Positions 1 to 64,000 of a stretch of 64,000 nt of DNA are shown here, piece by piece. The stretch covers positions 172,437 through 236,436 of the forward strand of contig CANQSA010000002.1 of assembly GCA_947626415.1 (NCBI GenBank). Direction: 5' to 3'. This DNA comes from an uncultured Lachnospiraceae bacterium (GTDB lineage: Bacteria > Bacillota > Clostridia > Lachnospirales > Lachnospiraceae). The first letter of the stretch is position 1. Each line of letters opens with the position of its first letter. The translations under genes were made by a program, and so were the position numbers. The notes beneath the pieces were generated by a model. That model searched no databases and was not told where the DNA came from. It was given only the letters and a program-made list of their open reading frames with translations.

Positions 1-1
1 G

Positions 2-220
2 AACGGTTCTTTTCAGACCGACGCTTCCGGACTGATCCGGATGGACGACTGGGAACTGCGCGAGGATATCCAGAAACGTATTATGGAATCCTGGAAACAG
101 GTAAACAATGAAAATCTCCATGCGCTCACGGATATTGACGGCTACTGGGACGATTTCTACCATATGTTTGGGTTCCGGTTTGACGGCATCGACTACACCG
201 CAGACGTAGAGATCCTGTAA
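2..220 (+). CDS. fabV: trans-2-enoyl-ACP/CoA reductase (FabV/Ter family), C-terminal fragment
   Basis: The window opens inside this gene; only the last 72 codons are present, in frame 2, ending at TAA. The visible tail contains MDDWELR, a QV(N)NENL segment, LTDIDGY, FGF and DGIDYTADV, the pattern that closes FabV/Ter proteins. These are large single-chain NADH-dependent enoyl reductases that saturate the trans-2 double bond in fatty-acid synthesis or in butyrate-type chain shortening. The NAD-binding domain lies upstream of the window and cannot be checked. A hairpin follows the stop codon after about 20 bases. The family call is fairly secure, but whether the substrate is ACP- or CoA-linked cannot be decided from the tail. 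Confidence 0.85.
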   Translation, partial: NGSFQTDASGLIRMDDWELREDIQKRIMESWKQVNNENLHALTDIDGYWDDFYHMFGFRFDGIDYTADVEIL

Positions 221-241
221 TTCTGTAATTTAAAATTTAAA

Positions 242-283
242 GACGCCCCGGCAGTCCTTTCGGACCGACGGGGCGCCTTTGTT
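242..283. terminator. Bidirectional intrinsic terminator between fabV and the 47-residue gene
   Basis: The arms cgccccg and cggggcg close an imperfect stem with AGTCC/GGACC pairing near a TTTC loop. T-rich sequence follows on both strands (cctttgttt on +, tctttaaatttt on -), so it can end transcription of the converging genes on either side. Confidence 0.7.
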
Positions 284-300
284 TGTGACCTATATGCTGT

Positions 301-444
301 TTAGTACCGGATGACCTGTTTGGGTTCTGAATTTAAATGGAATCCTGAGAGGATAAAGGTCATCATCTTTGCTTTCGCAATTTCCACTTCCTGCTCAGAC
401 AGCTGTGTCTGACGCTTTGGTTCAGGAACTTCATAAATTTTCAT
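301..444 (-). CDS. Small unknown protein, 47 residues
   Basis: A short reading frame starting MKIYEVPEPKRQ and ending with TAA at 301-303. The start at 444 is chosen because AGGAG lies 9 bases upstream; an ATG at 453 overlaps the ribosome site and is less likely. The protein is charged (Glu, Lys, Gln) in its first half, then has a mixed hydrophobic stretch MMTFILSGF. No signal peptide, membrane helix or known domain is visible. It has its own promoter candidate (536-564) and shares a terminator with the converging reductase gene, so it is probably a separate expressed unit behind the trp operon. Function unknown. Confidence 0.55.
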   Translation of the reverse strand: MKIYEVPEPKRQTQLSEQEVEIAKAKMMTFILSGFHLNSEPKQVIRY

Positions 445-535
445 TCCAATCATCTCCTAACTGTTTTACAACATGTTTACGGTTACATATTTTTCCCTTT
501 TTGCATCCGGGGTAAACTTCCCGAATGCTACGGTC

Positions 536-564
536 AGTATATGCGCTTTTTCAAAAAATTGCAA
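536..564 (-). promoter_or_regulatory. Sigma-A-type promoter for the 47-residue gene
   Basis: TTGCAA (559-564), a 17-base spacer and TATACT (536-541) on the minus strand, about 90 bases upstream of the start codon. Both hexamers are close to consensus and the spacing is ideal. Confidence 0.55.
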
Positions 565-597
565 CCGCTTTTGGAAACTTCATGAATTTCAACAATT

Positions 598-1374
598 TTA
601 TTGGGAAATTACGGCATTTTTCATTGATTTTACATATTGCATTAACGGTTCTTTTGCGTTTTCTCCGTATTTTTCAATCAATTTTACAATTGCGCTTCCT
701 ACGATTACGCCATCTGCCATAGCGCCGTATTTGGCCGCCTGTTCCGGCGTATTGATCCCGAATCCGATCGCGGCCGGGGTCGCGGAAGCCTCTCGGATCG
801 TTTCCAGAATTCCTTCCAGATCCGTCTTGATCTCACTCCGCATACCGGTTACTCCCATGGAAGATACCACATAGATAAAACCAGTCGCTTCTCCTGCGAT
901 CCGGCGGATCCGGTCTTCCGAGGTAGGCGCGATCATACTGATCACATCCACATCATTCGCTTTTGCGATCGGGAGCAGTTCTCCTTTTTCTTCATAAGGC
1001 ATATCCGGAATGATGATCCCGTCAATCCCGACCTCCCGGCACTTTTCGAAGAACTGTTCATATCCGTACTTGAATACCGGATTTAAATACGTCAGAAATA
1101 CAAGTGGGATCTGCGTTTTTTTCCGTACGGATACCACCATATCAAACACCTTATCCGTGGTGGTTCCCACCGAAAGCGAACGGATATTGGCATCCTGGAT
1201 CACCTGGCCCTCCGCAATAGGATCGGAAAAAGGAATCCCGATCTCAATGAGATCCGCGCCTGCTTCCTCCATCGCCAGAATATATTCCTCCGTCTTTTGT
1301 AAATTCGGATCACCGGCTGTTAAGAAACCGATAAAAGCCTTTCCGTTTTGAAATGCGTTCTGTATTTTACTCAT
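598..1374 (-). CDS. trpA: Tryptophan synthase alpha subunit
   Basis: Splits indole-3-glycerol phosphate into indole and glyceraldehyde 3-phosphate, passing indole through a tunnel to TrpB. At 258 residues it is a full-length TIM barrel. The motif [11 protein letters not shown] carries the catalytic Glu and the following Asp, and [10 protein letters not shown] and [10 protein letters not shown] form the phosphate-binding end of the barrel. The gene overlaps the end of trpB by 8 bases (ATG lies inside the last codons), which is typical of translational coupling between the two subunits. It is the last gene of the T-box-controlled trp operon. No clear hairpin with a T tract was found directly after the stop. 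Confidence 0.98.
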
Positions 1375-2551
1375 GTAAATCTACCCCCTTGTATCTTGCG
1401 ATCGCTGCCACGTCCTTATCTCCTCGTCCGGACAGGCAGCAGATAATAATGTCGTCTTTGCTCATAGTGGGCGCGATCTTGCGCAGATGCGCGACTGCAT
1501 GAGCGCTTTCAATCGCGCAGATAATGCCTTCTGTTCTGGCAATATATTCAAACGCGTCTACCGCTTCCGCATCGGTTACCGGTACATACTGCGCTCTGCC
1601 TGTATCATGCAGATATGCGTGTTCCGGTCCGATTCCCGGATAATCCAGTCCCGCGGAAATGGAATAAACTGGCGCGATCTGCCCGTATTCATCCTGGCAG
1701 AAATAGGATTTCATACCGTGAAATACGCCTAAAGTACCCTTTGCGATGGTCGCCGCGTGCTTATCCGTATGAATGCCGTGTCCTGCCGCCTCACAGCCGA
1801 TCAGCTGTACCTCCGGATCATTGATAAATTCATAGAACATTCCCATGGAATTGCTGCCGCCGCCCACACAGGCCATCACCGCAGTCGGCAGTTTTCCTTC
1901 TTTTTCCAGGATCTGCGCCTTTGCTTCTTTGGAGATCACGCTCTGAAAATCCCGTACGATCATAGGGAACGGATGGGGACCCATTACGGAGCCCAGCACA
2001 TACAGCGTGTCATTCACTCTGGAGGTCCATTCCCGCATCGCTTCATTCACGGCGTCTTTCAGGGTCATGGTTCCGCTGGTTACCGGATGTACCTTAGCGC
2101 CCAGCAGTTCCATCCGATACACATTCAGCGCCTGTCGGATGGTATCTTCCTTTCCCATAAAGATCTCACATTCCATATCCAGCAGTGCGGCCGCCGTCGC
2201 GGTTGCCACACCGTGCTGGCCGGCGCCGGTCTCTGCGATTACTCTGGTCTTGCCCATATATTTTGCCAGCAGCACCTGTCCCAGCACGTTATTGATCTTG
2301 TGAGACCCGGTATGGTTTAAGTCCTCCCGTTTGAAATAGATCTTCGCGCCGCCCAGGTCCTTTGTCATCTTCTCCGCATAGTAAAGCAGAGACGGTCTGC
2401 CTGCATACTCCGCCAGCAGCTTGTTTAAATGCGCGTTAAATTCCGGGTCCTTTTTATAATGTTCATACGCTTCTTCCAAGTGAATGATCTCATTCATCAG
2501 CGTTTCCGGTATATACTGTCCGCCGTGAATGCCATATCTGCCTTTTGCCAT
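1367..2551 (-). CDS. trpB: Tryptophan synthase beta subunit
   Basis: The PLP enzyme that joins indole and serine to give tryptophan. HTGSHKINN contains the Schiff-base lysine and [10 protein letters not shown] binds the PLP phosphate; GIGPEHAYL and the C-terminal CLSGRGDKD are also diagnostic. The start at 2551 (MAKGRYG, 394 residues) is preferred over the in-frame ATG at 2563, because that upstream ATG overlaps a GGAGG ideally placed for the second one. It lies 33 bases after trpC, where many relatives carry trpF; no trpF remnant is seen in that gap. Confidence 0.98.
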
Positions 2552-2584
2552 AATTTCCTCCATTTCAAGCGCTTCCCGCTTTTT

Positions 2585-3382
2585 TTATCTTAAACTTTCC
2601 AACATTGCCTTTTTGTCCGGGCTTCTCATAAACGTTTCTCCGATCAGAACCGCATCCGTATGGTTTTCCTTTAGCCGCTGCACATCGGCCGGCGTCCTGA
2701 TTCCGCTTTCCGATACGAATACCCGGTCTTCGGGTACCAGTTTCCGCAGACGGATGCTGTTATTGATATCTACCGTAAAGGTTTTCAGATCCCGGTTATT
2801 GACGCCGATAATCTGCGCGCCTGCGTCCAGCGCCCGCCGGACTTCTTCTTCGTCATGCGCTTCTACCAGTGCAGACAGTCCCAGACTGTGTGCCAGTTCC
2901 AGATACATCTTCAGCTGCTCATCATTTAAGATCGCACAGATCAACAGTACCGCGTCCGCTCCCAGCACTCTGGCCTCATAAATCTGATACGCATCCACCG
3001 TAAAATCCTTTCGCAAAAGAGGGATCTCCACTTTCGCCCGAATTTCCTCCAGATACGCGCTGCTGCCCTGAAAATAATAGGGCTCTGTCAAAACGGAAAT
3101 TGCGCCGGCGCCTGCCTCCTCATACGCTTCGGCGATCTCCAGATAAGGGAAATCCGGAGCTATCAGGCCCTTTGAAGGAGACGCCTTTTTGATCTCGCAG
3201 ATAAAGGACAGACCTTCCTGCCGTAATGCCCGCAAAAACGGAAAGTCCTGTCTGGCAGGAGACAGCTGTTCCGCCGCCTGCACCGCCATTTTCTGCATCT
3301 GCTCCGGCGATATCTGTTTTTTTGCTTCCGTTACCCGTATCTTTGTACACTCGGCAATCTCAACTAAAATATTTTTTTCCAT
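2585..3382 (-). CDS. trpC: Indole-3-glycerol phosphate synthase
   Basis: Closes the pyrrole ring of carboxyphenylaminodeoxyribulose phosphate, giving indole-3-glycerol phosphate. The motifs CEIKKASPSKG, LLRKDF, GVNNRDL and VSESGI are those of the IGPS barrel. The protein ends normally at about 265 residues and is not fused to a PRA isomerase domain. The ATG at 3382 is used because AGGAG sits 5 bases upstream; a GTG at 3388 is in frame but overlaps the ribosome site. The start sits right against the trpD stop codon (TGA at 3385-3387), so the two are translationally coupled. Confidence 0.97.
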   Translation of the reverse strand: MEKNILVEIAECTKIRVTEAKKQISPEQMQKMAVQAAEQLSPARQDFPFLRALRQEGLSFICEIKKASPSKGLIAPDFPYLEIAEAYEEAGAGAISVLTEPYYFQGSSAYLEEIRAKVEIPLLRKDFTVDAYQIYEARVLGADAVLLICAILNDEQLKMYLELAHSLGLSALVEAHDEEEVRRALDAGAQIIGVNNRDLKTFTVDINNSIRLRKLVPEDRVFVSESGIRTPADVQRLKENHTDAVLIGETFMRSPDKKAMLESLR

Positions 3383-3384
3383 GA

Positions 3385-4395
3385 TCACTCCTGCTGTGTC
3401 GCCGCTACAAATGCCTTTAACTGCTCTGCCGCTTTGCCGCTGTCAATGGCTTCCTCTGCCAGACTGATCGCATCTTTGATAGAAATATCTTCCTTTGCAA
3501 TATGAATCGCCGCCGCTGCGTTTAAGACTACGGCGTCCCGCTTCGGGCCTTTTTCCCCATTTAAAATTGCCCGAATGATCTCCGCGTTTTCCTGTGCGTT
3601 GCCGCCCACCAGATCTTCCTTCGCGCAGCGGGTAAAGCCGAACTGCTCCGGTGTGATCACATAAGAGGTAAATTCTCCGTTCCGAACCTCGCAGACGGTA
3701 GTCGGCGCGCTCATGGAAATCTCGTCGATACTGTCCTGTCCGTAAACGACCATAGCTTTCTTAACGCCCAGATTAGACAGTACCCGGGCCAGCGGCTCAA
3801 CCAGTTCTTCACTGTATACGCCCAACAGCTGCATAGTCGCGCCTGCCGGATTTGCCAGCGGTCCCAGAATATTGAACATGGTCCGGATTCCGATTTCTTT
3901 TCTTACCGCGCCCACAAACCGCATTGCCGGATGATATTTCTGTGCAAACAGGAAGCACATATTGTGCTGCTTTAAGATACTGCCGCTTGCTGCCGGCGCG
4001 ATGGATAAGTTGACGCCCAGATTTTCCAGCACATCCGCTGTTCCGCATTTGCTGGAAGCGGCGCGGTTTCCGTGTTTTGCTACCGGGATTCCCAGCGAGG
4101 ATACCACGATTGCCGCAGAAGTGGAAATATTGAAAGTATTGCTGCCATCTCCGCCGGTTCCCACGATTTCCAATACATCCATATCATTTAAAAACCGCTC
4201 GCAATGGCTGCGCATTACTTTTGCCGCAGAGGTAATCTCCGCAATCGTTTCCCCTTTCATATTCAAGGCAGTCAGAAACGCCGCTTTCTGCGCGTCCGTT
4301 GCTTCACCTTCCATAATCTCATTCATGACCGCCGTCATGACTTTTTCACTTAAATCTTCCCGTTTGATCAGTTGTGCGATTGCCTGTTGAATCAT
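3385..4395 (-). CDS. trpD: Anthranilate phosphoribosyltransferase
   Basis: Transfers phosphoribose from PRPP to anthranilate. The PRPP site [14 protein letters not shown], the anthranilate-site [12 protein letters not shown] and the metal-binding segment [10 protein letters not shown] are all present; length is 336 residues, normal for the stand-alone enzyme. A good ribosome site (AGGAG, 8 bases) precedes the ATG. It lies 14 bases after trpG and is a separate gene, not fused to the glutamine amidotransferase as in enterobacteria. Confidence 0.97.
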
Positions 4396-4409
4396 AATTT
4401 TTTCTCCTT

Positions 4410-4973
4410 TTACTTCATAAAATTTTTTAATATTTGTTTTCCGTCCGGCGTCATAATGGATTCCGGATGGAATTGTAATCCGTATACCTGAAATTCTTTA
4501 TGCTGTACTGCCATCACTTCCCCGTCTTCCGTGTCTGCCACAACCCGCAGACAATCCGGGATCGTATCCGGCGCCGCTGCCAGAGAGTGATACCGCGCTA
4601 CCGGGATCCGGTCGGCCAGTCCCTCGAACAAAGGACAGCCGGTATCCAGTGCGGCCACAGACTGTTTCCCGTGCATCAGCCGTTTCGCGTAGGTTACGGT
4701 TGCCCCATATACCTCGCAGATTGCCTGATGTCCCAGGCAAACGCCCAGGATCGGGATCTTCCCGCCAAACTGCCGGACCACTTCTTCACAGATGCCGGCA
4801 TTTGCCGGTTTCCCCGGCCCCGGCGAGAGAATGATCCGTTCCGGCGCCAGCGCTTCGATCTCCGCAATCGTCATCTCATCATTCCGGATGACCCGGATAT
4901 CCGGATCAATCGATCCGATCAGCTGATACAGATTATAAGAAAAACTATCGTAATTATCAATCAGCAATATCAT
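4410..4973 (-). CDS. trpG: Anthranilate synthase, glutamine amidotransferase component
   Basis: Supplies ammonia from glutamine to TrpE. This is a class I amidotransferase: LSPGPGKP forms the oxyanion loop, [10 protein letters not shown] carries the nucleophilic Cys, and LQFHPESI the His-Glu pair. The 187-residue protein starts directly at the trpE stop codon (TAA then ATG with no gap), and AGGAGG sits 8 bases upstream inside trpE. In many clostridia this subunit is shared with aminodeoxychorismate synthase; nothing here shows whether that is so. Confidence 0.96.
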
Positions 4974-6464
4974 TTACAGCACCTCCTGTCCCTGCTCCAG
5001 CGCGTTCATCACCGCTTTGGCCTTATTGATGCATTCCTGATATTCATTCTCCGGCACACTGTCCGCCACGATTCCCGCACCGGAACGGACAAAGACTTTG
5101 CCGTTTTTCTTAAACGCGATCCGGATCGCTATGCAGGTATCCAAATTGCCGGTAAAATCAATATATCCGATGGCGCCGCCATAAATCCCCCGTTTGTTGT
5201 TTTCCAGTTCGTTAATGATCTCCATGGCCCGGATCTTCGGCGCTCCCGACAGGGTACCCGCCGGCAGGATCGCATCCACCGCATCCAGCGCGGTTCTATC
5301 GTTCGCGATCTCGCCCCGTACGGTAGACCCGATATGCATAACATGAGAATACCGTTCGATTTCCATATATTTTTCTACTTCCACCGTTCCGAATTTACTG
5401 ATCTTTCCGATGTCGTTTCTTCCTAAATCCACCAGCATATTGTGCTCGGCCCGTTCTTTTTCATCCGCCAGCAGTTCTTTTTCCAGCCTCTGATCTTCTT
5501 CCGCCGTCTTGCCGCGGGGCCGGGTACCGGCCAGCGGAAATGTATGCAGGACGCCGTTTTCCAGCTTTACTAACGTCTCCGGTGAAGCGCCTGCTACCTC
5601 AATATCGTCACTGCTGAAATAAAACATATAAGGGGACGGATTGGTCGTCCGGAGCAGCCGGTAAGTATTTAACAGGCTCCCCTCGAAGTCGGCCTCCAGC
5701 CTGTTTGACAGTACCACCTGAAAAATATCTCCCTCGTAAATATAGTGCTTTGCTTTTTCCACCATCTCGCAATAGGCTTCTTTTTCAAATAAAGGCCGAA
5801 ATTCTGAGGTGATCTTTCCGGGCGTTACGGAAACTTCCTCCCCAACCCGGATCAGTGTGGCAATCTGCAGAATCTCTTCCTGCGTCTGATAAAAGCTGTT
5901 TTCCAGATCGTCCGTCCTGGCATTGCCGATGATCAGTATTTTCTGTTTCAGATTGTCAAAGGCAATCACTTTATCAAACAGCATCAGATCTACATCCTTA
6001 AAGCCTTCTTCATCCTCTGCGTCCAGTTTCAGAGACGGTTCGCTGTATTTGATATAATCATAAGAAAAATATCCCACCAGGCCTCCGGTAAACGGCGGCA
6101 GAGACGCTACTTTCGGGCTGGTATAATCAGCCAGGATACTGCGGATGGCTTCTCCCGGATGCGCCACCTGTTTCGTATCCGTCTCCGTTTCTTCTTTTTT
6201 CCCATTGAATCCGTTTTTCCGCACCTGCAGAAATCCGTTGGTGCAGGTAATCTCCATGGTCGGATCGAAACCCAGGAACGTGTAGCGTCCCCAGTTCTCC
6301 TGTTCCTCCACGCTTTCCAGCATATAACAATGGTGACTGACATTTTTCAAAATACGCAGTACTTCCATAGGCGTCCGAATATCTGACAGCATCTCGTAAC
6401 AGACCGGTACGATCCGATACCCTTTGGCCATCTGTCTGGTTTCATCCAATGTAAATTGAAACAT
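4974..6464 (-). CDS. trpE: Anthranilate synthase component I
   Basis: Converts chorismate to anthranilate using ammonia from TrpG; the committed step of Trp synthesis. At 496 residues it is complete. The N-terminal segment CYMLES carries the LES signature of the tryptophan feedback site, and the chorismate-binding half contains [39 protein letters not shown] and YGGAIGYI. Starts at 6464 with GGAG 7 bases upstream. First gene of the operon, preceded by the T-box leader. It is therefore regulated by tRNA-Trp charging at transcription and probably by Trp feedback on the enzyme. Confidence 0.98.
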
Positions 6465-6490
6465 CCTCTTGCTCCTTTCTTTCTCAAATC

Positions 6491-6537
6491 AAAAAAGCCA
6501 TCCTGAGAAAACACTTCAGTTCTCTCAAGGACGGCTT
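6491..6537 (-). terminator. T-box-controlled intrinsic terminator upstream of trpE
   Basis: AAGCCGTCCTTGAGAGAA pairs with TTTTCTCAGGATGGCTT, followed by a run of T. This is the terminator that the antiterminator (T-box element at 6573-6587) must displace for trpE to be transcribed. Confidence 0.9.
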
Positions 6538-6828
6538 TCATCAATCCCTCTCGGAAATCATACACAAAAATACCGCGGTACCACCTTGCTTTGTGAAATT
6601 CACACACTCTGCAGAATACAATCATATTCTTCGTCCTTAACGCAGACGCTGCGTCATGGAATACTCAGAATCCGTCTTCACCAATGAATTCCTTTGACCA
6701 TGCCCTCCGTGGTCCATTTAACAGACTGCATCTCTATGAGGCTCTCACCTGCCCTCACTCTCTGGAAGCGCATCTTCTGCTGTTATCTCCACATCAACGG
6801 TTTTCTATGTCTGATTTGATTTTAGTCT
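6491..6828 (-). promoter_or_regulatory. T-box riboswitch (tRNA-Trp) controlling the trp operon
   Basis: The leader carries the near-invariant T-box element AAGGTGGTACCGCGG (6573-6587), which base-pairs with the acceptor end of an uncharged tRNA. Upstream is a long stem I region with a GAGAG/GCTCTC-rich core. The likely specifier is UGG at 6714-6716 in the context AAATGGACC, which reads tryptophan and agrees with the downstream genes. A strong terminator follows. Uncharged tRNA-Trp would stabilise the antiterminator and allow transcription into trpE. The specifier was placed by eye; the T-box identity itself is secure. Confidence 0.92.
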
Positions 6829-6834
6829 AGTTGT

Positions 6835-6862
6835 ATTATACGCCGATTTATTGAAATGTCAA
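6835..6862 (-). promoter_or_regulatory. Promoter of the trp operon
   Basis: Perfect TTGACA (6857-6862) and TATAAT (6835-6840) with a 16-base spacer, placed just upstream of the T-box leader. Confidence 0.85.
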
Positions 6863-6890
6863 GAGCAGATTTTTCAATATCTTGTTTTCT

Positions 6891-7850
6891 CTACAAAATC
6901 CCATACTCATGATATAACTGGTTCCGCATTGCTTCATCTGTTGCTATGGAGACCATATCCGAATTTCTCCCGTCTCTCTGCAGGCACAGGATCAGCTGAG
7001 CCAGACGACTTTCTCCCTGACTGACTCCTGCCGCCTTCGCCTCTTCCATCATCATATCCAATGCCAGACACATATCTACCGCTTCCTCCTTTTCTTTCTT
7101 TGTTTCCTCCGGAAACCGGCTGTTCGTATGGCTCTCGATCACGCGGATCGCCTCCCGACTCACCGCATGCGCATGCCGGTCCCGCCGCACCGCCTCTTCC
7201 AGCTTCTCCCGGTCCTTCCCGTACCGGAACCACTTAAACACCATCCCCAAGTCCGTTTGGAACAGATCCAGTTCTTCCTCCTTCATCCGGTGCGGGTCGA
7301 TCAGGTGGATCTTATAATCCTGGATCCACGGCTCTAACCGCCGGTCCCGGATCTCTAACATCTCCCGCAGGCTCACCGGGCCGTCCCACGCCTCCTGCGA
7401 CAGGTTTAAGACTGCCGTGATCACCGGCAGGATCCGTTCTCCCCGGTGGATCCCGGACAGAAATTCTTCCGGACCATCTCCGTAGTCGTGTTCCTGCCTG
7501 TGCAGCCTCCCGAGTTCCTCCACCTGTTTAGTATAGGACAGGCTGTCATACAGCATGTTCCGGACCGGCATAGCGTAATGCGTCTTCGCCTGGGCGTCGA
7601 TCCCGAGCAGGAGATAGGCTGCCCTTCCATCCTCCCCGGAGGAGAGCACCTTGATCTGGTCCCGGATCCGTTCCAGGGCAAACCCCTTTCCCGTCTTCCC
7701 GTAAGGGGCTGCAAGCTCCACCGGATCCAGCGGGGAAAGCTTCTCCGGGCGGATCTCCTGCCTGCCCTGGTAGAGCAGCATGTTAAAGAGGTCCGCGAAC
7801 ACCGCGTTGTTCCCGATATACTGTTTTGCGTAAATATCCTTTCTGCCCAT
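6891..7850 (-). CDS. Rpn family recombination-promoting nuclease / putative transposase
   Basis: 319 residues, starting MGRKDIYAKQYIGNNAVFADLF with GGAGG 7 bases upstream. The N-terminal segment with NAVFADLFN, LDPVELA, DGRAAYLLLGIDAQ and MPVRNMLYD follows the arrangement of the PD-(D/E)XK-type Rpn nucleases (the PDDEXK transposase family) abundant in Lachnospiraceae. The C-terminal part is helical and charged. These are single genes associated with DNA breakage and recombination rather than complete insertion elements; no terminal inverted repeats are visible here. It sits at the edge of the A+T-rich secretion island, between it and the trp operon, and may mark past DNA rearrangement. The exact catalytic residues were not assigned. 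Confidence 0.75.
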   Translation of the reverse strand: MGRKDIYAKQYIGNNAVFADLFNMLLYQGRQEIRPEKLSPLDPVELAAPYGKTGKGFALERIRDQIKVLSSGEDGRAAYLLLGIDAQAKTHYAMPVRNMLYDSLSYTKQVEELGRLHRQEHDYGDGPEEFLSGIHRGERILPVITAVLNLSQEAWDGPVSLREMLEIRDRRLEPWIQDYKIHLIDPHRMKEEELDLFQTDLGMVFKWFRYGKDREKLEEAVRRDRHAHAVSREAIRVIESHTNSRFPEETKKEKEEAVDMCLALDMMMEEAKAAGVSQGESRLAQLILCLQRDGRNSDMVSIATDEAMRNQLYHEYGIL

Positions 7851-7879
7851 CCGTTTTCCTCCATTATAGCTGATTATTT

Positions 7880-7897
7880 TATATATTGCAATATATA
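7880..7897. repeat. 18-bp A+T-rich palindrome upstream of the Rpn gene
   Basis: TATATATTGCAATATATA reads the same on both strands and lies about 30 bases upstream of the Rpn start codon. It could be an operator, but in such A+T-rich sequence palindromes arise easily. The rest of 7851-8040 shows no gene, only A+T-rich sequence. Confidence 0.3.
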
Positions 7898-8029
7898 CTT
7901 TCTTTTTATTGGTTTATTATCGGCTCACTTATTATTTTTTATCTTTACTATGTTGTATGTTATTATATCTGTTATATCTCTTTTTGTCAATATAATATTT
8001 GATGTTTTTTAATATACTTGTATTTTTTT

Positions 8030-8085
8030 CACAACAAAAAAAGAGCTGTTATCAGTAACTTATTTTATACTAAACAACAGCTCTT
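8030..8085 (-). terminator. Terminator of the type VII secretion operon
   Basis: A perfect 10-bp stem AAGAGCTGTT / AACAGCTCTT (8076-8085 and 8041-8050) with a 25-base loop is followed on the minus strand by a T-rich run (TTTTTTTGTTGTG). It lies about 70 bases past the stop codon of the last kinase gene and closes the operon. Confidence 0.8.
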
Positions 8086-8155
8086 TAATATTATACTTAT
8101 TTTTTATGTTTTTTTAACTATATCATCATATATAATATAGCATTTTGAATTATTA

Positions 8156-11100
8156 TTATTTTTTCTGATATTTAACCCATCTTTGTATATTTTTTATCGT
8201 ATTTGAAGCAGTTACCTCCGTTTTGGATTCTTTAGCCTCTGTTTTTGTGTGATAATAGGTATAAATTAACTGACGATCCCTATAACGGTATTCAACATGA
8301 GTTTCAGCCGGAACTTGAGTTGCCTCTCCAAAAAACCATTGATTACACCAACTATGACCACATTTACTGGATCCGTAGTATCCGTATAAACCTCTTCCGG
8401 AATCAACAAGACTAAGCGGGTATGTTAAGATGATTTCATCATAAATATTACATCCATTCCATCCTTGTGTACCATACCAATAATGATTAGAACTACGATA
8501 AATCCAATATCGATAATTTGTATACGCTGCTCTATCTATCACTACTTTCGTTTCTATTTGTCTGGAATCACTGTTACTAACCGCTGTTCTCGACCAGTCA
8601 CTCCAGGAAGAATAATCACTCCATTTAGAAGTTGTATTGTAAAGCGTATATCCCGGTTCATACGATTTATTTGATGTAATATTTGTCACAAGATCATAAG
8701 TCCATTTCTGTTCCACAATCTTTGCTCCGGACGGGATTTTAGAAGCCAGCACCCAGTCTGATACCGAGTTTTTTGTCCAGTGTGCATATAAAGTGTGTGC
8801 ATCCGCGGCTGAAACAACTGTTGACGCCGTAATATTTTTCCCTTCACTTGCTGAAGTATACCATCCTAAAAATGTATAGTATTCTCTACTAGGTATAGGT
8901 AATTCCCCATACGGTGAATTATATTGAACAGTGACACTTGCTTTTGTTATATTCCCCCCATTTGGATCAAGAGTCACTCGATACTGATTAACATGCCACT
9001 GAGCATATAAAGTTTGATCCTTTCTTAGGGAGTAAATTGTATTTTCCGTCACTTTACTTCCACCGTTTGATGATGTATACCACCCGTCAAAAGTATATCC
9101 TTTTCGAGTTACAGATGGCAAGGTACCATATTTTTCCCCAAAGGTCACTTTCTTTTGATTCAGAGTCCCAGTACCTCCATTTGCTTTAAATGATACAGTA
9201 TAAGAATTTGCATTCCACTGAGCATATAAAGTTTGATCCGTTGTTAATGAATAAATCGTATTTTCCGTCACTCTACTTCCACCGCTTGCTGATGTATACC
9301 ATCCGCTAAAAGTATATCCTTTTCTGGTTACAGATGGCAAGGTACCATATTTTCTGTCAAAAGTTACTTTCTTTCGCTCCAGAGTCCCGGTACCCCCATT
9401 TGCTTTAAATGATACAGTGTATGAATTTGCTTTCCAACCAGCGTAGAGGGTATGATTGGAAGAAGTAGTTATCTGCATATTTTTTGTTACCTGGACACCT
9501 CCTGATTTTTCCATATACCAACCGGAAAATGTATATCCTGCTCTAATTGGAATCGGAAGTTGAAGTTTACCATAAGTATCCAGCACATACGCCTGCTTAC
9601 TTGCAATATTTACAGAACCTCCATTTGCATCAAACGAAACGGTGACTGCCTGTTTTCCTTTACTTACATAAAGAACAATTGTTTCTCCCGGTAATTGTGC
9701 AGTACCCGATTTGGGAGATTGCTCAATAATGGTACCAGCCGGAACAGCAGCATCATAATTTTCCAGAGCTGTAACTTGAAATCCCTGATCTTTCAATATC
9801 TTTTCAGCCTCTTGCCGCATCTTTCCAACAACGTTCGCAACTTCTATTGTTTCACGTCCGCTGGATACTATAATCGTTATCTGATCACTTCGTTTTACAT
9901 TTGTACCTGCAGAAATACTCTGACTGATAACATTACCTTCTGCAACATTTTTATCCTTCTTGTACTCTACATCAACTACAAGTCCTTTTTCCGTCAATGT
10001 GTTTTTTGCAATATCTTCCTTTTGTCCAACCACATCTGGCATAGAAAAAGCGGCAGGACCGATTGATACAGTCAGAGTAATGCTTGTCCCTTCTTCAACT
10101 TCTGTTCCAGCCTCTACACTTTGAGAAATTACAGACCCATATGCGACTACTTCATCATTTTTTTCCACAAAATGCGGGTTATTCAATCCTGCTTTTAAAA
10201 GTTTTTCAACTGCATCCTCTTTGGTATCCCAAATCACATAAGGAACTGTGGACACTCCATTTTCAGGAGATTCTATCTTCTTCCCACTGCTGACCATGAG
10301 AAGTACAGTCCCATTCTTATCTATATAGGATCCTCCCACAGGTGTCTGCAAGATAATTTTTCCGGCATTGATATATTCTGATTCTATAGATCCATCTGTT
10401 GCCGCCAGCAAATTCCCCTCTTCTATCAATTTTAATGCCTCTTCTTTGTTCAGTCCTTCCACATCCGGTACAATTACAATATTGTCAGGAATCACTATTT
10501 CTTCCGTAAAATTTGAAAAGTTAATCTTGCCCGTTATCAATAATGCTCCAAATACCAAAATAAGAGCCATAGCCACCGGTAGGATAATTTTTAACCACAA
10601 AGGCCATGCGTATAAGTCTATTTTCTTTATCTTTCCATAGATTCTTTTTACAGGGACATCAGCATTCAAATCTTTTATAAACGTTGCAATATCCTGGGTT
10701 CGGTCTTCCTTCCGAACATTCATTGCATTCAAAATTGCATTTTCCCTGTTACGTGATAATTTTTTATTGATTTTATGTGGTTCTACAAGAATTTCCTTTT
10801 TTCTATTCTCATATTCGGCGCGCCGCTCCATTGCATCCGGCGGCCTTTTCCCTGTTATCATTTTATATAAGGTAGCAGCAACCGAATATACATCTGTATA
10901 GGGTCCCTGTTTTCCCTTACTCTGGTATTGTTCTGCAGGAGAGTATCCCGGTTTTATAATTGTGGTCAAACTTCTGCTGTGTGATGTTGTAGCATATCTG
11001 GATGCCCCAAAATCAATCAGTTTAACCTCTCCGGTTTTAGTAAGAAAAATATTATCCGGTGCAATATCTCTATGTATCAGTCCCTCCGTATGTACTACCT

Positions 11101-11632
11101 GCAAAGATTCCATAATCGGCATTAACATAGCAACTGCAGTATCTTCAGGAATTGTACCTTCTCTCTTCAAATATTCGGTCAAAGTTTCTCCGTCCAGATA
11201 TTCCATGATGATATATGCCGTATCATTTTCCTCAAAACTGTCAAAAATTTTAACGATTCCGGGTTCATTTTGAAATTTTGCAAGATGCTTTGCTTCCTCA
11301 ATAAACTTTTTCAAACCGTCATTAAATTGTTCGCTTTTTTCGCCTTCAAAAACTTTTACCTGAGATCTCCCCGGTATTCTAGTTGAAAATTCACCCGGTA
11401 AATATTCTTTAATAGCAACCTTTTGTTCCAGGCGTCCGTCCCATCCAATATAAGTAACGCCGAATCCGCCATAACCAAGTACTTTTCCTACAATATATCT
11501 TTCATGCAATAATGAACCCGTTTCCAGATGAATTGCTTCTTCAACCTCAGTTCCAACCACATAACCGCAGTGCGGACATACTTCAAACTCATTTCCAAAC
11601 AGTTCCATACATCCTAAACATCTTTGACTCAA
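8156..11632 (-). CDS. Membrane Ser/Thr kinase with PASTA and InlB B-type repeats
   Basis: 1158 residues. Order of parts: zinc ribbon (C5-x2-C...C19-x2-C), kinase domain about 45-325, one membrane helix near 345-368, four PASTA-type repeats to about 645, four B-type (InlB/Flg_new) beta repeats to about 935, and a Trp/Tyr-rich C-terminal domain. The kinase has GYGGFG, VAIK, HRDIAPDN and LIDFGAS, so it should be active. PASTA domains of PknB-like kinases bind peptidoglycan fragments; the B repeats suggest protein or surface contact. B repeats two and three are nearly identical at the DNA level. Last gene of the type VII operon, 3 bases after the sister kinase. Likely the signal input for the operon's FHA proteins; substrates unknown. 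Confidence 0.9.
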   Translation of the reverse strand: MSQRCLGCMELFGNEFEVCPHCGYVVGTEVEEAIHLETGSLLHERYIVGKVLGYGGFGVTYIGWDGRLEQKVAIKEYLPGEFSTRIPGRSQVKVFEGEKSEQFNDGLKKFIEEAKHLAKFQNEPGIVKIFDSFEENDTAYIIMEYLDGETLTEYLKREGTIPEDTAVAMLMPIMESLQVVHTEGLIHRDIAPDNIFLTKTGEVKLIDFGASRYATTSHSRSLTTIIKPGYSPAEQYQSKGKQGPYTDVYSVAATLYKMITGKRPPDAMERRAEYENRKKEILVEPHKINKKLSRNRENAILNAMNVRKEDRTQDIATFIKDLNADVPVKRIYGKIKKIDLYAWPLWLKIILPVAMALILVFGALLITGKINFSNFTEEIVIPDNIVIVPDVEGLNKEEALKLIEEGNLLAATDGSIESEYINAGKIILQTPVGGSYIDKNGTVLLMVSSGKKIESPENGVSTVPYVIWDTKEDAVEKLLKAGLNNPHFVEKNDEVVAYGSVISQSVEAGTEVEEGTSITLTVSIGPAAFSMPDVVGQKEDIAKNTLTEKGLVVDVEYKKDKNVAEGNVISQSISAGTNVKRSDQITIIVSSGRETIEVANVVGKMRQEAEKILKDQGFQVTALENYDAAVPAGTIIEQSPKSGTAQLPGETIVLYVSKGKQAVTVSFDANGGSVNIASKQAYVLDTYGKLQLPIPIRAGYTFSGWYMEKSGGVQVTKNMQITTSSNHTLYAGWKANSYTVSFKANGGTGTLERKKVTFDRKYGTLPSVTRKGYTFSGWYTSASGGSRVTENTIYSLTTDQTLYAQWNANSYTVSFKANGGTGTLNQKKVTFGEKYGTLPSVTRKGYTFDGWYTSSNGGSKVTENTIYSLRKDQTLYAQWHVNQYRVTLDPNGGNITKASVTVQYNSPYGELPIPSREYYTFLGWYTSASEGKNITASTVVSAADAHTLYAHWTKNSVSDWVLASKIPSGAKIVEQKWTYDLVTNITSNKSYEPGYTLYNTTSKWSDYSSWSDWSRTAVSNSDSRQIETKVVIDRAAYTNYRYWIYRSSNHYWYGTQGWNGCNIYDEIILTYPLSLVDSGRGLYGYYGSSKCGHSWCNQWFFGEATQVPAETHVEYRYRDRQLIYTYYHTKTEAKESKTEVTASNTIKNIQRWVKYQKK
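8999..9436. repeat. Two near-identical 219-bp tandem units inside the kinase gene
   Basis: The block beginning gagcatataaagtttgatcc at 9001 recurs at 9220 with a period of 219 bases (73 codons). It encodes B-type repeats two and three (both with SYTVSFKANGGTGTL and KGYTF). Recent duplication is likely, so the unit number may vary between strains and may misassemble in short-read data. Confidence 0.8.
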
Positions 11633-11634
11633 CT

Positions 11635-13620
11635 TTACTCACCTCTCCTTTTAAAAACAAACTTTTGTTTTATATCTGACAGTGCTGCAAGCTGCATTGA
11701 CTGAATTTTTGATTCAAAGCAAGTAGGATTTACCGGAATTTGTCCGTCATTACACTCACTTATCATTAAATAGTTTTGATATACATTTCCCAACATCCAG
11801 GCAAGCAGCCTTTCCGCAGCCTCTAATTCTTCTTTTGTCCCGCTGCCAATACTCCATTCATAAATAAACTTGCATTGTATCTCATCACTATCAAAATAAA
11901 CATATGTTTTTTCGTAATTTGTTAATTTAGTTCGAACTTCATTTATCATCATTGTTGATGATAATAATACCGGGCTGCTATTGGCTTCATTATTTAAAAA
12001 CTCCTCTTTTGAACATAACCCGCTAACACTAAAATTTGCTTTTAAAAGGTCCTCACACCGATCATCATATGCTATATGGTCAGACGAAAAATCACTGATG
12101 CTGTGGAAATAATTATCGGAATAGTTGATGCAACTGGCTCCATTTGTAATTACAAACGCAACCGGCACTTCTATTGCAAGTGGAACTTGTTTCCTATTAT
12201 CATAATAATCTGAATACTGATTTAAAAACATTGCGCTTTTAAATTGTTCTGAATCAATCACAGAATCCAAATCTTCCGCCTTTTGCAGTATATCCACGGG
12301 TAATCCCGTACTTTCAAACAAAGTTGGAAGTTTTCCCTGATCAGCAGCTTCTTGAATCCGCTTTTCATATTCTGCTTCAGGAATCGCAACTGTCTCAACA
12401 GTGATTCCTTCGTTTTTATGTTCGAAATCTGTCCGAATAACCTGCATGGCATCTGTTTCCTGCGACCCCTCAGATACAGAATACCAGACAACAATATCAG
12501 CCGGATCTAAATATCCTTTTTTTCGTTCATTTTGATATGTATTATATACAACAACCGTTCCGATAAGGAGAATGATAACCGCAGCAGCAATTCCAAAAAA
12601 GCGTTTCAAATTTCTTCTCTTTTTTTCCTTTGCTAACGGAAGTACTTTCCGTTCACCGTTAATTGCACGCAAAAATTCCTGCACTGTTTGAAAGCGCATA
12701 TGTTTTTCTATAGCCATTGCCTTCATGATAGCATTGCTTAAATTTTCAGACAGCAATGGATTTAATAAATGCGGCGGCACAACTTCATCCTTATTATCCC
12801 TTCTATCTGTAGCCTCATCCGGTTTCACACCGGTTAACATCGCATATAAAGTTGCCCCTAATGCATAAATATCAGTCCATGGACCGAGTGTATTATTTTT
12901 ATCATACTGCTCTACAGGGGAATACCCGGGTTTTAAAATAACATCAATTATTTCATCTGTACTGTCTGCCAGTTTTGCTGCTCCCAAATCCAATAACTTA
13001 ACTGACTGACGATCTCTGATTCCGTTAGCGGAACAGATATAAATGTTATCCGGAGCGACATCACAATGAATGATATTTTGTTCATGAAAAGACTTTAAAG
13101 CATTCCCTACTTCATTAGCTACCATCAATGCGAAATCCATATCTGCTTTACCACCGGATTTCTTCAAATATTCTCTTAAGGTTTCTCCCTGGAGAAGTTC
13201 CATCACAATGTAAGCCGTATTATTTTCTTCAAAAAATTCAAATACATTCGGTATACTTCTATGGCTTCCAAACTTTGCCATATTTCTTGCCTCTGCAAGG
13301 AACCGCTTCTTTCGATACTCAAATTCTTCCCTTGACTTTTTTGCAATAATCAAGTTTTTCAAGCCTACCGCTCTTGTAGCAAGACGACTTACAAAAAACT
13401 CTTTAACCGCAACAATAGTCTCCAGTTTTTTATCCCATGCCCGATAAACAATTCCAAATCCTCCTGATCCGACTGCCAGCCCAAGTATATAGCGGCCTGC
13501 CAGTATAGTTCCCGGGGCTAAATGAATGGGCTCTATGGCTTCTTCTTCAATGTTTCCGCAATAAGGACAAACTTGATATTGATCATCATATTCCCCAAAA
13601 CACGAATAACATCTTTTCAT
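11635..13620 (-). CDS. Membrane Ser/Thr kinase with extracellular solute-binding-protein-like domain
   Basis: 661 residues from MKRCYSC (start at 13620 chosen for GGAG 8-9 bases upstream and an ATGA overlap with the FHA gene). Parts: zinc ribbon (C4-x2-C, C-P-Y-C), kinase domain about 40-310, membrane helix (FFGIAAAVIILLIGTVVVY), then about 280 outside residues. The kinase has GSGGFG and VAVKEFF, but reads HCDVAPDN in place of HRD and LLDLGAAK in place of DFG. The catalytic Asp residues remain, so it is a non-RD, DLG-type kinase and may still be active. The outer part (ADIVVWYSV..., LPTLFESTGLP, VPLAIEVPVAFVITNG) resembles family 1 ABC solute-binding proteins. It may sense a small ligand; that is inference. 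Confidence 0.85.
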   Translation of the reverse strand: MKRCYSCFGEYDDQYQVCPYCGNIEEEAIEPIHLAPGTILAGRYILGLAVGSGGFGIVYRAWDKKLETIVAVKEFFVSRLATRAVGLKNLIIAKKSREEFEYRKKRFLAEARNMAKFGSHRSIPNVFEFFEENNTAYIVMELLQGETLREYLKKSGGKADMDFALMVANEVGNALKSFHEQNIIHCDVAPDNIYICSANGIRDRQSVKLLDLGAAKLADSTDEIIDVILKPGYSPVEQYDKNNTLGPWTDIYALGATLYAMLTGVKPDEATDRRDNKDEVVPPHLLNPLLSENLSNAIMKAMAIEKHMRFQTVQEFLRAINGERKVLPLAKEKKRRNLKRFFGIAAAVIILLIGTVVVYNTYQNERKKGYLDPADIVVWYSVSEGSQETDAMQVIRTDFEHKNEGITVETVAIPEAEYEKRIQEAADQGKLPTLFESTGLPVDILQKAEDLDSVIDSEQFKSAMFLNQYSDYYDNRKQVPLAIEVPVAFVITNGASCINYSDNYFHSISDFSSDHIAYDDRCEDLLKANFSVSGLCSKEEFLNNEANSSPVLLSSTMMINEVRTKLTNYEKTYVYFDSDEIQCKFIYEWSIGSGTKEELEAAERLLAWMLGNVYQNYLMISECNDGQIPVNPTCFESKIQSMQLAALSDIKQKFVFKRRGE

Positions 13621-14291
13621 TCTTCTTTCTCCTTTTTGTCTATTTCTTCCCACGAAAATGATTCTCCGCAAAATGGAACAAACATAAATTTACTGTCTCC
13701 TAATTCGATTACGTCATAGGAAGTCAGTTTTTGAACACTGGTAACCAAATTATCATTTAAATATGTAATTCCACTGCTGTCACCGGGCTGAAGATAAAAA
13801 TCTCTTTTTTTGGGTTCATACACAATCATTGCATGCTTTATACGTGATATACTACCGTCATCAGTTATGGCAATTCGATTTTCCGTACTTCTGCCAATAG
13901 AATTCTGACCCGCATAAATAAAAAAACTTTTTCCGAAATGATACCCCTTGATACATACTATCCATCCAACGACCGGATCTGATAAATTTTCATATCGTTT
14001 TTCATCAGGCTGCTGTCCGGCTACCTTATTAAAATATCCTATTGTTTTTTCTTCATTGCTGGCAGACGCTTTTTTTACAACTTCTTTCAGTTTGTCTTTC
14101 TGGTTGATTACGATTTCTTCTGTCACGGAGTCGCCTTTATCATAACTTGTTTTATTTTTCCTTCCCATAAAGCGGCTGCTTTCAGAAACAAATTGACTCC
14201 CATTACAATGCGGACAGCTTTTGTATTGTTTTTTGTCATAAAAATGTCCGTTTTCACATTGAATTACATCTTCTTGTCTTACACTACTCAT
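13617..14291 (-). CDS. FHA-domain protein with N-terminal zinc ribbon
   Basis: 224 residues. An N-terminal knuckle (CENGH...CPHC) is followed by a low-complexity linker with KTIGYF, then an FHA domain at about 115-210. The FHA core is readable: NSIGRSTENRI, SRIKHAMI and GDSSGITYLNDN. FHA domains bind phosphothreonine, and the Thr in KTIGYF is a plausible kinase target similar in position to the site in GarA/OdhI-type proteins. The gene lies between the phosphatases and the kinases and overlaps the next kinase by ATGA, so it is probably the cytoplasmic reader of this phospho-relay. No membrane segment. Confidence 0.85.
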   Translation of the reverse strand: MSSVRQEDVIQCENGHFYDKKQYKSCPHCNGSQFVSESSRFMGRKNKTSYDKGDSVTEEIVINQKDKLKEVVKKASASNEEKTIGYFNKVAGQQPDEKRYENLSDPVVGWIVCIKGYHFGKSFFIYAGQNSIGRSTENRIAITDDGSISRIKHAMIVYEPKKRDFYLQPGDSSGITYLNDNLVTSVQKLTSYDVIELGDSKFMFVPFCGESFSWEEIDKKEKEE

Positions 14292-14309
14292 AATTAACTC
14301 CTTTATTAT

Positions 14310-15107
14310 TTATTTTATGCCTATCAATGCTATTGTCATATTATCTCTGGATTTTTGATTGCTTTTTGCGTTTTTCTCCGCTTTCATTTCCAGCGCCTGA
14401 ACAGCTTCCTCTATATTTTTAAAATTACTCAGGATTCTTAAAATTTCCGAATCCGTAACCGTTTTATATAAACCGTCCGACATAATAATAATCCTATCTT
14501 CTTTTTCCAAATCCAACGGAATTTCCGAGTAATCTATCAATTCAAGATTCCCGATTCCCAAGAAACTAATCAAGGCCTCCCCCCTCTTACTTTCTTTGTA
14601 AAATTCCGTTTCATCTAATAACCCCGCTTTTCTTTTTCCGAGCAGCACAGTATAATAATTTTGATCTTGCGTCAGTTGAACAATCTCTCCATTTCTCATC
14701 AAATACGCTCTGCTGTCTCCTACAGAACACCATATAAGTTTTTTTCGATTGACTAAAACAGAAACAACTGTACTGCCTGCTTTAAGCAGCTTTCCATCGC
14801 TTCCTTTCAGACCTGAAATCATTTTATCGATCTTTTTAGCAGCGCTGATCAACATTTCTTTTTGTTCCCCTGCAAAATAATTATTTTCATACTGCCTTAA
14901 AAAAGTTTCTACTGCTAATTCACTGGCTGCCTTTCCGCCTTCCTGTCCTCCCATTCCATCGCATAAAACAAGCAACCCCTCATCTTGTTTCATACTATAT
15001 CCAAAACTATCCTGCTGCGTATCCCTATCTCCAATTACAGATAACGCAGCAAGTCTAAATACAGAATTTTCATCTTTTATTAAATAATGGTCTTTATGAA
15101 TTAACAT
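14310..15107 (-). CDS. PP2C-family Ser/Thr phosphatase (second of two)
   Basis: 265 residues from MLIHKDHY; start at 15107 chosen because GAGGA lies 7 bases upstream. PP2C metal-site motifs are intact: DRDTQQDSFG, LVLCDGMGGQEGGKAAS, CSVGDSRAYL, IIMSDGLYKTV and RDNMTIAL. It removes phosphate from Ser/Thr using two Mn or Mg ions, and is expected to oppose the two kinases encoded downstream. It follows the other phosphatase by 14 bases. No membrane segment, so it acts in the cytoplasm. Confidence 0.92.
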   Translation of the reverse strand: MLIHKDHYLIKDENSVFRLAALSVIGDRDTQQDSFGYSMKQDEGLLVLCDGMGGQEGGKAASELAVETFLRQYENNYFAGEQKEMLISAAKKIDKMISGLKGSDGKLLKAGSTVVSVLVNRKKLIWCSVGDSRAYLMRNGEIVQLTQDQNYYTVLLGKRKAGLLDETEFYKESKRGEALISFLGIGNLELIDYSEIPLDLEKEDRIIIMSDGLYKTVTDSEILRILSNFKNIEEAVQALEMKAEKNAKSNQKSRDNMTIALIGIK

Positions 15108-15121
15108 ATCTGTTCCTCTTT

Positions 15122-15856
15122 TTATTGATTCCATACAGCGATTGCAGAATAATTATCCATATCTTTTTCTATTCCATTAGTCTGAACGATTTGAACCATA
15201 TTGTTTAACCATTCTTCAACCGTTTCTGCTTTTTTTAATTGTGCACACATTTCCTTTTCCTCGATTAATTCCCAAAATCCATCCGAACATAAAAGGAAAG
15301 CCTGACATTTTTTCAGCGGAATTGGACTCATAAGTTCAAACAAGTTTTCGTCCCACTCGATTCCCAACACTCTTAATAAGAAATTACGATCCGGATGATT
15401 TCTTATCTGATCCTCCCTGATTTCCTTTGATAAAACCAGCATTTGAGGAATACTATGATCCAATGTTCTTATTTTAACTTTATTCTTATAGAAGACATAC
15501 GCCCGAGAGTCTCCAATATGTCCGATATACGCATTTTTGCCGTCAGTAACTACCGAAACTCCAGTTGTTTTCATTTTATGCATCGCTCTGGCTTTTTTCT
15601 GTTCTGCTAATAATGTATCTTGAGCGGTTATAAAAGCTCTGCTTAAAAACTCACCAATATTGTCTGTTTCTCGGAAAATATTTTCAAATACATTTACCAC
15701 CAGCGAAGATGCAACATCTCCCATTCCATGGCCACCCAGTCCATCGCAAAGAACATAACAATTATTTTCTCCATTTTTAAACACAGCAAGAGAATCTTCA
15801 TTTATTTTTCGTCCTCCTGCATTTGTAAAAACTGCAGATTGAATTTGCTTATCCAT
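15122..15856 (-). CDS. PP2C-family Ser/Thr phosphatase (first of two)
   Basis: 244 residues with GGRKINEDSLAVF, YVLCDGLGGHGMGDVAS, GHIGDSRAYVF, FLLCSDGFWEL and DNYSAIAVW. These hold the metal-binding Asp residues of PP2C enzymes. It is clearly diverged from the adjacent phosphatase, so the pair is not a recent duplication. It may be matched one to one with the two diverged kinases. AGGAG lies 5 bases before the ATG. It is the first signalling gene after the secreted-protein block of the type VII operon. Confidence 0.92.
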   Translation of the reverse strand: MDKQIQSAVFTNAGGRKINEDSLAVFKNGENNCYVLCDGLGGHGMGDVASSLVVNVFENIFRETDNIGEFLSRAFITAQDTLLAEQKKARAMHKMKTTGVSVVTDGKNAYIGHIGDSRAYVFYKNKVKIRTLDHSIPQMLVLSKEIREDQIRNHPDRNFLLRVLGIEWDENLFELMSPIPLKKCQAFLLCSDGFWELIEEKEMCAQLKKAETVEEWLNNMVQIVQTNGIEKDMDNYSAIAVWNQ

Positions 15857-15892
15857 ATAAACTCCTATCGCTTCATTTAACGAAAAACTGCT

Positions 15893-16201
15893 TTATCTGC
15901 ATAATGTATTAGCTCTGTTTATCGCACGTATCTGTGCTTCCCGATATTGCTCTGCTGATTCCCGAAGTGCTTCCGCATATTTTTCCATAGATATCTTTGT
16001 CATATCGGAAGGCGTTTTCGCTGAATAAATTTCCTTCCAATAGATCTTAAACGCATCATAGTCCTGCCCTTTCCAATTTTCATTCAATTCAAAAACGCTG
16101 TCCTCAATATATTTCATATTTCTTTCAAATTTAAAAACATAATCTTTGATTTTTTCAGCAGCAATTACTAATTTTTGATAATTTACTTTAATATATGACA
16201 T
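15893..16201 (-). CDS. WXG100-like small helical protein, putative cargo partner
   Basis: 102 residues, predicted helix-turn-helix hairpin with the loop motif WKGQDY (WxG type) near residue 43 and a C-terminal YREAQIRAINRAN tail. WXG100/Esx proteins dimerise as four-helix bundles and carry type VII substrates to EssC. It is encoded just after the lipase and two other small helical proteins, as in modules where small partners bind the helical tail of a toxin. A good GGAG ribosome site lies 8 bases upstream. Whether it is secreted alone or with the lipase cannot be told. Confidence 0.75.
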   Translation of the reverse strand: MSYIKVNYQKLVIAAEKIKDYVFKFERNMKYIEDSVFELNENWKGQDYDAFKIYWKEIYSAKTPSDMTKISMEKYAEALRESAEQYREAQIRAINRANTLCR

Positions 16202-16219
16202 AGAAATTTCTCCATTTAT

Positions 16220-16513
16220 TCAATTTTGGGTAAGACTATTTTTTATGATCGAATCCGTCTCCTCATAATCTTGTACCACTTGATTTCTCATATAAAAAAC
16301 AAGGTTCTCCAGAGCCGAGCTCCAAACATCAGAAAAACTTTGTTTTATGCGGTAATACTGATTAATTCCACAATTTGCCGCCTCTCCTTCCCAACAAGAC
16401 TGTAATGTCCGAATCATTGCATCAACTTCTACTATTGTATCTTGATTTTTCTGATTGATTTCTTCAATTTGATCTGCCGCCGCAGATACAACTGCAGTAT
16501 TTATGTGAATCAT
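16220..16513 (-). CDS. WXG100-like small helical protein
   Basis: 97 residues with CWEGEAA (WxG loop) near residue 40, long amphipathic helices on both sides and an acidic/polar end (DYEETDSIIKNSL). It matches the size and layout of Esx proteins. The gene starts 2 bases after the preceding 67-residue gene, and its ribosome site is weak, suggesting translation coupled to that gene. Part of the group of three small proteins encoded directly after the lipase. Confidence 0.75.
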   Translation of the reverse strand: MIHINTAVVSAAADQIEEINQKNQDTIVEVDAMIRTLQSCWEGEAANCGINQYYRIKQSFSDVWSSALENLVFYMRNQVVQDYEETDSIIKNSLTQN

Positions 16514-16515
16514 TC

Positions 16516-16719
16516 TTACTCAAACAACTCCATTTCGTTTAATTTTTTCTCTATTGTTTCATACTGGTAAGCTATCTTTTGTATTCTATTTGAACACTTT
16601 TCATTGCCAATCCCTTCAAAATCTCTATTTATACAGTCAGAAATATAATAAAGATCACCAATAATGTTCTTTAATTCCGTTTTGATCAAATATAATTCAT
16701 ACTTTGTATCCGCATCCAT
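16516..16719 (-). CDS. Small helical protein, putative type VII cargo partner
   Basis: 67 residues, all predicted helix (ELYLIKTELKNIIGDLYYI; IQKIAYQYETIEKKLNEM). No WxG motif and no known domain. Position and size resemble the small Lap/Tla-type partners that sit beside LXG or reverse-arranged type VII toxins. It follows the lipase by 13 bases with an AGGAAG ribosome site. Role inferred from context only. Confidence 0.6.
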   Translation of the reverse strand: MDADTKYELYLIKTELKNIIGDLYYISDCINRDFEGIGNEKCSNRIQKIAYQYETIEKKLNEMELFE

Positions 16720-16732
16720 GAGAATTCTTCCT

Positions 16733-18439
16733 TTACATTTCTGAAAACAATTCCACTACTTTTCTTTCCGTTATATCAAAATCGTCTGCTGTTTCATTCA
16801 AAAATCTGATACAATTTGAAATACACAGATTCGACTCCGCAATTATATTGGCCTGCTGTAAAAGGCTAAATCTCTGCAGATTATTTTTTAAACAAAAACT
16901 TTTTATTCTTCTATCAAGCCGGTCTGTCCGCTTCTTAATATTTTCCAGACTGTCTGCATAAAATCTTAGCCTGCCCGTATCAACCTGTATTAATGGAAGA
17001 CCACCGACAATCACATTCCGCGAATGAAATACAGAGAAAAGAAATTGCTTCATACAGTCCAGTACCGATGTATAAAATACCACTGTCTTTTCATAAATAT
17101 CCATGCTTATTTTTTGAATTTTTTCAGAAAGAATATTCAAAGCATTCATTAAATTGGACACTCCCGCTGCTGCAATAACACTACCGACTAAAAACGGAGC
17201 AGCGACCGCAACTACTGCACTAGACATAATAATGAAACTTGCTTCAGCCAGTTTCCCATATCTATTGCCAATGCTGTTATAAAAATCTTCGATACCGGAT
17301 AAGGCGTCGTCCCCATATATTGCAATAATATCTTCCAAGGCCTCATAGCCATCCCCAGTCCCGAGAAGATTCCCAAGCACGGGTCCAATTGCAATTCCCA
17401 GCCCCATTACTGTTTCTTCTGCCGTAACACTATCTCCGTTAAGTGCTTCCGCTTTCCCTATATATCTTTGGAAAAAGTTCATAATTCCTAAGGTTGCATA
17501 CTGCCGAAGAGACGGGGGGAGCTCCATCAATGATTCTGAAACCTTTTGTACATATTCAGACAGATCTCCCTGCTCGCATTGTTCGTTGAACTTTCCATTT
17601 TTATCCAACATTGCTTCTATGTTGTGATATTTCATCATATCTTTATCACCGATAGGCGCTTTTAGGAAATACCTCTGATTTTCCAACACAAGTGGAGTCC
17701 CCAGAACATTCACATAGTCATTATAAGCTGAAAAACTATATATCTTTTGTCTTCTTTTTTCGTAGTTCTCTCCATATTTTTTCTGAAATGCCACAAGTGC
17801 TTCCTGCGAAAATCCTTGTCCGTTAAAATTATAGCATTGGTCGACCAGATCCGAATTAGCAGTAATAAACTGAGCTTTATTCCCACCTTTAGAATGCCCT
17901 GATATGATAATATTGGTATTTTCATCCCATCCGTTTTGCGCCGCAGTTTTATTAAACCAATTTAAGGCTTCAACCTGTTGATCCGTAGCATAATCATTTT
18001 GAATTACGGTTTCTCCGATTACATCACCATTTCTGTCATATTGAAAATATATGTTCTCCTCGGGTATTCCGGAAAGCCCCTCTCCATTATCGATCCATTC
18101 TCCATCTCCCGTTCCGCGAAATACTACAGAAACAGTCCCATCCTGATCTGTAAATGTACATACATTCAATCCATTTTTTATATGAATCTGATTTCCAATA
18201 ACAGATTCCGCCAAATAATTATCTTCCTCAATCGCTTTTTCCAATACTTCAAGTTGGGAGAGCTGCTCCTGGCTCCACTTATCGGAATCACGTTCATAAC
18301 TTTGTCTCAGTTTGCTGACTACATCAGAAAATTTGCAGCTATCTGAACTAAGATCCACTTTATTTGACAGATAAGGATAAATATTATAGATAGCTTCCCG
18401 ATTTGCTCTTTTTAATATTTGTGTATCAATTTTTTGCAT
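16733..18439 (-). CDS. Putative type VII-secreted lipase with C-terminal helical targeting domain
   Basis: 568 residues. The N-terminal half is an alpha/beta-hydrolase of the Mbeg1-like/DUF2974 lipase group: VVFRGTGDGEW precedes the nucleophile elbow GHSKGGNKAQF (Ser in G-x-S-x-G context) at about residue 180, with a likely catalytic Asp or His in the segment YNDYVNVLG and beyond. A hydrophobic stretch follows at about 405-440 (FIIMSSAVVAVAAPFLVGS). The last 80 residues (VDTGRLRFYADSLENIKKR...) look like a WXG100/LXG-type helical hairpin. So the enzyme is in front and the secretion domain behind, as in the staphylococcal TslA lipase. No signal peptide. Three small helical genes follow. Cargo status is inference. 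Confidence 0.75.
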   Translation of the reverse strand: MQKIDTQILKRANREAIYNIYPYLSNKVDLSSDSCKFSDVVSKLRQSYERDSDKWSQEQLSQLEVLEKAIEEDNYLAESVIGNQIHIKNGLNVCTFTDQDGTVSVVFRGTGDGEWIDNGEGLSGIPEENIYFQYDRNGDVIGETVIQNDYATDQQVEALNWFNKTAAQNGWDENTNIIISGHSKGGNKAQFITANSDLVDQCYNFNGQGFSQEALVAFQKKYGENYEKRRQKIYSFSAYNDYVNVLGTPLVLENQRYFLKAPIGDKDMMKYHNIEAMLDKNGKFNEQCEQGDLSEYVQKVSESLMELPPSLRQYATLGIMNFFQRYIGKAEALNGDSVTAEETVMGLGIAIGPVLGNLLGTGDGYEALEDIIAIYGDDALSGIEDFYNSIGNRYGKLAEASFIIMSSAVVAVAAPFLVGSVIAAAGVSNLMNALNILSEKIQKISMDIYEKTVVFYTSVLDCMKQFLFSVFHSRNVIVGGLPLIQVDTGRLRFYADSLENIKKRTDRLDRRIKSFCLKNNLQRFSLLQQANIIAESNLCISNCIRFLNETADDFDITERKVVELFSEM

Positions 18440-18505
18440 TTTCCATGCTCCAAAAGTGAATTTTGATATGTCAATTCCAAAACATATACTGTATTGCTGC
18501 AGAAA

Positions 18506-18760
18506 TTACCGCGGCGTACCGCACTTAGGACATATTGAAAGTTTCGGATCGAACCGTGCCGCACAATTTTCGCAGACAGCAATATCATGATCAGTCAAAT
18601 GTTTTTGGCTGTCCGAATCCAAATGAAGCGATGAATCCCGTAAATAGTATCCATTATGAGAAATCTTTTTTAAAATAATGGATTGTAAGACAATCACAAC
18701 AATCAGCAATGCTGCAAGAATACCCGTTAGAATATATCCTATTATAAATTCAATATACAT
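18506..18760 (-). CDS. Small membrane protein with cytoplasmic zinc ribbon
   Basis: 84 residues: an N-terminal membrane helix (IIGYILTGILAALLIVVIVL), a polar linker, and a four-Cys zinc ribbon CENC...CPKC at the end. It lies 3 bases after the FHA/DUF6382 gene, so the two are probably made together. Zinc ribbons of the same kind begin both kinases and one FHA protein of this operon. It may help anchor the complex at the membrane in place of the missing EssA/EssB parts; that is inference. Confidence 0.7.
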   Translation of the reverse strand: MYIEFIIGYILTGILAALLIVVIVLQSIILKKISHNGYYLRDSSLHLDSDSQKHLTDHDIAVCENCAARFDPKLSICPKCGTPR

Positions 18761-18763
18761 TTC

Positions 18764-19651
18764 TTACTCCTCTCGTTCAATATGAACCTTGAATTCCATA
18801 TCAGCAAGTCTCAAAGACATACCGTCAAATAATTCTTTTTTTACATCAGACTCTATTTGTTCTCCGTCAAGATATGTTCCATTTGTTGTCCCCAGATCAA
18901 TAATATAATATTTCTCCTGCTCTTTAATAAAATCTGCATGTTTTCTGCTCACTTTATGATTATAGATTCTATAATCTGTCACCCCTTCCATTTTTCCTAT
19001 CCGGAAGGGAAATTTTGAAATTATTATATTTTCAGGGGATTCTTGTGACTCAAGCCATATATGACTGAGCGAAGCAGAAGCAGCCTGCTCTTTTTTTTCA
19101 TGGCTTGTTCGAAAACGATTACAAAAATCATCCAACATAGACACCGTATATGCTGTATTGTGATGTACTTCCTCAATTAACTCCTGTACATAATTCAAAG
19201 TTTCATCTGATTCAAAAGAACAGGCCGCTATAAAATCACAAAGAAATCCTTTTAAATTTCCTTCTGACTCATATGGCTGAAGCGGAACATACATGAAATA
19301 CACATACCACGTTGCCGGGTCAACATAAACAAAATCCAACGACCATTCGATCCGCTCTTTGCTGAAATAATACTGCTCTAGTTTCTTTAGAACTATTACA
19401 ATATTTTGCAGCAGCAGCAAAAAGAGTTTCTGATTGATTGAATTTATTTTCAGAAAATCTGTCAGCGTTATAAATCCTTCAACTTTATAATATAAAATAC
19501 TCTTTCCTTTTTCTTCTTTCACAGCTACGCTGAGAAGTCTGTCGAGAGTATGATCACCAATCAAATTTACTTCTCTATAACTTGGCTGCTGACCTTTTTC
19601 CCCTTTTAAAATAATTTTCTCCCTGCTTTTTTTCATCTTTCCTTTTTTCAT
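18764..19651 (-). CDS. DUF6382 and FHA-domain protein of the type VII system
   Basis: 295 residues. Residues about 15-165 match the DUF6382 pattern (FITLTDFLKINSINQKLFLLLLQNI; WSLDFVYVDPATWYVYFMYVP), a fold reminiscent of the pseudokinase head of YukC/EssB. Residues about 205-290 form an FHA domain: FRIGKMEG, NHKVSRKHA, DLGTTNGTYLDG. The Arg, Ser, His and Asn residues for phosphothreonine binding are present. The ATG overlaps the lipoprotein stop codon. Likely a cytoplasmic reader that links kinase state to the secretion channel; the EssB analogy rests on resemblance only. The basic N-terminus (KKGKMKKSREK) has no membrane helix. Confidence 0.8.
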   Translation of the reverse strand: MKKGKMKKSREKIILKGEKGQQPSYREVNLIGDHTLDRLLSVAVKEEKGKSILYYKVEGFITLTDFLKINSINQKLFLLLLQNIVIVLKKLEQYYFSKERIEWSLDFVYVDPATWYVYFMYVPLQPYESEGNLKGFLCDFIAACSFESDETLNYVQELIEEVHHNTAYTVSMLDDFCNRFRTSHEKKEQAASASLSHIWLESQESPENIIISKFPFRIGKMEGVTDYRIYNHKVSRKHADFIKEQEKYYIIDLGTTNGTYLDGEQIESDVKKELFDGMSLRLADMEFKVHIEREE

Positions 19652-21858
19652 TTTTTCCCTTCATTTTCTTTTATGATTACAGCGCATCTTACCGAATGCT
19701 TTTTATCGGTTGTATTTGCAATAACAGATGTTATCCCCGCTCCGGTTGCCTTTAACTCGCATGATGTACTATCTTCACTATTCTTTATTCTCTGTATTTT
19801 TACAATTGAAGAATCTTCTGATATCCATTCAACATCAGAGCCTCGGTATCCTTCCGGCAGAGCGCTAACTGTAACCACAGCTGACTCTCCTGATTTCAAT
19901 GAGACTGCATAAGAAGAAATACTCATAACTCCTTCTTGACTATTGTCATTATCTGTTGTGTCATTTTCTCCATCCAGAACTTGAAGTGTATCTAAAGAAC
20001 ATTGATCCACCAAACCGATTCCGAATTCAAAATGCATTGAACTTTTATTGGATTTAATTATTGCGCCGTTTTTATCTATAATTTTAACTTTAAGTTTAAT
20101 TCCAAGTTTATGGGCAAGCGTTTCACCGTCCATTCCAATTTCCAGTGACACAATAGGATAATAACCTGTACCATCAATACATATGAGTGTCCCTTCTTTC
20201 ATACCCTCCTGGCTTTTCATTGTTTCAAAATTTCGGTATAATTTACCTTCATATCTTAATACTTTGGTGATCTTCCCGGCAGTTTCAAACTCCATTTCTA
20301 CATCCAATGTAACATCAATCAATTTGATTCCTACCGCTTTTAATATTGCTTTTCCTCCAAAACCAACCTTAAAGTCTACACTTAACTCCTTGTTTTTTTC
20401 ACATTCCGAAGTCTGTGTTTTTTTATATCCGTTTTCTTCTGTATACTTTACGGAAGATGTTGTCTCTACGGATGAGCTGATTTCAACATCACCATTTGCA
20501 GAAGCTTTAGCTATCAATTCAAAATTAAGCATAACTCCGGCACAGACTGGAATCGGAACAGTGGCTATCTTTATCTCCTCTTCTATTTTTCCGCTATATT
20601 TCAGAGAAGATTCAAGTTTATAATGCACTTCATAATCAAAGCTTTGAATTCCATAGGGAACCCCAAATGCCTTTTTTGTCTTTAATTGCGTTTTAATATA
20701 AAAATCTTTTAAAGCAATCTTTCCTTCAAGGTCCCATCCGGATTCATATAAATCCGTAGCTGCCAGTTTTTTTGTTTCTTCAGCGATTTCAGATGCTTTC
20801 GGCACAACATAACCTGTTTTTTTCAAAACCTCAGCTTCTTCTTTTACTTCAATCTGCTGATATTTCTGAGAAAATGTTTTTTTCTTATCACTGTTTATTT
20901 TTACTGAAAAGCTCAAATCTGTGCCTTCTCCGCTTAACTGCTCAACCTTTTCAGCTTTTCTATTTAATAAATTACAGTCGAGTGTTGTCGCCTGTGAAGC
21001 TGCCCCATATCCCTTTTCTGCTGAAGCAGGGCTGATTGTCTCTAACATAACTCCTTTTTCTGTTTTTATTGTTGAAGCGTCTGTAACTGTTCCTGTATGC
21101 GCAAATTCAAGTTCATCAAATACTTCTCCGATTTCCGGTTCCACCGTATCCAGGACGAATGATCCATCATCAGTATAATTAACAGCCGAAACTTTTCTCG
21201 CAATACCTTGAAGATCTTCTTCACTTCCCTGTATGATAATAATATCTCCTGCAGAAAATTTGTGTTTGTTATCACTTACAGTTACTTTTCCATTTTCATC
21301 GGAGGCTGCAGGTACTGTATATACATCTGTTTTGTATTTTATATTTTCATATTCTGTAAAGCTTCTATTCTGATAAGTTTCCAAAGCCCATTCTGCAATT
21401 TGGTTCGCATAAATTCTCGTTGCGTTGGAATCTTCCTGCTCTGGATTAAGATTTATACTTTTCGCATATGCTAAAGCAGATGGAAATGAACTATAATCCG
21501 CCTCCGAAGCCTTAACTGCCGAGTCTATGATAAAGTCAACCGTTGCAAATTCATCCGGTTTAAAATTTTTTTCATTCTGATCAAATACTTCCCATTCTGT
21601 ACATGCTTGAATATACGGAAATAATTGATTATCTGCCGTTACGTCTGTATAGTATGGCTGATCATTCAAACAGGAATCCATACCGAAGTAGCCTCCGAGC
21701 ATTTCCGCCCATTCGCCACGTGTAATATATTCATCACCGTTATCTGTGGTATCCGACACATCTGTATGCTTATCCTGATCAAAAGAAAAATGGGACAATC
21801 CACAGGATGTACATAGCAAAGATATACTTACCAACAATAGCACTACTACTCGTTTCAT
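19648..21858 (-). CDS. Large lipoprotein with SLH-like and Ig-like domains
   Basis: 736 residues with a lipoprotein signal peptide (VVVLLLVSISLLCTSC, Cys at about 19; the lipobox is slightly unusual). Residues about 45-130 resemble one or two SLH modules (YITRGEWAEMLGGYFG, YYTDVT, PYIQACTEW, FKPDEFATV). A long beta-rich middle follows, and a C-terminal bacterial Ig-like (BIG2-type) domain at about 645-730 (SLKSGESAVVTVSALP, VEWISEDSSIVKI). It would sit on the outer membrane face and touch the wall. Encoded between the Esx-like genes and the FHA gene, it may be an extracellular part of the secretion channel. No homologous function recognised. Confidence 0.7.
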   Translation of the reverse strand: MKRVVVLLLVSISLLCTSCGLSHFSFDQDKHTDVSDTTDNGDEYITRGEWAEMLGGYFGMDSCLNDQPYYTDVTADNQLFPYIQACTEWEVFDQNEKNFKPDEFATVDFIIDSAVKASEADYSSFPSALAYAKSINLNPEQEDSNATRIYANQIAEWALETYQNRSFTEYENIKYKTDVYTVPAASDENGKVTVSDNKHKFSAGDIIIIQGSEEDLQGIARKVSAVNYTDDGSFVLDTVEPEIGEVFDELEFAHTGTVTDASTIKTEKGVMLETISPASAEKGYGAASQATTLDCNLLNRKAEKVEQLSGEGTDLSFSVKINSDKKKTFSQKYQQIEVKEEAEVLKKTGYVVPKASEIAEETKKLAATDLYESGWDLEGKIALKDFYIKTQLKTKKAFGVPYGIQSFDYEVHYKLESSLKYSGKIEEEIKIATVPIPVCAGVMLNFELIAKASANGDVEISSSVETTSSVKYTEENGYKKTQTSECEKNKELSVDFKVGFGGKAILKAVGIKLIDVTLDVEMEFETAGKITKVLRYEGKLYRNFETMKSQEGMKEGTLICIDGTGYYPIVSLEIGMDGETLAHKLGIKLKVKIIDKNGAIIKSNKSSMHFEFGIGLVDQCSLDTLQVLDGENDTTDNDNSQEGVMSISSYAVSLKSGESAVVTVSALPEGYRGSDVEWISEDSSIVKIQRIKNSEDSTSCELKATGAGITSVIANTTDKKHSVRCAVIIKENEGKK

Positions 21859-21917
21859 TAGATTTTTCTCCTATGTTAGTATAACAGGCCTAATTTCTAT
21901 TATCTTCAGGCGGAAGG

Positions 21918-21946
21918 ATACGGGCGGTTTTCTATACCGCCCGTAT
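21918..21946. other. Stable intercistronic hairpin between Esx genes and lipoprotein gene
   Basis: A perfect 11-bp GC-rich stem ATACGGGCGGT / ACCGCCCGTAT with a 7-base loop in otherwise A+T-rich sequence. No T run follows on either strand, so it is not a standard terminator. It could protect the 3' end of an Esx mRNA or reduce read-through. Confidence 0.65.
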
Positions 21947-21957
21947 ATGCCAAAAGA

Positions 21958-22254
21958 TTATTTGAATGCACTGGCATTATTCGTAAGAACTATTTCTATG
22001 TTTCTGTATTTTTCTGCACTCTTTCTTAAATATTCCGCATAAGATTCTACAACTCTTTTATATTCCTCAAAACGAGGTCTGAGTGCATTCATATTTGCCC
22101 GTATTTCCATGGCTGCATCACTCTTATAGAAAACTTCAAGATCGTTCATCTTTTTATTGATATCGCTAAGTTTACTATCCATATCTAAATTGATTCTTCC
22201 AATCTCTGCAGCCAGATTACTCAAATCCTGTGTTGAAATTTTAATTTCTGCCAT
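21958..22254 (-). CDS. Esx-like (WXG100 superfamily) secreted protein
   Basis: 98 residues forming a helical hairpin with a central turn VFYKSDAAMEI in place of WxG and a C-terminal SYAEYLRKSAEKYRNIE. The latter resembles the YxxxD/E export region. The strong ribosome site (AGGAGG) and position directly after EsaB-like and a sister gene suggest a main structural substrate of the system. Loss of the Trp-x-Gly pair is seen in some clostridial Esx proteins. Confidence 0.78.
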   Translation of the reverse strand: MAEIKISTQDLSNLAAEIGRINLDMDSKLSDINKKMNDLEVFYKSDAAMEIRANMNALRPRFEEYKRVVESYAEYLRKSAEKYRNIEIVLTNNASAFK

Positions 22255-22269
22255 TTTTCACTTTCCTCC

Positions 22270-22575
22270 TTAATGATGTCTTAACTGATGTATCATTTCA
22301 ATGTTATCCTCTTGAACCTTCCGATACGCATCCGCCGCTTTTTTCAGAAAATCCGCATAATCAAGCATTAACCGATGCATTTTTGTAAAATCATCTTTGA
22401 AACTGTCAAATTGATTTACAAACGTAACAATTTCATCTCCTCTTAATTGAGAAGTCATTGCTTCTGTAACGGAGTATAGCTGATTATATTTGGCTTGATA
22501 ATCAGCTGCCAGTTCTTCAATTTCTGCCGCGGTCTTATCCACTTCTTCCGTGATAACCTGAATTGTTGTTTCCAT
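22270..22575 (-). CDS. Esx-like (WXG100 superfamily) secreted protein
   Basis: 101 residues with two long amphipathic helices and the turn LRGDEI near residue 47; it also lacks the WxG motif. The end contains YADFLKKAADAYRKVQE, with a YxxxD-like signal. A very good AGGAGG ribosome site precedes it. Paired with the adjacent 98-residue gene, it probably forms a heterodimer delivered to EssC. The pair, rather than a single EsxA gene, is noteworthy. Confidence 0.78.
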   Translation of the reverse strand: METTIQVITEEVDKTAAEIEELAADYQAKYNQLYSVTEAMTSQLRGDEIVTFVNQFDSFKDDFTKMHRLMLDYADFLKKAADAYRKVQEDNIEMIHQLRHH

Positions 22576-22606
22576 TTTTTTAGATACCTCCTTAAAAAGT
22601 TATTAT

Positions 22607-22861
22607 TTAAATGAGCATAAGTTTTGCAGCATTTCCAATGCCCAATTCAAATACAGTATGATTTACATTCAATATCTTCCCACTTGCCCTAAATGCGATA
22701 ACGGTATCCCGCATTGGAATAAATCTGCCTTCTGACAAGTCAAAAATTGCTTTTTTTATCAATTCTGTTACTTCAAATATTCGTAATTGAATCGGAATAA
22801 AAATATCATATGATTGATTCAAAACAGGTACAAATATATTGACGAGAACTTTATGCATCAT
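22607..22861 (-). CDS. EsaB/YukD-like ubiquitin-fold protein
   Basis: 84 residues. The beta-hairpin start VLVNIFVPVLNQSYDIFIP, central helix TELIKKAIFDLSEG and C-terminal strand AAKLMLI match the YukD/EsaB ubiquitin-like fold, a cytoplasmic core part of Firmicute type VII systems that associates with EssC. The start codon overlaps the end of essC (ATG within its last codons), so the two are coupled. Two adjacent ATG codons are possible. Confidence 0.85.
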   Translation of the reverse strand: MMHKVLVNIFVPVLNQSYDIFIPIQLRIFEVTELIKKAIFDLSEGRFIPMRDTVIAFRASGKILNVNHTVFELGIGNAAKLMLI

Positions 22862-25800
22862 ATGCTGATTCCCCCTCCTTCTTTGCAGAAAGTAATTTCA
22901 TAAGAGTCGGACGACCCCGATCAATCATATAACCGAAATCCGTACTGATTTCTTCATACATTGATCTTTTAATCTTATTGATTTTAAGCGTATACTGATC
23001 TGCCACGCCATTTCCAATCCAAATACCATTTGATCCGGCTATATGCAATTTATACCAGGAGTCATATTCAAAAGTTTTGAGTTGTGTCACTGAATCACAC
23101 AGTACAAAATGGATCTTATATTCCGGAATTGCTTTCATCAGCAGAGTATCCATTTTATTTTTTTCATCATTATCTAACTGTCCCAAAAATTTTTTTGCTC
23201 CATAAATCAGATAACATCTCTCGTCATATTCCCTTAGTACCGATAAGTCCTTATCCGCATCTTTATAGCAGTTATTCCGCTTCACCATCTCAGTAAACAT
23301 TTCTGTTATAGCTTCTTGAAAACTGCCATTATACAAATATGTTTCACAGCCTTTTAATACCTTTTCTTCATCTATAACAATCAAGTTACAGCAGCCTGCA
23401 AGAATTGATATCAGTTCTTCTATAAAGTTTTCCGTATCAATAATATCTGAAGACAATACCGGAAGTAATACTGACTTTTGCAAATTGCAGGTTACAATGT
23501 TCAAATTATCCTTAGCTACTCCGACCGGTATACTGGATAATCCTGCAATCTTGTGTTGGACAAACTCCAAATTAACTGTTTCCGGAAGAATCGGAATATG
23601 CTTTGCAGTTTCATGATATTGAATTGCCAGTTTTTCACTGAATTCTCGAATAAAGGCCATAACATCTTTGTTCTCTGTGCAATATGCTGTTTGGAATTCA
23701 TATACCCGATCTAAAGCAACAAGTCCGCGGCCTTTAAATTTTGACGGTATAATTCCATCATTCTTCCCAACGATTGTTACATAATCTGTCTCGTCATTTA
23801 ACTGCATAGTCAGGAGTAATTTGAAATTTTGCTGTATTTTATATCTAACTTCACTGCTGTTTACTGCAGTTACTACAAAATAAATACCATATTTAACACC
23901 GTCTCGAGTTAACATGATAAACTCATCCTGATAATCTTCCATTTGTTCTATAAAACCGGAAATATGGTTGAGAATAACAACAATGTTTGGTACTGTCTTT
24001 CCGCTATTTCTGCAATAGGTATCATAATCACCTCCAAAAGCAGAAAACAGGCTTCTTCTCCTTTCCAATTCTTTACACAACATTTTAAATAAATTACTGC
24101 CTTTTTCCTTATCGGAGCTTGTGACGATTCCGCCAACCTGAGGAGCAGTCTGAAACACTTTTAACGTTTCAGAGCCATAATCCATTATATAAATATTTAC
24201 TTCTTTTGGCGTATGGTTTCGAATCAAAGAATAGCACAAGGTCGTCAAAAACATAGTTTTCCCGCTCCCGGCTGTACCGAAAACAAGACAATTTCCTTCC
24301 TCGGATAATGGAATTGTAAGTATATCCTTCTTTTGATTAAACGGATCGTCATATTCACCAACTATAGGACATAATGTAGTTCCTGCTGATCTCTGTGAAT
24401 ACTTTTCTTCGAGCTTATCAACAAAAATATGTGCTGGAATTGCCGGTAACCATAATGTGCTGGCTGATACTTTTTCTTCTGCTGCCAAATCCGACAGATA
24501 TTTTACAATTGAAACTACCTGTTTTGCATTTTTTTCGTTTCTAATCTTTTTTTCAGATTTTACACTGATTATCGCACGTCCAAGGGAATCTATTACCTGA
24601 ACGCTTGAATCAGTCGGTTTTTCCATGTTATCACTCGGAAAATAATCGGCTCCACACCATGCTGACTGCCCTAAAACAAAAAGTTCATTAAACCCAACCT
24701 GCAAATAAAACCTTCCTGTCTGAGAAATTTCTGCAGCATCCGGACATTTGATCATATCTTGTGAATCTGCCTTTTCCTGAACCTTCAGACAAATTCTGAA
24801 TCTGCTGTTGCTCCAGATTTGATCATCTACTACCCCACTTGGTTTTTGTGTGGCAAGAATCAAATGAATTCCTAAACTACGCCCAATCCGCGCTGCGCTG
24901 ATCAACTGCTGCATAAAGTCAGGCTGCTGTGTTTTTAATTCTGCAAACTCATCAGAAATAATAAATAGATGGGGAACCGGATCCTTAACAACTTTTTCCC
25001 GATACAGCTGCTGATATTTATATATATCCATCGTTCCTTCGTTGGATATTTTGCGTGCTTTATTAAATATTTCTTGTCTTCTCCTAAGTTCGCTTTGAAT
25101 TGACACCAATGATCTGGTGATTTCCGCTCCATCAAGATTTGTTATCGTCCCGGCAAGATGCGGAAGTTTAAACCCTTTATCCTGATCCTCAAAGGCACCG
25201 GCCAATCCTCCTCCTTTATAATCAATCAAAATAAACGCAACCTCATGCGGATGATAATTAACAGCAAGCGATAATATATAGGTAATAATCAGTTCTGATT
25301 TACCGGATCCTGTCATTCCTGCTACTAATCCATGCGGACCATGATATTTTTCATGCAAATCCAACATAAAGACATCTCCGTCTTCTCCTACACCTATTGG
25401 CGTTTGTAAAGTCTTTGACGGATTATTTTCCTTCCATCTTTTCAGTGCATTCAAATGTTCGACTTTTCCAACATGAAACATATCTAAAAAAGTAAGCATT
25501 GTTGGTAAGATATAATTTTTATCGGCAATATTTAATTTAATATTGGCAATTTTAACAGCCATAGGCTCAAAAACATTACGGTCGACTATATCAGCAGCAA
25601 AAGAAACCTGCTTTCCCGAGGTATCGTTTTTATCAAACATTTTAGAGTCTTTTCCGTCTGCATGTATGATGGTTCTGGTCTCTTGTGGGAAATCATTAAA
25701 ATTGTCCCCAGTCATAACTGCCGTAAATGCAAGTCCTTCTTCTTTAAGAAGCAGTGGCAAAACAGTACATTTTTTTCTTAAAGCACTACTTGTAACGATG

Positions 25801-27431
25801 CAGATATAGTAAGGCAAAAATACCCTTTTGGGGGTTTGAGAAATATTTTTTCTATCTAAAATCTCTTTTTCCAAAATAGCAGAGAGTTCTTTTACTTCAT
25901 CCATTGTTTGGGCAAAATATCTGATTGTCCTGTTGTTATTCCAAATATGAGGCAGATATCTTACAAATTTCCATTTAGCTTCTTCTGATCTGTCTGTGAT
26001 CACAATAATTTTAACTTCATCATAACTATGTAAAGAAACAAGCTGCAGGATTAATGACATAATCATGTCATCACAATTTTCTTTTTCACCATAAATACCC
26101 ACTGCAATATTATCAATCAACGAAATATGGATAGGAACATTCAATAAATTTTTAGGTTCTTCTGCTAAGGCAAGCATTGCATTTTGGAGAGAATCATCTT
26201 CCATTGTAAATTTTTTCCCCTGATACTTAACATCAACATTCATTTTAACTGTTCCGGTTCCTAACCTTATACTAAGAAAATCATTCTGCCCAACTGTCCT
26301 TTCCCACAAATTTGGTTTTACTTCAATGATTCTTTCAAAGCATTCCTTTAGCGTAATGTATGTTTTATTTAAAATATCCGTTTGAATTTTTGCAATATCC
26401 CTAAACTTATCCTCTGTTTCCTTTAAATAGGCAAAGTACTTCTCCTGGCGCTTTACTTCATTTTGAATCTTTTCTTTTTTTTCATGTTTTCTTGTGAATA
26501 TCGGCCATAAAACCGTGCCTAACAGCATACTCAGAGACATAATTAAAGTCGGTAATGCCTGCGTAAAATTTCCGCCACTCGACAGTACATTAAATAATGT
26601 AAATATTCCCGTACTTACAGATGCCATGGCCATTATAATCGAAGGACCAAGCATCAGCGCGATTGGTACAGTATCTATCTTCTGTGCTTGTGGAGGCGGA
26701 TCGATGGAAACTTCTTCACACTCAATCTCCCGATGGAAACGTGGAGCCCGAAAAAATACTTCATTTTCAGGATATTCAGAAATTTTTACACGTGGATTGA
26801 GACTCGGGTATTTGTATTCCGACAATTCTTCTGATTGAATCCGAACTCTAAAATCCAAATTATTAATTGCAAAATAACAATCTCCAATCACAATTCTCAA
26901 GCCCATGATATAGATATAATCACCGGGAAAAAGTTTTGCAGACTGAATGCGATGATTGTTTACATACGTCCCGTTTCGACTTCCCAGATCGCTAACAGAC
27001 CAATTTTCACCATCGAAAAAAAGTTTAGCATGATAGGATGTTACATATGGATTATGGTAGCAGATTTGGTTTTCTTCTGATCGTCCAATCGTGATAACGG
27101 CAGCTTCTTTCAAAACAAACTTAGAGAACATCTGCCTTTTTTGATCGATTTCTTCCGTAAAAAGAACTACTTTTTCTTCTGAATTATCTATTTTTAAGTT
27201 CCAAAAGCTGTCCGGCAACAGCTTGCATTCCCATATGGTTGCAGCGTCATGATCTAAAATATTTACTTTTTCATTAGATTTTGCATACCAGTTATTACCA
27301 AGAGCTTCAATACTGATTAAAGCTCTTAAATTATCTTTTTCATCACGATCATTTAACCAAAACTGCCCTTCTACTTTTTCCGGCAGAATAAGACTAAATA
27401 TTTCTTTTTCATTGATAAGATTAACAATCAT
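22851..27431 (-). CDS. essC: Type VII secretion ATPase EssC/YukB
   Basis: 1526 residues, the motor of the Esx system. N-terminal FHA domains (clear second one at about 115-175: TIGRSEENQI, SYHAKLFF, DLGSRNGTYV), two membrane helices at about 255-315, then three FtsK/SpoIIIE-type ATPase domains. D1 is intact: GMTGSGKSE near residue 704, and IISDEFAEL as Walker B. D2 has GTAGSGKT near 1055, but its Walker B strand reads IVVILNH, lacking the acidic pair. D3 is degenerate with no P-loop. This matches EssC in which D1 is the essential motor. First gene of the operon, 35 bases downstream of the palindromic promoter. Start at 27431 with AGGA 7 bases upstream. Confidence 0.95.
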   Translation of the reverse strand: MIVNLINEKEIFSLILPEKVEGQFWLNDRDEKDNLRALISIEALGNNWYAKSNEKVNILDHDAATIWECKLLPDSFWNLKIDNSEEKVVLFTEEIDQKRQMFSKFVLKEAAVITIGRSEENQICYHNPYVTSYHAKLFFDGENWSVSDLGSRNGTYVNNHRIQSAKLFPGDYIYIMGLRIVIGDCYFAINNLDFRVRIQSEELSEYKYPSLNPRVKISEYPENEVFFRAPRFHREIECEEVSIDPPPQAQKIDTVPIALMLGPSIIMAMASVSTGIFTLFNVLSSGGNFTQALPTLIMSLSMLLGTVLWPIFTRKHEKKEKIQNEVKRQEKYFAYLKETEDKFRDIAKIQTDILNKTYITLKECFERIIEVKPNLWERTVGQNDFLSIRLGTGTVKMNVDVKYQGKKFTMEDDSLQNAMLALAEEPKNLLNVPIHISLIDNIAVGIYGEKENCDDMIMSLILQLVSLHSYDEVKIIVITDRSEEAKWKFVRYLPHIWNNNRTIRYFAQTMDEVKELSAILEKEILDRKNISQTPKRVFLPYYICIVTSSALRKKCTVLPLLLKEEGLAFTAVMTGDNFNDFPQETRTIIHADGKDSKMFDKNDTSGKQVSFAADIVDRNVFEPMAVKIANIKLNIADKNYILPTMLTFLDMFHVGKVEHLNALKRWKENNPSKTLQTPIGVGEDGDVFMLDLHEKYHGPHGLVAGMTGSGKSELIITYILSLAVNYHPHEVAFILIDYKGGGLAGAFEDQDKGFKLPHLAGTITNLDGAEITRSLVSIQSELRRRQEIFNKARKISNEGTMDIYKYQQLYREKVVKDPVPHLFIISDEFAELKTQQPDFMQQLISAARIGRSLGIHLILATQKPSGVVDDQIWSNSRFRICLKVQEKADSQDMIKCPDAAEISQTGRFYLQVGFNELFVLGQSAWCGADYFPSDNMEKPTDSSVQVIDSLGRAIISVKSEKKIRNEKNAKQVVSIVKYLSDLAAEEKVSASTLWLPAIPAHIFVDKLEEKYSQRSAGTTLCPIVGEYDDPFNQKKDILTIPLSEEGNCLVFGTAGSGKTMFLTTLCYSLIRNHTPKEVNIYIMDYGSETLKVFQTAPQVGGIVTSSDKEKGSNLFKMLCKELERRRSLFSAFGGDYDTYCRNSGKTVPNIVVILNHISGFIEQMEDYQDEFIMLTRDGVKYGIYFVVTAVNSSEVRYKIQQNFKLLLTMQLNDETDYVTIVGKNDGIIPSKFKGRGLVALDRVYEFQTAYCTENKDVMAFIREFSEKLAIQYHETAKHIPILPETVNLEFVQHKIAGLSSIPVGVAKDNLNIVTCNLQKSVLLPVLSSDIIDTENFIEELISILAGCCNLIVIDEEKVLKGCETYLYNGSFQEAITEMFTEMVKRNNCYKDADKDLSVLREYDERCYLIYGAKKFLGQLDNDEKNKMDTLLMKAIPEYKIHFVLCDSVTQLKTFEYDSWYKLHIAGSNGIWIGNGVADQYTLKINKIKRSMYEEISTDFGYMIDRGRPTLMKLLSAKKEGESAYDA

Positions 27432-27464
27432 TTTTTTATCCTATTAAAATAATATTCTTTTTCT

Positions 27465-27493
27465 ATTATAGTCATTTAAATGACTATAGTCAA
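27465..27493 (-). promoter_or_regulatory. Promoter of the type VII operon
   Basis: TTGACT (27488-27493), 17-base spacer, TATAAT (27465-27470). The start point would fall near 27458, leaving a leader of about 27 bases before essC. The spacer is almost completely filled by a palindrome. Confidence 0.85.
27467..27488. promoter_or_regulatory. 22-bp perfect palindrome, likely operator
   Basis: TATAGTCATTT followed by AAATGACTATA, a perfect 11+11 inverted repeat. It overlaps the last base of the -35 box and most of the -10 box of the essC promoter. A dimer of the divergently encoded Cro/C1-type protein bound here would block RNA polymerase. Binding is inference from position and symmetry. Confidence 0.75.
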
Positions 27494-27540
27494 GCATAAT
27501 TCTGACTCTTATCCTTATACTAAAAGTGACGGAGGTTTAT

Positions 27541-27765
27541 ATGCATATGATTGACTATAGCCCGTTTTGGAATACGTTAAAAAAATCTAAAGAATCCACC
27601 TATACGCTGATCACAGATCACCACATTTCAAGCGCCACCATTGATAAACTTCGTAAAAACAAACCGGTGACGACAACCACATTAAATGATCTGTGCCGGA
27701 TCCTGCACTGCAGGCTGGAAGAAATCGCGCAGTACATCCCCAGCGATTCCGATCAAATCTTATAA
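27541..27765 (+). CDS. Small Cro/C1-type HTH regulator
   Basis: 74 residues from MHMIDYSPFW. The start at 27541 follows GGAGG by 5 bases; an upstream in-frame GTG at 27526 overlaps that site. The body (YTLITDHHISSATIDKLRKNKPVT...LNDLCRILHCRLEEIAQYIP) is an XRE/HTH_26 domain without a ligand domain. Divergent from the type VII operon across a 109-base gap that contains the operator-like palindrome, so it most likely represses essC transcription and perhaps its own. A clean terminator follows, so it is a single-gene unit. Confidence 0.85.
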   Translation: MHMIDYSPFWNTLKKSKESTYTLITDHHISSATIDKLRKNKPVTTTTLNDLCRILHCRLEEIAQYIPSDSDQIL

Positions 27766-27813
27766 GTGCATTTTTTCGTTTGATTATATTTTAATAAATA
27801 TATCTTTATTTTT

Positions 27814-27838
27814 TGTCGCTTAAAAAGCGACATTTTTT
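27814..27838 (+). terminator. Terminator of the HTH regulator gene
   Basis: 8-bp stem TGTCGCTT / AAGCGACA with a 3-base loop and six T directly after. Textbook intrinsic terminator. Confidence 0.9.
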
Positions 27839-27861
27839 ATCCTAAAAGCCTAGAAAATCTG

Positions 27862-27890
27862 TTGCTTTATTTGCAATTTTCCATTACAAT
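27862..27890 (+). promoter_or_regulatory. Promoter of the 488-residue regulator gene
   Basis: TTGCTT (27862-27867), 17-base spacer, TACAAT (27885-27890), about 40 bases before the start codon. Confidence 0.6.
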
Positions 27891-27929
27891 ATGAGGGCAA
27901 TACTTTCATAGCATACTAGGGGTATACAT

Positions 27930-29396
27930 ATGACAATCGGAGAAATGCTTGAGCAGGTCATGATTGAAGATGGCTGCAGCAAAACAGAATTTGCAAAAGA
28001 ATTGGGATGCAACAAGAGCTTTTTGACTAGGATCTTTCAGGGCGACCGGTATCTGAACGAACCGATGATACAGGCGATCCTTTCCAGCAAAATGCTTTCG
28101 GAAAACAGTAAAAGCGCGCTGAGAGAAAAATTTTTCACCGACCACTTCGGTGTGGATCAATTCCGACAGATGAAATTATTTTTAGAAAAGCTGGATCAGT
28201 TTGATGAAACCCGCGGCAAATACGCGCGTCTGAACATTCATCGGGAAAACTGGGATCGGACTTTTTCACAGACTGCCCGCCCGTATGTTCTTGAAAATAA
28301 AAAAGTCTTTTTGGAGTGCGCGGCTTACGTTTGTCAGAAAGTCTTTTCCGCGGAAAACGCTTTCTTTTACTCCAACTATTCTTTTCTGCACACGGAACTG
28401 GACTCTGTTCTGTATACCCTGTTTTCAAAACGGGATTCTGACAAACCCATCGACTTTGTTCATCTGGTCAGTTATCCGGAGCAGCTGACCGACTATGAGA
28501 TCACGGTTATCTTTGAAGCTCTGAAATGGGGCACGGTTCAATTAAACACATATCATTTATCCGCAGAAGCGGATCTGTGTGATTTTTTATTTCCTTATTA
28601 TATTCTGACTAATCACTGCGTAATTCTATTTCAGGAACAGGGCGCCAGCGGAATTGTCTTTACGGAGCCTTCCATGGTCCGATATTACAAAAAACAGTTT
28701 CTGCTAAAAAAAGCACAATGCCGGCCTCTGCTGCAGTTTATGCCGGACAAGTTTAACCTGATTGCGGAAACTTTACCCTCGGAAGTCTCCTGCTACTACT
28801 CGATAGACGGGGCCATGAGCGGCGTTTTTCTGGATAGTGTGATTTTAGGAAAGCTCATCCGAAAAGAGATCCCGAACCGGGACGCCGTGATCCGTGCCAT
28901 AACCGACTATTATGATCGGGAAAACCTGGAAAAACGGTTCAATGCCTTTTACTCCAAGCGAATGCTGGAGCGCTTCTCTCTCACCGGGGAGATCGCGGCA
29001 ATTCCCAGCCAATATATCCCGGTGTGTTCTCCGAATATCCGGATTCAGGTTTTTGAACGGATGAAACGAATGGCTGCCATTCCGCACAACCGGATCATTC
29101 AGATCCTGGATGATAAAAAGCTGAGATTTCCCGAAAATCTGAGCATCGAGATCCGCAAGGATATGACCGCATTTCACTACTTTTTCGCGGAAACTGCTTC
29201 TGCCGGACCCGCCTCGCCGCACGGTATGTTTCAATTAACACTGAACAGCGCGCATCTGGTCCGTTTGTTTTCCAATCTGGAAGTTTATCTGCTGAAAAAC
29301 GGATTTTGTTTAAAAAAAGAAGAGATTAATCCGTTTCTGTTCCGACTGACCGTTGACAATAAGCTGAGAAGTTCGGATGTGACAGAACCCTATTAA
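27930..29396 (+). CDS. HTH (XRE-like) protein with large unknown C-terminal domain
   Basis: 488 residues, AGGGG 7 bases before the ATG. The first 60 residues form a helix-turn-helix (MLEQVMIEDGCSKTEFAKEL, NKSFLTRIFQGDRYL). The remaining 420 show no domain I can name; they look like a soluble alpha/beta sensor region, without membrane helices. Such long XRE proteins are common in Lachnospiraceae and mostly uncharacterised. Not part of the type VII operon, being on the other strand and separated by a terminator, but close enough to act on it. The coding end is made of an 18-bp repeat that continues past the stop codon. Confidence 0.6.
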   Translation: MTIGEMLEQVMIEDGCSKTEFAKELGCNKSFLTRIFQGDRYLNEPMIQAILSSKMLSENSKSALREKFFTDHFGVDQFRQMKLFLEKLDQFDETRGKYARLNIHRENWDRTFSQTARPYVLENKKVFLECAAYVCQKVFSAENAFFYSNYSFLHTELDSVLYTLFSKRDSDKPIDFVHLVSYPEQLTDYEITVIFEALKWGTVQLNTYHLSAEADLCDFLFPYYILTNHCVILFQEQGASGIVFTEPSMVRYYKKQFLLKKAQCRPLLQFMPDKFNLIAETLPSEVSCYYSIDGAMSGVFLDSVILGKLIRKEIPNRDAVIRAITDYYDRENLEKRFNAFYSKRMLERFSLTGEIAAIPSQYIPVCSPNIRIQVFERMKRMAAIPHNRIIQILDDKKLRFPENLSIEIRKDMTAFHYFFAETASAGPASPHGMFQLTLNSAHLVRLFSNLEVYLLKNGFCLKKEEINPFLFRLTVDNKLRSSDVTEPY

Positions 29397-29452
29397 ATGA
29401 CAGAATCTTATTAAATGACGGAATCTTATTAAATGACGGAATCCTATTAAAT
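29381..29452. repeat. Four 18-bp tandem repeats spanning a stop codon
   Basis: Unit GACAGAATCTTATTAAAT with small variants at 29381, 29399, 29417 and 29435. The unit length is a multiple of three and every unit contains the same in-frame TAA. The last residues and stop codon of the regulator are thus repeated as ATG-ACR-GAA-TCY-TAT-TAA mini frames. Confidence 0.9.
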
Positions 29453-29455
29453 AAA

Positions 29456-29510
29456 AAGGTACCGCGAAGTCAGCAAAAGGACTGACTGCACGGTACCTTC
29501 TTTTCGTTTT
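29456..29510. terminator. Bidirectional terminator between the regulator and pyk
   Basis: AAGGTACCG pairs with CGGTACCTT, with an inner AGTCAG/CTGACT stem and an 8-base loop. The + strand continues CTTTTCGTTTT and the minus strand continues into TTTTATTTAATAGG, so it can serve both converging genes. Confidence 0.8.
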
Positions 29511-29520
29511 AACAATAATT

Positions 29521-30939
29521 TTACAGCATACAGATCCGAATGGTATCGGATACATTGGATTTATTGACATCGGAACCGGTTACAATGATAATGTAATCGC
29601 CTCTATGTACCAGACAGGTATCCATTGCCCGCTGCTTCGCGTATTCCAGCAGCTTATCAATGGACGGCTGTTCTTTTGCCTTCACAGGCACAACGCCCCA
29701 GGCCAGATTCAGCTGCCGCAGACCTCGTTCATTTACGGTCTCTGCGATAATGGGGCAGTTGGGACGGAAATCGGAAATAAACGCCGCGGTCTGTCCGGTT
29801 CTCGTCACGGTCACGATCGCCTTGGCATCCATATAATCAGCCGCGTCGCAGGCTGCTTTACAGATGGTATCCCGAATATTCTTCTCCAGATTGCACTCAT
29901 TGATCACGAAATCTGTCTTATAATTGATGGAGCTCTCTGCCGCTTCCGCGATCTCCGCCATGGTCTGTACGGCCTCGCACGGATAATCGCCCGCTGCCGA
30001 CTCCCCGGACAGCATGATGGCGGAAGTCCCGTCATAAATCGCATTTGCCACGTCCGATACCTCCGCACGGGTCGGTCTTGGCGACTTGGTCATGGATTCC
30101 AGCATCTGCGTCGCCGTCACGACGATCTTACCGGCACGGTAGCATTTTTCTATCATATTCTTCTGGATCGCCGGCAGATTCTTAAAGGGGATCTCTACGC
30201 CCAGATCACCTCTGGCAACCATAATGCCGTCGCTCAGATCAATGATCTCTTCCAGATGTTTCACGCCCTGCATATTTTCAATCTTACTGATGATCTTAAT
30301 CTCTTCTCCGTCATTATCTTCCAGAAAATGCCGCAGCTGACGGACGTCATCCACAGACCGCACAAAGGAGGCGGCAATAAAATCTACGCCCTGTTCGATC
30401 CCGAATTTAATATCTGCCTTATCCACGTCATTCAGATACGCCATCGGGATATCCACACCCGGAATATTGATACTCTTGTGATTGCTGATCATACCGCCGT
30501 TTAATACTGTACATACGATCTGCGATCCGTTGACTTCCTGTACCGCCATCGCGATCTTGCCGTCGTCGATCAGGATCCGGTCATCCTTTCTGATATACCT
30601 GGCAAGATTGGGGTAGGTAAGGCTGACACGGCTGGCGTCACCCTGCACCTCCCGGTTGGCGTCCAGTGTGAAAGTCTGTCCTTCTTTTAACTCTACCTTG
30701 CCTTCCGCGAAGCTCGCCACACGGATCTCCGGTCCTTTGGTATCCAAAAGGATCGGGATCGGCAGCCCCATTTCTTCCCGGATCCGTTTTACCCGATCGA
30801 TCCGGACTTTCTGCTCTTCATGCGTGCCATGGGAAAAATTCAGGCGGGCACAGTCCATCCCCCGTTTCATCATTTCCCGCAGCATTCTGTCGTCGTCAAC
30901 CGCGGGCCCCAATGTACAAATAATCTTTGTCCTTCTCAT
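29521..30939 (-). CDS. pyk: Pyruvate kinase
   Basis: Makes pyruvate and ATP from phosphoenolpyruvate and ADP, the last step of glycolysis. Motifs: CARLNFSHGT, LLDTKGPEIR, KIENMQGV, MVARGDLGVEIP and TATQMLESM, in normal order. The 472-residue form lacks the extra C-terminal PEP-utiliser-like domain found in Bacillus pyruvate kinases. It lies 37 bases after the Mrp-type gene and is probably transcribed with it from the promoter near 31844-31872. Confidence 0.97.
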   Translation of the reverse strand: MRRTKIICTLGPAVDDDRMLREMMKRGMDCARLNFSHGTHEEQKVRIDRVKRIREEMGLPIPILLDTKGPEIRVASFAEGKVELKEGQTFTLDANREVQGDASRVSLTYPNLARYIRKDDRILIDDGKIAMAVQEVNGSQIVCTVLNGGMISNHKSINIPGVDIPMAYLNDVDKADIKFGIEQGVDFIAASFVRSVDDVRQLRHFLEDNDGEEIKIISKIENMQGVKHLEEIIDLSDGIMVARGDLGVEIPFKNLPAIQKNMIEKCYRAGKIVVTATQMLESMTKSPRPTRAEVSDVANAIYDGTSAIMLSGESAAGDYPCEAVQTMAEIAEAAESSINYKTDFVINECNLEKNIRDTICKAACDAADYMDAKAIVTVTRTGQTAAFISDFRPNCPIIAETVNERGLRQLNLAWGVVPVKAKEQPSIDKLLEYAKQRAMDTCLVHRGDYIIIVTGSDVNKSNVSDTIRICML

Positions 30940-30976
30940 TCCTTCGCCTTTCTGTTCTTCCGAACGTTTTTTTATG

Positions 30977-31792
30977 TTAATCCTTTACAATGGATAACAG
31001 TTCTTCACACCATTCCTTCTGATACTGCTCTGCTTTTCCCTGATCGCAGTATCCGGCGATCTCAGGATCCAGCGGGATCTGTACATATTTCGCGATCTGA
31101 TGCTTCTGCGCGATTTCTCGTCCATGACTTTCCCCGAAAATATAATGCTTCTGATGGCAGTCCGGGCACTCGAAATATGCCATATTCTCTACCAGTCCCA
31201 GGATCGGAATATCCATCATCTCCGCCATTTTCACAGCCTTCTGCACAATCATGCCTACCAGTTCCTGCGGCGAAGTCACGATGATAATGCCGTCCACCGG
31301 CAAAGACTGGAATACCGTCAAAGGCACGTCTCCCGTACCGGGCGGCATATCCACAAACATATAGTCCACATCCGTCCAGATCACATCAGACCAAAACTGT
31401 TTTACCATACCTGCGATCACCGGTCCCCGCCAGATAACCGGATCCGTTTCTTCGGGCAGGAGCAGATTGGTGCTGACTATCTGGATCCCCCCTGCGGAAA
31501 CCGCCGGAAACAGGCCCATGTCGCTGCCCTGCAGGCTGCCCGATACGCCGAACGCCTTCGGAATAGACGGTCCCGTGATATCCGCATCCAGAATCGCGCT
31601 CTGATACCCGTTTCTCTGCGCCGACGCCGCCAGCAGCGCCGTTACAAATGATTTGCCGACGCCTCCCTTGCCGCTTACGATGCCGATCACCTTGCGTACG
31701 CAGGACATGCTGTTTAACGGTTCCTTTTCAATCTGCTGGCTGCAGTTTCCATTGCTCTCGCAGTTGTCACAATTATGATTACACTCGCTCAT
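30977..31792 (-). CDS. Mrp/Nbp35-family iron-sulfur carrier ATPase
   Basis: 271 residues from MSECNHNCDNC; start at 31792 chosen for GGAGG directly upstream. A P-loop ATPase of the Mrp/ApbC/Nbp35 group: deviant Walker A SGKGGVGKS, DADITGPSIPKAFG, DMPPGTGD, and the Fe-S site CPDC. The N-terminus has four further cysteines (C-x3-C-x2-C-x5-C), the ferredoxin-like start typical of Nbp35. It likely carries [4Fe-4S] clusters to client enzymes, possibly including the hydrogenase encoded 1 kb away; the link is inference. Start of a two-gene unit with pyk. Confidence 0.92.
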   Translation of the reverse strand: MSECNHNCDNCESNGNCSQQIEKEPLNSMSCVRKVIGIVSGKGGVGKSFVTALLAASAQRNGYQSAILDADITGPSIPKAFGVSGSLQGSDMGLFPAVSAGGIQIVSTNLLLPEETDPVIWRGPVIAGMVKQFWSDVIWTDVDYMFVDMPPGTGDVPLTVFQSLPVDGIIIVTSPQELVGMIVQKAVKMAEMMDIPILGLVENMAYFECPDCHQKHYIFGESHGREIAQKHQIAKYVQIPLDPEIAGYCDQGKAEQYQKEWCEELLSIVKD

Positions 31793-31843
31793 AGTTCCTC
31801 CATTCCGGAGCATTGATTTATATTCTCCGAACTTTTTAATCAT

Positions 31844-31872
31844 AGTATACCGCATTCCTCAAATTTAGTCTA
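31844..31872 (-). promoter_or_regulatory. Promoter of the mrp-pyk unit
   Basis: TAGACT (31867-31872), 17-base spacer, TATACT (31844-31849). Its -35 box overlaps the -35 box of the divergent promoter. Confidence 0.6.
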
Positions 31873-31900
31873 GACAAAATCTCTGAAATTATGTTATAGT
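31871..31900 (+). promoter_or_regulatory. Promoter of the HAD phosphatase gene
   Basis: TAGACA (31871-31876), 18-base spacer, TATAGT (31895-31900). It shares the palindrome GTCTAGAC with the promoter of mrp-pyk, so both cannot be occupied at once. Confidence 0.55.
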
Positions 31901-31951
31901 ATCTGTAAAGTGACATCGATTTCATATTATGCGCAAATGAGGGAATTGCCT

Positions 31952-32737
31952 ATGATGAAAAAGGCCTTATTTTTTGATATAGACGGAACACTGATCAGTG
32001 AACAGACAGGACAGGTACCCAACAGTACTTTTGAAGCGTTGACGCAGGCGAAGGAAAACGGGCATCTGCTTTTTGTAAATACCGGACGCACGCGCTGCTC
32101 CATTCCGCCGGCGCTGTTTCCGCTGCCGTTTGACGGCTTTTTATGCGGATGCGGTACCGAACTGATCTACAACGGAACCAGCTTCTATCATGCATCTCTG
32201 CCCGCCGAAGAGGTCCGCAGCCTCTTACGGAGTTTTTCGACGTATGACTGCGACGGGATCCTGGAAGCCAGCGACGCGATTTATTTTCCAAACGGCTATT
32301 CCCGCTTTTCAGAAATTGAACGGATCCGCCGCATGTTCCAGAATATGGGGATCGCGAAAACATTCGGAGATAAGATCGGTCCGGTAGATAAGTTCATTTT
32401 CTTTGCGGATCTGCGCAGCAACCCCATTCCGCTGATCGAAAGCCTGTCTGCCAGATATCAGGTCATAGACCGCCGCAATGGTCTGTTTGAGGCAGTTCCC
32501 AAAAATCATTCCAAAGCGACGGCAATCCGGGCTATTTTAAAGAAATTCTTCATTGGTACGGAAAATGCCTATGTATTCGGCGACAGTACCAACGATATCC
32601 CCATGTTTGAATGCGTTCCCAACGCGATCGCCATGGGACACCACGACAAAGACCTGGAACCTTTCTGCAGCTATATTACACGTACAGTCGAAGCAGGCGG
32701 CGTTTACCATGCTCTGAAACATTTCGATCTGATCTGA
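31952..32737 (+). CDS. HAD-superfamily (Cof-type) phosphatase
   Basis: 261 residues from MMKKALFFDIDGT; start at 31952 follows GAGGGA by 7 bases. Motif I is DIDGT, motif II FVNTGRT, the lysine of motif III lies in NHSKATAI, and motif IV is FGDSTNDIPMF. A C2-type cap sits in the middle, as in the Cof/YidA subfamily, which dephosphorylates sugar phosphates and related small metabolites. The true substrate cannot be read. Single gene, divergent from mrp-pyk. Confidence 0.9.
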   Translation: MMKKALFFDIDGTLISEQTGQVPNSTFEALTQAKENGHLLFVNTGRTRCSIPPALFPLPFDGFLCGCGTELIYNGTSFYHASLPAEEVRSLLRSFSTYDCDGILEASDAIYFPNGYSRFSEIERIRRMFQNMGIAKTFGDKIGPVDKFIFFADLRSNPIPLIESLSARYQVIDRRNGLFEAVPKNHSKATAIRAILKKFFIGTENAYVFGDSTNDIPMFECVPNAIAMGHHDKDLEPFCSYITRTVEAGGVYHALKHFDLI

Positions 32738-32815
32738 TTGTATTTTTTTGTCATTTTTGTGTATTTTTTTACGAACATTCTCAAAAAAATTCGTGCATTT
32801 TCCCCTATTCTATTG

Positions 32816-32821
32816 TATAAT
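32816..32821 (+). promoter_or_regulatory. Likely -10 box of the hyd operon
   Basis: TATAAT in the A+T-rich gap 32738-32937, about 116 bases upstream of hydC. The matching -35 region is poor, so the promoter may need an activator or lie elsewhere in the gap. Otherwise this 200-base gap shows no gene and no clear hairpin. Confidence 0.4.
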
Positions 32822-32937
32822 AATTGTACATATGAGATTTTTTATCACTACATATCATATAAATATACATCATTTATGTATTGATAAAACAATACTGAAT
32901 ATGACTACTGCGAATGCAGACAGAAAGGAGGGGCTAT

Positions 32938-33450
32938 ATGGATTCTTTACAAAATGCGTTCAAAGGCACTGAAGCTCAGGAACGTGAACTGAAAGAAGTC
33001 ATTGCCAAACACAAAGACACCCCTGGCTGTTTAATGCCTGTGTTACAGGAAGCTCAGGGAATTTACGGATATCTGCCCATTGAAGTTCAGACGATGATTG
33101 CTGACGGACTGGGTATTTCATTATCCGAAGTTTATGGAGTTGCTACATTCTACTCTCAGTTTTCCCTTACCCCTAAGGGGAAACATCGTATCAGTGTATG
33201 TCTGGGAACTGCTTGCTACGTAAAGGGTGCGGACAAGGTGTTGGCGGAAGTTGAAAACAGATTAGGGATCAAGAGCGGTGAATGTACGCCGGACGGTCTG
33301 TTCTCTCTGGATTCCTGCCGCTGCGTCGGTGCCTGCGGTCTGGCACCGGTCATGATGATCGGTGAAGATGTTTACGGTAAGATGACCCCCGATCAGGTAG
33401 ACAAGATCCTTGACAAATACATCCAGGAAGAAGGAGGTGCCGAATCATGA
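32938..33450 (+). CDS. hydC: Bifurcating [FeFe]-hydrogenase subunit HydC (NuoE-like)
   Basis: 170 residues from MDSLQNAFKG; the start at 32938 follows AAAGGAGGGG. The C-terminal thioredoxin-like fold carries one [2Fe-2S] cluster, with ligands CLGTAC and CRCVGACG, as in NuoE. The helical N-terminus includes GCLMPVLQEAQGIYGYLP. It passes electrons between the NADH site of HydB and the rest of the complex. Its stop codon overlaps the hydB start (ATGATG). Confidence 0.95.
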   Translation: MDSLQNAFKGTEAQERELKEVIAKHKDTPGCLMPVLQEAQGIYGYLPIEVQTMIADGLGISLSEVYGVATFYSQFSLTPKGKHRISVCLGTACYVKGADKVLAEVENRLGIKSGECTPDGLFSLDSCRCVGACGLAPVMMIGEDVYGKMTPDQVDKILDKYIQEEGGAES

Positions 33451-35342
33451 TGACCATTGAAGAATTAAACGGTGTGAAGGCCAAGATGGCCGATCTGGTT
33501 CAGGTCCGCAAAGTTGTACGGGAGCAGGGCGAACTGCTGGCAAGCAAGACCGGTTACCGGAAGCAGGTACTGGTATGCGGCGGTACCGGATGTACTTCCT
33601 CAGGCAGTAAAAAGGTAATCGCAGCTTTAGAGGAATCTTTAAAGAAGCACGGCCTGGAAGATGAGATCTTAGTTGTCAGAACCGGTTGTTTCGGTCTGTG
33701 TTCTTTAGGCCCTATCATGATCGTATATCCGGAAGGCTGCTTCTACAGCCAGATGACTCCGGAGCATGTAGAGACCGTTGTTGAGAACCATTTGAAAAAC
33801 GGTAATGTCGTTAAGGAATTGCTGTATGCTGAGACCGTACATGAAGACGGCAGCATCATTTCCCTGAATGAGACTAATTTCTATAAGAAGCAGATGCGTA
33901 TTGCCCTGCGGAACTGCGGTGTGATCGATCCCGAGAACATCGAAGAAGCAATCGGCGTAGACGCATATCAGGCGCTGGCTAAGGTACTGACTACCATGAC
34001 GCCGGATGATGTTGTAAACTGTCTGTTGGAATCCGGCCTGCGCGGCCGTGGCGGCGGCGGTTTCCCGACCGGTAAGAAATGGGCGTTTGCGAAGGCAAGC
34101 CAGGGCGATATCAAGTATGTATGCTGTAACGCCGACGAGGGCGACCCCGGCGCGTTCATGGACCGTTCCATTCTGGAAGGTGACCCGCACAGTATTATTG
34201 AAGCTATGGCGATTGCCGGTTATACCATCGGCGCACATCAGGGTTATGTCTATATCCGTGCCGAGTATCCGATCGCGGTTGAACGTCTGTCTATCGCTTT
34301 GACGCAGGCAAGAGAGCACGGTCTGTTAGGAAAGAATATTTTCGGTACAGGCTTTGATTTCGACATCGAGATCCGTTTAGGCGCCGGCGCGTTTGTCTGC
34401 GGTGAGGAGACCGCTCTGATGACTTCGATCGAAGGTCACCGCGGTGAGCCCAGACCGAGACCGCCGTTCCCGGCCATCAAGGGTCTGTTCGGCAAGCCGA
34501 CCGTATTGAATAATGTTGAAACCTATGCGAATATCCCGCAGATCATCTTAAAGGGTTCCGAATGGTATTCTTCCATCGGTACCGAGAAGTCCAAGGGAAC
34601 CAAGGTATTTGCTCTGGGCGGAAAGATCACAAATGTAGGTCTGGTGGAGATTCCGATGGGAACTACGCTGCGTGAGATCGTTGAGGAGATCGGCGGCGGC
34701 ATTCCGAACGGCAAGAAGTTCAAAGCTGCGCAGACCGGCGGTCCGTCCGGCGGATGTATTTCGGCTGAAAATATCGATACGCCGATCGACTATGACAACC
34801 TGATCGCACTGGGCTCCATGATGGGTTCCGGCGGTCTGATCATTCTGGATGAAGATACCTGTATGGTAGATATTTCCAAGTTCTATCTGGAGTTTACCGT
34901 AGACGAGTCCTGCGGCAAGTGTACTCCGTGCCGGATCGGTACCAGAAGACTGCTGCAGTTACTGGAGAAGATCACTTCCGGCAACGGTGAAATGGAGGAT
35001 CTGGATAAGATCGAAGAACTGGCGACACATATGAAGAATTCTTCCCTGTGCGCATTGGGCCAGTCTGCTCCGAACCCGATCCTGTCTACACTGGCACATT
35101 TCCGTCAGGAATATATCGATCATATCGTATCCAAGAAATGTACTGCCGGCGTTTGTAAAGCGCTGCTGGCTTACGAGATCGATCCGGAGAAATGTAAGGG
35201 ATGTACCAAGTGTGCAAGAAATTGTCCGGTTGGCGCGATCTCCGGCAAGGTTAAGGAAGTACATACCATTGATAAGACAAAATGTATTAAGTGCGGTGTT
35301 TGCCAGAAGAACTGTAACTTTGATGCAATATATGTGAAATAG
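33447..35342 (+). CDS. hydB: Bifurcating [FeFe]-hydrogenase subunit HydB (NuoF-like)
   Basis: 631 residues. Order: thioredoxin-like [2Fe-2S] domain (CGGTGCTSSG, RTGCFGLC) at about 40-110; NuoF domain with NADH-binding GRGGGGFPTGKKW and FMN-binding CNADEGDPGAFMDR; SLBB segment; [4Fe-4S] site ESCGKCTPCRIGT; and two ferredoxin-type clusters at the end (CKGCTKCARNC, CIKCGVCQKNC). This is the flavin subunit where NADH and ferredoxin electron paths meet in the Thermotoga/Moorella-type complex. Bifurcation is inferred from subunit make-up. Confidence 0.95.
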   Translation: MMTIEELNGVKAKMADLVQVRKVVREQGELLASKTGYRKQVLVCGGTGCTSSGSKKVIAALEESLKKHGLEDEILVVRTGCFGLCSLGPIMIVYPEGCFYSQMTPEHVETVVENHLKNGNVVKELLYAETVHEDGSIISLNETNFYKKQMRIALRNCGVIDPENIEEAIGVDAYQALAKVLTTMTPDDVVNCLLESGLRGRGGGGFPTGKKWAFAKASQGDIKYVCCNADEGDPGAFMDRSILEGDPHSIIEAMAIAGYTIGAHQGYVYIRAEYPIAVERLSIALTQAREHGLLGKNIFGTGFDFDIEIRLGAGAFVCGEETALMTSIEGHRGEPRPRPPFPAIKGLFGKPTVLNNVETYANIPQIILKGSEWYSSIGTEKSKGTKVFALGGKITNVGLVEIPMGTTLREIVEEIGGGIPNGKKFKAAQTGGPSGGCISAENIDTPIDYDNLIALGSMMGSGGLIILDEDTCMVDISKFYLEFTVDESCGKCTPCRIGTRRLLQLLEKITSGNGEMEDLDKIEELATHMKNSSLCALGQSAPNPILSTLAHFRQEYIDHIVSKKCTAGVCKALLAYEIDPEKCKGCTKCARNCPVGAISGKVKEVHTIDKTKCIKCGVCQKNCNFDAIYVK

Positions 35343-35353
35343 GGAGGTGTCAT

Positions 35354-37087
35354 ATGGAAACAGTAAAATTGACAATTAACGGAATCCCTGTAGAAGCACC
35401 GAAAGGGTCTACTATTTTAGAGGCTGCAAGAGCTGCGAATATCGAGATTCCTTCATTATGTTATTTAAAGGATGTTAACTGTATTGGCGCCTGCCGTGTC
35501 TGTGTCGTTGAATTAAAGGGCAGAAACGGACTGGTTGCCGCATGCGTATATCCGGTTGAGGAAGGCATGGAAGTATTAACGAATACGCCAAAAGTCCGTG
35601 CTTCCCGTAAGACCACCATTGAACTGATTCTGTCCAACCACAACAAAAAGTGCCTGTCCTGTGTACGCAGCAATAACTGCGAGCTGCAGAAGCTGGCGCT
35701 GGCTTACGGCGTAGACGAAGACCGGTTTAAGGGTGAGAAAGAGCTGACTCCGCTGGATACGAGTTCCGCTTACATTATCAGAGACAATAACAAGTGCGTT
35801 CTGTGTCGCCGCTGTATCGCAGCCTGCAAGAATCAGAACATTTCCGTAATCGGATCCATCCGCCGTGGTTTCGCGACCCATATCGGCTGCGCGTTTGAGA
35901 ACGGCTTAGGAGAGTCCCCTTGCGTTGGATGCGGACAGTGTATTGTCGCATGTCCTTGCGGCGCTTTAACCGAGAAGAGCCAGACCGCTGAGGTATGGAA
36001 CGCGATTTCCAATCCGGACAAGAAGGTGGTATTCTTTACCGCTCCTTCTATCCGCGCGACTTTGGGTGAAGCATTCGATATGCCGATCGGAACCAATGCG
36101 GAAGGCAAGATGGTCGCTGCAATCCGCCGTTTAGGCGCAGATTCCGTATTTAATATGGACTTTACCGCCGACCTGACCATTATGGAAGAAGCAACCGAGC
36201 TGGTAGAACGGATCAAAGGCGCGGGCCTGCTGCCGATGTTTACGTCCTGCTGCCCTGGCTGGGTAAAATATGTAGAACATTATTATCCGGAGATGATCCC
36301 GCACCTGTCTACCTGCAAGTCTCCGCAGCAGATGTTTGGCGCCGTATTAAAGAGCTACTACTGCCAGAAGAACAATATCGATCCGAAGGATCTGTTTGTG
36401 GTCAGCGTAATTCCTTGTACCGCCAAGAAATTTGAGGTTGGCAGAGAAGAACAGCGTACCGGCGATTATGACGATGTAGATGTTGCTCTGACGACACGGG
36501 AACTGGCAAGAATGATCAAGGAAGCTGCGATCCAGTTTACTGATCTGCCGGATGAGAAGTTTGACGATCCGTTTGAAACCGCTACCGGCGGCGGCCTGAT
36601 CTTCGGCGCTACCGGCGGCGTTATGGAAGCAGCGCTTCGTACTGCTGCTACGATGTTGGACAGCACCTGCGAGCTGGTTGACTTCAAAGAAGTCCGCGGT
36701 ACCGCAGGCATCAAAGAAGCAACTTATAATATTGCCGGTACAGAAGTACGGGTAGCCGTTGCTTCCGGTTTAGGAAATGCAAGCGAGCTGATCAAGAAGG
36801 TGAAATCCGGTGAGAAGGACTATCACATGATCGAAGTGATGGCATGTCCGGGCGGCTGTATCAATGGCGGCGGTCAGCCGATCCAGAGTGACAGCGTCCG
36901 CAACACCGTTGATCTGAAAGCAGTCCGCGCGAAGGCTCTGTATGACGCCGACGCCAAAATGACTTTGCGCCGTTCTCAGGAAAGCCCTGTGATCAAGATG
37001 GTTTACGATGAGTATTTTGAAGCTCCGGGCAAACCGCTGGCACACAAGTATTTACATACCACTTATGTAGAACGCGGCAGATTCTAA
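35354..37087 (+). CDS. hydA: [FeFe]-hydrogenase catalytic subunit HydA
   Basis: 577 residues. N-terminal [2Fe-2S] (CIGACRVC), a His-ligated [4Fe-4S] (H-NKK-CLSC-x5-C), two ferredoxin clusters (CVLCRRCIAAC, CVGCGQCIVAC), then the H-cluster domain with all three signatures: TSCCPGW, IPCTAKKFE and ACPGGCINGGGQP. It reduces protons to H2 or the reverse, together with HydB and HydC using NADH and ferredoxin. Starts 11 bases after hydB with AGGGAGG; a strong terminator follows. Maturation genes hydEFG are not in the window. Confidence 0.97.
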   Translation: METVKLTINGIPVEAPKGSTILEAARAANIEIPSLCYLKDVNCIGACRVCVVELKGRNGLVAACVYPVEEGMEVLTNTPKVRASRKTTIELILSNHNKKCLSCVRSNNCELQKLALAYGVDEDRFKGEKELTPLDTSSAYIIRDNNKCVLCRRCIAACKNQNISVIGSIRRGFATHIGCAFENGLGESPCVGCGQCIVACPCGALTEKSQTAEVWNAISNPDKKVVFFTAPSIRATLGEAFDMPIGTNAEGKMVAAIRRLGADSVFNMDFTADLTIMEEATELVERIKGAGLLPMFTSCCPGWVKYVEHYYPEMIPHLSTCKSPQQMFGAVLKSYYCQKNNIDPKDLFVVSVIPCTAKKFEVGREEQRTGDYDDVDVALTTRELARMIKEAAIQFTDLPDEKFDDPFETATGGGLIFGATGGVMEAALRTAATMLDSTCELVDFKEVRGTAGIKEATYNIAGTEVRVAVASGLGNASELIKKVKSGEKDYHMIEVMACPGGCINGGGQPIQSDSVRNTVDLKAVRAKALYDADAKMTLRRSQESPVIKMVYDEYFEAPGKPLAHKYLHTTYVERGRF

Positions 37088-37116
37088 ATTACAATCTGAA
37101 TCAACGCTATAAAGTT

Positions 37117-37147
37117 CGGGCAGCCGGTAAGCCGGCTGCCCGATTTT
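37117..37147 (+). terminator. Terminator of the hyd operon
   Basis: Perfect 11-bp stem CGGGCAGCCGG / CCGGCTGCCCG with a TAAG loop, then ATTTT. About 30 bases after the hydA stop. Confidence 0.9.
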
Positions 37148-37179
37148 CATGTCCTGTTATTTATTAAGATAAGATTCCG

Positions 37180-39534
37180 TTAATCCCGTTCTATCTGCTC
37201 TAATACGGATAATCCGTTACTGGTAACGAACCGGCTCCGGATAGAATCGTCAAGCAGCGGCACAAAACCGTCGGTCTCCACATAGCTTAAAAATTCCTGC
37301 CAGATATTCTGTGCCGATTTCGCATGGTTGGTAAATTCCAGTTCGCAGAGATGACCTACAAAGGATTTCTTAAAGATATCTCCGCCTACATAAATCCGCT
37401 TTACGACACGCAAAGACGGCACATTCTCCAAAATACCCGCCATCTTGCCGTTGAAATAATAGCGGATGATCCCGCTCTTAGAATCATAAGTAATGGTAAT
37501 GTAAACCCACTCTCCCGGTACCGGGCAGCAGCACGGCGTATCAAACCACGCGTTTACTCTTCTGGCGTCCCGCACACGGTAAATGGACGCACCCTCCCAT
37601 GCTAACGGCGCCAGGCTCGCAAACCCGTTGTTAAACTCCATAAACAGAACGCTGGTCCAATATTCCAGGGGCTGCGTCGGTTTCAGCCAAAGACTGATCG
37701 TATAGCTCTCCGAGCAAAGTGTCTTCGTCGGCAGCTCCAATACATTCCAGGAAACATCGCCGCCCGGAAATACAACGGACTGATGGCCTTTGACAACGCC
37801 TTCCGCAAATTCCAGCTGATCTCCTACATATCTGGCTTCCAACTGGCCGGTTTCATCACACAGGGTTCCGTCAAGGCTGTATTTGATCCGATAATCCTTT
37901 AACAGCAGATGTCTGGCCGCATATTCTTCAAACTCATCAACCGGCAGCGGCTTGCTGTAATAAAAGCCCTGCGCCAGTTCACATCCGCAGCTGGTTAAAA
38001 ACATCATCTGCTCTAAGGTCTCAACGCCTTCCGCCATCAGTTCCATCTTCAGATCCTTACCCATGGTAATGATGTTCCGGATGACTGTCTTACTCTTGAT
38101 ACTGTCGTCTGACATCTGCAGGAAGTTCCGGTCGATCTTCAGGGAATCCGCCGGAATATCCTTCAAGATACTAAGGGACGAATATCCGCTTCCGAAATCG
38201 TCGATTGCGATAAAGAATCCTGCCTTCTTCAATTCAATGATCCGTTTGATGATCGTCTCTTTATCCCGGAAGAAAATACCCTCCGTTACCTCAATCTCCA
38301 ATTCATTGGTCTTAATGCCGTACCGGTCCGCGATCTCGATCAGCTTCTCAATAAAATCCTTCTGGAAGAAATGCAGTCTGGACATATTCACGGAAACGAC
38401 CAGATGTTCATAAGGCTTCCCTTTCCAGGACTGTTTGATCTGACAGACCTGTTCATAGATGCTCATATCCATCTCGGTAATAAATCCGCTCCGTTCCAGT
38501 ACGGGAAGGAATTCCATCGGCTGCCGGATCCCGTCCACCGGATGTTTCCAGCGCACCAGCGCCTCCGCGCCATATAGCTGAGAAGTCAGCATATTGAACT
38601 TGGGCTGCAGATACGGAATAAATTCCCCATTCGCAAGCGCGTCATGCATCTCTTTTTCAATGCTCCGCTTCTTGTTGACCTCTTCTTCCATCGCGTTAAA
38701 AATGACATACTGATTCTTTCCGCTTTCCTTCGCGCGGTACATCGCAGAATCGCACTTATACAAAATATCATCCAGCGACAGCTCTCTGGGCTGGTCCAAT
38801 ATGATACCGATACTGGTAGAAACGGTAGACACAACTTCTTTTCTGTAATCCATCTGAGAAATGGAAGTCAGCATAGCTTTCGCCATCTCAATGACTTCTT
38901 CCTGAGAATAAGTTCCCGGGATCACTACTACAAATTCATCTCCGCCGATCCGGGAAACCACGCCGCCCTTCAGACACTTCTGAATTTCTTTTCCTACACA
39001 GATCAGCAGCTCATCGCCAACCGCATGCCCATATACGTCATTTACAATCTTGAAATTATCCAAATCCAGAAACAGGAAATGGTTTACCCCGCCTTGCTCT
39101 AAGTGTTCATAGTAATTGTACAACCCTCTTCTGTTATACAGATTCGTCAGATAATCTCTGTCCGCCAGACCGGAAATCTTCTTCTCCTCCTGCTCCGCGA
39201 GCTTCTGGTGACGAAACGTATACAGGTAGCCGGTCACGGTTTCCTCCTCCGTGAGCGTTACCTTCTCCATGATCACCGCATCGCTTCCATCTTTAAATTC
39301 CAGAAAATTCCGGTTCGGTCCAACCTTGCCCCGATTATTGCAGTTCAGAATTTTTAAGTCAAACTGTTTTCCAAGCATGGAATCGTCTATGGAAAACGTC
39401 TGCTTAAACACCTGATTCATCGCAAGAATCGTATCGTTCGGATCTGTATACAGTACAGAATAAGGGATCGCGTGCAGCACGCCCATATCCTGAGCGCTCG
39501 GCACTTTTACATCTGTCCCATTCGTATTCGCCAT
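37180..39534 (-). CDS. GGDEF-EAL cyclic-di-GMP protein with C-terminal LamG-like domain
   Basis: 784 residues from MANTNGTD; start at 39534 follows AGGAG by 8 bases. PAS-like part (about 25-110), GGDEF domain with intact RIGGDEF (about 120-285), EAL domain with EALVRW, NMSRLHF, EVTEGIF, DDFGSGYSSL, KIDRNFL and AEGVET (about 300-555), then about 200 residues resembling a LamG/concanavalin-like sandwich (YTISLWLKPTQ, GEWVYITITYD, YYFNGKMAG, IYVGGD). Both catalytic motifs look intact, so it may both make and degrade c-di-GMP. No membrane helix or signal peptide, so the sugar-binding-like domain would be cytoplasmic, which is odd. Confidence 0.92.
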   Translation of the reverse strand: MANTNGTDVKVPSAQDMGVLHAIPYSVLYTDPNDTILAMNQVFKQTFSIDDSMLGKQFDLKILNCNNRGKVGPNRNFLEFKDGSDAVIMEKVTLTEEETVTGYLYTFRHQKLAEQEEKKISGLADRDYLTNLYNRRGLYNYYEHLEQGGVNHFLFLDLDNFKIVNDVYGHAVGDELLICVGKEIQKCLKGGVVSRIGGDEFVVVIPGTYSQEEVIEMAKAMLTSISQMDYRKEVVSTVSTSIGIILDQPRELSLDDILYKCDSAMYRAKESGKNQYVIFNAMEEEVNKKRSIEKEMHDALANGEFIPYLQPKFNMLTSQLYGAEALVRWKHPVDGIRQPMEFLPVLERSGFITEMDMSIYEQVCQIKQSWKGKPYEHLVVSVNMSRLHFFQKDFIEKLIEIADRYGIKTNELEIEVTEGIFFRDKETIIKRIIELKKAGFFIAIDDFGSGYSSLSILKDIPADSLKIDRNFLQMSDDSIKSKTVIRNIITMGKDLKMELMAEGVETLEQMMFLTSCGCELAQGFYYSKPLPVDEFEEYAARHLLLKDYRIKYSLDGTLCDETGQLEARYVGDQLEFAEGVVKGHQSVVFPGGDVSWNVLELPTKTLCSESYTISLWLKPTQPLEYWTSVLFMEFNNGFASLAPLAWEGASIYRVRDARRVNAWFDTPCCCPVPGEWVYITITYDSKSGIIRYYFNGKMAGILENVPSLRVVKRIYVGGDIFKKSFVGHLCELEFTNHAKSAQNIWQEFLSYVETDGFVPLLDDSIRSRFVTSNGLSVLEQIERD

Positions 39535-39709
39535 ACTGTAATCTCCTTTATATATTTTAATCGACAACTTTATACGTTATTTTAACATATTTTCAGTGAA
39601 AACGCCAGATATATTTTAGCATTTTATCTCAATATTTTTCTATTTTTCATTGATCTGTTGTGATTTTTACTCATTTTTCACAATAAAACCGTCAAAAACT
39701 ATACAAAAT

Positions 39710-39752
39710 AGAGGACGGCTTCTACTGTTCTCTCAAGTAAAAGCCGTCCTCT
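39710..39752 (-). terminator. Terminator of the phosphoketolase gene
   Basis: Perfect 12-bp stem AGAGGACGGCTT / AAGCCGTCCTCT with a 19-base loop, then ATTTTGTATAGTTTTT on the minus strand. The gap to the GGDEF gene (39535-39709) is A+T-rich and shows no gene. Confidence 0.75.
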
Positions 39753-39769
39753 CTAATTGAAAACGATGT

Positions 39770-42157
39770 TTATGCGTTATCTTCCGGCGTATGCCATACC
39801 CAGTCTCTGACTTCCGGAATATCTTCTCCGTAAGTACCGATATGCTGTTTATGCTCTACCAGAATATCATTGATCTTCTGTACCAGATAAGATCCTCTGT
39901 TGCCTAACTGAGGCAGATGCTGAATCGCATCCAGTACCAGGTGGTAACGGTCGATCTCATTCTGAACTCTCATATCAAACGGTGTCGTGATCGTACCTTC
40001 TTCGATATAACCGTGTACATTCAGGTTGCGGTTATTTCTGTGATAGGTCAGCTCGTGAACCAGAGTCGGATAGCCATGGAATGCGAAGATAATCGGCTTA
40101 TCCTTGGTAAACAGAGCATCATATTCCGGATCACTCAGACCGTGCGGATGCTGTGAACTCGGCTGCAGCTTCATTAAGTCTACTACATTGACGCAGCGAA
40201 CCTTAACTTCAGGCAGGTTATCTCTTAAGATCGTGATTGCTGCCAGTGTCTCCAGCGTCGGCGTATCACCGCAGCATGCCATTACCACATCCGGCTCCTG
40301 GCCCGCGTCATTGGACGCCCAGTTCCAGATACCGATACCCTGTGTACAGTGCTTTACAGCCTGATCCATCGTCAGCCACTGGAAGCTCGGGTGCTTCGAA
40401 GCGATGATAACATTGACATAATTCTTACTGCTGATGCAGTGATCGAAACAGGACAGCAGACAGTTCGCGTCAGGCGGCAGATACATCCGAACAACGTCTG
40501 CTTTCTTATTGGAAATATGGTCTAAGAAACCGGGATCCTGATGCGTAAATCCGTTGTGATCCTGCTGCCATACATTGGATGTCAGGATCAGGTTCAGGGA
40601 AGCGATCTCCTGTCTCCACGGAAGCTCGGAAGTAACCTTCAGCCACTTCGCGTGCTGTGCGCACATGGAGTCTACGATACGGATAAATGCTTCATAGGAT
40701 GCGAAGAATCCGTGACGGCCTGTCAGCAGATAGCCTTCCAGCCAGCCCTCGCACATATGCTCACTCAGATAAGAGTCCATGATACGTCCGTTCGGAGCAA
40801 CCAGCTCGTCAGCCTCATGAATCTCTGCGTTCCAATCACGCTTCTCTGTCTCAAATACATGATACAGACGGTTGGACATCGTCTCATCCGGTCCGAAGAT
40901 ACGGAAATTCTTCTTATCCTCATTTAACTTAAATACGTCTCTTACATAAGCGCCCAGCTCGATCATATCCTGTGCCTTTACGGAACCCGGATACGGAACG
41001 TCAACCGCGTAGGACTTAAAGTCAGGCAGGCGCAGGTCGCGCAGCAGCAGACCGCCGTTCGCGTGCGGGTTAGCGCTGATTCTGTGGTCGCCCTTCGGAG
41101 CCAGCTCTTTCAGTTCCGGTTTCAGTCTGTAATTCTCATCAAACAGCTCGTCCGGTCTGTAGCTCAATAACCAATCTTTTAACAGCTCCAGATGCTCCGG
41201 CTTCTCCATGGTGATCGGAACCTGATGCGCGCGGAAGGAACCTTCCACTCTCTCACCGTCAACCTCCTTCGGGCCTGTCCAACCCTTCGGCGTACGCAGT
41301 ACGATCATCGGCCAGAACGGTCTTGTCGTAACGCCGTTCTCACGGGCGTCCTTCTGATACTTCTTGATCTTCTCGATACAGGTATCCAATGTCTCCGCCA
41401 TTAACTTATGCATGGTCATCGGATCATCGCCCTCTACAAAGTGAGGCTCCCAGCCGCATCCATGGAAGAAGCTTGCGACTTCATCATGGGAGATATGGGA
41501 GAATACGGTCGGATTGGAAATCTTATATCCGTTCAGATGCAGGATCGGCAATACGGCGCCGTCAGTTACCGGATTCAGGAACTTATTGGAATGCCATGCG
41601 GTTGCCAGAGGACCTGTCTCCGCTTCACCGTCGCCTACGATACAAGCTGTGATCACATCCGGATTGTCAAATACGGAACCGAACGCATGCGCGATCGAAT
41701 AACCCAGCTCACCGCCCTCATTGATGGAACCCGGAGTCTCCGGCGCAACATGAGAGGAAATACCGCAAGGGAAAGAGAACTGTTTGCAAAGTCTCTTCAT
41801 GCCTTCCTCATCTTCGCTGACATTCGGATAGATCTCACTGTAATGACCCTCCAGGTAAGAATTGCCTACAAAGAAATTCCCGCCATGACCCGGTCCTGAG
41901 ATCAACAGCATATCCAGGTCATACTTCTTGATCACACGGTTCAGGTGAACATAGACAAAATTCTGTCCCGGAACAGTGCCCCAATGACCTACGATTTTCT
42001 TCTTAACCTGGTCTCTTGTCAACGGCTTCCGCAGCAGAGGGTTATCCAACATATACAGCTGCGCGGCTGCGATATAATTGGCTGCTCTCCAGTACGCATC
42101 CATTTTCTCCAGGTACTCCTGTGTCATTGGCTGCTTTTCAACACAATTTTCTGACAT
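39770..42157 (-). CDS. xfp: Xylulose-5-phosphate/fructose-6-phosphate phosphoketolase
   Basis: 795 residues, the normal length. A thiamine-diphosphate enzyme that cleaves xylulose 5-phosphate (and often fructose 6-phosphate) with phosphate to acetyl phosphate, feeding acetate formation. Motifs: [36 protein letters not shown] (TPP site), and ASKHPSFQW in the C-terminal half. Its own promoter (42217-42245) and terminator make it a single-gene unit. The + strand frames inside it are shadows. Confidence 0.97.
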
Positions 42158-42216
42158 AATTTCACTCCTTTACTTTTATTTTTTAATAATAAAAATTATT
42201 TTTATTTCTTCTGTTT

Positions 42217-42245
42217 ATTATAAATCCTGTAAGCATTTATATCAA
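42217..42245 (-). promoter_or_regulatory. Promoter of the phosphoketolase gene
   Basis: TTGATA (42240-42245), 17-base spacer, TATAAT (42217-42222), about 55 bases of leader. Confidence 0.8.
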
Positions 42246-42289
42246 GTAATTTTTTGTAAAATGAGCGAAAATATGGCAGCTGCTTTCTC

Positions 42290-43321
42290 TTACCTATTTT
42301 CAAAAAACTGGCGGAATGCGGTGGGCAGGGCCACGCTTTCTGCAACCGCATCTTTGGAAACCCAGCGAAAACGATCTGCCCGGTTCCGGCAGCGGATGTA
42401 ATAGCATACCATTCTCCATTCCACATGCGTAAAAATGTGATTTTTTATCAGTTTCTGCGTAACATCCGCCGGCTGCGTATCCCATACCGCCGCAGTTTCG
42501 GCCGCCTTTTGCACCGTGAGCTGTCCCTCCACATTGGGAAATTCCCACATCCCGGCCAACAGCCCGTCCGACGGGCGTCTGCACACCGCAACGCTGTTTT
42601 CACATTCCAGGACAAATACGGTCTTATATTCGATCCGTCTGCCTTTTTTCGGGGCACGAACCGGTAATTGTTTCCAGGTTCCATTCGCATAAGCGCGGCA
42701 CTGTGATCGTACCGGGCAGACCTCACATTTGGGCTCTCCGTTCGGAATACAGACGAGCGCCCCCAGTTCCATCAGGCTCTGAGTAAAAGTTCCGCTTTCC
42801 TTCGGATAGACGGCCGCCAGATTTTCAGTCACCCGCTTTTTCATAGCGGGCTTCTCTATGGCCTCCCAGTCCTCCGTGATCCGGGCAATGACACGAAGCA
42901 CATTGCCGTCTACCGCAGGCGTAGGCCGGTCAAAACAGATCGAACAGATCGCGCCCGCCGTATACGCGCCGATGCCCGGCAGCGACAGCACTTCTTTATA
43001 TTCTTTTGGAAATACGCCGCCGTATTGCGTCATAATGACCTGCGCCGCCTTCTTTAAATTCCGAACCCGGCTGTAATAGCCAAGCCCTTCCCACAGCTTC
43101 ATCAGTCTGTCATCTTCTGCGGACGCCAGGTCCGCAATAGTGGGAAGCTCCTCCAAAAAACGGCTGTAATAACCCTTTACGGCTTCCACCCGGGTCTGCT
43201 GCAGCATGATCTCCGACAGCCACACATGATAGGGCTCCCGATCCATGCGCCACGGCAAAACCCGGGCATTTTTTTGATACCAGTTAAGCAGAGGCTTTAC
43301 GATTTCCGCATACAGTTCCAC
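42290..43321 (-). CDS. mutY: A/G-specific adenine glycosylase
   Basis: 343 residues. Removes adenine mispaired with 8-oxoguanine. Helix-hairpin-helix LPGIGAYTAGAI, catalytic Asp in VDGNVLR, and [4Fe-4S] ligands C-x6-C-x2-C-x5-C around CEVCPVRSQC. The C-terminal part is a NUDIX-like domain that recognises 8-oxoG (LLAGMWEFPNVEG). The start is GTG at 43321 with AGGAG 9 bases upstream; the nearby ATG is in another frame. It lies 14 bases after the ABC gene and may be the last gene of that transcript. Confidence 0.96.
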   Translation of the reverse strand: MELYAEIVKPLLNWYQKNARVLPWRMDREPYHVWLSEIMLQQTRVEAVKGYYSRFLEELPTIADLASAEDDRLMKLWEGLGYYSRVRNLKKAAQVIMTQYGGVFPKEYKEVLSLPGIGAYTAGAICSICFDRPTPAVDGNVLRVIARITEDWEAIEKPAMKKRVTENLAAVYPKESGTFTQSLMELGALVCIPNGEPKCEVCPVRSQCRAYANGTWKQLPVRAPKKGRRIEYKTVFVLECENSVAVCRRPSDGLLAGMWEFPNVEGQLTVQKAAETAAVWDTQPADVTQKLIKNHIFTHVEWRMVCYYIRCRNRADRFRWVSKDAVAESVALPTAFRQFFENR

Positions 43322-43335
43322 GATTCCATACTCCT

Positions 43336-45534
43336 TTATTCCGCGATTTTCGCCATTTCCAGCTGTGCCTGCACTAGTCCGTAATAGATACCTTTTCGCT
43401 CCAGCAGTTCATTATGGCTTCCCACTTCGGCAATGTGGTGTCCGTCGATCACGACGATCCGATCCGCATTGCGCAGCGTTGACAGGCGGTGTGCGATGGC
43501 AAAGGTCGTTCTGCCCGCTGTCAGCCGTTCCAGGGCCTGCTGGATCAGGTATTCGCTCTCCGTATCCAGCGCGGAGGTCGCTTCATCCAGGATCAGAAGC
43601 CTCGGATCATTTAAGATTGCTCTGGCAATGGCGATCCGCTGCCGTTCACCGCCGGACAGATTGTAACCGTGTTCTCCCACATAGGTATTGTACCCGTCCG
43701 GCGTCTTACAGATAAAATCATGGGCGTTTGCCGCTTTGGCCGCCCGAATGATCTCTTCCATCGACGCGTCCGGTCTGGCAAACCGGATATTATTTAAGAT
43801 CGATCCGGAGAACAGAAACGTCTCCTGCAGCACGACGCCGATCTGTCCGTGCAGGCTTTCTTTGGAAATATCCTTAATATTAACGCCGTCTATGGAGATC
43901 ATTCCCCGGTCCACATCAAACAGGCGCATGATCAGATTGATCAGCGTGGATTTTCCTGTGCCGGAAGCCCCGACCAGACCGATCATTTCTCCCTGTTTCA
44001 CGTCCAGCGTCATATGCTCCAAAACCGGCTCATACGAATTATATCCAAAGCTGATATCGTCAAACCGGATATCCCCATGGATCCGAAATTCCTTGGGATC
44101 CTCGATATTCTGAATCTCCGGCTCTTCGTCCAGCACATCATAAATCCGGTTCAGACTGGTAAACATCTGCATGACCGATCTGGGCAAATGCGTCATCCAG
44201 CCCAGCGGCCCGTATAAGAATCCCGTATAGGTAACAAACTGTACCAGTTCACCGGTCGTCATCGTTCCGTCCAGCACATCCAGACCGCCAAAATAAATCG
44301 CCACATAAGAACCGATTCCCATGATAAAAGTCAGGATCGGATAAAAGATTGCCCAAAAGACTTCATTTTTCTTCTGTACTCTGGCAAACTCATCTGTCAG
44401 CCCCGCAAACCGTTCTGTTTCATACTGCTCCCGTCCGAACGCCTTTACCACACGCATGCCGGAAATCACGTCCTGCAGACCGCTCCGCATCTTATCGTCC
44501 TTGATCCACTGCATATGAAAGATTTTGTGAATGTGATGCCAGAAAATTTTGGTCAGCGCAAATACCGCCACGATCAAAACCGTGGAATACAACGTCATTT
44601 TCCAGCTCAGTATCAGCATAAAGATCAGCGCGCCGGCCATGGTTACCAGCGTAGAGACCATACCGCCGAATACTTCCTCCATAAACTGCCGGATCTGTCT
44701 GGTGTCGCTTGCCACCCGGTTCATTAAAGCACCCGGCTTTCTTTTATTGATAAATGACATGGAAAGCAGCTGGATCTTATTATACAGACGGCGGCGCAGG
44801 CTCAGGCTGATCATCGCGCCGAGCTTGGAACACCACCAGTCCCGCAGCGCGTTGACGCTGATCAGGATTACCGTCATTCCCAGCAGCGTCAGTATAAAAG
44901 CGACCACATCCTGCATATCGCCGGACTTATCCACCAGCACATTATCAATAAACCGCTGCTGCACAAGCGGCATTCCGATACTCATCAGAGACGATACTAC
45001 CATTAATAGAGAGATCGCCAGCAGTTTCCACTGATACCCCTGACACAGATCCCAGAATTTCCGGAGCATAACCCGTTTTCCGTCACAGTGCGGGCATTTG
45101 CTGGTACCCGGCATGGCGCGGCCGCAGCGGGGGCAGTATCGTTCATATTCATGGCTCTGCACCGTTCCCGGTTCTCCTTTGGCGATCAGATCCGCGCCTC
45201 TGGCCACATAGGAAATCCGGGTAATATGGCGCATGGAAAACCGGCAGACCAATTCCCACTGTCCGTTCCGGCGCACCGTTACGATCCCGCAGTGTACCTG
45301 ATGCTCACATTTCACTTCCTGAAAGTCCGCCAGAAACCACTGTCTGCACTTCCACGCTTCGGACGCGTTCTCCCGCTCCATCACGATCAGCCGGTCGCCG
45401 GTCACCACGAGCCACGATTTTTCCGTACCCTGTTCGTGTACCAGATCAAATGGGACCGCATATGCAATTTTTTCTGTTTCTTTTAAGCCGAGCGCAGCCT
45501 TCTGCTCCTCGTCCAATGCATATTTTAATTCCAT
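43336..45534 (-). CDS. ABC exporter half-transporter with N-terminal zinc ribbon
   Basis: 732 residues. About 150 extra N-terminal residues carry a beta-rich region (WLVVTGDRLIVM) and a zinc ribbon (CPRCGR...CPHC). Then six membrane helices and an ATPase domain with GASGTGKST, LSGGERQRIA and LLILDEATSALD. The nucleotide-binding motifs are complete. Its partner is the other half-transporter encoded 5' in the same operon, with a DUF1854 gene between them. It resembles multidrug/lipid exporters of the B/MsbA type. Substrate unknown. The N-terminal extension, shared by both halves, sets it apart from ordinary family members. Confidence 0.88.
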   Translation of the reverse strand: MELKYALDEEQKAALGLKETEKIAYAVPFDLVHEQGTEKSWLVVTGDRLIVMERENASEAWKCRQWFLADFQEVKCEHQVHCGIVTVRRNGQWELVCRFSMRHITRISYVARGADLIAKGEPGTVQSHEYERYCPRCGRAMPGTSKCPHCDGKRVMLRKFWDLCQGYQWKLLAISLLMVVSSLMSIGMPLVQQRFIDNVLVDKSGDMQDVVAFILTLLGMTVILISVNALRDWWCSKLGAMISLSLRRRLYNKIQLLSMSFINKRKPGALMNRVASDTRQIRQFMEEVFGGMVSTLVTMAGALIFMLILSWKMTLYSTVLIVAVFALTKIFWHHIHKIFHMQWIKDDKMRSGLQDVISGMRVVKAFGREQYETERFAGLTDEFARVQKKNEVFWAIFYPILTFIMGIGSYVAIYFGGLDVLDGTMTTGELVQFVTYTGFLYGPLGWMTHLPRSVMQMFTSLNRIYDVLDEEPEIQNIEDPKEFRIHGDIRFDDISFGYNSYEPVLEHMTLDVKQGEMIGLVGASGTGKSTLINLIMRLFDVDRGMISIDGVNIKDISKESLHGQIGVVLQETFLFSGSILNNIRFARPDASMEEIIRAAKAANAHDFICKTPDGYNTYVGEHGYNLSGGERQRIAIARAILNDPRLLILDEATSALDTESEYLIQQALERLTAGRTTFAIAHRLSTLRNADRIVVIDGHHIAEVGSHNELLERKGIYYGLVQAQLEMAKIAE

Positions 45535-45556
45535 ATGGTTTCACTATCCTTTACTG

Positions 45557-46102
45557 TTATATAAACAAATCCAGTTTTTTCCGTTCTCCCACAGTCAGCC
45601 GGTAAATATCCGGAATCTCAAACCGGTTCCCGTCCAGATCGGTCAGCATAACACGGCTGTCGCTCAGGGACACCACGGAGTCACCGCCCATGTGAATGGT
45701 AAACCGGCACGCGCCGAAATTCGTCAGCACATGAAAATACGCGTAACCGTATTCATCCTTGATATCCATGATTTTTTCGATCTGCGGGGTAAAATACCTA
45801 AGCCGCAGCTGTTCCCGCAGCATTTCCGCCGTATCCTTGGGCATCTTTTCCAGATCCACGATCATGCCGATCTCTTTGGCTTTCTCATCCGCTTCCCGGA
45901 TGGAAATATAATGCTCCGGATCAGAAATCGGAAACATCCGGTATACGCCTACCCGGTCGTATTTCTTCCCGTCATATTCCAGGGAAACAAAACCGCCTTC
46001 CGTCCGGGCAAATACCGCGTTTTCTTTTGTCAGATACCGGATCTGCTGCAGTTGTTCCGATTCTGCCTTTAATTCTTCTTCATTAAATTCAAATTCCTGC
46101 AT
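45557..46102 (-). CDS. DUF1854-family protein
   Basis: 181 residues, soluble, mixed alpha/beta. Segments YRMFPISDPEHYISIRE, RYFTPQIEKIMDIKDEYGYAYFHVLTNFG and DLDGNRFEIPDIYRL are characteristic of DUF1854. Proteins of this family occur beside ABC exporters (annotated in proteobacteria as cyanophycin-associated, but no cyanophycin genes are here). It sits between the two half-transporters, with a good AGGAG site, and is presumably a cytoplasmic accessory. Function not known. Confidence 0.82.
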   Translation of the reverse strand: MQEFEFNEEELKAESEQLQQIRYLTKENAVFARTEGGFVSLEYDGKKYDRVGVYRMFPISDPEHYISIREADEKAKEIGMIVDLEKMPKDTAEMLREQLRLRYFTPQIEKIMDIKDEYGYAYFHVLTNFGACRFTIHMGGDSVVSLSDSRVMLTDLDGNRFEIPDIYRLTVGERKKLDLFI

Positions 46103-46113
46103 GGCAATCTCTC

Positions 46114-48411
46114 CTATTCCCGCAGAGCCAGCGCTTTCGTCTGCAGCTCCATCAATTTAAAATAAGTTCCCTTTAAATCCGCCAGTTCCTGATGCGTGCC
46201 CTGCTCCGTGATCTTCCCGTCGTCGATCACGATCAGCCGGTCCGCGTTCCGCAGGGTAGACAGCCGGTGCGCGATCGACAGGGTAGTCCGTCCCTTTACC
46301 AGTTTTTCCAGAGATTCCTGAATCGCCAGTTCGGTTTCCGTATCCACAGCCGCCGTCGCTTCGTCCAGAATTAAGATCCTGGGATCCGCCAGAATTGCCC
46401 TGGCAATGGAAATCCGCTGTTTTTCCCCGCCGGACAGGGTTCTCCCGGAGCTTCCGATCACGGTGTCGTAACCGTCCGGCATCTTACAGATAAAATCGTG
46501 GGCGCTCGCCTGTTTCGCCGCCGCGATGATCTCCGCCCGCGTGGCGTCCGGTCTGGCGTAAGCGATATTCTCCGCCGCGGTTCCCATGAAAATATAGGTT
46601 TCCTGCGACACCATGGCGATGTTTTTCCGCAGTTCCCGAAATCCCATATCCCGCACATTGATCCCGTCTATGTAGATCTCTCCCTCCTGCACGTCGTACA
46701 GTCTGGAGATCAGGTTGACCAGCGTAGATTTTCCGGCGCCGCTTCGTCCCACGATTCCCAGAACCTTTCCCGCTTCGATATGAAAGCTCACATCTTTTAA
46801 CACAGGCTTATGTTTCTCATAGCCAAAGGTCACATGCCGCATCTCGATCTCGCCGCGGATCTTTTCCGGCCGTACCGGATCAAGCCGCTCCGCCACCTCC
46901 GGCTGCGCGTCAATGATCTCAAAAATACGCTGCGCCGAATTCATACTGTTGGTCCACCAGCGGAACACACGGGACATAAAGTCAAGCGGTCCCTGCAGCT
47001 GGGTCACATAACCGGTAATTGTGATCAGCACACCAAATTCCAGTCCGCTGTCATTTAAGATCAGAATGGCGCCCAGCCCCCAGACCATAAAGGAGGTCAG
47101 ATTTTCCACCAGACTGTACAGTACGCTGTAAAACCGGATCTCATATTTGGCAACATCCAGTTCCGCTTTCCGCACATTGTCATTGCGGTGATGGAACCGG
47201 CTCATCTCCTGTTCTTCCTGTCCGAAAGCCTTTACCACTCTGGCTCCGGTAATATTGTCATTCATCTGGCTGTTTAAGCTCCGGTTTGCCCTGTGCCGCC
47301 TGCCATACATATGCCAGAGTCTCGGCATCATTTTATAGCTGGTAAACGTCAGCACCGGAAGCAGGATCAGCGCTATCACCGCCAGCTGCCAGTTGAGCCG
47401 GATCATGATCACGGCTGTCACGATGATCGTCAGCGCATTGCTGAAAAAATAAGGTACACCGTCAATAAAGAAGCTGGTGATCTCTCCCGCGTCGTCCAGT
47501 ACCCGCGTCATCAGTCCGCCGGTCTGCCTGCTGTTATAGAAGCTGATCGACAGCTTCCCCATAGATTGAAAGACTTCCTGTTTGATCTTTGCCACTACAT
47601 CCGGCACTATGGTCGCCGTGATCGTGCCGTGTATGATGCCCAGAAGCTGCATCAGAATCTTCGATACCGCCATGGTAACCACTACAACCAGCAGCAGTAC
47701 GCCGAATTTCATTCCGGGGATCTGCAAAAATTCCATAAATTCCGTATTTCGGGACAATACCTTATCATACAGAACGGTACCGCTCAAATACGGGTATACC
47801 AGATTCAGCACTGCCGTCCCGACAAAACACAGCGCCATAACGACCAGCCTGCCCTTAAATTTCAGGAAATACGAAGCCAGCCGCGCAAAAATGGATTTTC
47901 TATCCATGCATTTGGGACAGATCCGGCGCTGCTGATCAGGATAGATCGTTCCGCACTTCGGGCAGCGCTCGATCCTCTGCTTCCCCTCAATATCTTCCTT
48001 GGTCAGTGTTTCTTTCTTTTTTACTTTTTCCAGATTACCGGTAAGACGCTCCATTTCTCCCATATGAGAGTTGGTAAACCGGCACAGACGGGTTTCCACG
48101 CCGCTGATCTTGCCAAACAAAACGCCGCCGGTCAGTTCCCGTATGATCCCCAGGCTTTCCACCTCCGCCAGATCATAGATCTGCAGCGTGGGCTCCCAAC
48201 CGGCCTCTTCCGGGTTCGTCCGGTACCCGCCGAAATAGTAATCCTTTCCTGAAACCGGCGGATACAGCAGGACTGCCAGTTTTTCCGCAGTCAGCAGGAG
48301 CATGCCGTCCGTAAACCGGTAATACTCCGCCACGTCAAACCGGGCGGTATAGACGATATCTTCCGGCACAAGTCCATATCGTTCCAGTAATTTTCGTTCC
48401 TTTTCCAACAT
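46114..48411 (-). CDS. ABC exporter half-transporter with N-terminal zinc ribbon (partner)
   Basis: About 766 residues from MLEKERKLLERYG. N-terminal beta-rich region, zinc ribbon (CPKCGTIYPDQQRRICPKC), six membrane helices, ATPase with GRSGAGKST, LSGGEKQRIS and LILDEATAAVD. The start is uncertain: the only good ribosome site (GGAGG at 48425-48429) is 13 bases before this ATG and 4 bases before an in-frame GTG at 48420. An ATG at 48507 is ruled unlikely because it has no ribosome site and would run through the attenuator hairpin. First gene after the leader peptide and attenuator, so expression of the whole exporter is controlled there. Confidence 0.88.
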   Translation of the reverse strand: MLEKERKLLERYGLVPEDIVYTARFDVAEYYRFTDGMLLLTAEKLAVLLYPPVSGKDYYFGGYRTNPEEAGWEPTLQIYDLAEVESLGIIRELTGGVLFGKISGVETRLCRFTNSHMGEMERLTGNLEKVKKKETLTKEDIEGKQRIERCPKCGTIYPDQQRRICPKCMDRKSIFARLASYFLKFKGRLVVMALCFVGTAVLNLVYPYLSGTVLYDKVLSRNTEFMEFLQIPGMKFGVLLLVVVVTMAVSKILMQLLGIIHGTITATIVPDVVAKIKQEVFQSMGKLSISFYNSRQTGGLMTRVLDDAGEITSFFIDGVPYFFSNALTIIVTAVIMIRLNWQLAVIALILLPVLTFTSYKMMPRLWHMYGRRHRANRSLNSQMNDNITGARVVKAFGQEEQEMSRFHHRNDNVRKAELDVAKYEIRFYSVLYSLVENLTSFMVWGLGAILILNDSGLEFGVLITITGYVTQLQGPLDFMSRVFRWWTNSMNSAQRIFEIIDAQPEVAERLDPVRPEKIRGEIEMRHVTFGYEKHKPVLKDVSFHIEAGKVLGIVGRSGAGKSTLVNLISRLYDVQEGEIYIDGINVRDMGFRELRKNIAMVSQETYIFMGTAAENIAYARPDATRAEIIAAAKQASAHDFICKMPDGYDTVIGSSGRTLSGGEKQRISIARAILADPRILILDEATAAVDTETELAIQESLEKLVKGRTTLSIAHRLSTLRNADRLIVIDDGKITEQGTHQELADLKGTYFKLMELQTKALALRE

Positions 48412-48452
48412 TTCCGTCACGCAGCCTCCATTTTCCGAAACTCTTTTAACAC

Positions 48453-48490
48453 AAAAAGAACCGTATGCACATACATTGCGAATACGGTTC
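48453..48490 (-). terminator. Attenuator terminator upstream of the ABC exporter operon
   Basis: 9-bp stem GAACCGTAT / ATACGGTTC, 15-base loop, then CTTTTTG on the minus strand. It ends about 25 bases before the exporter's ribosome site and would stop transcription unless disrupted. Confidence 0.85.
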
Positions 48491-48611
48491 TTTCTATATA
48501 CGGACATACGCGTCGTTCTCTGTCCGCTGATCGGTACTCAACCATGATCCAAGACCCGCTATCGTCAGAATGCAAGCGCACCGCCTGCCTTCTGCCGCAG
48601 CAGACACAGGC
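48491..48611 (-). promoter_or_regulatory. Structured attenuator leader with alternative pairings
   Basis: After the leader-peptide stop codon the RNA can form at least two folds. One hairpin is GCCTG-TG-TCTGC / GCAGA-AGG-CAGGC (48583-48611). Alternatively TGTCTGCTG (48598-48606) can pair with CAGCGGACA about 85 bases downstream. CGGACA can instead pair with the later TGTCCG, and CCGTAT just after that can pair with ATACGG of the terminator. This gives a switch between terminator and antiterminator that a stalled ribosome could set. No known riboswitch class was recognised. Confidence 0.65.
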
Positions 48612-48664
48612 TACCTACAATTCTCTTCTGAATCTGTAACTGTGTATAAAAATCTTAAAATCAT
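48611..48664 (-). CDS. Leader peptide of the ABC exporter operon, 17 residues
   Basis: Reads MILRFLYTVTDSEENCR then TAG. AGGAG lies 9 bases before the ATG, a strong site for so short a frame. It begins about 40 bases after a good promoter and is followed by mutually exclusive hairpins and a terminator. The arrangement parallels the BmrB leader peptide of the Bacillus bmrCD exporter, where ribosome-targeting drugs stall translation and prevent termination. That role here is inference; the peptide has no run of one amino acid that would suggest amino-acid attenuation. Confidence 0.7.
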   Translation of the reverse strand: MILRFLYTVTDSEENCR

Positions 48665-48711
48665 TGTTGAATACTCCTTTCTTATTTATTTTGATCTCTA
48701 ACACTTAGAAC

Positions 48712-48740
48712 ACTATAACACGGTTTTTTGGAAATGGCAA
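48712..48740 (-). promoter_or_regulatory. Promoter of the leader peptide and ABC exporter operon
   Basis: TTGCCA (48735-48740), 17-base spacer, TATAGT (48712-48717). It lies just past the queF stop codon, so the exporter operon is separate from the preQ1 operon. Confidence 0.75.
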
Positions 48741-48771
48741 CCACTTTTCTATATGATATTATAATTTTTAT

Positions 48772-49269
48772 TCAGCGGTTGTCTATCTTCTCCGGATACA
48801 GGTCATGCCACGCCAAGCGGTCTGCGGCGACCTTCTCCCATTTGGTTCCGGGCCTTCCGTAATTGCAGTAAGGATCGATGGAAATTCCGCCGCGGGGCGT
48901 AAATTTTCCCCAGACCTCAATGTATTTCGGATCCATCAGTTTAATCAGATCCTTCATAATAATGTTCACGCAATCCTCATGGAAATCGCCGTGATTGCGG
49001 AAACTGAACAGATACAATTTCAACGATTTGCTCTCCACCATACGCACATCCGGCACATAGGAAATGGTAATCGTCGCAAAATCCGGCTGCCCGGTGATCG
49101 GACACAGGCTGGTAAACTCAGGGCAGTTAAATTTGACAAAATAATCGTTGTCCTGATGCTTATTGACAAAAGTCTCCAAAACCTCCGGCGCGTAATCTGA
49201 CGCATAGGTGGTTCCCTGACTGCCAAGCAGGGTGATTCCTTCTCTTTCTTCTGCTGTCTCTCTGCTCAT
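48772..49269 (-). CDS. queF: NADPH-dependent 7-cyano-7-deazaguanine reductase
   Basis: 165 residues from MSRETAEE; start at 49269 after AAGGAAAG, giving the usual unimodular QueF length. Reduces the nitrile preQ0 to preQ1. The substrate-binding segment [16 protein letters not shown] holds the catalytic Cys, and [20 protein letters not shown] carries the conserved NADPH/QueF motif. Last gene of the preQ1 operon. Confidence 0.97.
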
Positions 49270-49325
49270 CTGTCTTTCCTTTCTTTTCATACATAAAATC
49301 AATCGGATTCCTGTCAAGATTCCTG

Positions 49326-50015
49326 TCAGGACAACGCCGGATCTTTCACGCCGTTTGCCGCAAACGCCGCGGCCCGGTCAATACAGGTCCCGCACGTCCC
49401 GCAGGGACGGTCTCCGCCTTCATAACAACTCCAGGTCAGTTCATAAGGCACACCCAGCCCCAGTCCCTTTTTTACGACTTCCGCCTTCGGCCAGTTTACA
49501 AAAGGCGCTTCAATCCGCAGCTGCCCGCCGCTTCCTTCCCGGATCGCCGTATTCATCGCCGCATTAAAAGCGCTGCTGCAGTCCGGATACGCATTCCCCG
49601 CGGCGTCATCCGCATGAGCGCCGTAATAGATCACGGAACAGCCTTTCGATAACGCGATACTGGCGGCCGCAGATAGAAACAATCCGTTTCGGAACGGCAC
49701 ATAAGTGGATACCGGTTTCCCCTCCGTATGCTTCAGCTGCTCGGCATAGGATTCCCTGGGAATCTCTTTTTCGGAATGGCTTAATAAAGAGCAGTCGCTG
49801 TATCGGAAGATTTCCGTCAGATCCAGATGAAGATGTTCCACCTGATAGAAAGCCGCCGCTTTTTTTGCCGCTTCCAGTTCTTTCGTATGCTTTTGTCCGT
49901 AGGTAATGGAGAGGGCGATCACCTGTTCCGCTCCATATTGCTTTACCGCCATGCCCAGGCAGGTCGTACTGTCTACGCCGCCGCTGGCAAGCACCATTAC
50001 TTTCTCTTTATTCAT
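49326..50015 (-). CDS. queC: 7-cyano-7-deazaguanine synthase
   Basis: 229 residues from [16 protein letters not shown]; the start at 50015 is favoured by GGAG 6 bases upstream. An ATP pyrophosphatase-type enzyme that turns 7-carboxy-7-deazaguanine into preQ0. PP-loop [18 protein letters not shown], and zinc ligands C-x8-C-x2-C-x2-C around [15 protein letters not shown] are present. Overlaps the end of folE by 8 bases. Confidence 0.97.
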
Positions 50016-50619
50016 TTCTGTCTCCATTTGACTGCGCTTCCAGATACAGACGCATCTGCAGCTGCGTGTCCGTACTGAATCTTCCCCGGAATGTAGTCGT
50101 TACCGTCCTGGCCTGTGACTTTTTGATCCCTCTGGCGCTCATACAGCTGTGGCACCCTTCGATCCGTACCGCCACGTCTTCCGATCCAGTGATTTCCGCG
50201 ATGATCTCCGCAATATCCGTTCCGATCCGTTCCTGCAGCTGCAGCCGTCTGGCCGCCATATCCGCGGCGCGGGCAATCTTACTTAACCCGATCACCTTTC
50301 CGTTCGGAATATAGGCAACGGTCACCTTCATATCATACATCAGCGCCATATGGTGTTCACAATAGCTGAAAATATCAATATCCTTTACGATCACCATATC
50401 ACTGTGATCCGTTTCCAGATCCAGATCATCCGCAAAGGTCTTGTCAAACATCTGCGCAATCTCATGGTTGGTATACTGCATCCCCGCGAATACCTCTTCA
50501 TACATCTTCGCGACCCGATCCGGCGTATCGATCAGGCCCTCCCGGTCCGGATCGTCTCCCAATGCTTCCAGTATCCCGCGGATATGTTTTTTAATTGCTT
50601 CTGTATCAATCTTAGTCAT
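50008..50619 (-). CDS. folE: GTP cyclohydrolase I
   Basis: 203 residues from MTKIDTEAI (start at 50619, GGAG 7 bases upstream; an in-frame ATG at 50631 overlaps that site). Converts GTP to dihydroneopterin triphosphate, the first step for both folate and deazaguanine. Zinc ligands and core motifs are visible: [20 protein letters not shown] and [10 protein letters not shown]. Its place inside the queuosine operon indicates it supplies QueD. Confidence 0.97.
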
Positions 50620-50654
50620 TTTTTTCTCCATTTTGCACCTTGCTTTATCCCTAA

Positions 50655-51323
50655 CTAGACGCCCCGCGCGTCCGGGTCCCAGATCATTTTATGCAGCTGC
50701 AGCTGCAGATTCACATGGTTCATGCAATGCTGTTTCATATATTCCACAATGTCAGCCGGGTCCATGTCGCCAAAGACCGGACTGAGATACACATAGCACC
50801 GGTTCGTCAGATCATACTGCCCGATCACTGCGGCTGCCCGCTCCAGATCCGCCCGGCTGCCCACCACAAACTTCACCGTATCCTGCGGTTCCATTGCCGA
50901 CAGATTGTTCTCACACATAAACTGCTCCATTCCGCTGCACGGAAGTTTATAATCCATCGTAAAACAGGGCGGATGCTCCGGCTTCCGATAAGGCGTCAGA
51001 TCTATGCTTCCGTTTGTTTCGATCTCTACCCGCAGATCCGGTTCCCGGCCAAGCCGCTCCAGCAACTCTCCGATTCCCGTCTGTAGCAGCGGTTCTCCGC
51101 CGGTCAGCGTAACATTGACGATCCCCGTCCTGCGGATCTCCTGCACGATCTCCTCCGCTGTCATTTCCCGGCAGGGAGCGTCCGCCTCGTTCGCCCACTT
51201 TGTATCGCAGAACGCGCACGCCAGATTACAGCCCTGAAACCGGACAAATACGGCCAGCTGTCCCGCGCGCGTTCCTTCTCCGTTAATACTGGAAAACAGT
51301 TCCGCAACCCGATATACAGTCAT
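50655..51323 (-). CDS. queE: 7-carboxy-7-deazaguanine synthase (radical SAM)
   Basis: 222 residues from [10 protein letters not shown]; start at 51323 with GGAG 6 bases upstream. The radical-SAM cluster motif CNLACAFC (C-x3-C-x2-C) and LTGGEPLLQ are intact, with [17 protein letters not shown] in front as in all QueE. Rearranges 6-carboxytetrahydropterin to CDG. Lies between queD and folE. Confidence 0.97.
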
Positions 51324-51354
51324 TGTTGTCTCCATTCACTTTCCCTGATGTCTT

Positions 51355-51834
51355 CTATTCACAGTCAGCGGCAGCATTGCCTGCCATGGTAACCGTAGTA
51401 AAGTCTGCCGCCGGCGTCTCGCTATAAGTCGCGCAGTTATTGGGGGTCTCATAAACGGTCACCCGAATGACCGGATAGTCCAGTTTTTTCATTTCCTCAT
51501 AAAAATATCTGGAAAAATTCTCCGCAGTCGGCCGAAACGGCACCGGGATCAATCGGAAGCCCTCTTCCTCCAGAGCGGCAACCGTACTCTCCTTTAAGGA
51601 ACCCTGTTCCAGAATCAGCGCGTGGTCGTAAAAATCCACGATCCGGCTCAAATCCTCTTTTAACTGCTTAAAATCTATGATCATACCCCGAAGCTGTCCC
51701 TCACGCTCCAGCTGCTCGCTTGCCACTTCTACGGCAACCCGCCAGCGGTGTCCGTGCAGGTTCCTGCATTTTCCCACATATCCTGCCAGAAAATGGGCGG
51801 AATCAAAACTCTGTTCCGTTGTTATGGTGTACAT
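51355..51834 (-). CDS. queD: 6-carboxytetrahydropterin synthase
   Basis: 159 residues. Makes 6-carboxytetrahydropterin from dihydroneopterin triphosphate. Zinc His residues are in DSAHFL and NLHGHRW; the DHALIL and CATYSE segments complete the site. It is slightly longer than the usual 120-residue form. First gene of the operon, with GGAGGA about 7 bases upstream. Confidence 0.95.
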   Translation of the reverse strand: MYTITTEQSFDSAHFLAGYVGKCRNLHGHRWRVAVEVASEQLEREGQLRGMIIDFKQLKEDLSRIVDFYDHALILEQGSLKESTVAALEEEGFRLIPVPFRPTAENFSRYFYEEMKKLDYPVIRVTVYETPNNCATYSETPAADFTTVTMAGNAAADCE

Positions 51835-51852
51835 TAGCTATCCTCCTTCCGG

Positions 51853-51884
51853 CGAAAAAAAGAGCAGACTTATCATCTGCCTTT
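51853..51884 (-). other. Short hairpin with T run in the queD leader
   Basis: Minus-strand GGCAGATGATAAGTCTGC folds into a 5-bp GCAGA/TCTGC stem with a 7-base loop, followed by TCTTTTTTT. It lies within about 20 bases of the predicted transcription start and just before the ribosome site. Too small for a known preQ1 aptamer; perhaps an attenuator. Confidence 0.45.
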
Positions 51885-51885
51885 G

Positions 51886-51914
51886 AGTATATGCTCTCTT
51901 TTTCATTCTGTCAA
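51886..51914 (-). promoter_or_regulatory. Promoter of the preQ1 operon
   Basis: TTGACA (51909-51914), 17-base spacer, TATACT (51886-51891). A second TTGACA lies 26 bases upstream (51935-51940) without a matching -10 box. Confidence 0.8.
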
Positions 51915-51996
51915 TCACTGAAATACGGACAAATTGTCAATTCTTTTTCAGGCGCCGCCTTCATACACTATCAAAAAGGCCTGTGGGTGATTCTCC

Positions 51997-52770
51997 ATGC
52001 CCCAACAAACCAAGTTCAAAAAAATACATCTGGTTTTTCTGGTTCTGTTCCTGGCCGCGCTGGTCGCCATGCCATACGGACGGCAGATCTATACCGCTTC
52101 CCGACAGACGGAGGACCGAAAACTCCCTATTTACTGCGTGGAAACAGAAAAAAAGCAGATCAGTCTGACCTTTGACGCCGCGTGGGGCGATGAAGACCTG
52201 GCTGAAATTCTGCAGATTTTAGAAGAAAAAAATGTAAAGGCTACCTTTTTTATGACCGGAGAATGGGTATCCGCTTATCCGGACGCCGTCAGGCAGATTG
52301 CCGCCGCCGGCCATGATCTGGGCAATCACGGAGACACCCACGCCCATATGGGCGCGCTCCTGCAGCCGCAATGTGAAAAAGAAATCATGGGCGCGCATGA
52401 AAAAGTAAAAGAGCTGACCGGCGTAGAGATGACTCTGTTCCGCGCTCCTTACGGGGAATACAGCAATGCGGTTTTAAACGCCGCCAACGCCTGCGGTTAT
52501 CATACCATTCAATGGGATGTAGACAGTCTGGACTGGAAAGACTATGGCGCAGACGACATCATTTCCCGGGTATCCAACCATAAGCATCTGGGAAATGGCT
52601 CCATTATTTTGCTTCACAATGGAGCCAAATACACCAAAGACGCGCTCGCAGCCCTGATCGACCGTCTGCAGGAGCAGGGTTATACCCTGGTTCCTGTTTC
52701 TGAACTGATCTATAACGAAAATTATACCATAGACCATGAGGGACGCCAGCACCCTGACAGCAAGTCTTAA
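51997..52770 (+). CDS. Polysaccharide deacetylase, PdaB-like
   Basis: 257 residues. An N-terminal membrane anchor (LVFLVLFLAALVAMPY) is followed by a NodB-type deacetylase: SLTFDAAWGDED (motif 1, with the second Asp replaced as in PdaB-type enzymes), NHGDTHAHM (zinc His pair), LFRAPYGEY (motif 3) and IILLHNG (motif 5). These enzymes remove acetyl groups from peptidoglycan or similar sugars; PdaB relatives act in spore cortex formation. The ribosome site is weak. The only plus-strand gene between the preQ1 operon and ssb. Confidence 0.88.
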   Translation: MPQQTKFKKIHLVFLVLFLAALVAMPYGRQIYTASRQTEDRKLPIYCVETEKKQISLTFDAAWGDEDLAEILQILEEKNVKATFFMTGEWVSAYPDAVRQIAAAGHDLGNHGDTHAHMGALLQPQCEKEIMGAHEKVKELTGVEMTLFRAPYGEYSNAVLNAANACGYHTIQWDVDSLDWKDYGADDIISRVSNHKHLGNGSIILLHNGAKYTKDALAALIDRLQEQGYTLVPVSELIYNENYTIDHEGRQHPDSKS

Positions 52771-52773
52771 CTC

Positions 52774-53208
52774 TTACGCAAAAGGAAGTCCCTCATTCTC
52801 TATTCCTTCCGGGATCTCCATAAAGCCTTCGGAAGCCTTTGCCGGGTCCATCTGCACGCCGTCCACCCGCTCATAATCGGGCGCCTTGCGCTCCGCGAAC
52901 TCGATGTTCTGTCCGATCACATCCGTGGTGTAGACCCTCCGTCCCTCGTTATTGGTATAACTGCCGGTCTGAATCCGCCCTTCCAGTATCACCTTAATGC
53001 CCTGATGCAGATACTGTTCCGCAAATTCCGCCAGTCTGCCGAACACCACGCAGGGGATAAAATCCGCATTCTGTTCGCCTTCCTGCCGTCTGCCGCGCCG
53101 GTCCACCGCCAGGGTAAACCTGGCAACGGATACGCCGCTTTCTCCCTGACCGGAATACCGGACGTCCGGATCTCTGGTCAGCCTTCCCATTAAAATTGCT
53201 CTGTTCAT
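52774..53208 (-). CDS. ssb: Single-stranded DNA-binding protein
   Basis: 144 residues. OB-fold start MNRAILMGRLTRDPDVRY, then FTLAVDR, FIPCVVFGRLAEFAEQYL, GRIQTGSYTN and TDVIGQNIEF. The tail is short and ends EGLPFA: the usual DxPF tip is altered, with less acid and an extra Ala. Not next to rpsF/rpsR, so it may be a second, specialised ssb. Own promoter at 53292-53320. Confidence 0.95.
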   Translation of the reverse strand: MNRAILMGRLTRDPDVRYSGQGESGVSVARFTLAVDRRGRRQEGEQNADFIPCVVFGRLAEFAEQYLHQGIKVILEGRIQTGSYTNNEGRRVYTTDVIGQNIEFAERKAPDYERVDGVQMDPAKASEGFMEIPEGIENEGLPFA

Positions 53209-53291
53209 GTTTACCTCTCTTTCCGCGCTGTAAACACAAACCTTCCGCTCTGCTTATCCTCTCCGCAGACATTAGCCTTATCTGTTATTCT

Positions 53292-53320
53292 ATAGTAACA
53301 TATTGATTATTGTATGTCAA
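53292..53320 (-). promoter_or_regulatory. Promoter of ssb
   Basis: TTGACA (53315-53320), 17-base spacer, TACTAT (53292-53297). Confidence 0.65.
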
Positions 53321-53339
53321 TCGTAAATTATATGGTAAT

Positions 53340-55403
53340 TTATATTTTTTCACAGGGATAGGATACTACCTTTCCCTCATTTTCCTCATACTGCAGCATA
53401 TATATCTGATGATTTCTGATCCCCGCGAGTTCTCCTTCGGCCTGAAGATTCAATGGCTCAGCTTCATCTTTAATTCCCGCAGAATCAAAAAAATACAGTC
53501 TTTCCCCGCTTTGGAAAACGATTTTGCTCTGATCCCATTCTAATCTTTCCGGAGTAAAACGACTGATCTTTTGAAAAGAAAGCTCCCCGTTTGCGGACAG
53601 TTCATCTTGTTCCGCCATAAACAGACCGTCCTGTTCTTGCTTTACGACGAATATCTGCCGGTCATTAACCCATATGCGTTCGATCCCGTGCGCCAGAATC
53701 CGTTCTTCCTGATCCGTAAAATTATAATAGACCAGATTTCCCAAACCATCTATATAATACATCCTGTGCTTTGATATGTGTGCGTCCGTAATTACCGGTG
53801 CCTGGTAAACGATCTGGTATTCATTCTTTTTTATATCGGCCTGTACCACCACATTATCATAAACATAAAAAAGGAAGCCATCTTCATAGACGACGCTCTC
53901 ATTGATGCCCATATTCTCTACCGCTTCCCCATTTGCGGCAAGAAATTCCGTATGAATAACCGTATCAAGTCCTAACAGTGCCGTATTATCCATATTTTTG
54001 CCAAAACGAATCAACGTATCGCTTTGATTGTTCTCCGTATCAAGCAGCTCGATCGTAAATTCATCTTTTTGTATCCCGTTAATTTCTTTTTTCGCAACCA
54101 TGATACAAGAATTTCCCACAGCCAGTATCCGTTGGTCATCCAATACGGTCTCGCCGATACTGTAAATCTCTCCCCTTTTTATATCAAAATAATGATATTC
54201 GTCCACTTTTACATAACGGTCCGTTACTATGCTTCTCCCTGAAATTGCCTCATCCTGCAATAACAACGCTCTGTCCGGCAGCTTTTGAAGCGCATAGGCA
54301 GCACACAGGATAACACAACAGGAAATGCCGGCAAGGATCCATTTTTTTATTTTACTTTTAAAATATATTTTGGTTTCAGCAGCCGGAATTGTCAGTTTTC
54401 CGCCCGATGCTTGAAAGAAAGACAGTGCCATAACCAGAATACCCACCACAATCTGAACCGTATAGATCCCCACGATCTCTTTTCCGCTTATCTCCTGAAA
54501 CAGATAGTCCGTTTCCTGAGCCGGTCTGTCATTTCCCAGCAAAAATCCATACCCATTCAGCGTACCCACAGGCAGTATTGTCCGATAAACTGCCTCCTGA
54601 TGATAGGTCCCGGTCAACAGATATAACGGCACAAAGACTATCCCCAGACCTATAGAAAGACATTTTGCGGGATTCGTACAGACGGCGGCAATTCCAAACA
54701 GAAGCATTCCAAATACCATATAAGCAATGCTTCTTAACAGCAGAATAAAAATCCATGCCTGCAATATAGTAAACTGCTTCTCCGATTCCGCGAATGCGTG
54801 GATACTCTGAACAGGTGCATCCACGGAAGTCATTCCGTAAGAAATTCCGCAGCAGAAAAGCTGAAGTAATTGTGAGATGATACTGAGTCCTATGGTAACA
54901 GCAATGAAAATGACCGCTTTTTTCGCTGCAAACCCACAGCACCCCAATTTAGATGTCCGGCTAATCTGAAACACGCCATGCTGATACTCGTTCGACACCA
55001 GCGCAGCCGCGAATAAAATGATTACAAAAAGCAGCATCCAGTCAATATCCAGATGAATCAGTATCAGTTCAATCGCATTATCCGGCAGAAAATAATGCGT
55101 TTCCGTATTTTCCAGAACATATTGATAATCTGCGTAGATTTCCTCCATCGCGCTATAGTGCTGTCCCATGATTTTCGGATCTTTATAATCATGTTCTATT
55201 TTTTCATATTTCCACGTTTCACCTTTGCCGGAAATCTCATTCATATATTGGCGGTAAAATTCTGTTTCCGTCTCTGATTTCCACGGATAAGCGTACTCCA
55301 TGGAGAAAGAAACCAGGATCCTGATCAGAAAAAACACGAATATGATAACCAAAAACTTTTCTTTTATAAAGACTCTGTAAAGTTCTTTCCCAAACACGCT
55401 CAT
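53340..55403 (-). CDS. ABC-2-type permease with large C-terminal extracellular domain
   Basis: 687 residues. First membrane helix at about 15-35, an outside loop to 115, then five or six helices (LLFVIILFAAALVS; AVIFIAVTIGLSII; YMVFGMLLFGIAAV; SIGLGIVFVPLYLL; IVGILVMALSF), with the NEYQHGVFQISRTSKLG segment typical of ABC-2 permeases. After a last helix (WILAGISCCVILCAAYAL) come about 310 residues of short beta strands resembling a propeller of the DUF5050 kind (YYIDGLGNLVYYN, FVVKQEQDGLFMA). Paired with the next permease and ATPase. Substrate unknown. Confidence 0.75.
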   Translation of the reverse strand: MSVFGKELYRVFIKEKFLVIIFVFFLIRILVSFSMEYAYPWKSETETEFYRQYMNEISGKGETWKYEKIEHDYKDPKIMGQHYSAMEEIYADYQYVLENTETHYFLPDNAIELILIHLDIDWMLLFVIILFAAALVSNEYQHGVFQISRTSKLGCCGFAAKKAVIFIAVTIGLSIISQLLQLFCCGISYGMTSVDAPVQSIHAFAESEKQFTILQAWIFILLLRSIAYMVFGMLLFGIAAVCTNPAKCLSIGLGIVFVPLYLLTGTYHQEAVYRTILPVGTLNGYGFLLGNDRPAQETDYLFQEISGKEIVGIYTVQIVVGILVMALSFFQASGGKLTIPAAETKIYFKSKIKKWILAGISCCVILCAAYALQKLPDRALLLQDEAISGRSIVTDRYVKVDEYHYFDIKRGEIYSIGETVLDDQRILAVGNSCIMVAKKEINGIQKDEFTIELLDTENNQSDTLIRFGKNMDNTALLGLDTVIHTEFLAANGEAVENMGINESVVYEDGFLFYVYDNVVVQADIKKNEYQIVYQAPVITDAHISKHRMYYIDGLGNLVYYNFTDQEERILAHGIERIWVNDRQIFVVKQEQDGLFMAEQDELSANGELSFQKISRFTPERLEWDQSKIVFQSGERLYFFDSAGIKDEAEPLNLQAEGELAGIRNHQIYMLQYEENEGKVVSYPCEKI

Positions 55404-55416
55404 CTCTCACTTCCCT

Positions 55417-56526
55417 TTATGATTCATAAAAATATACAATAGCCGCTGACAGAAAGATCATTTCGGCAAAAGCAATCCCGGTACTTATCAGCGCATTGCT
55501 TACCGCGTAACCGGCCAGATTGACCGTTTCCAGATACAAAATCATTTTTTCACCGAGCAGATAGTGAACCGGATTCAGCAAATTAATTATCTTTCCTGTC
55601 CCCAGATATCCAAAAGCACGATAAAAAGCCAGTCCGACAACACAGACCAGCGAACACCCAAAAACCATTTTCGGATTTTGAATCAAAACAGAGAGCAGCA
55701 TGACGATCATAGCTATGACACATAATCCCAGCAGACCAACCAGAAAATTTTTTATAAGAAACCACATGATCGTGTCATTTACAGGAAGATCGCGGTATTG
55801 TTCAATTGCATAAACAGGCTGGGAAAAGCTGTCAAACCGATAACAGATCTGAAAGCAGATTCCATTGCAGACCGCAAACAGAAACGCAAGCAGAACAACA
55901 TAAATCTGCATAGCGATCATTTTTGTTCCCGCAAGGATACCGTGTCCTCTCTTTGTGGATTTTATTACCTGACAAGCCCCACTTGCGCACTCTCCCGAAA
56001 AGATATTGACCCCGCCTGCAATAATCAAAAAAATAATCAGTAAATAAGAAAATTTATAATTCACAAGTTCCGGAAATCGATTGACATTCCGATATTCCAT
56101 CAGTTTCCGTTCCCCGTAACGTTTTGCAAGCTCATTATTTAAATGATACAGATATCGATTATCTAACCGGTACTGATCTGCCTTTTTCAGGCTCTCCTCC
56201 CGCTTTTCCTGATTCTCGTTCGGGAACTGAAGCAGACTTTCCAGTTCCATAAGCATTTCCTCATAGACTGCGGCATACAAGGCCGTGCGATTTTGCGGCA
56301 GGTCAGATAATTGTTTCCTTTTTTCCTCCACAATATCCCGGCAGGTTTCTATATCCTTCCCTCTGATATCCAGATAAACTTTCAGATATGTCAAATATAC
56401 CGGATCACTGCTTTCGGTTGGATAATGATCTTTGAATATATGTACAATGTTAAAGAGTAACAGAAAAGCCACACCTGCAAATGTGGCCTTATTAAAAAAA
56501 AGTTTCCGTATTTCATATTTCAGCAT
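55417..56526 (-). CDS. ABC-2-type permease
   Basis: 369 residues from MLKYEIRKLFF; start at 56526, 13 bases after the ATPase stop. One N-terminal helix, a coiled-coil-like outside loop (about 50-165), then five helices (YLLIIFLIIAGGVNIF, IYVVLLAFLFAVCNG, LVGLLGLCVIAMIVMLL, VFGCSLVCVVGLAFY, ALISTGIAFAEMIFLSA). It resembles the other permease of the operon in layout (helix, big loop, helices) and probably pairs with it. Confidence 0.8.
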   Translation of the reverse strand: MLKYEIRKLFFNKATFAGVAFLLLFNIVHIFKDHYPTESSDPVYLTYLKVYLDIRGKDIETCRDIVEEKRKQLSDLPQNRTALYAAVYEEMLMELESLLQFPNENQEKREESLKKADQYRLDNRYLYHLNNELAKRYGERKLMEYRNVNRFPELVNYKFSYLLIIFLIIAGGVNIFSGECASGACQVIKSTKRGHGILAGTKMIAMQIYVVLLAFLFAVCNGICFQICYRFDSFSQPVYAIEQYRDLPVNDTIMWFLIKNFLVGLLGLCVIAMIVMLLSVLIQNPKMVFGCSLVCVVGLAFYRAFGYLGTGKIINLLNPVHYLLGEKMILYLETVNLAGYAVSNALISTGIAFAEMIFLSAAIVYFYES

Positions 56527-56539
56527 AAGGCTTTCCCTT

Positions 56540-57283
56540 TCATGAACGGAAATGGTATAGATACACATTTTCCAGTTTAGTCTGACCCGCGGTTTCTATC
56601 GGCCATACCAAACCTTCCATTTCCTCACATAACTCTTCCACTGTTCCATTCCTGATCAATTCCCCATGATTTAATAATAAAATCCGATCGGCAATCGATT
56701 CCACATCCGAAACAATATGCGTCGCAATGATAATAATTTTATGACTGCTCACCTTTGAAATCAGATCCCGGAAGCGGATTCTTTCCTTTGGATCCAAGCC
56801 TGCTGTGGGTTCATCCAAAATCAGCACCGCGGGGTCGTTTAACAACGCTGTTCCTATTCCAAGGCGCTGTTTCATGCCTCCGGAATAAACCCTTATTTTT
56901 TCCCCGGAATAATCCTTAAGATTCACCAGTTCCAATATTTCCGGAATTTTTACCTTTCTTTCCTGCTTTTTTAATCCTTTTAAAACAGCATAGTAATCTA
57001 ACATCTCATATCCGGTAAAATTATTGTAATACCCCGGATACTGCGGCATATAACCAATATAGTCAAAATACCGTTTTTTCAGCTTTTTTGTGGAAATACC
57101 GTCGCATAATATTTCCCCTTCCGTTGCATTCAACATACCTGTAATAATGCTGATCAGCGTAGTCTTTCCGGCTCCATTCGGACCCAGCAGCCCGTAAATC
57201 CCGTTATGAAGTTCCAGACAGATCTGATTTAAAACTGTTTTTTTCCCGTATCGTTTACTAATATTGTTAAGCTTCAGCACCAT
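56540..57283 (-). CDS. ABC transporter ATP-binding protein
   Basis: 247 residues. Walker A GPNGAGKTT, signature YSGGMKQRLGI, Walker B LILDEPTAGLD, H-loop ATHIVSD: complete. Belongs to the ABC-2/bacitracin-type exporter ATPases (CcmA-like). Starts 5 bases after the lipoprotein gene. Energises the two downstream permeases. Confidence 0.95.
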   Translation of the reverse strand: MVLKLNNISKRYGKKTVLNQICLELHNGIYGLLGPNGAGKTTLISIITGMLNATEGEILCDGISTKKLKKRYFDYIGYMPQYPGYYNNFTGYEMLDYYAVLKGLKKQERKVKIPEILELVNLKDYSGEKIRVYSGGMKQRLGIGTALLNDPAVLILDEPTAGLDPKERIRFRDLISKVSSHKIIIIATHIVSDVESIADRILLLNHGELIRNGTVEELCEEMEGLVWPIETAGQTKLENVYLYHFRS

Positions 57284-57288
57284 ACCGT

Positions 57289-58329
57289 CTATTCCTTTAT
57301 TTCCAACAAAATGGGGCCCTCTTTTATAACGCCTCCTCCATTCCTGTCTACAGCAACCAGCTCAATATGATTCAGTCCGGAATAATTACTGAGATCCAGC
57401 TCGATTCTTTTTTCCGTATATAAATCACGCTGAACCTGAACATCCAGATAATGCTTCCCGTCAAATACGGGCTGCAGCTCATAATTGATATAAAGTGAAA
57501 CCACATATTCCCCCTCTTTCCCTAAAAAGGGAATATATAATTCCAGGTTATCTTTTTTATTAACGGAAAAATATCCTTTATTTTCCTCCTCATCAGCCTC
57601 GTCATACAGGGATTTTATATTCATTGCACAGTACATGCTTTCATTTAGATTATTTCCGCCTTCTGCATAGTCATTTGCAAACCGGCTCTCTACCTGACCG
57701 GTTAAATTCTTTACCTCATACTCACTGCTGATATCTTTATTTGCTATCGTTTCTGCCTGAAATTTAATCTTCTTTTTACTGACTTCCATAATGGAATGAT
57801 TCAGTCCAAAGCTGACATATGAGGTATCTGTCAGCATATAATTGGGATTATCCAAAAGGACAACGGTTAAATCACAGGTCTTTCCATATTCTCCGTACAA
57901 AGGCTTGAAGTATATCGTATACTGCCCCTTCTGTCCGTCTTTCTGAGTTTTAAAAACCTGCCGGTTCGAAAGCGACGCATCTGCACTGGAATAATATGGA
58001 GTTAAAATTCCGTCAATGTATACCAAAAATGAAAATTCCGCCTGTACCGGCATGCTGGAAATTTCATACGTGATCTCCATGTCTTCTCCTGTATAATTAC
58101 AGGTTTCCTGCTCCCATGTGGTATCATATACATCATAGCTCACAGACTGATATTTAAAGTCGAAGCTCTCCTCTTCTTTGCTTTCTCCCCCTTCCATACC
58201 AGAAGTTTCCTCACCTGATGTCTGCATGGAGGATATACCGGTGGTGGTATCTGCCCTGTCATCCTGTTCCCCGTTACAGCCCGACAGAACAATAGCAGTC
58301 AATACTATCATAACAATGATCTGTTTCAT
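57289..58329 (-). CDS. Lipoprotein of a two-component/ABC operon
   Basis: 346 residues with a clear lipobox (VLSGC, Cys at about 18), a low-complexity Ser/Thr/Glu-rich linker to about 55, then a beta-rich region with no named domain (FSFLVYIDGILTPYY; YTIYFKPLYGEYGKTCDLTVVLLD; LYIPFLGKEGEYVVSLYINYE). Encoded between the sensor kinase and the ABC ATPase, so it is probably the extracellular partner of the transporter or a signal-presenting protein. Confidence 0.75.
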   Translation of the reverse strand: MKQIIVMIVLTAIVLSGCNGEQDDRADTTTGISSMQTSGEETSGMEGGESKEEESFDFKYQSVSYDVYDTTWEQETCNYTGEDMEITYEISSMPVQAEFSFLVYIDGILTPYYSSADASLSNRQVFKTQKDGQKGQYTIYFKPLYGEYGKTCDLTVVLLDNPNYMLTDTSYVSFGLNHSIMEVSKKKIKFQAETIANKDISSEYEVKNLTGQVESRFANDYAEGGNNLNESMYCAMNIKSLYDEADEEENKGYFSVNKKDNLELYIPFLGKEGEYVVSLYINYELQPVFDGKHYLDVQVQRDLYTEKRIELDLSNYSGLNHIELVAVDRNGGGVIKEGPILLEIKE

Positions 58330-58386
58330 TTGAAAATCTCCTGAATCGTTAGTAATTTTGGTAGATTAGGTCCGTCTTTTCCATGT

Positions 58387-59628
58387 TTATATATACAACA
58401 TTACACTCGTAATAAATAAATTCCCTTCTATGCTCACACGCATATCTCCTTTAGATTCCACTATCATATTTCTGACATTTTTCAGACCGATTCCATGGTT
58501 CTCACCATCTTTCTTCGTAGTAATAAATCTATCATTGCTTTGAATAATCTCTTTAAAGGTATTCTTCACGGTCAAAAACAGAACCCCTTTGCTTACCTCC
58601 ATATCAATCGCCAGAAACTGATCTTCGGATTCCTCTGAAGCCCGGATCGCATTCTCTAACAAATTACCGATAATTACATTGAATTGAAAGGTATCTATTT
58701 TCATTTCCTCCGGCAGAACGATCCTTTCCTCTACCGTCTTTAATCGTTCATGTGCCTTCTGCAGCAGAACATTTAAAAGACTGTCTACTTCAACATTTCC
58801 GGAATAAACATATTCCTGGGGATTCTTCATCGCTGCGCGCATGCTCTCCAGATACGCTTTGATATTGTTCCATTCCTGTTTATTTACCATACCTTCAATT
58901 TCTATCAGATGATGCCGCATATCATGCTGCAAAGAACGTACTTTATCTTGTGTAACGCGCAGCAGGTTTAACTCGTTGGAATAAGCTTTGGCTCTTTCTT
59001 TCAGCATAATATTTTGAACTTGCTGTAAATGATTTTCTTCCATAATATAATACATAAAAAATACAATCACATTGATCGCCAGAATACAGAACGCGATCAA
59101 AACGGTGTAATAACCTCCATAATTGAATCTGGCAGAACTATAGAGGACTCCCAGGCTGCACACAGGGATCGTCGTTAAAACTATCCCATGTCTTACCATG
59201 AGCGGTGTTGCAGATCCTCTGTTCTCAAAGATTCTCCAGACAATTCTCTCACAGATCAAAGCAATTAATACAGTACCGATGAAAGACAAATTGATGCCGC
59301 CGGTACCAGCCGCCGGTATCAGTATATAGGCGATAATATCACTTGCCGCATTAATTACCGTGATTACAAATGAAACCAGAAGTTTCTTTTTCAGTTCTCC
59401 CTGATATGCCATGGAGATGATAAAAATACACAACAGATTTATACAGAAATTCACAATTGGAAATGAAATGAAATAACTGACTGTCAATGTTGCCACATAA
59501 AAGAACACTGATCCGCAGACTAACCAACGCTTGTTTACTTCCTGTCTGGATAAAAAATCGCCCAGCATCCGAACGGTAATCAGAAGCAGACATAAATTAC
59601 AGCTAACAGAGATCATATAACTGATCAT
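58387..59628 (-). CDS. AgrC-like sensor histidine kinase (GHKL)
   Basis: 413 residues from MISYMISVSCNL; start at 59628 chosen because the upstream in-frame ATG at 59715 lies deep inside the regulator gene. Six or seven membrane helices to about residue 205, a coiled coil, the phospho-acceptor segment LQHDMRHHLIEIEG, then an ATPase domain with NLLENAIRAS and GENHGIGLKNVRNMI. This is the peptide-quorum-type kinase family (AgrC/ComD-like). Pairs with the LytTR regulator 7 bases upstream. The ligand is not evident; no AgrD-like peptide gene is visible nearby. Confidence 0.9.
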   Translation of the reverse strand: MISYMISVSCNLCLLLITVRMLGDFLSRQEVNKRWLVCGSVFFYVATLTVSYFISFPIVNFCINLLCIFIISMAYQGELKKKLLVSFVITVINAASDIIAYILIPAAGTGGINLSFIGTVLIALICERIVWRIFENRGSATPLMVRHGIVLTTIPVCSLGVLYSSARFNYGGYYTVLIAFCILAINVIVFFMYYIMEENHLQQVQNIMLKERAKAYSNELNLLRVTQDKVRSLQHDMRHHLIEIEGMVNKQEWNNIKAYLESMRAAMKNPQEYVYSGNVEVDSLLNVLLQKAHERLKTVEERIVLPEEMKIDTFQFNVIIGNLLENAIRASEESEDQFLAIDMEVSKGVLFLTVKNTFKEIIQSNDRFITTKKDGENHGIGLKNVRNMIVESKGDMRVSIEGNLFITSVMLYI

Positions 59629-59635
59629 CCCAAAA

Positions 59636-60349
59636 TCACCGCCTTTCCCTGTCGGAGCACATCTGATCCCGCAGCTCATTCCTATGTACTTTACTGATTG
59701 GCAGCAGTTCATCATTCATCATCTGCAGTTCTTCATAGCTATAGCGTTTTACATAATGCCTGTTAATAATGAAAGATTTATGGATACAACTAAAATATTC
59801 CGGCAATCTTTTATATACCTCTGACAGTTTTCCGTAAAATTCATCTTTACCTCCGTCTGTCTTGATTATCTCGATTTTTTTAAGTGAACTTGCAAAATAT
59901 AAAATGTCATCACAGGCAAGAAAAAATGAAGCCCTCTCCTTTTTATATTCAAACAGAGTTCTCTTATCTTTCATACACTGATATCCATCTTGGATTGTTT
60001 TGAGAACTTCTTCCTTTTTGATCGGCTTAACCAAAAATGCGATCGGCTGGTTCTGAAATAATTCCATTACATAATGCCTTTTGGAAGAAATGTAGGCAAT
60101 CAGCATATTGTAATCCCGGTTTCTTCGGATTTCTTTCCCAATATTGATTCCATCCGTATCCGGCAGTTCTATATCCAGAAACAGTAAATCAATTGTATGT
60201 TTCTGTTGATTATCTTTCAGAAAAGCGGCTCCTGTGTACCAGACATCCACAGAAAGCTGTATGCCGGTTTCCCTTTGAATCTCTAAAATCATCATTTCCA
60301 GTTCTGCGCAGGTTGCTATTTCATCGTCACAAATTCCTATCCGAAGCAT
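59636..60349 (-). CDS. LytTR-family response regulator
   Basis: 237 residues from MLRIGICDDE; start at 60349 with GGAG 7 bases upstream. Receiver domain with acidic pocket CDDE, phospho-acceptor FLDIELPDTDG, and lysine FLVKPIKK; LytTR DNA-binding domain at about 135-230 (IEIIKTDGG, FSCIHKSFIINRHYVKRY). It presumably controls its own operon. TCGTAC occurs twice in the region upstream (60361-60425), which could be LytTR half-sites, but the spacing was not tested. Confidence 0.93.
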   Translation of the reverse strand: MLRIGICDDEIATCAELEMMILEIQRETGIQLSVDVWYTGAAFLKDNQQKHTIDLLFLDIELPDTDGINIGKEIRRNRDYNMLIAYISSKRHYVMELFQNQPIAFLVKPIKKEEVLKTIQDGYQCMKDKRTLFEYKKERASFFLACDDILYFASSLKKIEIIKTDGGKDEFYGKLSEVYKRLPEYFSCIHKSFIINRHYVKRYSYEELQMMNDELLPISKVHRNELRDQMCSDRERR

Positions 60350-60499
60350 CGATTTTCTCCATATGTACGACCATTTTGACATTTTCTTTTATCTTGTTAA
60401 TCATGAAATGGCAGGTACGACAGCTTAACAATACAATACATTTCTTTACTGCACCAAAATCCGGCAGAATTAACCACACTGTATGGAAGAATTAAACTG

Positions 60500-62194
60500 T
60501 CACGTCCGTATCAGTACTTCAAACGCCCCATAGGCATCCAGCCGTCCCCATCCGATCATCTGATTCGGATATTGCATACTCTCCGACCGGATCGCCCCGC
60601 GGATCATATAGTTTTTTGCGTCCACGGTCCGCATGGTGGGCTGATTGCCCTGTACGATTCCCCACTGAAAAAGCTGGGCCAGCACCCCGGCCGTAACCGC
60701 TGCCGCCGCACTGGTTCCCGTAACCGCTTCATAGCCGCCGCCCCGTCTGGGCGCCTGAAGCTGTACCGCCGGCGCGGTGATCTCCGGTTTGATCATGCCG
60801 GTTACGGTATACCCCCGTCCCGACGCCGGGTAAAGGCTGTTCTGCAGCGTATTAAAGCCGCTGACCGTCAACGGATTCTGCGCGTTCCCGGGTTCCGTAA
60901 TGGTGATTTCCGGCGCTGGCCGCAGAAAAACCGTATCCGGCTGCAGAAACTCCGTAATCGGCAGCCACATATGAAAGCTCTGATTGACAAGATTGCTCCC
61001 GTATACCCGGATCCGCCAGATTCCGGCGGTGGGATCGACAAACCGGATCCGGATCAGTTGATTCCCCGTCTGCACCTCCGCTACTACGTTAAACACAAAA
61101 ATCCGGGTCGGCTCCAGTAAAAACTGAAACTGCTGCTCCATACCGCTGCCCAGGGGAATCCGGCTGATCACTTCCCCGGAAGGCGCGGCAAATCCCACGG
61201 AAAACAGATCGGGAGCCGTTCCCCACAATTCAATGGTAAAGCCCCGTTCATTCTGCGCCACGTTGATCTCTACCTCTTCATAGGCTTCCTCCGGGCGCAG
61301 CCGGCCCGCATAGTGGTGCTGTCTGTCCCCTTCATTTCCGGCCGCCGTCACAATCCCAAATCCGCCAAAGGTTCCGTAATAATCCAGTACCCTTGACAGG
61401 GGCAGCCGGCCGCTGTGATCTCCCTGATTGGTTCCGAGCCCGATGATGATCACGATGGGACGCAGCAGCTTTTGCGCCAGTTCCGCCAGATACCGGACGC
61501 CCAGCATAATATCTGTTTCCTGATACGCCTCCGCGCCCTCTTTAATCCTGTAGTAATCCTTTAGATACTGTTTCGCCTGTTTTAATTTGACAACCGCGAT
61601 CCTGGCCTCCGGCACCACGCCGATGAAATCCGCCGCCGCATCCTCCGTACCGGCCGCTATGCCTGCCAGCGAAGTCCCGTGCCCGCTTGTATCCACGGAC
61701 GGAACGATCTCCAGCGGGTTTTCCGCCTGTAACGCCGCATTGATCCTTTCTTCGGTGTACTCGGTTCCATACGAAAATCCAGCCGGTACCGTATCACTCT
61801 GGATCGTCTGATCCCAGATCCGGACAATCCGGGTCTGTCCTCCCCGCGTCTGAAAAGCCGGCAGCCGATAGTCGATCCCCGTATCCACAATTCCGATCAG
61901 GGTATTCTGCCCCCGAAGCTGCAGAACCGGCTGCTGCTGCAGACGAATGGCGTTGGCGGCTTCCGCTCCGTTTTCCTGCATCAGCCCGTACAGCTTGGGA
62001 ATCGAATAATAATTAAACGGATTCTGTTGGGGACTGTGCAGCATCTGAAACCGTCCGCCCAGCGACTGGGCGCAACCCTCCTGCAATACCGTCTGCAGCG
62101 ACTCCAGCAGGGCGCCGGTCTCCAGAATATAATCCGCATAATCCTCCGACAAAATCCGCTCTCTGCATAACATTTCACGTTCTGTTAATGGCAT
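60500..62194 (-). CDS. S8 family serine protease (subtilase), Csp-like
   Basis: 564 residues from MPLTEREM (62194); an ATG six codons earlier is also possible, since the ribosome site AAGAGGAG lies between the two. Catalytic triad present: VDTGIDY (Asp), SGHGTSLAGI (His) and GTSAAAAVTAG (Ser), with TAAGNEG as the oxyanion Asn. No signal peptide and a short N-terminal region. It resembles clostridial CspB-type germination proteases and their cytoplasmic relatives, with the jelly-roll-like insert before the Ser residue. Role unknown; it is not next to a cortex lytic gene. Confidence 0.85.
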   Translation of the reverse strand: MPLTEREMLCRERILSEDYADYILETGALLESLQTVLQEGCAQSLGGRFQMLHSPQQNPFNYYSIPKLYGLMQENGAEAANAIRLQQQPVLQLRGQNTLIGIVDTGIDYRLPAFQTRGGQTRIVRIWDQTIQSDTVPAGFSYGTEYTEERINAALQAENPLEIVPSVDTSGHGTSLAGIAAGTEDAAADFIGVVPEARIAVVKLKQAKQYLKDYYRIKEGAEAYQETDIMLGVRYLAELAQKLLRPIVIIIGLGTNQGDHSGRLPLSRVLDYYGTFGGFGIVTAAGNEGDRQHHYAGRLRPEEAYEEVEINVAQNERGFTIELWGTAPDLFSVGFAAPSGEVISRIPLGSGMEQQFQFLLEPTRIFVFNVVAEVQTGNQLIRIRFVDPTAGIWRIRVYGSNLVNQSFHMWLPITEFLQPDTVFLRPAPEITITEPGNAQNPLTVSGFNTLQNSLYPASGRGYTVTGMIKPEITAPAVQLQAPRRGGGYEAVTGTSAAAAVTAGVLAQLFQWGIVQGNQPTMRTVDAKNYMIRGAIRSESMQYPNQMIGWGRLDAYGAFEVLIRT

Positions 62195-62275
62195 ATCTCC
62201 TCTTTTCCGCATAAATGCCCATTATCATAATCATGAAATTATATGCGCCTGTTCTCTTTTCCATTCTGCGGACTG

Positions 62276-63814
62276 TTAATCCGCAAGTCTCGGCTGTTCC
62301 TGCTGCGGCAGAGCTTTCCGCTCTACATCCCGCATCTGGATCACCGGCGCTCCCTTCCCTTCGATATAATCCCGGGTAATGGTCACGATTCCGATATTTT
62401 CATCTTTCGGGATCTCAAACATAATATCCATCATGAATTTCTCGATGATCGAACGCAAAGCCCGGGCGCCGGTCTTTTTTTCAATGGCGCGCTCGGCAAT
62501 GGCTTCAATCGCGTCCTCAGAAAAATTCAATTTTACCTCATCCAGTTCCAGCAGCTTCTGATACTGTTTCAGGATCGCGTTTTTCGGGTCTGTCAGCACC
62601 TGCATCAGCATCTCTTTAGTCAGGTTTTCCAGGGTAAAGATGATCGGCAGCCGGCCCAGAAACTCCGGTATCATGCCAAAATTCCGCAGATCTTCTACCG
62701 TTACCTCTTTCAGTACGTCCTCGTTGTCATACTTGTCCTTTAAATCCGCCTGAAAACCCATGGAAGACTGGCGGTTTAAACGCTGTTTGATCACTTCGTC
62801 CAGATCCGGAAATGCGCCGCCGCAGATAAACAGGATATTTCGCGTATTCACAGTAGTCAGCGGCACCATGGCGTTTTTGCTGGTCGCGCCCACCGGCACT
62901 TCAATCTCAGCGCCTTCCAGCAGCTTTAACATTCCCTGCTGAACAGATTCCCCGCTTACATCCCGGCTGGTGGTATTTTTCTTCCGGGCGATCTTGTCGA
63001 TCTCGTCAATAAAGACGATCCCGCTTTCCGCGCGTTCCACATCATTATCCGCAGCCGCCAGCAGCTTGGAGATCACGCTCTCGATATCGTCGCCGATATA
63101 ACCGGCCTCTGTCAGGGAGGTAGCGTCCGCAATGGCCAGCGGCACATCCAAAATCCGTGCCAGCGTCCTTACCAGATAGGTTTTCCCGCAGCCTGTCGGA
63201 CCGATCATCAGCATATTGGATTTCTCTATCTCGATATCGTCCATCGTATTGGTCGCAACCCGTTTATAATGATTGTAAACCGCAACCGATATCGCTTTCT
63301 TGGCGTATTCCTGTCCGATCACATACTCGTCCAGCTTTTCCTTAATCTTATGCGGCGCCGGCAGATTCTTCAGATCCACCACAGGCTTCTTCTCAGCGGA
63401 TTTTTTCTTCACACGCTGATGATCCTGCATCCCGTGGATCGGCCCCAGATTGATAAAGCTGATCGTCGGCTTCGGCCGCTTCTGTTCCTCCGGCTGCTCT
63501 GTATCCGGTTTTTCTTCCTCGGTCAGCGCGGTCTCCTTATCCGTGGGATTCCCGGATACCGCTTCCGGACCCAGCATCCGGTACATTGCCGCTTCCATAT
63601 CTTCCTGCGTCAGTCCGAACCGGCTCAGATCAATATGGCTGAAATCCATATTTTTAAACTGCCCCGGCTGTATAACGTCCAAAGACCGCTGCATACAATC
63701 CGAACAAATATGCATGCCGCCCGGTATCGTCATCAGTTTCCCCGTCTGACTTTCCGGCCGTCTGCAGATTCCGCAATACCGTTCATATTCGTCCTGTTCA
63801 TGCTCTTTTTCCAT
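62276..63814 (-). CDS. ClpX-type AAA+ unfoldase with extended linker
   Basis: 512 residues from MEKEHEQDEYERYCGIC; start at 63814, since GGAGG lies in the upstream ATG codon context. Zinc domain CGIC...CSDC (about 14-42), a long acidic/proline linker (to about 160, roughly 80 residues longer than usual), then the AAA+ core: GPTGCGKTYL, VFIDEIDKIARK, SRDVSGESVQQGML and FLGRLPIIF. The pore loop reads GYIGDD (usually GYVGED) and the ClpP-contact loop SSMGF (usually IGF). Close to ClpX but possibly a second, specialised copy; clpP is not adjacent. Confidence 0.88.
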   Translation of the reverse strand: MEKEHEQDEYERYCGICRRPESQTGKLMTIPGGMHICSDCMQRSLDVIQPGQFKNMDFSHIDLSRFGLTQEDMEAAMYRMLGPEAVSGNPTDKETALTEEEKPDTEQPEEQKRPKPTISFINLGPIHGMQDHQRVKKKSAEKKPVVDLKNLPAPHKIKEKLDEYVIGQEYAKKAISVAVYNHYKRVATNTMDDIEIEKSNMLMIGPTGCGKTYLVRTLARILDVPLAIADATSLTEAGYIGDDIESVISKLLAAADNDVERAESGIVFIDEIDKIARKKNTTSRDVSGESVQQGMLKLLEGAEIEVPVGATSKNAMVPLTTVNTRNILFICGGAFPDLDEVIKQRLNRQSSMGFQADLKDKYDNEDVLKEVTVEDLRNFGMIPEFLGRLPIIFTLENLTKEMLMQVLTDPKNAILKQYQKLLELDEVKLNFSEDAIEAIAERAIEKKTGARALRSIIEKFMMDIMFEIPKDENIGIVTITRDYIEGKGAPVIQMRDVERKALPQQEQPRLAD

Positions 63815-63836
63815 ATGTTCCTCCATCTTTAAGTGG

Positions 63837-63942
63837 TTAAAATTTCATTTCAAACTTCAATCCGTTTCTCATTATACACCATTTTCTCTGTTTCGTAAAC
63901 TGGTTCCTGCGAGAGAAAAAGGCTCCTAAAATGAAATTTTAA
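63837..63942. repeat. 14-bp inverted repeat flanking the clpX promoter
   Basis: TTAAAATTTCATTT (63837-63850) and AAATGAAATTTTAA (63929-63942), separated by 78 bases that contain the promoter. Possibly regulator sites or a looped RNA. A second 9-bp inverted repeat AAATTCCAC/GTGGAATTT (63941-63972) lies just outside and may be the end of a gene beyond the window. Confidence 0.6.
63871..63899 (-). promoter_or_regulatory. Promoter of the clpX-type gene
   Basis: TTTACG (63894-63899), 17-base spacer, TATAAT (63871-63876), about 50 bases before the start codon. Confidence 0.6.
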
Positions 63943-64000
63943 ATTCCACTCGTTATTCTCCCTGTGGAATTTACCTCTGCACTGTTGACATTTACTTTTT

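Follow-up and report, generated by a model that had tools for sequence, protein, structure and literature searches.

The operon and its genomic island

We analyzed a 64,000-nucleotide stretch of contig CANQSA010000002.1 from an uncultured Lachnospiraceae bacterium (the window), in which 16 genes, all in the same direction on the minus strand, occupy coordinates 8156-27431 with intergenic gaps of -55 to 99 bases. The features are:

8013..27783, no strand: genomic island (blastn against sister genome G001; GC)
27541..27765, plus: divergent Cro/C1-type HTH protein, 74 aa, candidate repressor (HTH_26, 46.1 bits, cut-off 22)
27467..27488, no strand: perfect 22-bp palindrome, candidate operator, filling the promoter spacer
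27465..27493, minus: essC promoter-like site TTGACT-17-TATAAT (11/12, top score in 8001-28000)
22851..27431, minus: EssC/TseC ATPase, 1526 aa, N-terminal FHA, TM segments 252-270 and 293-311 (TIGR03928, FHA)
22607..22861, minus: EsaB/TseB-like small protein, 84 aa, conserved adjoining essC
22270..22575, minus: WXG100 protein, TseA-like, 101 aa (PF06013, 39.2 bits, cut-off 27.3)
21958..22254, minus: WXG100 protein, TseA2-like, 98 aa (PF06013, 35.9 bits; NF035934, 97.0, cut-off 100)
19648..21858, minus: envelope lipoprotein, 736 aa, candidate TseI stand-in (weak C-terminal Ig-like match)
18764..19651, minus: TseJ, DUF6382 (predicted pseudokinase, residues 1-190) and FHA (about 196-293) (domain matches, model)
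18506..18760, minus: one-TM protein with C-terminal zinc ribbon, 84 aa, TseK/TseH-like
16733..18439, minus: TslA-like reverse lipase, 568 aa, predicted substrate (GHSKG lipase domain, WXG100-like C-terminus)
16516..16719, minus: lipase partner, 67 aa, adjoining the lipase in other loci (e.g. L110, L113, L114, L139)
16220..16513, minus: WXG100 lipase partner, 97 aa (PF06013, 29.2 bits)
15893..16201, minus: WXG100 lipase partner, 102 aa (PF06013, 27.6 bits, cut-off 27.3)
15122..15856, minus: PP2C phosphatase 1 (PP2C_2, 56.1 bits)
14310..15134, minus: PP2C phosphatase 2 (PP2C_2, 59.2 bits)
13617..14291, minus: FHA protein with N-terminal Cys-rich stretch (FHA, 37.6 bits; pocket Asn lost)
11635..13671, minus: membrane kinase D1, with zinc ribbon, kinase, TM 354-372 and an outside solute-binding-protein-like domain (Pkinase, 109; SBP_bac_8, 29.9, cut-off 27)
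8156..11632, minus: membrane kinase D2, with zinc ribbon, kinase, TM 340-358, four PASTA and four Flg_new repeats (domain and TM calls)

The sister genome G001 carries an empty site, in which the two flank matches found by blastn (window 1-8012 at 94.8% and 27784-53308 at 96.7%) are separated by 29 bases. The island is 19.8 kb long, with ends good to about 20 bases, and contains the whole type VII operon, the divergent HTH gene and the palindromic promoter; its GC content is 36.3%, against 48-49% outside. Comparison of the island ends found no shared repeat of more than 10 bases in either orientation, direct or inverted, and no recombinase gene was seen in the island ORF list. The original prediction of a single co-directional operon placed all of its named parts correctly, but the unit is larger, running from about 8013 to 27783 and including the HTH gene.

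The essC promoter-like site ends 33 bases upstream of the essC ATG, and relatives of the HTH protein are found near essC in loci L186 and L094. Neither promoter-like sites (73, with 75.1 expected) nor terminator-like sites (10, with 9.8 expected) are overall more frequent than chance. Because three of the four minus-strand terminator-like sites lie within genes and the fourth, at the extreme end of the zinc-ribbon gene (18523-18510), is poor, with 5 pairs and a weak T tail, and because such sites occur at the chance level, the operon is likely read as one transcript. The -55 gap is due to a TTG start in the first kinase gene, for which an ATG 17 codons further in is likelier.

Comparison with T7SSe and the lipase genes

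This kind of locus is already in print, and the closest described system is the T7SSe of Garrett, Higginson and Palmer 2024, for which phospho-regulation is also proposed (PMC11217815). The shared features are an EssC with FHA, a WXG100 pair, an EsaB-like protein, a PPM phosphatase, a membrane kinase, a DUF6382-FHA protein, a small one-TM protein and a reverse lipase, without EsaA, EssA or EssB (PMC11217815); in addition, the window EssC is 45-47% identical to Neobacillus EssC. Of the characters by which T7SSe is recognized, the window has an EssC FHA with conserved pThr residues, the TseA/TseA2 pair, TseD and TseF (two each) and a soluble TseJ. The window differs from T7SSe in having two kinases, two phosphatases and an additional FHA protein. 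Furthermore, both TseH and TseK are described for T7SSe, whereas the window operon holds one small TM protein, and its gaps, at most 99 bases, are too short for a second. TseI is described with a signal peptide, Ig-like domains and a C-terminal TM segment, whereas the 736-aa lipoprotein has an N-terminal hydrophobic segment and no C-terminal TM; its Big_2 match (16.3 bits) is under the cut-off of 22.8, with relatives over the cut-off in 3/3 scanned.

EssC scores 1058.9 bits against TIGR03928 (cut-off 778.4), has a single FHA over cut-off (61.1 bits), and is the only essC product over cut-off in the genome, which is 99.4% complete. The EsaB-like protein has a weak ubiquitin model match (E 0.13), and its orthologues adjoin essC in homologous loci; its position and orthology agree with TseB. 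These proteins and the WXG100 pair are shared with T7SSb, but EsaA, EssA and EssB are not found in the window genome, and the EssC pThr pocket is largely kept.

The lipase is Mbeg1-like (29.6 bits, cut-off 21.1), and the lipase set aligns with the WXG100 set with an hhalign E of 2.1e-6. The arrangement of an N-terminal lipase, a C-terminal WXG100-like tail and small helical partners encoded 3' of it resembles TslA-TlaA1-TlaA2-TilA, where TslA acts against S. aureus (PMC10730906), and the presence of a TslA-like reverse lipase with partners favors a role of the locus in interbacterial killing, with phospho-control minor. We regard this as somewhat unlikely. The window has three partners, and a TilA-like immunity gene was found neither in the window nor genome-wide, the TilA profile giving just two short matches (32 and 36 residues; E 0.012 and 0.078), both confined to its N-terminal end, whereas at least 15 other loci carry TilA-like genes; in locus L072 another protein occupies the lipase slot.

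EssB searches and the DUF6382 domain

The original prediction held that EsaA, EssA and EssB are not recognizable here, and HMM searches of the window and of the whole genome bear this out. The genome-wide best scores are 13.7 bits for EssB/YukC (cut-off 27.4) and 14.4 for EssA (cut-off 24.1), and the sole EsaA-like match (97.5 bits, and 94 in another search) is under the cut-off of 122; this last protein was rejected as a YhgE/Pip protein (TIGR03061, 205.8 bits, over its cut-off) that adjoins no type VII gene. A complete esaA-essA-essB set elsewhere in the genome, which had been named as grounds for abandoning the prediction, was looked for and not found. Among the genomes with homologous loci, two EssB matches exceed the Pfam cut-off, but both were rejected: the neighbor looks by eye like a VirB4-type ATPase, a set built from one match has TraF as its top PDB match (E 7.8e-30, with EssB at E 0.011), and the one scanned against TIGR03926 scores 59.6 against a cut-off of 229.75.

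TseJ is predicted to be soluble and scores 65.9 bits for DUF6382 and 51.4 for FHA. Because a fold search with the whole of TseJ was filled by FHA domains, the DUF6382 domain was predicted alone (pLDDT 95.5), and a Foldseek search with this model places TraF, EssB and YukC within the six best matches. The DUF6382 profile also matches kinases with an E of 1.3e-4. This match starts after the VAIK Lys strand, and the active-site mapping covers HRD and DFG, the Asp residues of which are both lost, with DFG changed to Y-x-P. The prediction is thus that DUF6382 is a protein kinase without catalytic activity, and this assignment for a previously unnamed domain of TseJ is new here. Other searches found no significant match between DUF6382 and a TraF/EssB profile, no hit of TseJ to the EssB/YukC family models PF10140 and TIGR03926, and nothing credible among PDB sequences by HMM (only DNA polymerase gamma-2, E 0.34-0.43); EssB is not among the 50 matches listed for a VIA-align search of the model. 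Since an iterated J profile drifted and scored EssC highly, counts of J were taken from DUF6382-only profiles; 7 of 44 DUF6382 places were left out of alignment A3, and 2 of 30 Tad-type loci were dropped.

Like the EssB/YukC and TraF pseudokinases, DUF6382 is predicted to fold like a kinase whose active site is dead, but it is soluble, fused to FHA, and has no significant profile relation to them. The role of EssB has probably not been lost but shifted to a soluble pseudokinase fused to FHA; this concerns likeness of fold, and descent from EssB is a separate question. Of the proposed "reduced or alternative" type VII core, "alternative" is right, in agreement with the T7SSe description (PMC11217815), but "reduced" is probably wrong, as DUF6382 appears to supply the pseudokinase part of EssB.

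A different solution is that the system is an ordinary T7SSe and that TseD, the active membrane kinase, replaces EssB, as similar topology suggests, with TseJ a phospho-reader only. The related kinase TscD is EssB-like in topology (PMC11217815), and D1 and D2 each have a cytosolic kinase and one TM segment; however, both retain intact catalytic motifs while a separate dead kinase domain sits in TseJ, and we consider this reading unlikely.

Phosphorylation genes and a proposed mechanism

Many homologous loci have one phosphatase and one kinase. A kinase lies on the strand of essC in 37 of the 47 homologous loci with at least 9 kb visible on both sides, and the absence of kinases from such loci, which would have counted against the original prediction, is thus not observed. 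PADLOC matches on D1 and D2 were set aside as merely kinase-domain matches. It is improbable that the kinases, phosphatases and third FHA protein are a general cell-envelope signalling cassette and a mere passenger on the island. In favor of this reading, PASTA kinases usually monitor the cell wall, the paired-kinase set, found as in the window in twelve rows, undergoes at least six changes along the TseC tree, and 18/80 loci have no kinase, PP2C or DUF6382 in view; against it, all ten D1 matches above 350 bits adjoin an essC, including one at a second type VII locus in one genome, and 43/80 loci have both kinase and PP2C on the strand of essC. The paired-kinase set with its repeated change on the ATPase tree, and the one-island unit whose site is empty in the sister genome, are new here.

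The pThr-pocket residues of the EssC FHA are conserved, the window having G116, R117, T131, H134 and N153, with Thr at position 131 where 79/79 relatives have Ser. In TseJ-type FHA domains the pocket Ser is replaced by Gly in 20 of 42, although the window TseJ keeps Ser, and in the third FHA protein type the pocket Asn is present in only 1 of 11 rows. (Fragments P0043 and P0047 were left out of alignment A2, and 43 of 65 proteins were dropped from alignment A4.) Thr phosphorylation read by FHA domains, as originally proposed, is made plausible by the EssC pocket, the intact kinase motifs and the linkage of the kinase pair to essC, but the pocket changes in all three FHA types speak against it in part. 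Judged from sequence, switching of secretion by phosphorylation is plausible.

On balance, we favor a T7SSe-like system on one island in which the soluble TseJ is predicted to stand in for the membrane-bound pseudokinase EssB, while the two membrane kinases, the two phosphatases and the FHA readers would decide when TseJ engages the EssC motor. The HTH protein would likely act at the palindrome within the essC promoter to repress the operon. An export core of EssC, EsaB-like and WXG100 proteins is established for type VII systems, and by homology the window proteins would form one. Published work on T7SSb shows that EssB, through its pseudokinase, contacts the FHA region of EssC, apparently with no phosphorylation involved, and DUF6382 may make an EssB-like contact with that region here. 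D1, with its outside solute-binding-like domain, could sense a ligand and D2, with its PASTA repeats, the state of the cell wall, both phosphorylating Thr on a core part; the TseC and TseJ FHA domains, with most of their pThr-pocket residues retained, would read the mark and recruit TseJ, and the PP2Cs would erase it. The Ig-like lipoprotein might conceivably take over from EsaA/TseI in providing a path across the wall, and the likely substrate is the lipase, with its WXG100-like tail and three partners.

Several type VII subtypes have been described without EssB, leaving open how EssC couples to the other parts of the machine. A broader and more tentative possibility, to which we give somewhat less than even weight, is that DUF6382 is the missing EssB of these "EssB-less" systems, a kinase fold taken off the membrane, dead (DFG to YxP) and fused to FHA, which would have turned the fixed contact between EssB and EssC in T7SSb into a phosphorylation-controlled clutch; the same clutch part would serve Tad pili, and entire machines would move as single islands, their kinase modules being interchangeable. 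If so, a pseudokinase concealed by a DUF label would answer the coupling question, a single contact within a secretion machine could shift from constitutive to phospho-switched, and the input to the switch would be a kinase with an outside solute-binding-like domain. In the type VI Fha-TssL-PpkA switch, a kinase and an FHA protein reportedly likewise sit beside a secretion machine, though the machine is unrelated (PMC3953482).

Organization and boundaries of the operon

Sixteen densely packed genes lie on the minus strand from essC (27431) through the PASTA kinase gene (8156), which agrees with the uninterrupted co-directional run of the original prediction. The features needed here are:

8013-27783: island, comprising the operon and a divergent HTH gene
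18506-18760, minus strand: small TM protein
11635-13671, minus strand: membrane kinase D1
8156-11632, minus strand: PASTA membrane kinase D2

The region's best-scoring promoter-like site stops 33 bases upstream of essC, and its spacer is occupied by a perfect 22-bp palindrome; counted over the full region, promoter-like sites do not exceed chance expectation. The 74-aa HTH gene is oriented opposite to the essC operon, and the palindrome is a candidate operator for its product.

GC content is 36.3% across the island versus 48-49% outside it. In G001, the sole other genome compared from a genus of two, the sequence matches the window at 94.8% to position 8012 and at 96.7% from 27784 onward. Because these flanks meet in G001 with just 29 bases between them, the operon was gained or lost as a single block, kinases included. 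D1 has no match in G001, whose T7 locus sits elsewhere, is unlike that of the island, and has an essC only 36% identical. A second block without a counterpart in G001 (53309-60506, GC 39-42% mid-block) contains by eye an ABC transporter, two permeases, a lipoprotein, a sensor kinase and a response regulator. Segments 43443-43963 and 46221-46741, about 2.8 kb apart, cross-match at 68% identity and are apparent copies of each other.

Subtype and signalling modules

Scanning one genome per species, we took the best 80 of 502 confirmed homologous loci; their essC genes are 43-69% identical in the best segment, and the hosts are Clostridia, Bacillaceae and Paenibacillaceae. Many of these 80 share the gene content of T7SSe as described in PMC11217815; subtype names were assigned here from gene content, not from the tree in that paper. 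PMC11217815 already credits T7SSe with kinase, phosphatase, DUF6382-FHA protein and reverse lipase, and propose phospho-control; the headline of the original prediction, a type VII system with its own phospho-signalling set, is therefore not new.

Kinase and PP2C phosphatase genes both lie on the essC strand in 43 of the 80 loci (10-kb flanks), and are accompanied by DUF6382 in 36. All three were unseen in 18/80. Truncated contigs account for some misses; at L110 and L123 kinases lie just outside the stretch, and there are Paenibacillaceae loci with none seen. When the count is restricted to the 47 loci that extend 9 kb or more on both sides, a kinase is present in 37, PP2C in 29 and DUF6382 in 28.

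The D1-D2 pair occurs in twelve rows picked by hand (the window, G017, G140 and nine named genomes), with L115 and L153, each having two PP2C hits, scored as single-module rows. Two PP2C genes and a third FHA protein accompany the pair in 11/12; the exception, G140, has one PP2C, and its kinase set lies about 10 kb past essC with other ORFs intervening. On the tree of TseC, the EssC ATPase, the paired-kinase label requires at least six changes, in a quick-method tree with long branches, on which 35 of the 84 rows belong to neither group. The signalling modules appear interchangeable between loci.

Some match to D1 was found in 17 of 23 chosen genomes. Ten matches exceed 350 bits, each adjoining an essC, one of them in a second T7 locus of G341. 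The outside part of the window's D1 scores 29.9 against solute-binding proteins (cut-off 27); among six relatives scanned, two are over the cut-off and four under. Simple scans for TM segments and zinc motifs place a CxxC-CxxC zinc-ribbon motif on the small TM protein and on D1 and D2; the motif lies inside 9 of 11 listed relatives of TseJ, the DUF6382-FHA protein, with near-invariant Cys columns, and the window's TseJ is without it.

Absence of EssB and a possible role for TseJ

The lack of recognisable EsaA, EssA and EssB noted in the original prediction held genome-wide: none was found in the window's own genome, where a single essC passes the cut-off. PF10140 was above cut-off in 0/99 genomes of the class, with one sub-cut-off match (20.1 bits), and was lacking in 14 of 16 hand-picked genomes from the 80 with homologous loci. 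The above-cut-off PF10140 proteins of the other two appear to be of the conjugation TraF type and were rejected as EssB. At L191 and L192, proteins from the set publicly named EssB/YukC resemble conjugation TraF proteins and adjoin an ATPase.

For T7SSb, PMC9600267 and PMC13037476 (citing Oka 2025) report that the YukC pseudokinase contacts the FHA region of YukB, seemingly independently of phosphorylation because the pThr residues are not conserved. In TseC, in contrast, these residues are largely kept (R in 77/79 relatives; S, H and N each in 79/79), with Thr in place of the pocket Ser in the window. Of 42 FHA domains of the TseJ type, 38 carry Arg or Lys, 40 carry Arg(+1), and His and Asn are each present in 41; the pocket Ser is present in just 21 and replaced by Gly in 20, and the window's TseJ has Ser. 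The third FHA protein has the pocket Asn in only 1 of 11 rows. TseJ, whose DUF6382 domain is a predicted pseudokinase (all structures are predictions), may dock in an EssB-like manner, and phosphorylation, read through the FHA domains of TseC and TseJ, would set the timing.

About 45 kb off the island the same genome encodes another DUF6382-FHA protein (L083:10325-11401; 138.7 and 47.3 bits). Its neighbours are Tad-pilus-like genes, with T2SSE and Peptidase_A24 above cut-off and TadZ and T2SSF weak, so the predicted pseudokinase also accompanies Tad pili.

Lipase and candidate immunity genes

The lipase, the probable substrate of the system, has a GHSKG motif, and its C-terminus aligns with WXG100 profiles (E 2.1e-6); the C-terminus of the reverse lipase TslA is likewise WXG100-like (PMC10730906). 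Three small partner genes follow it. No gene like that of the TslA immunity lipoprotein TilA was found in the window or its own genome; such genes occur in at least 15 other loci. At L072 the lipase slot is taken by a different protein of 406 aa, and at L184:15025-21296 at least six TilA-like lipoprotein genes stand in a row upstream of a reverse lipase.
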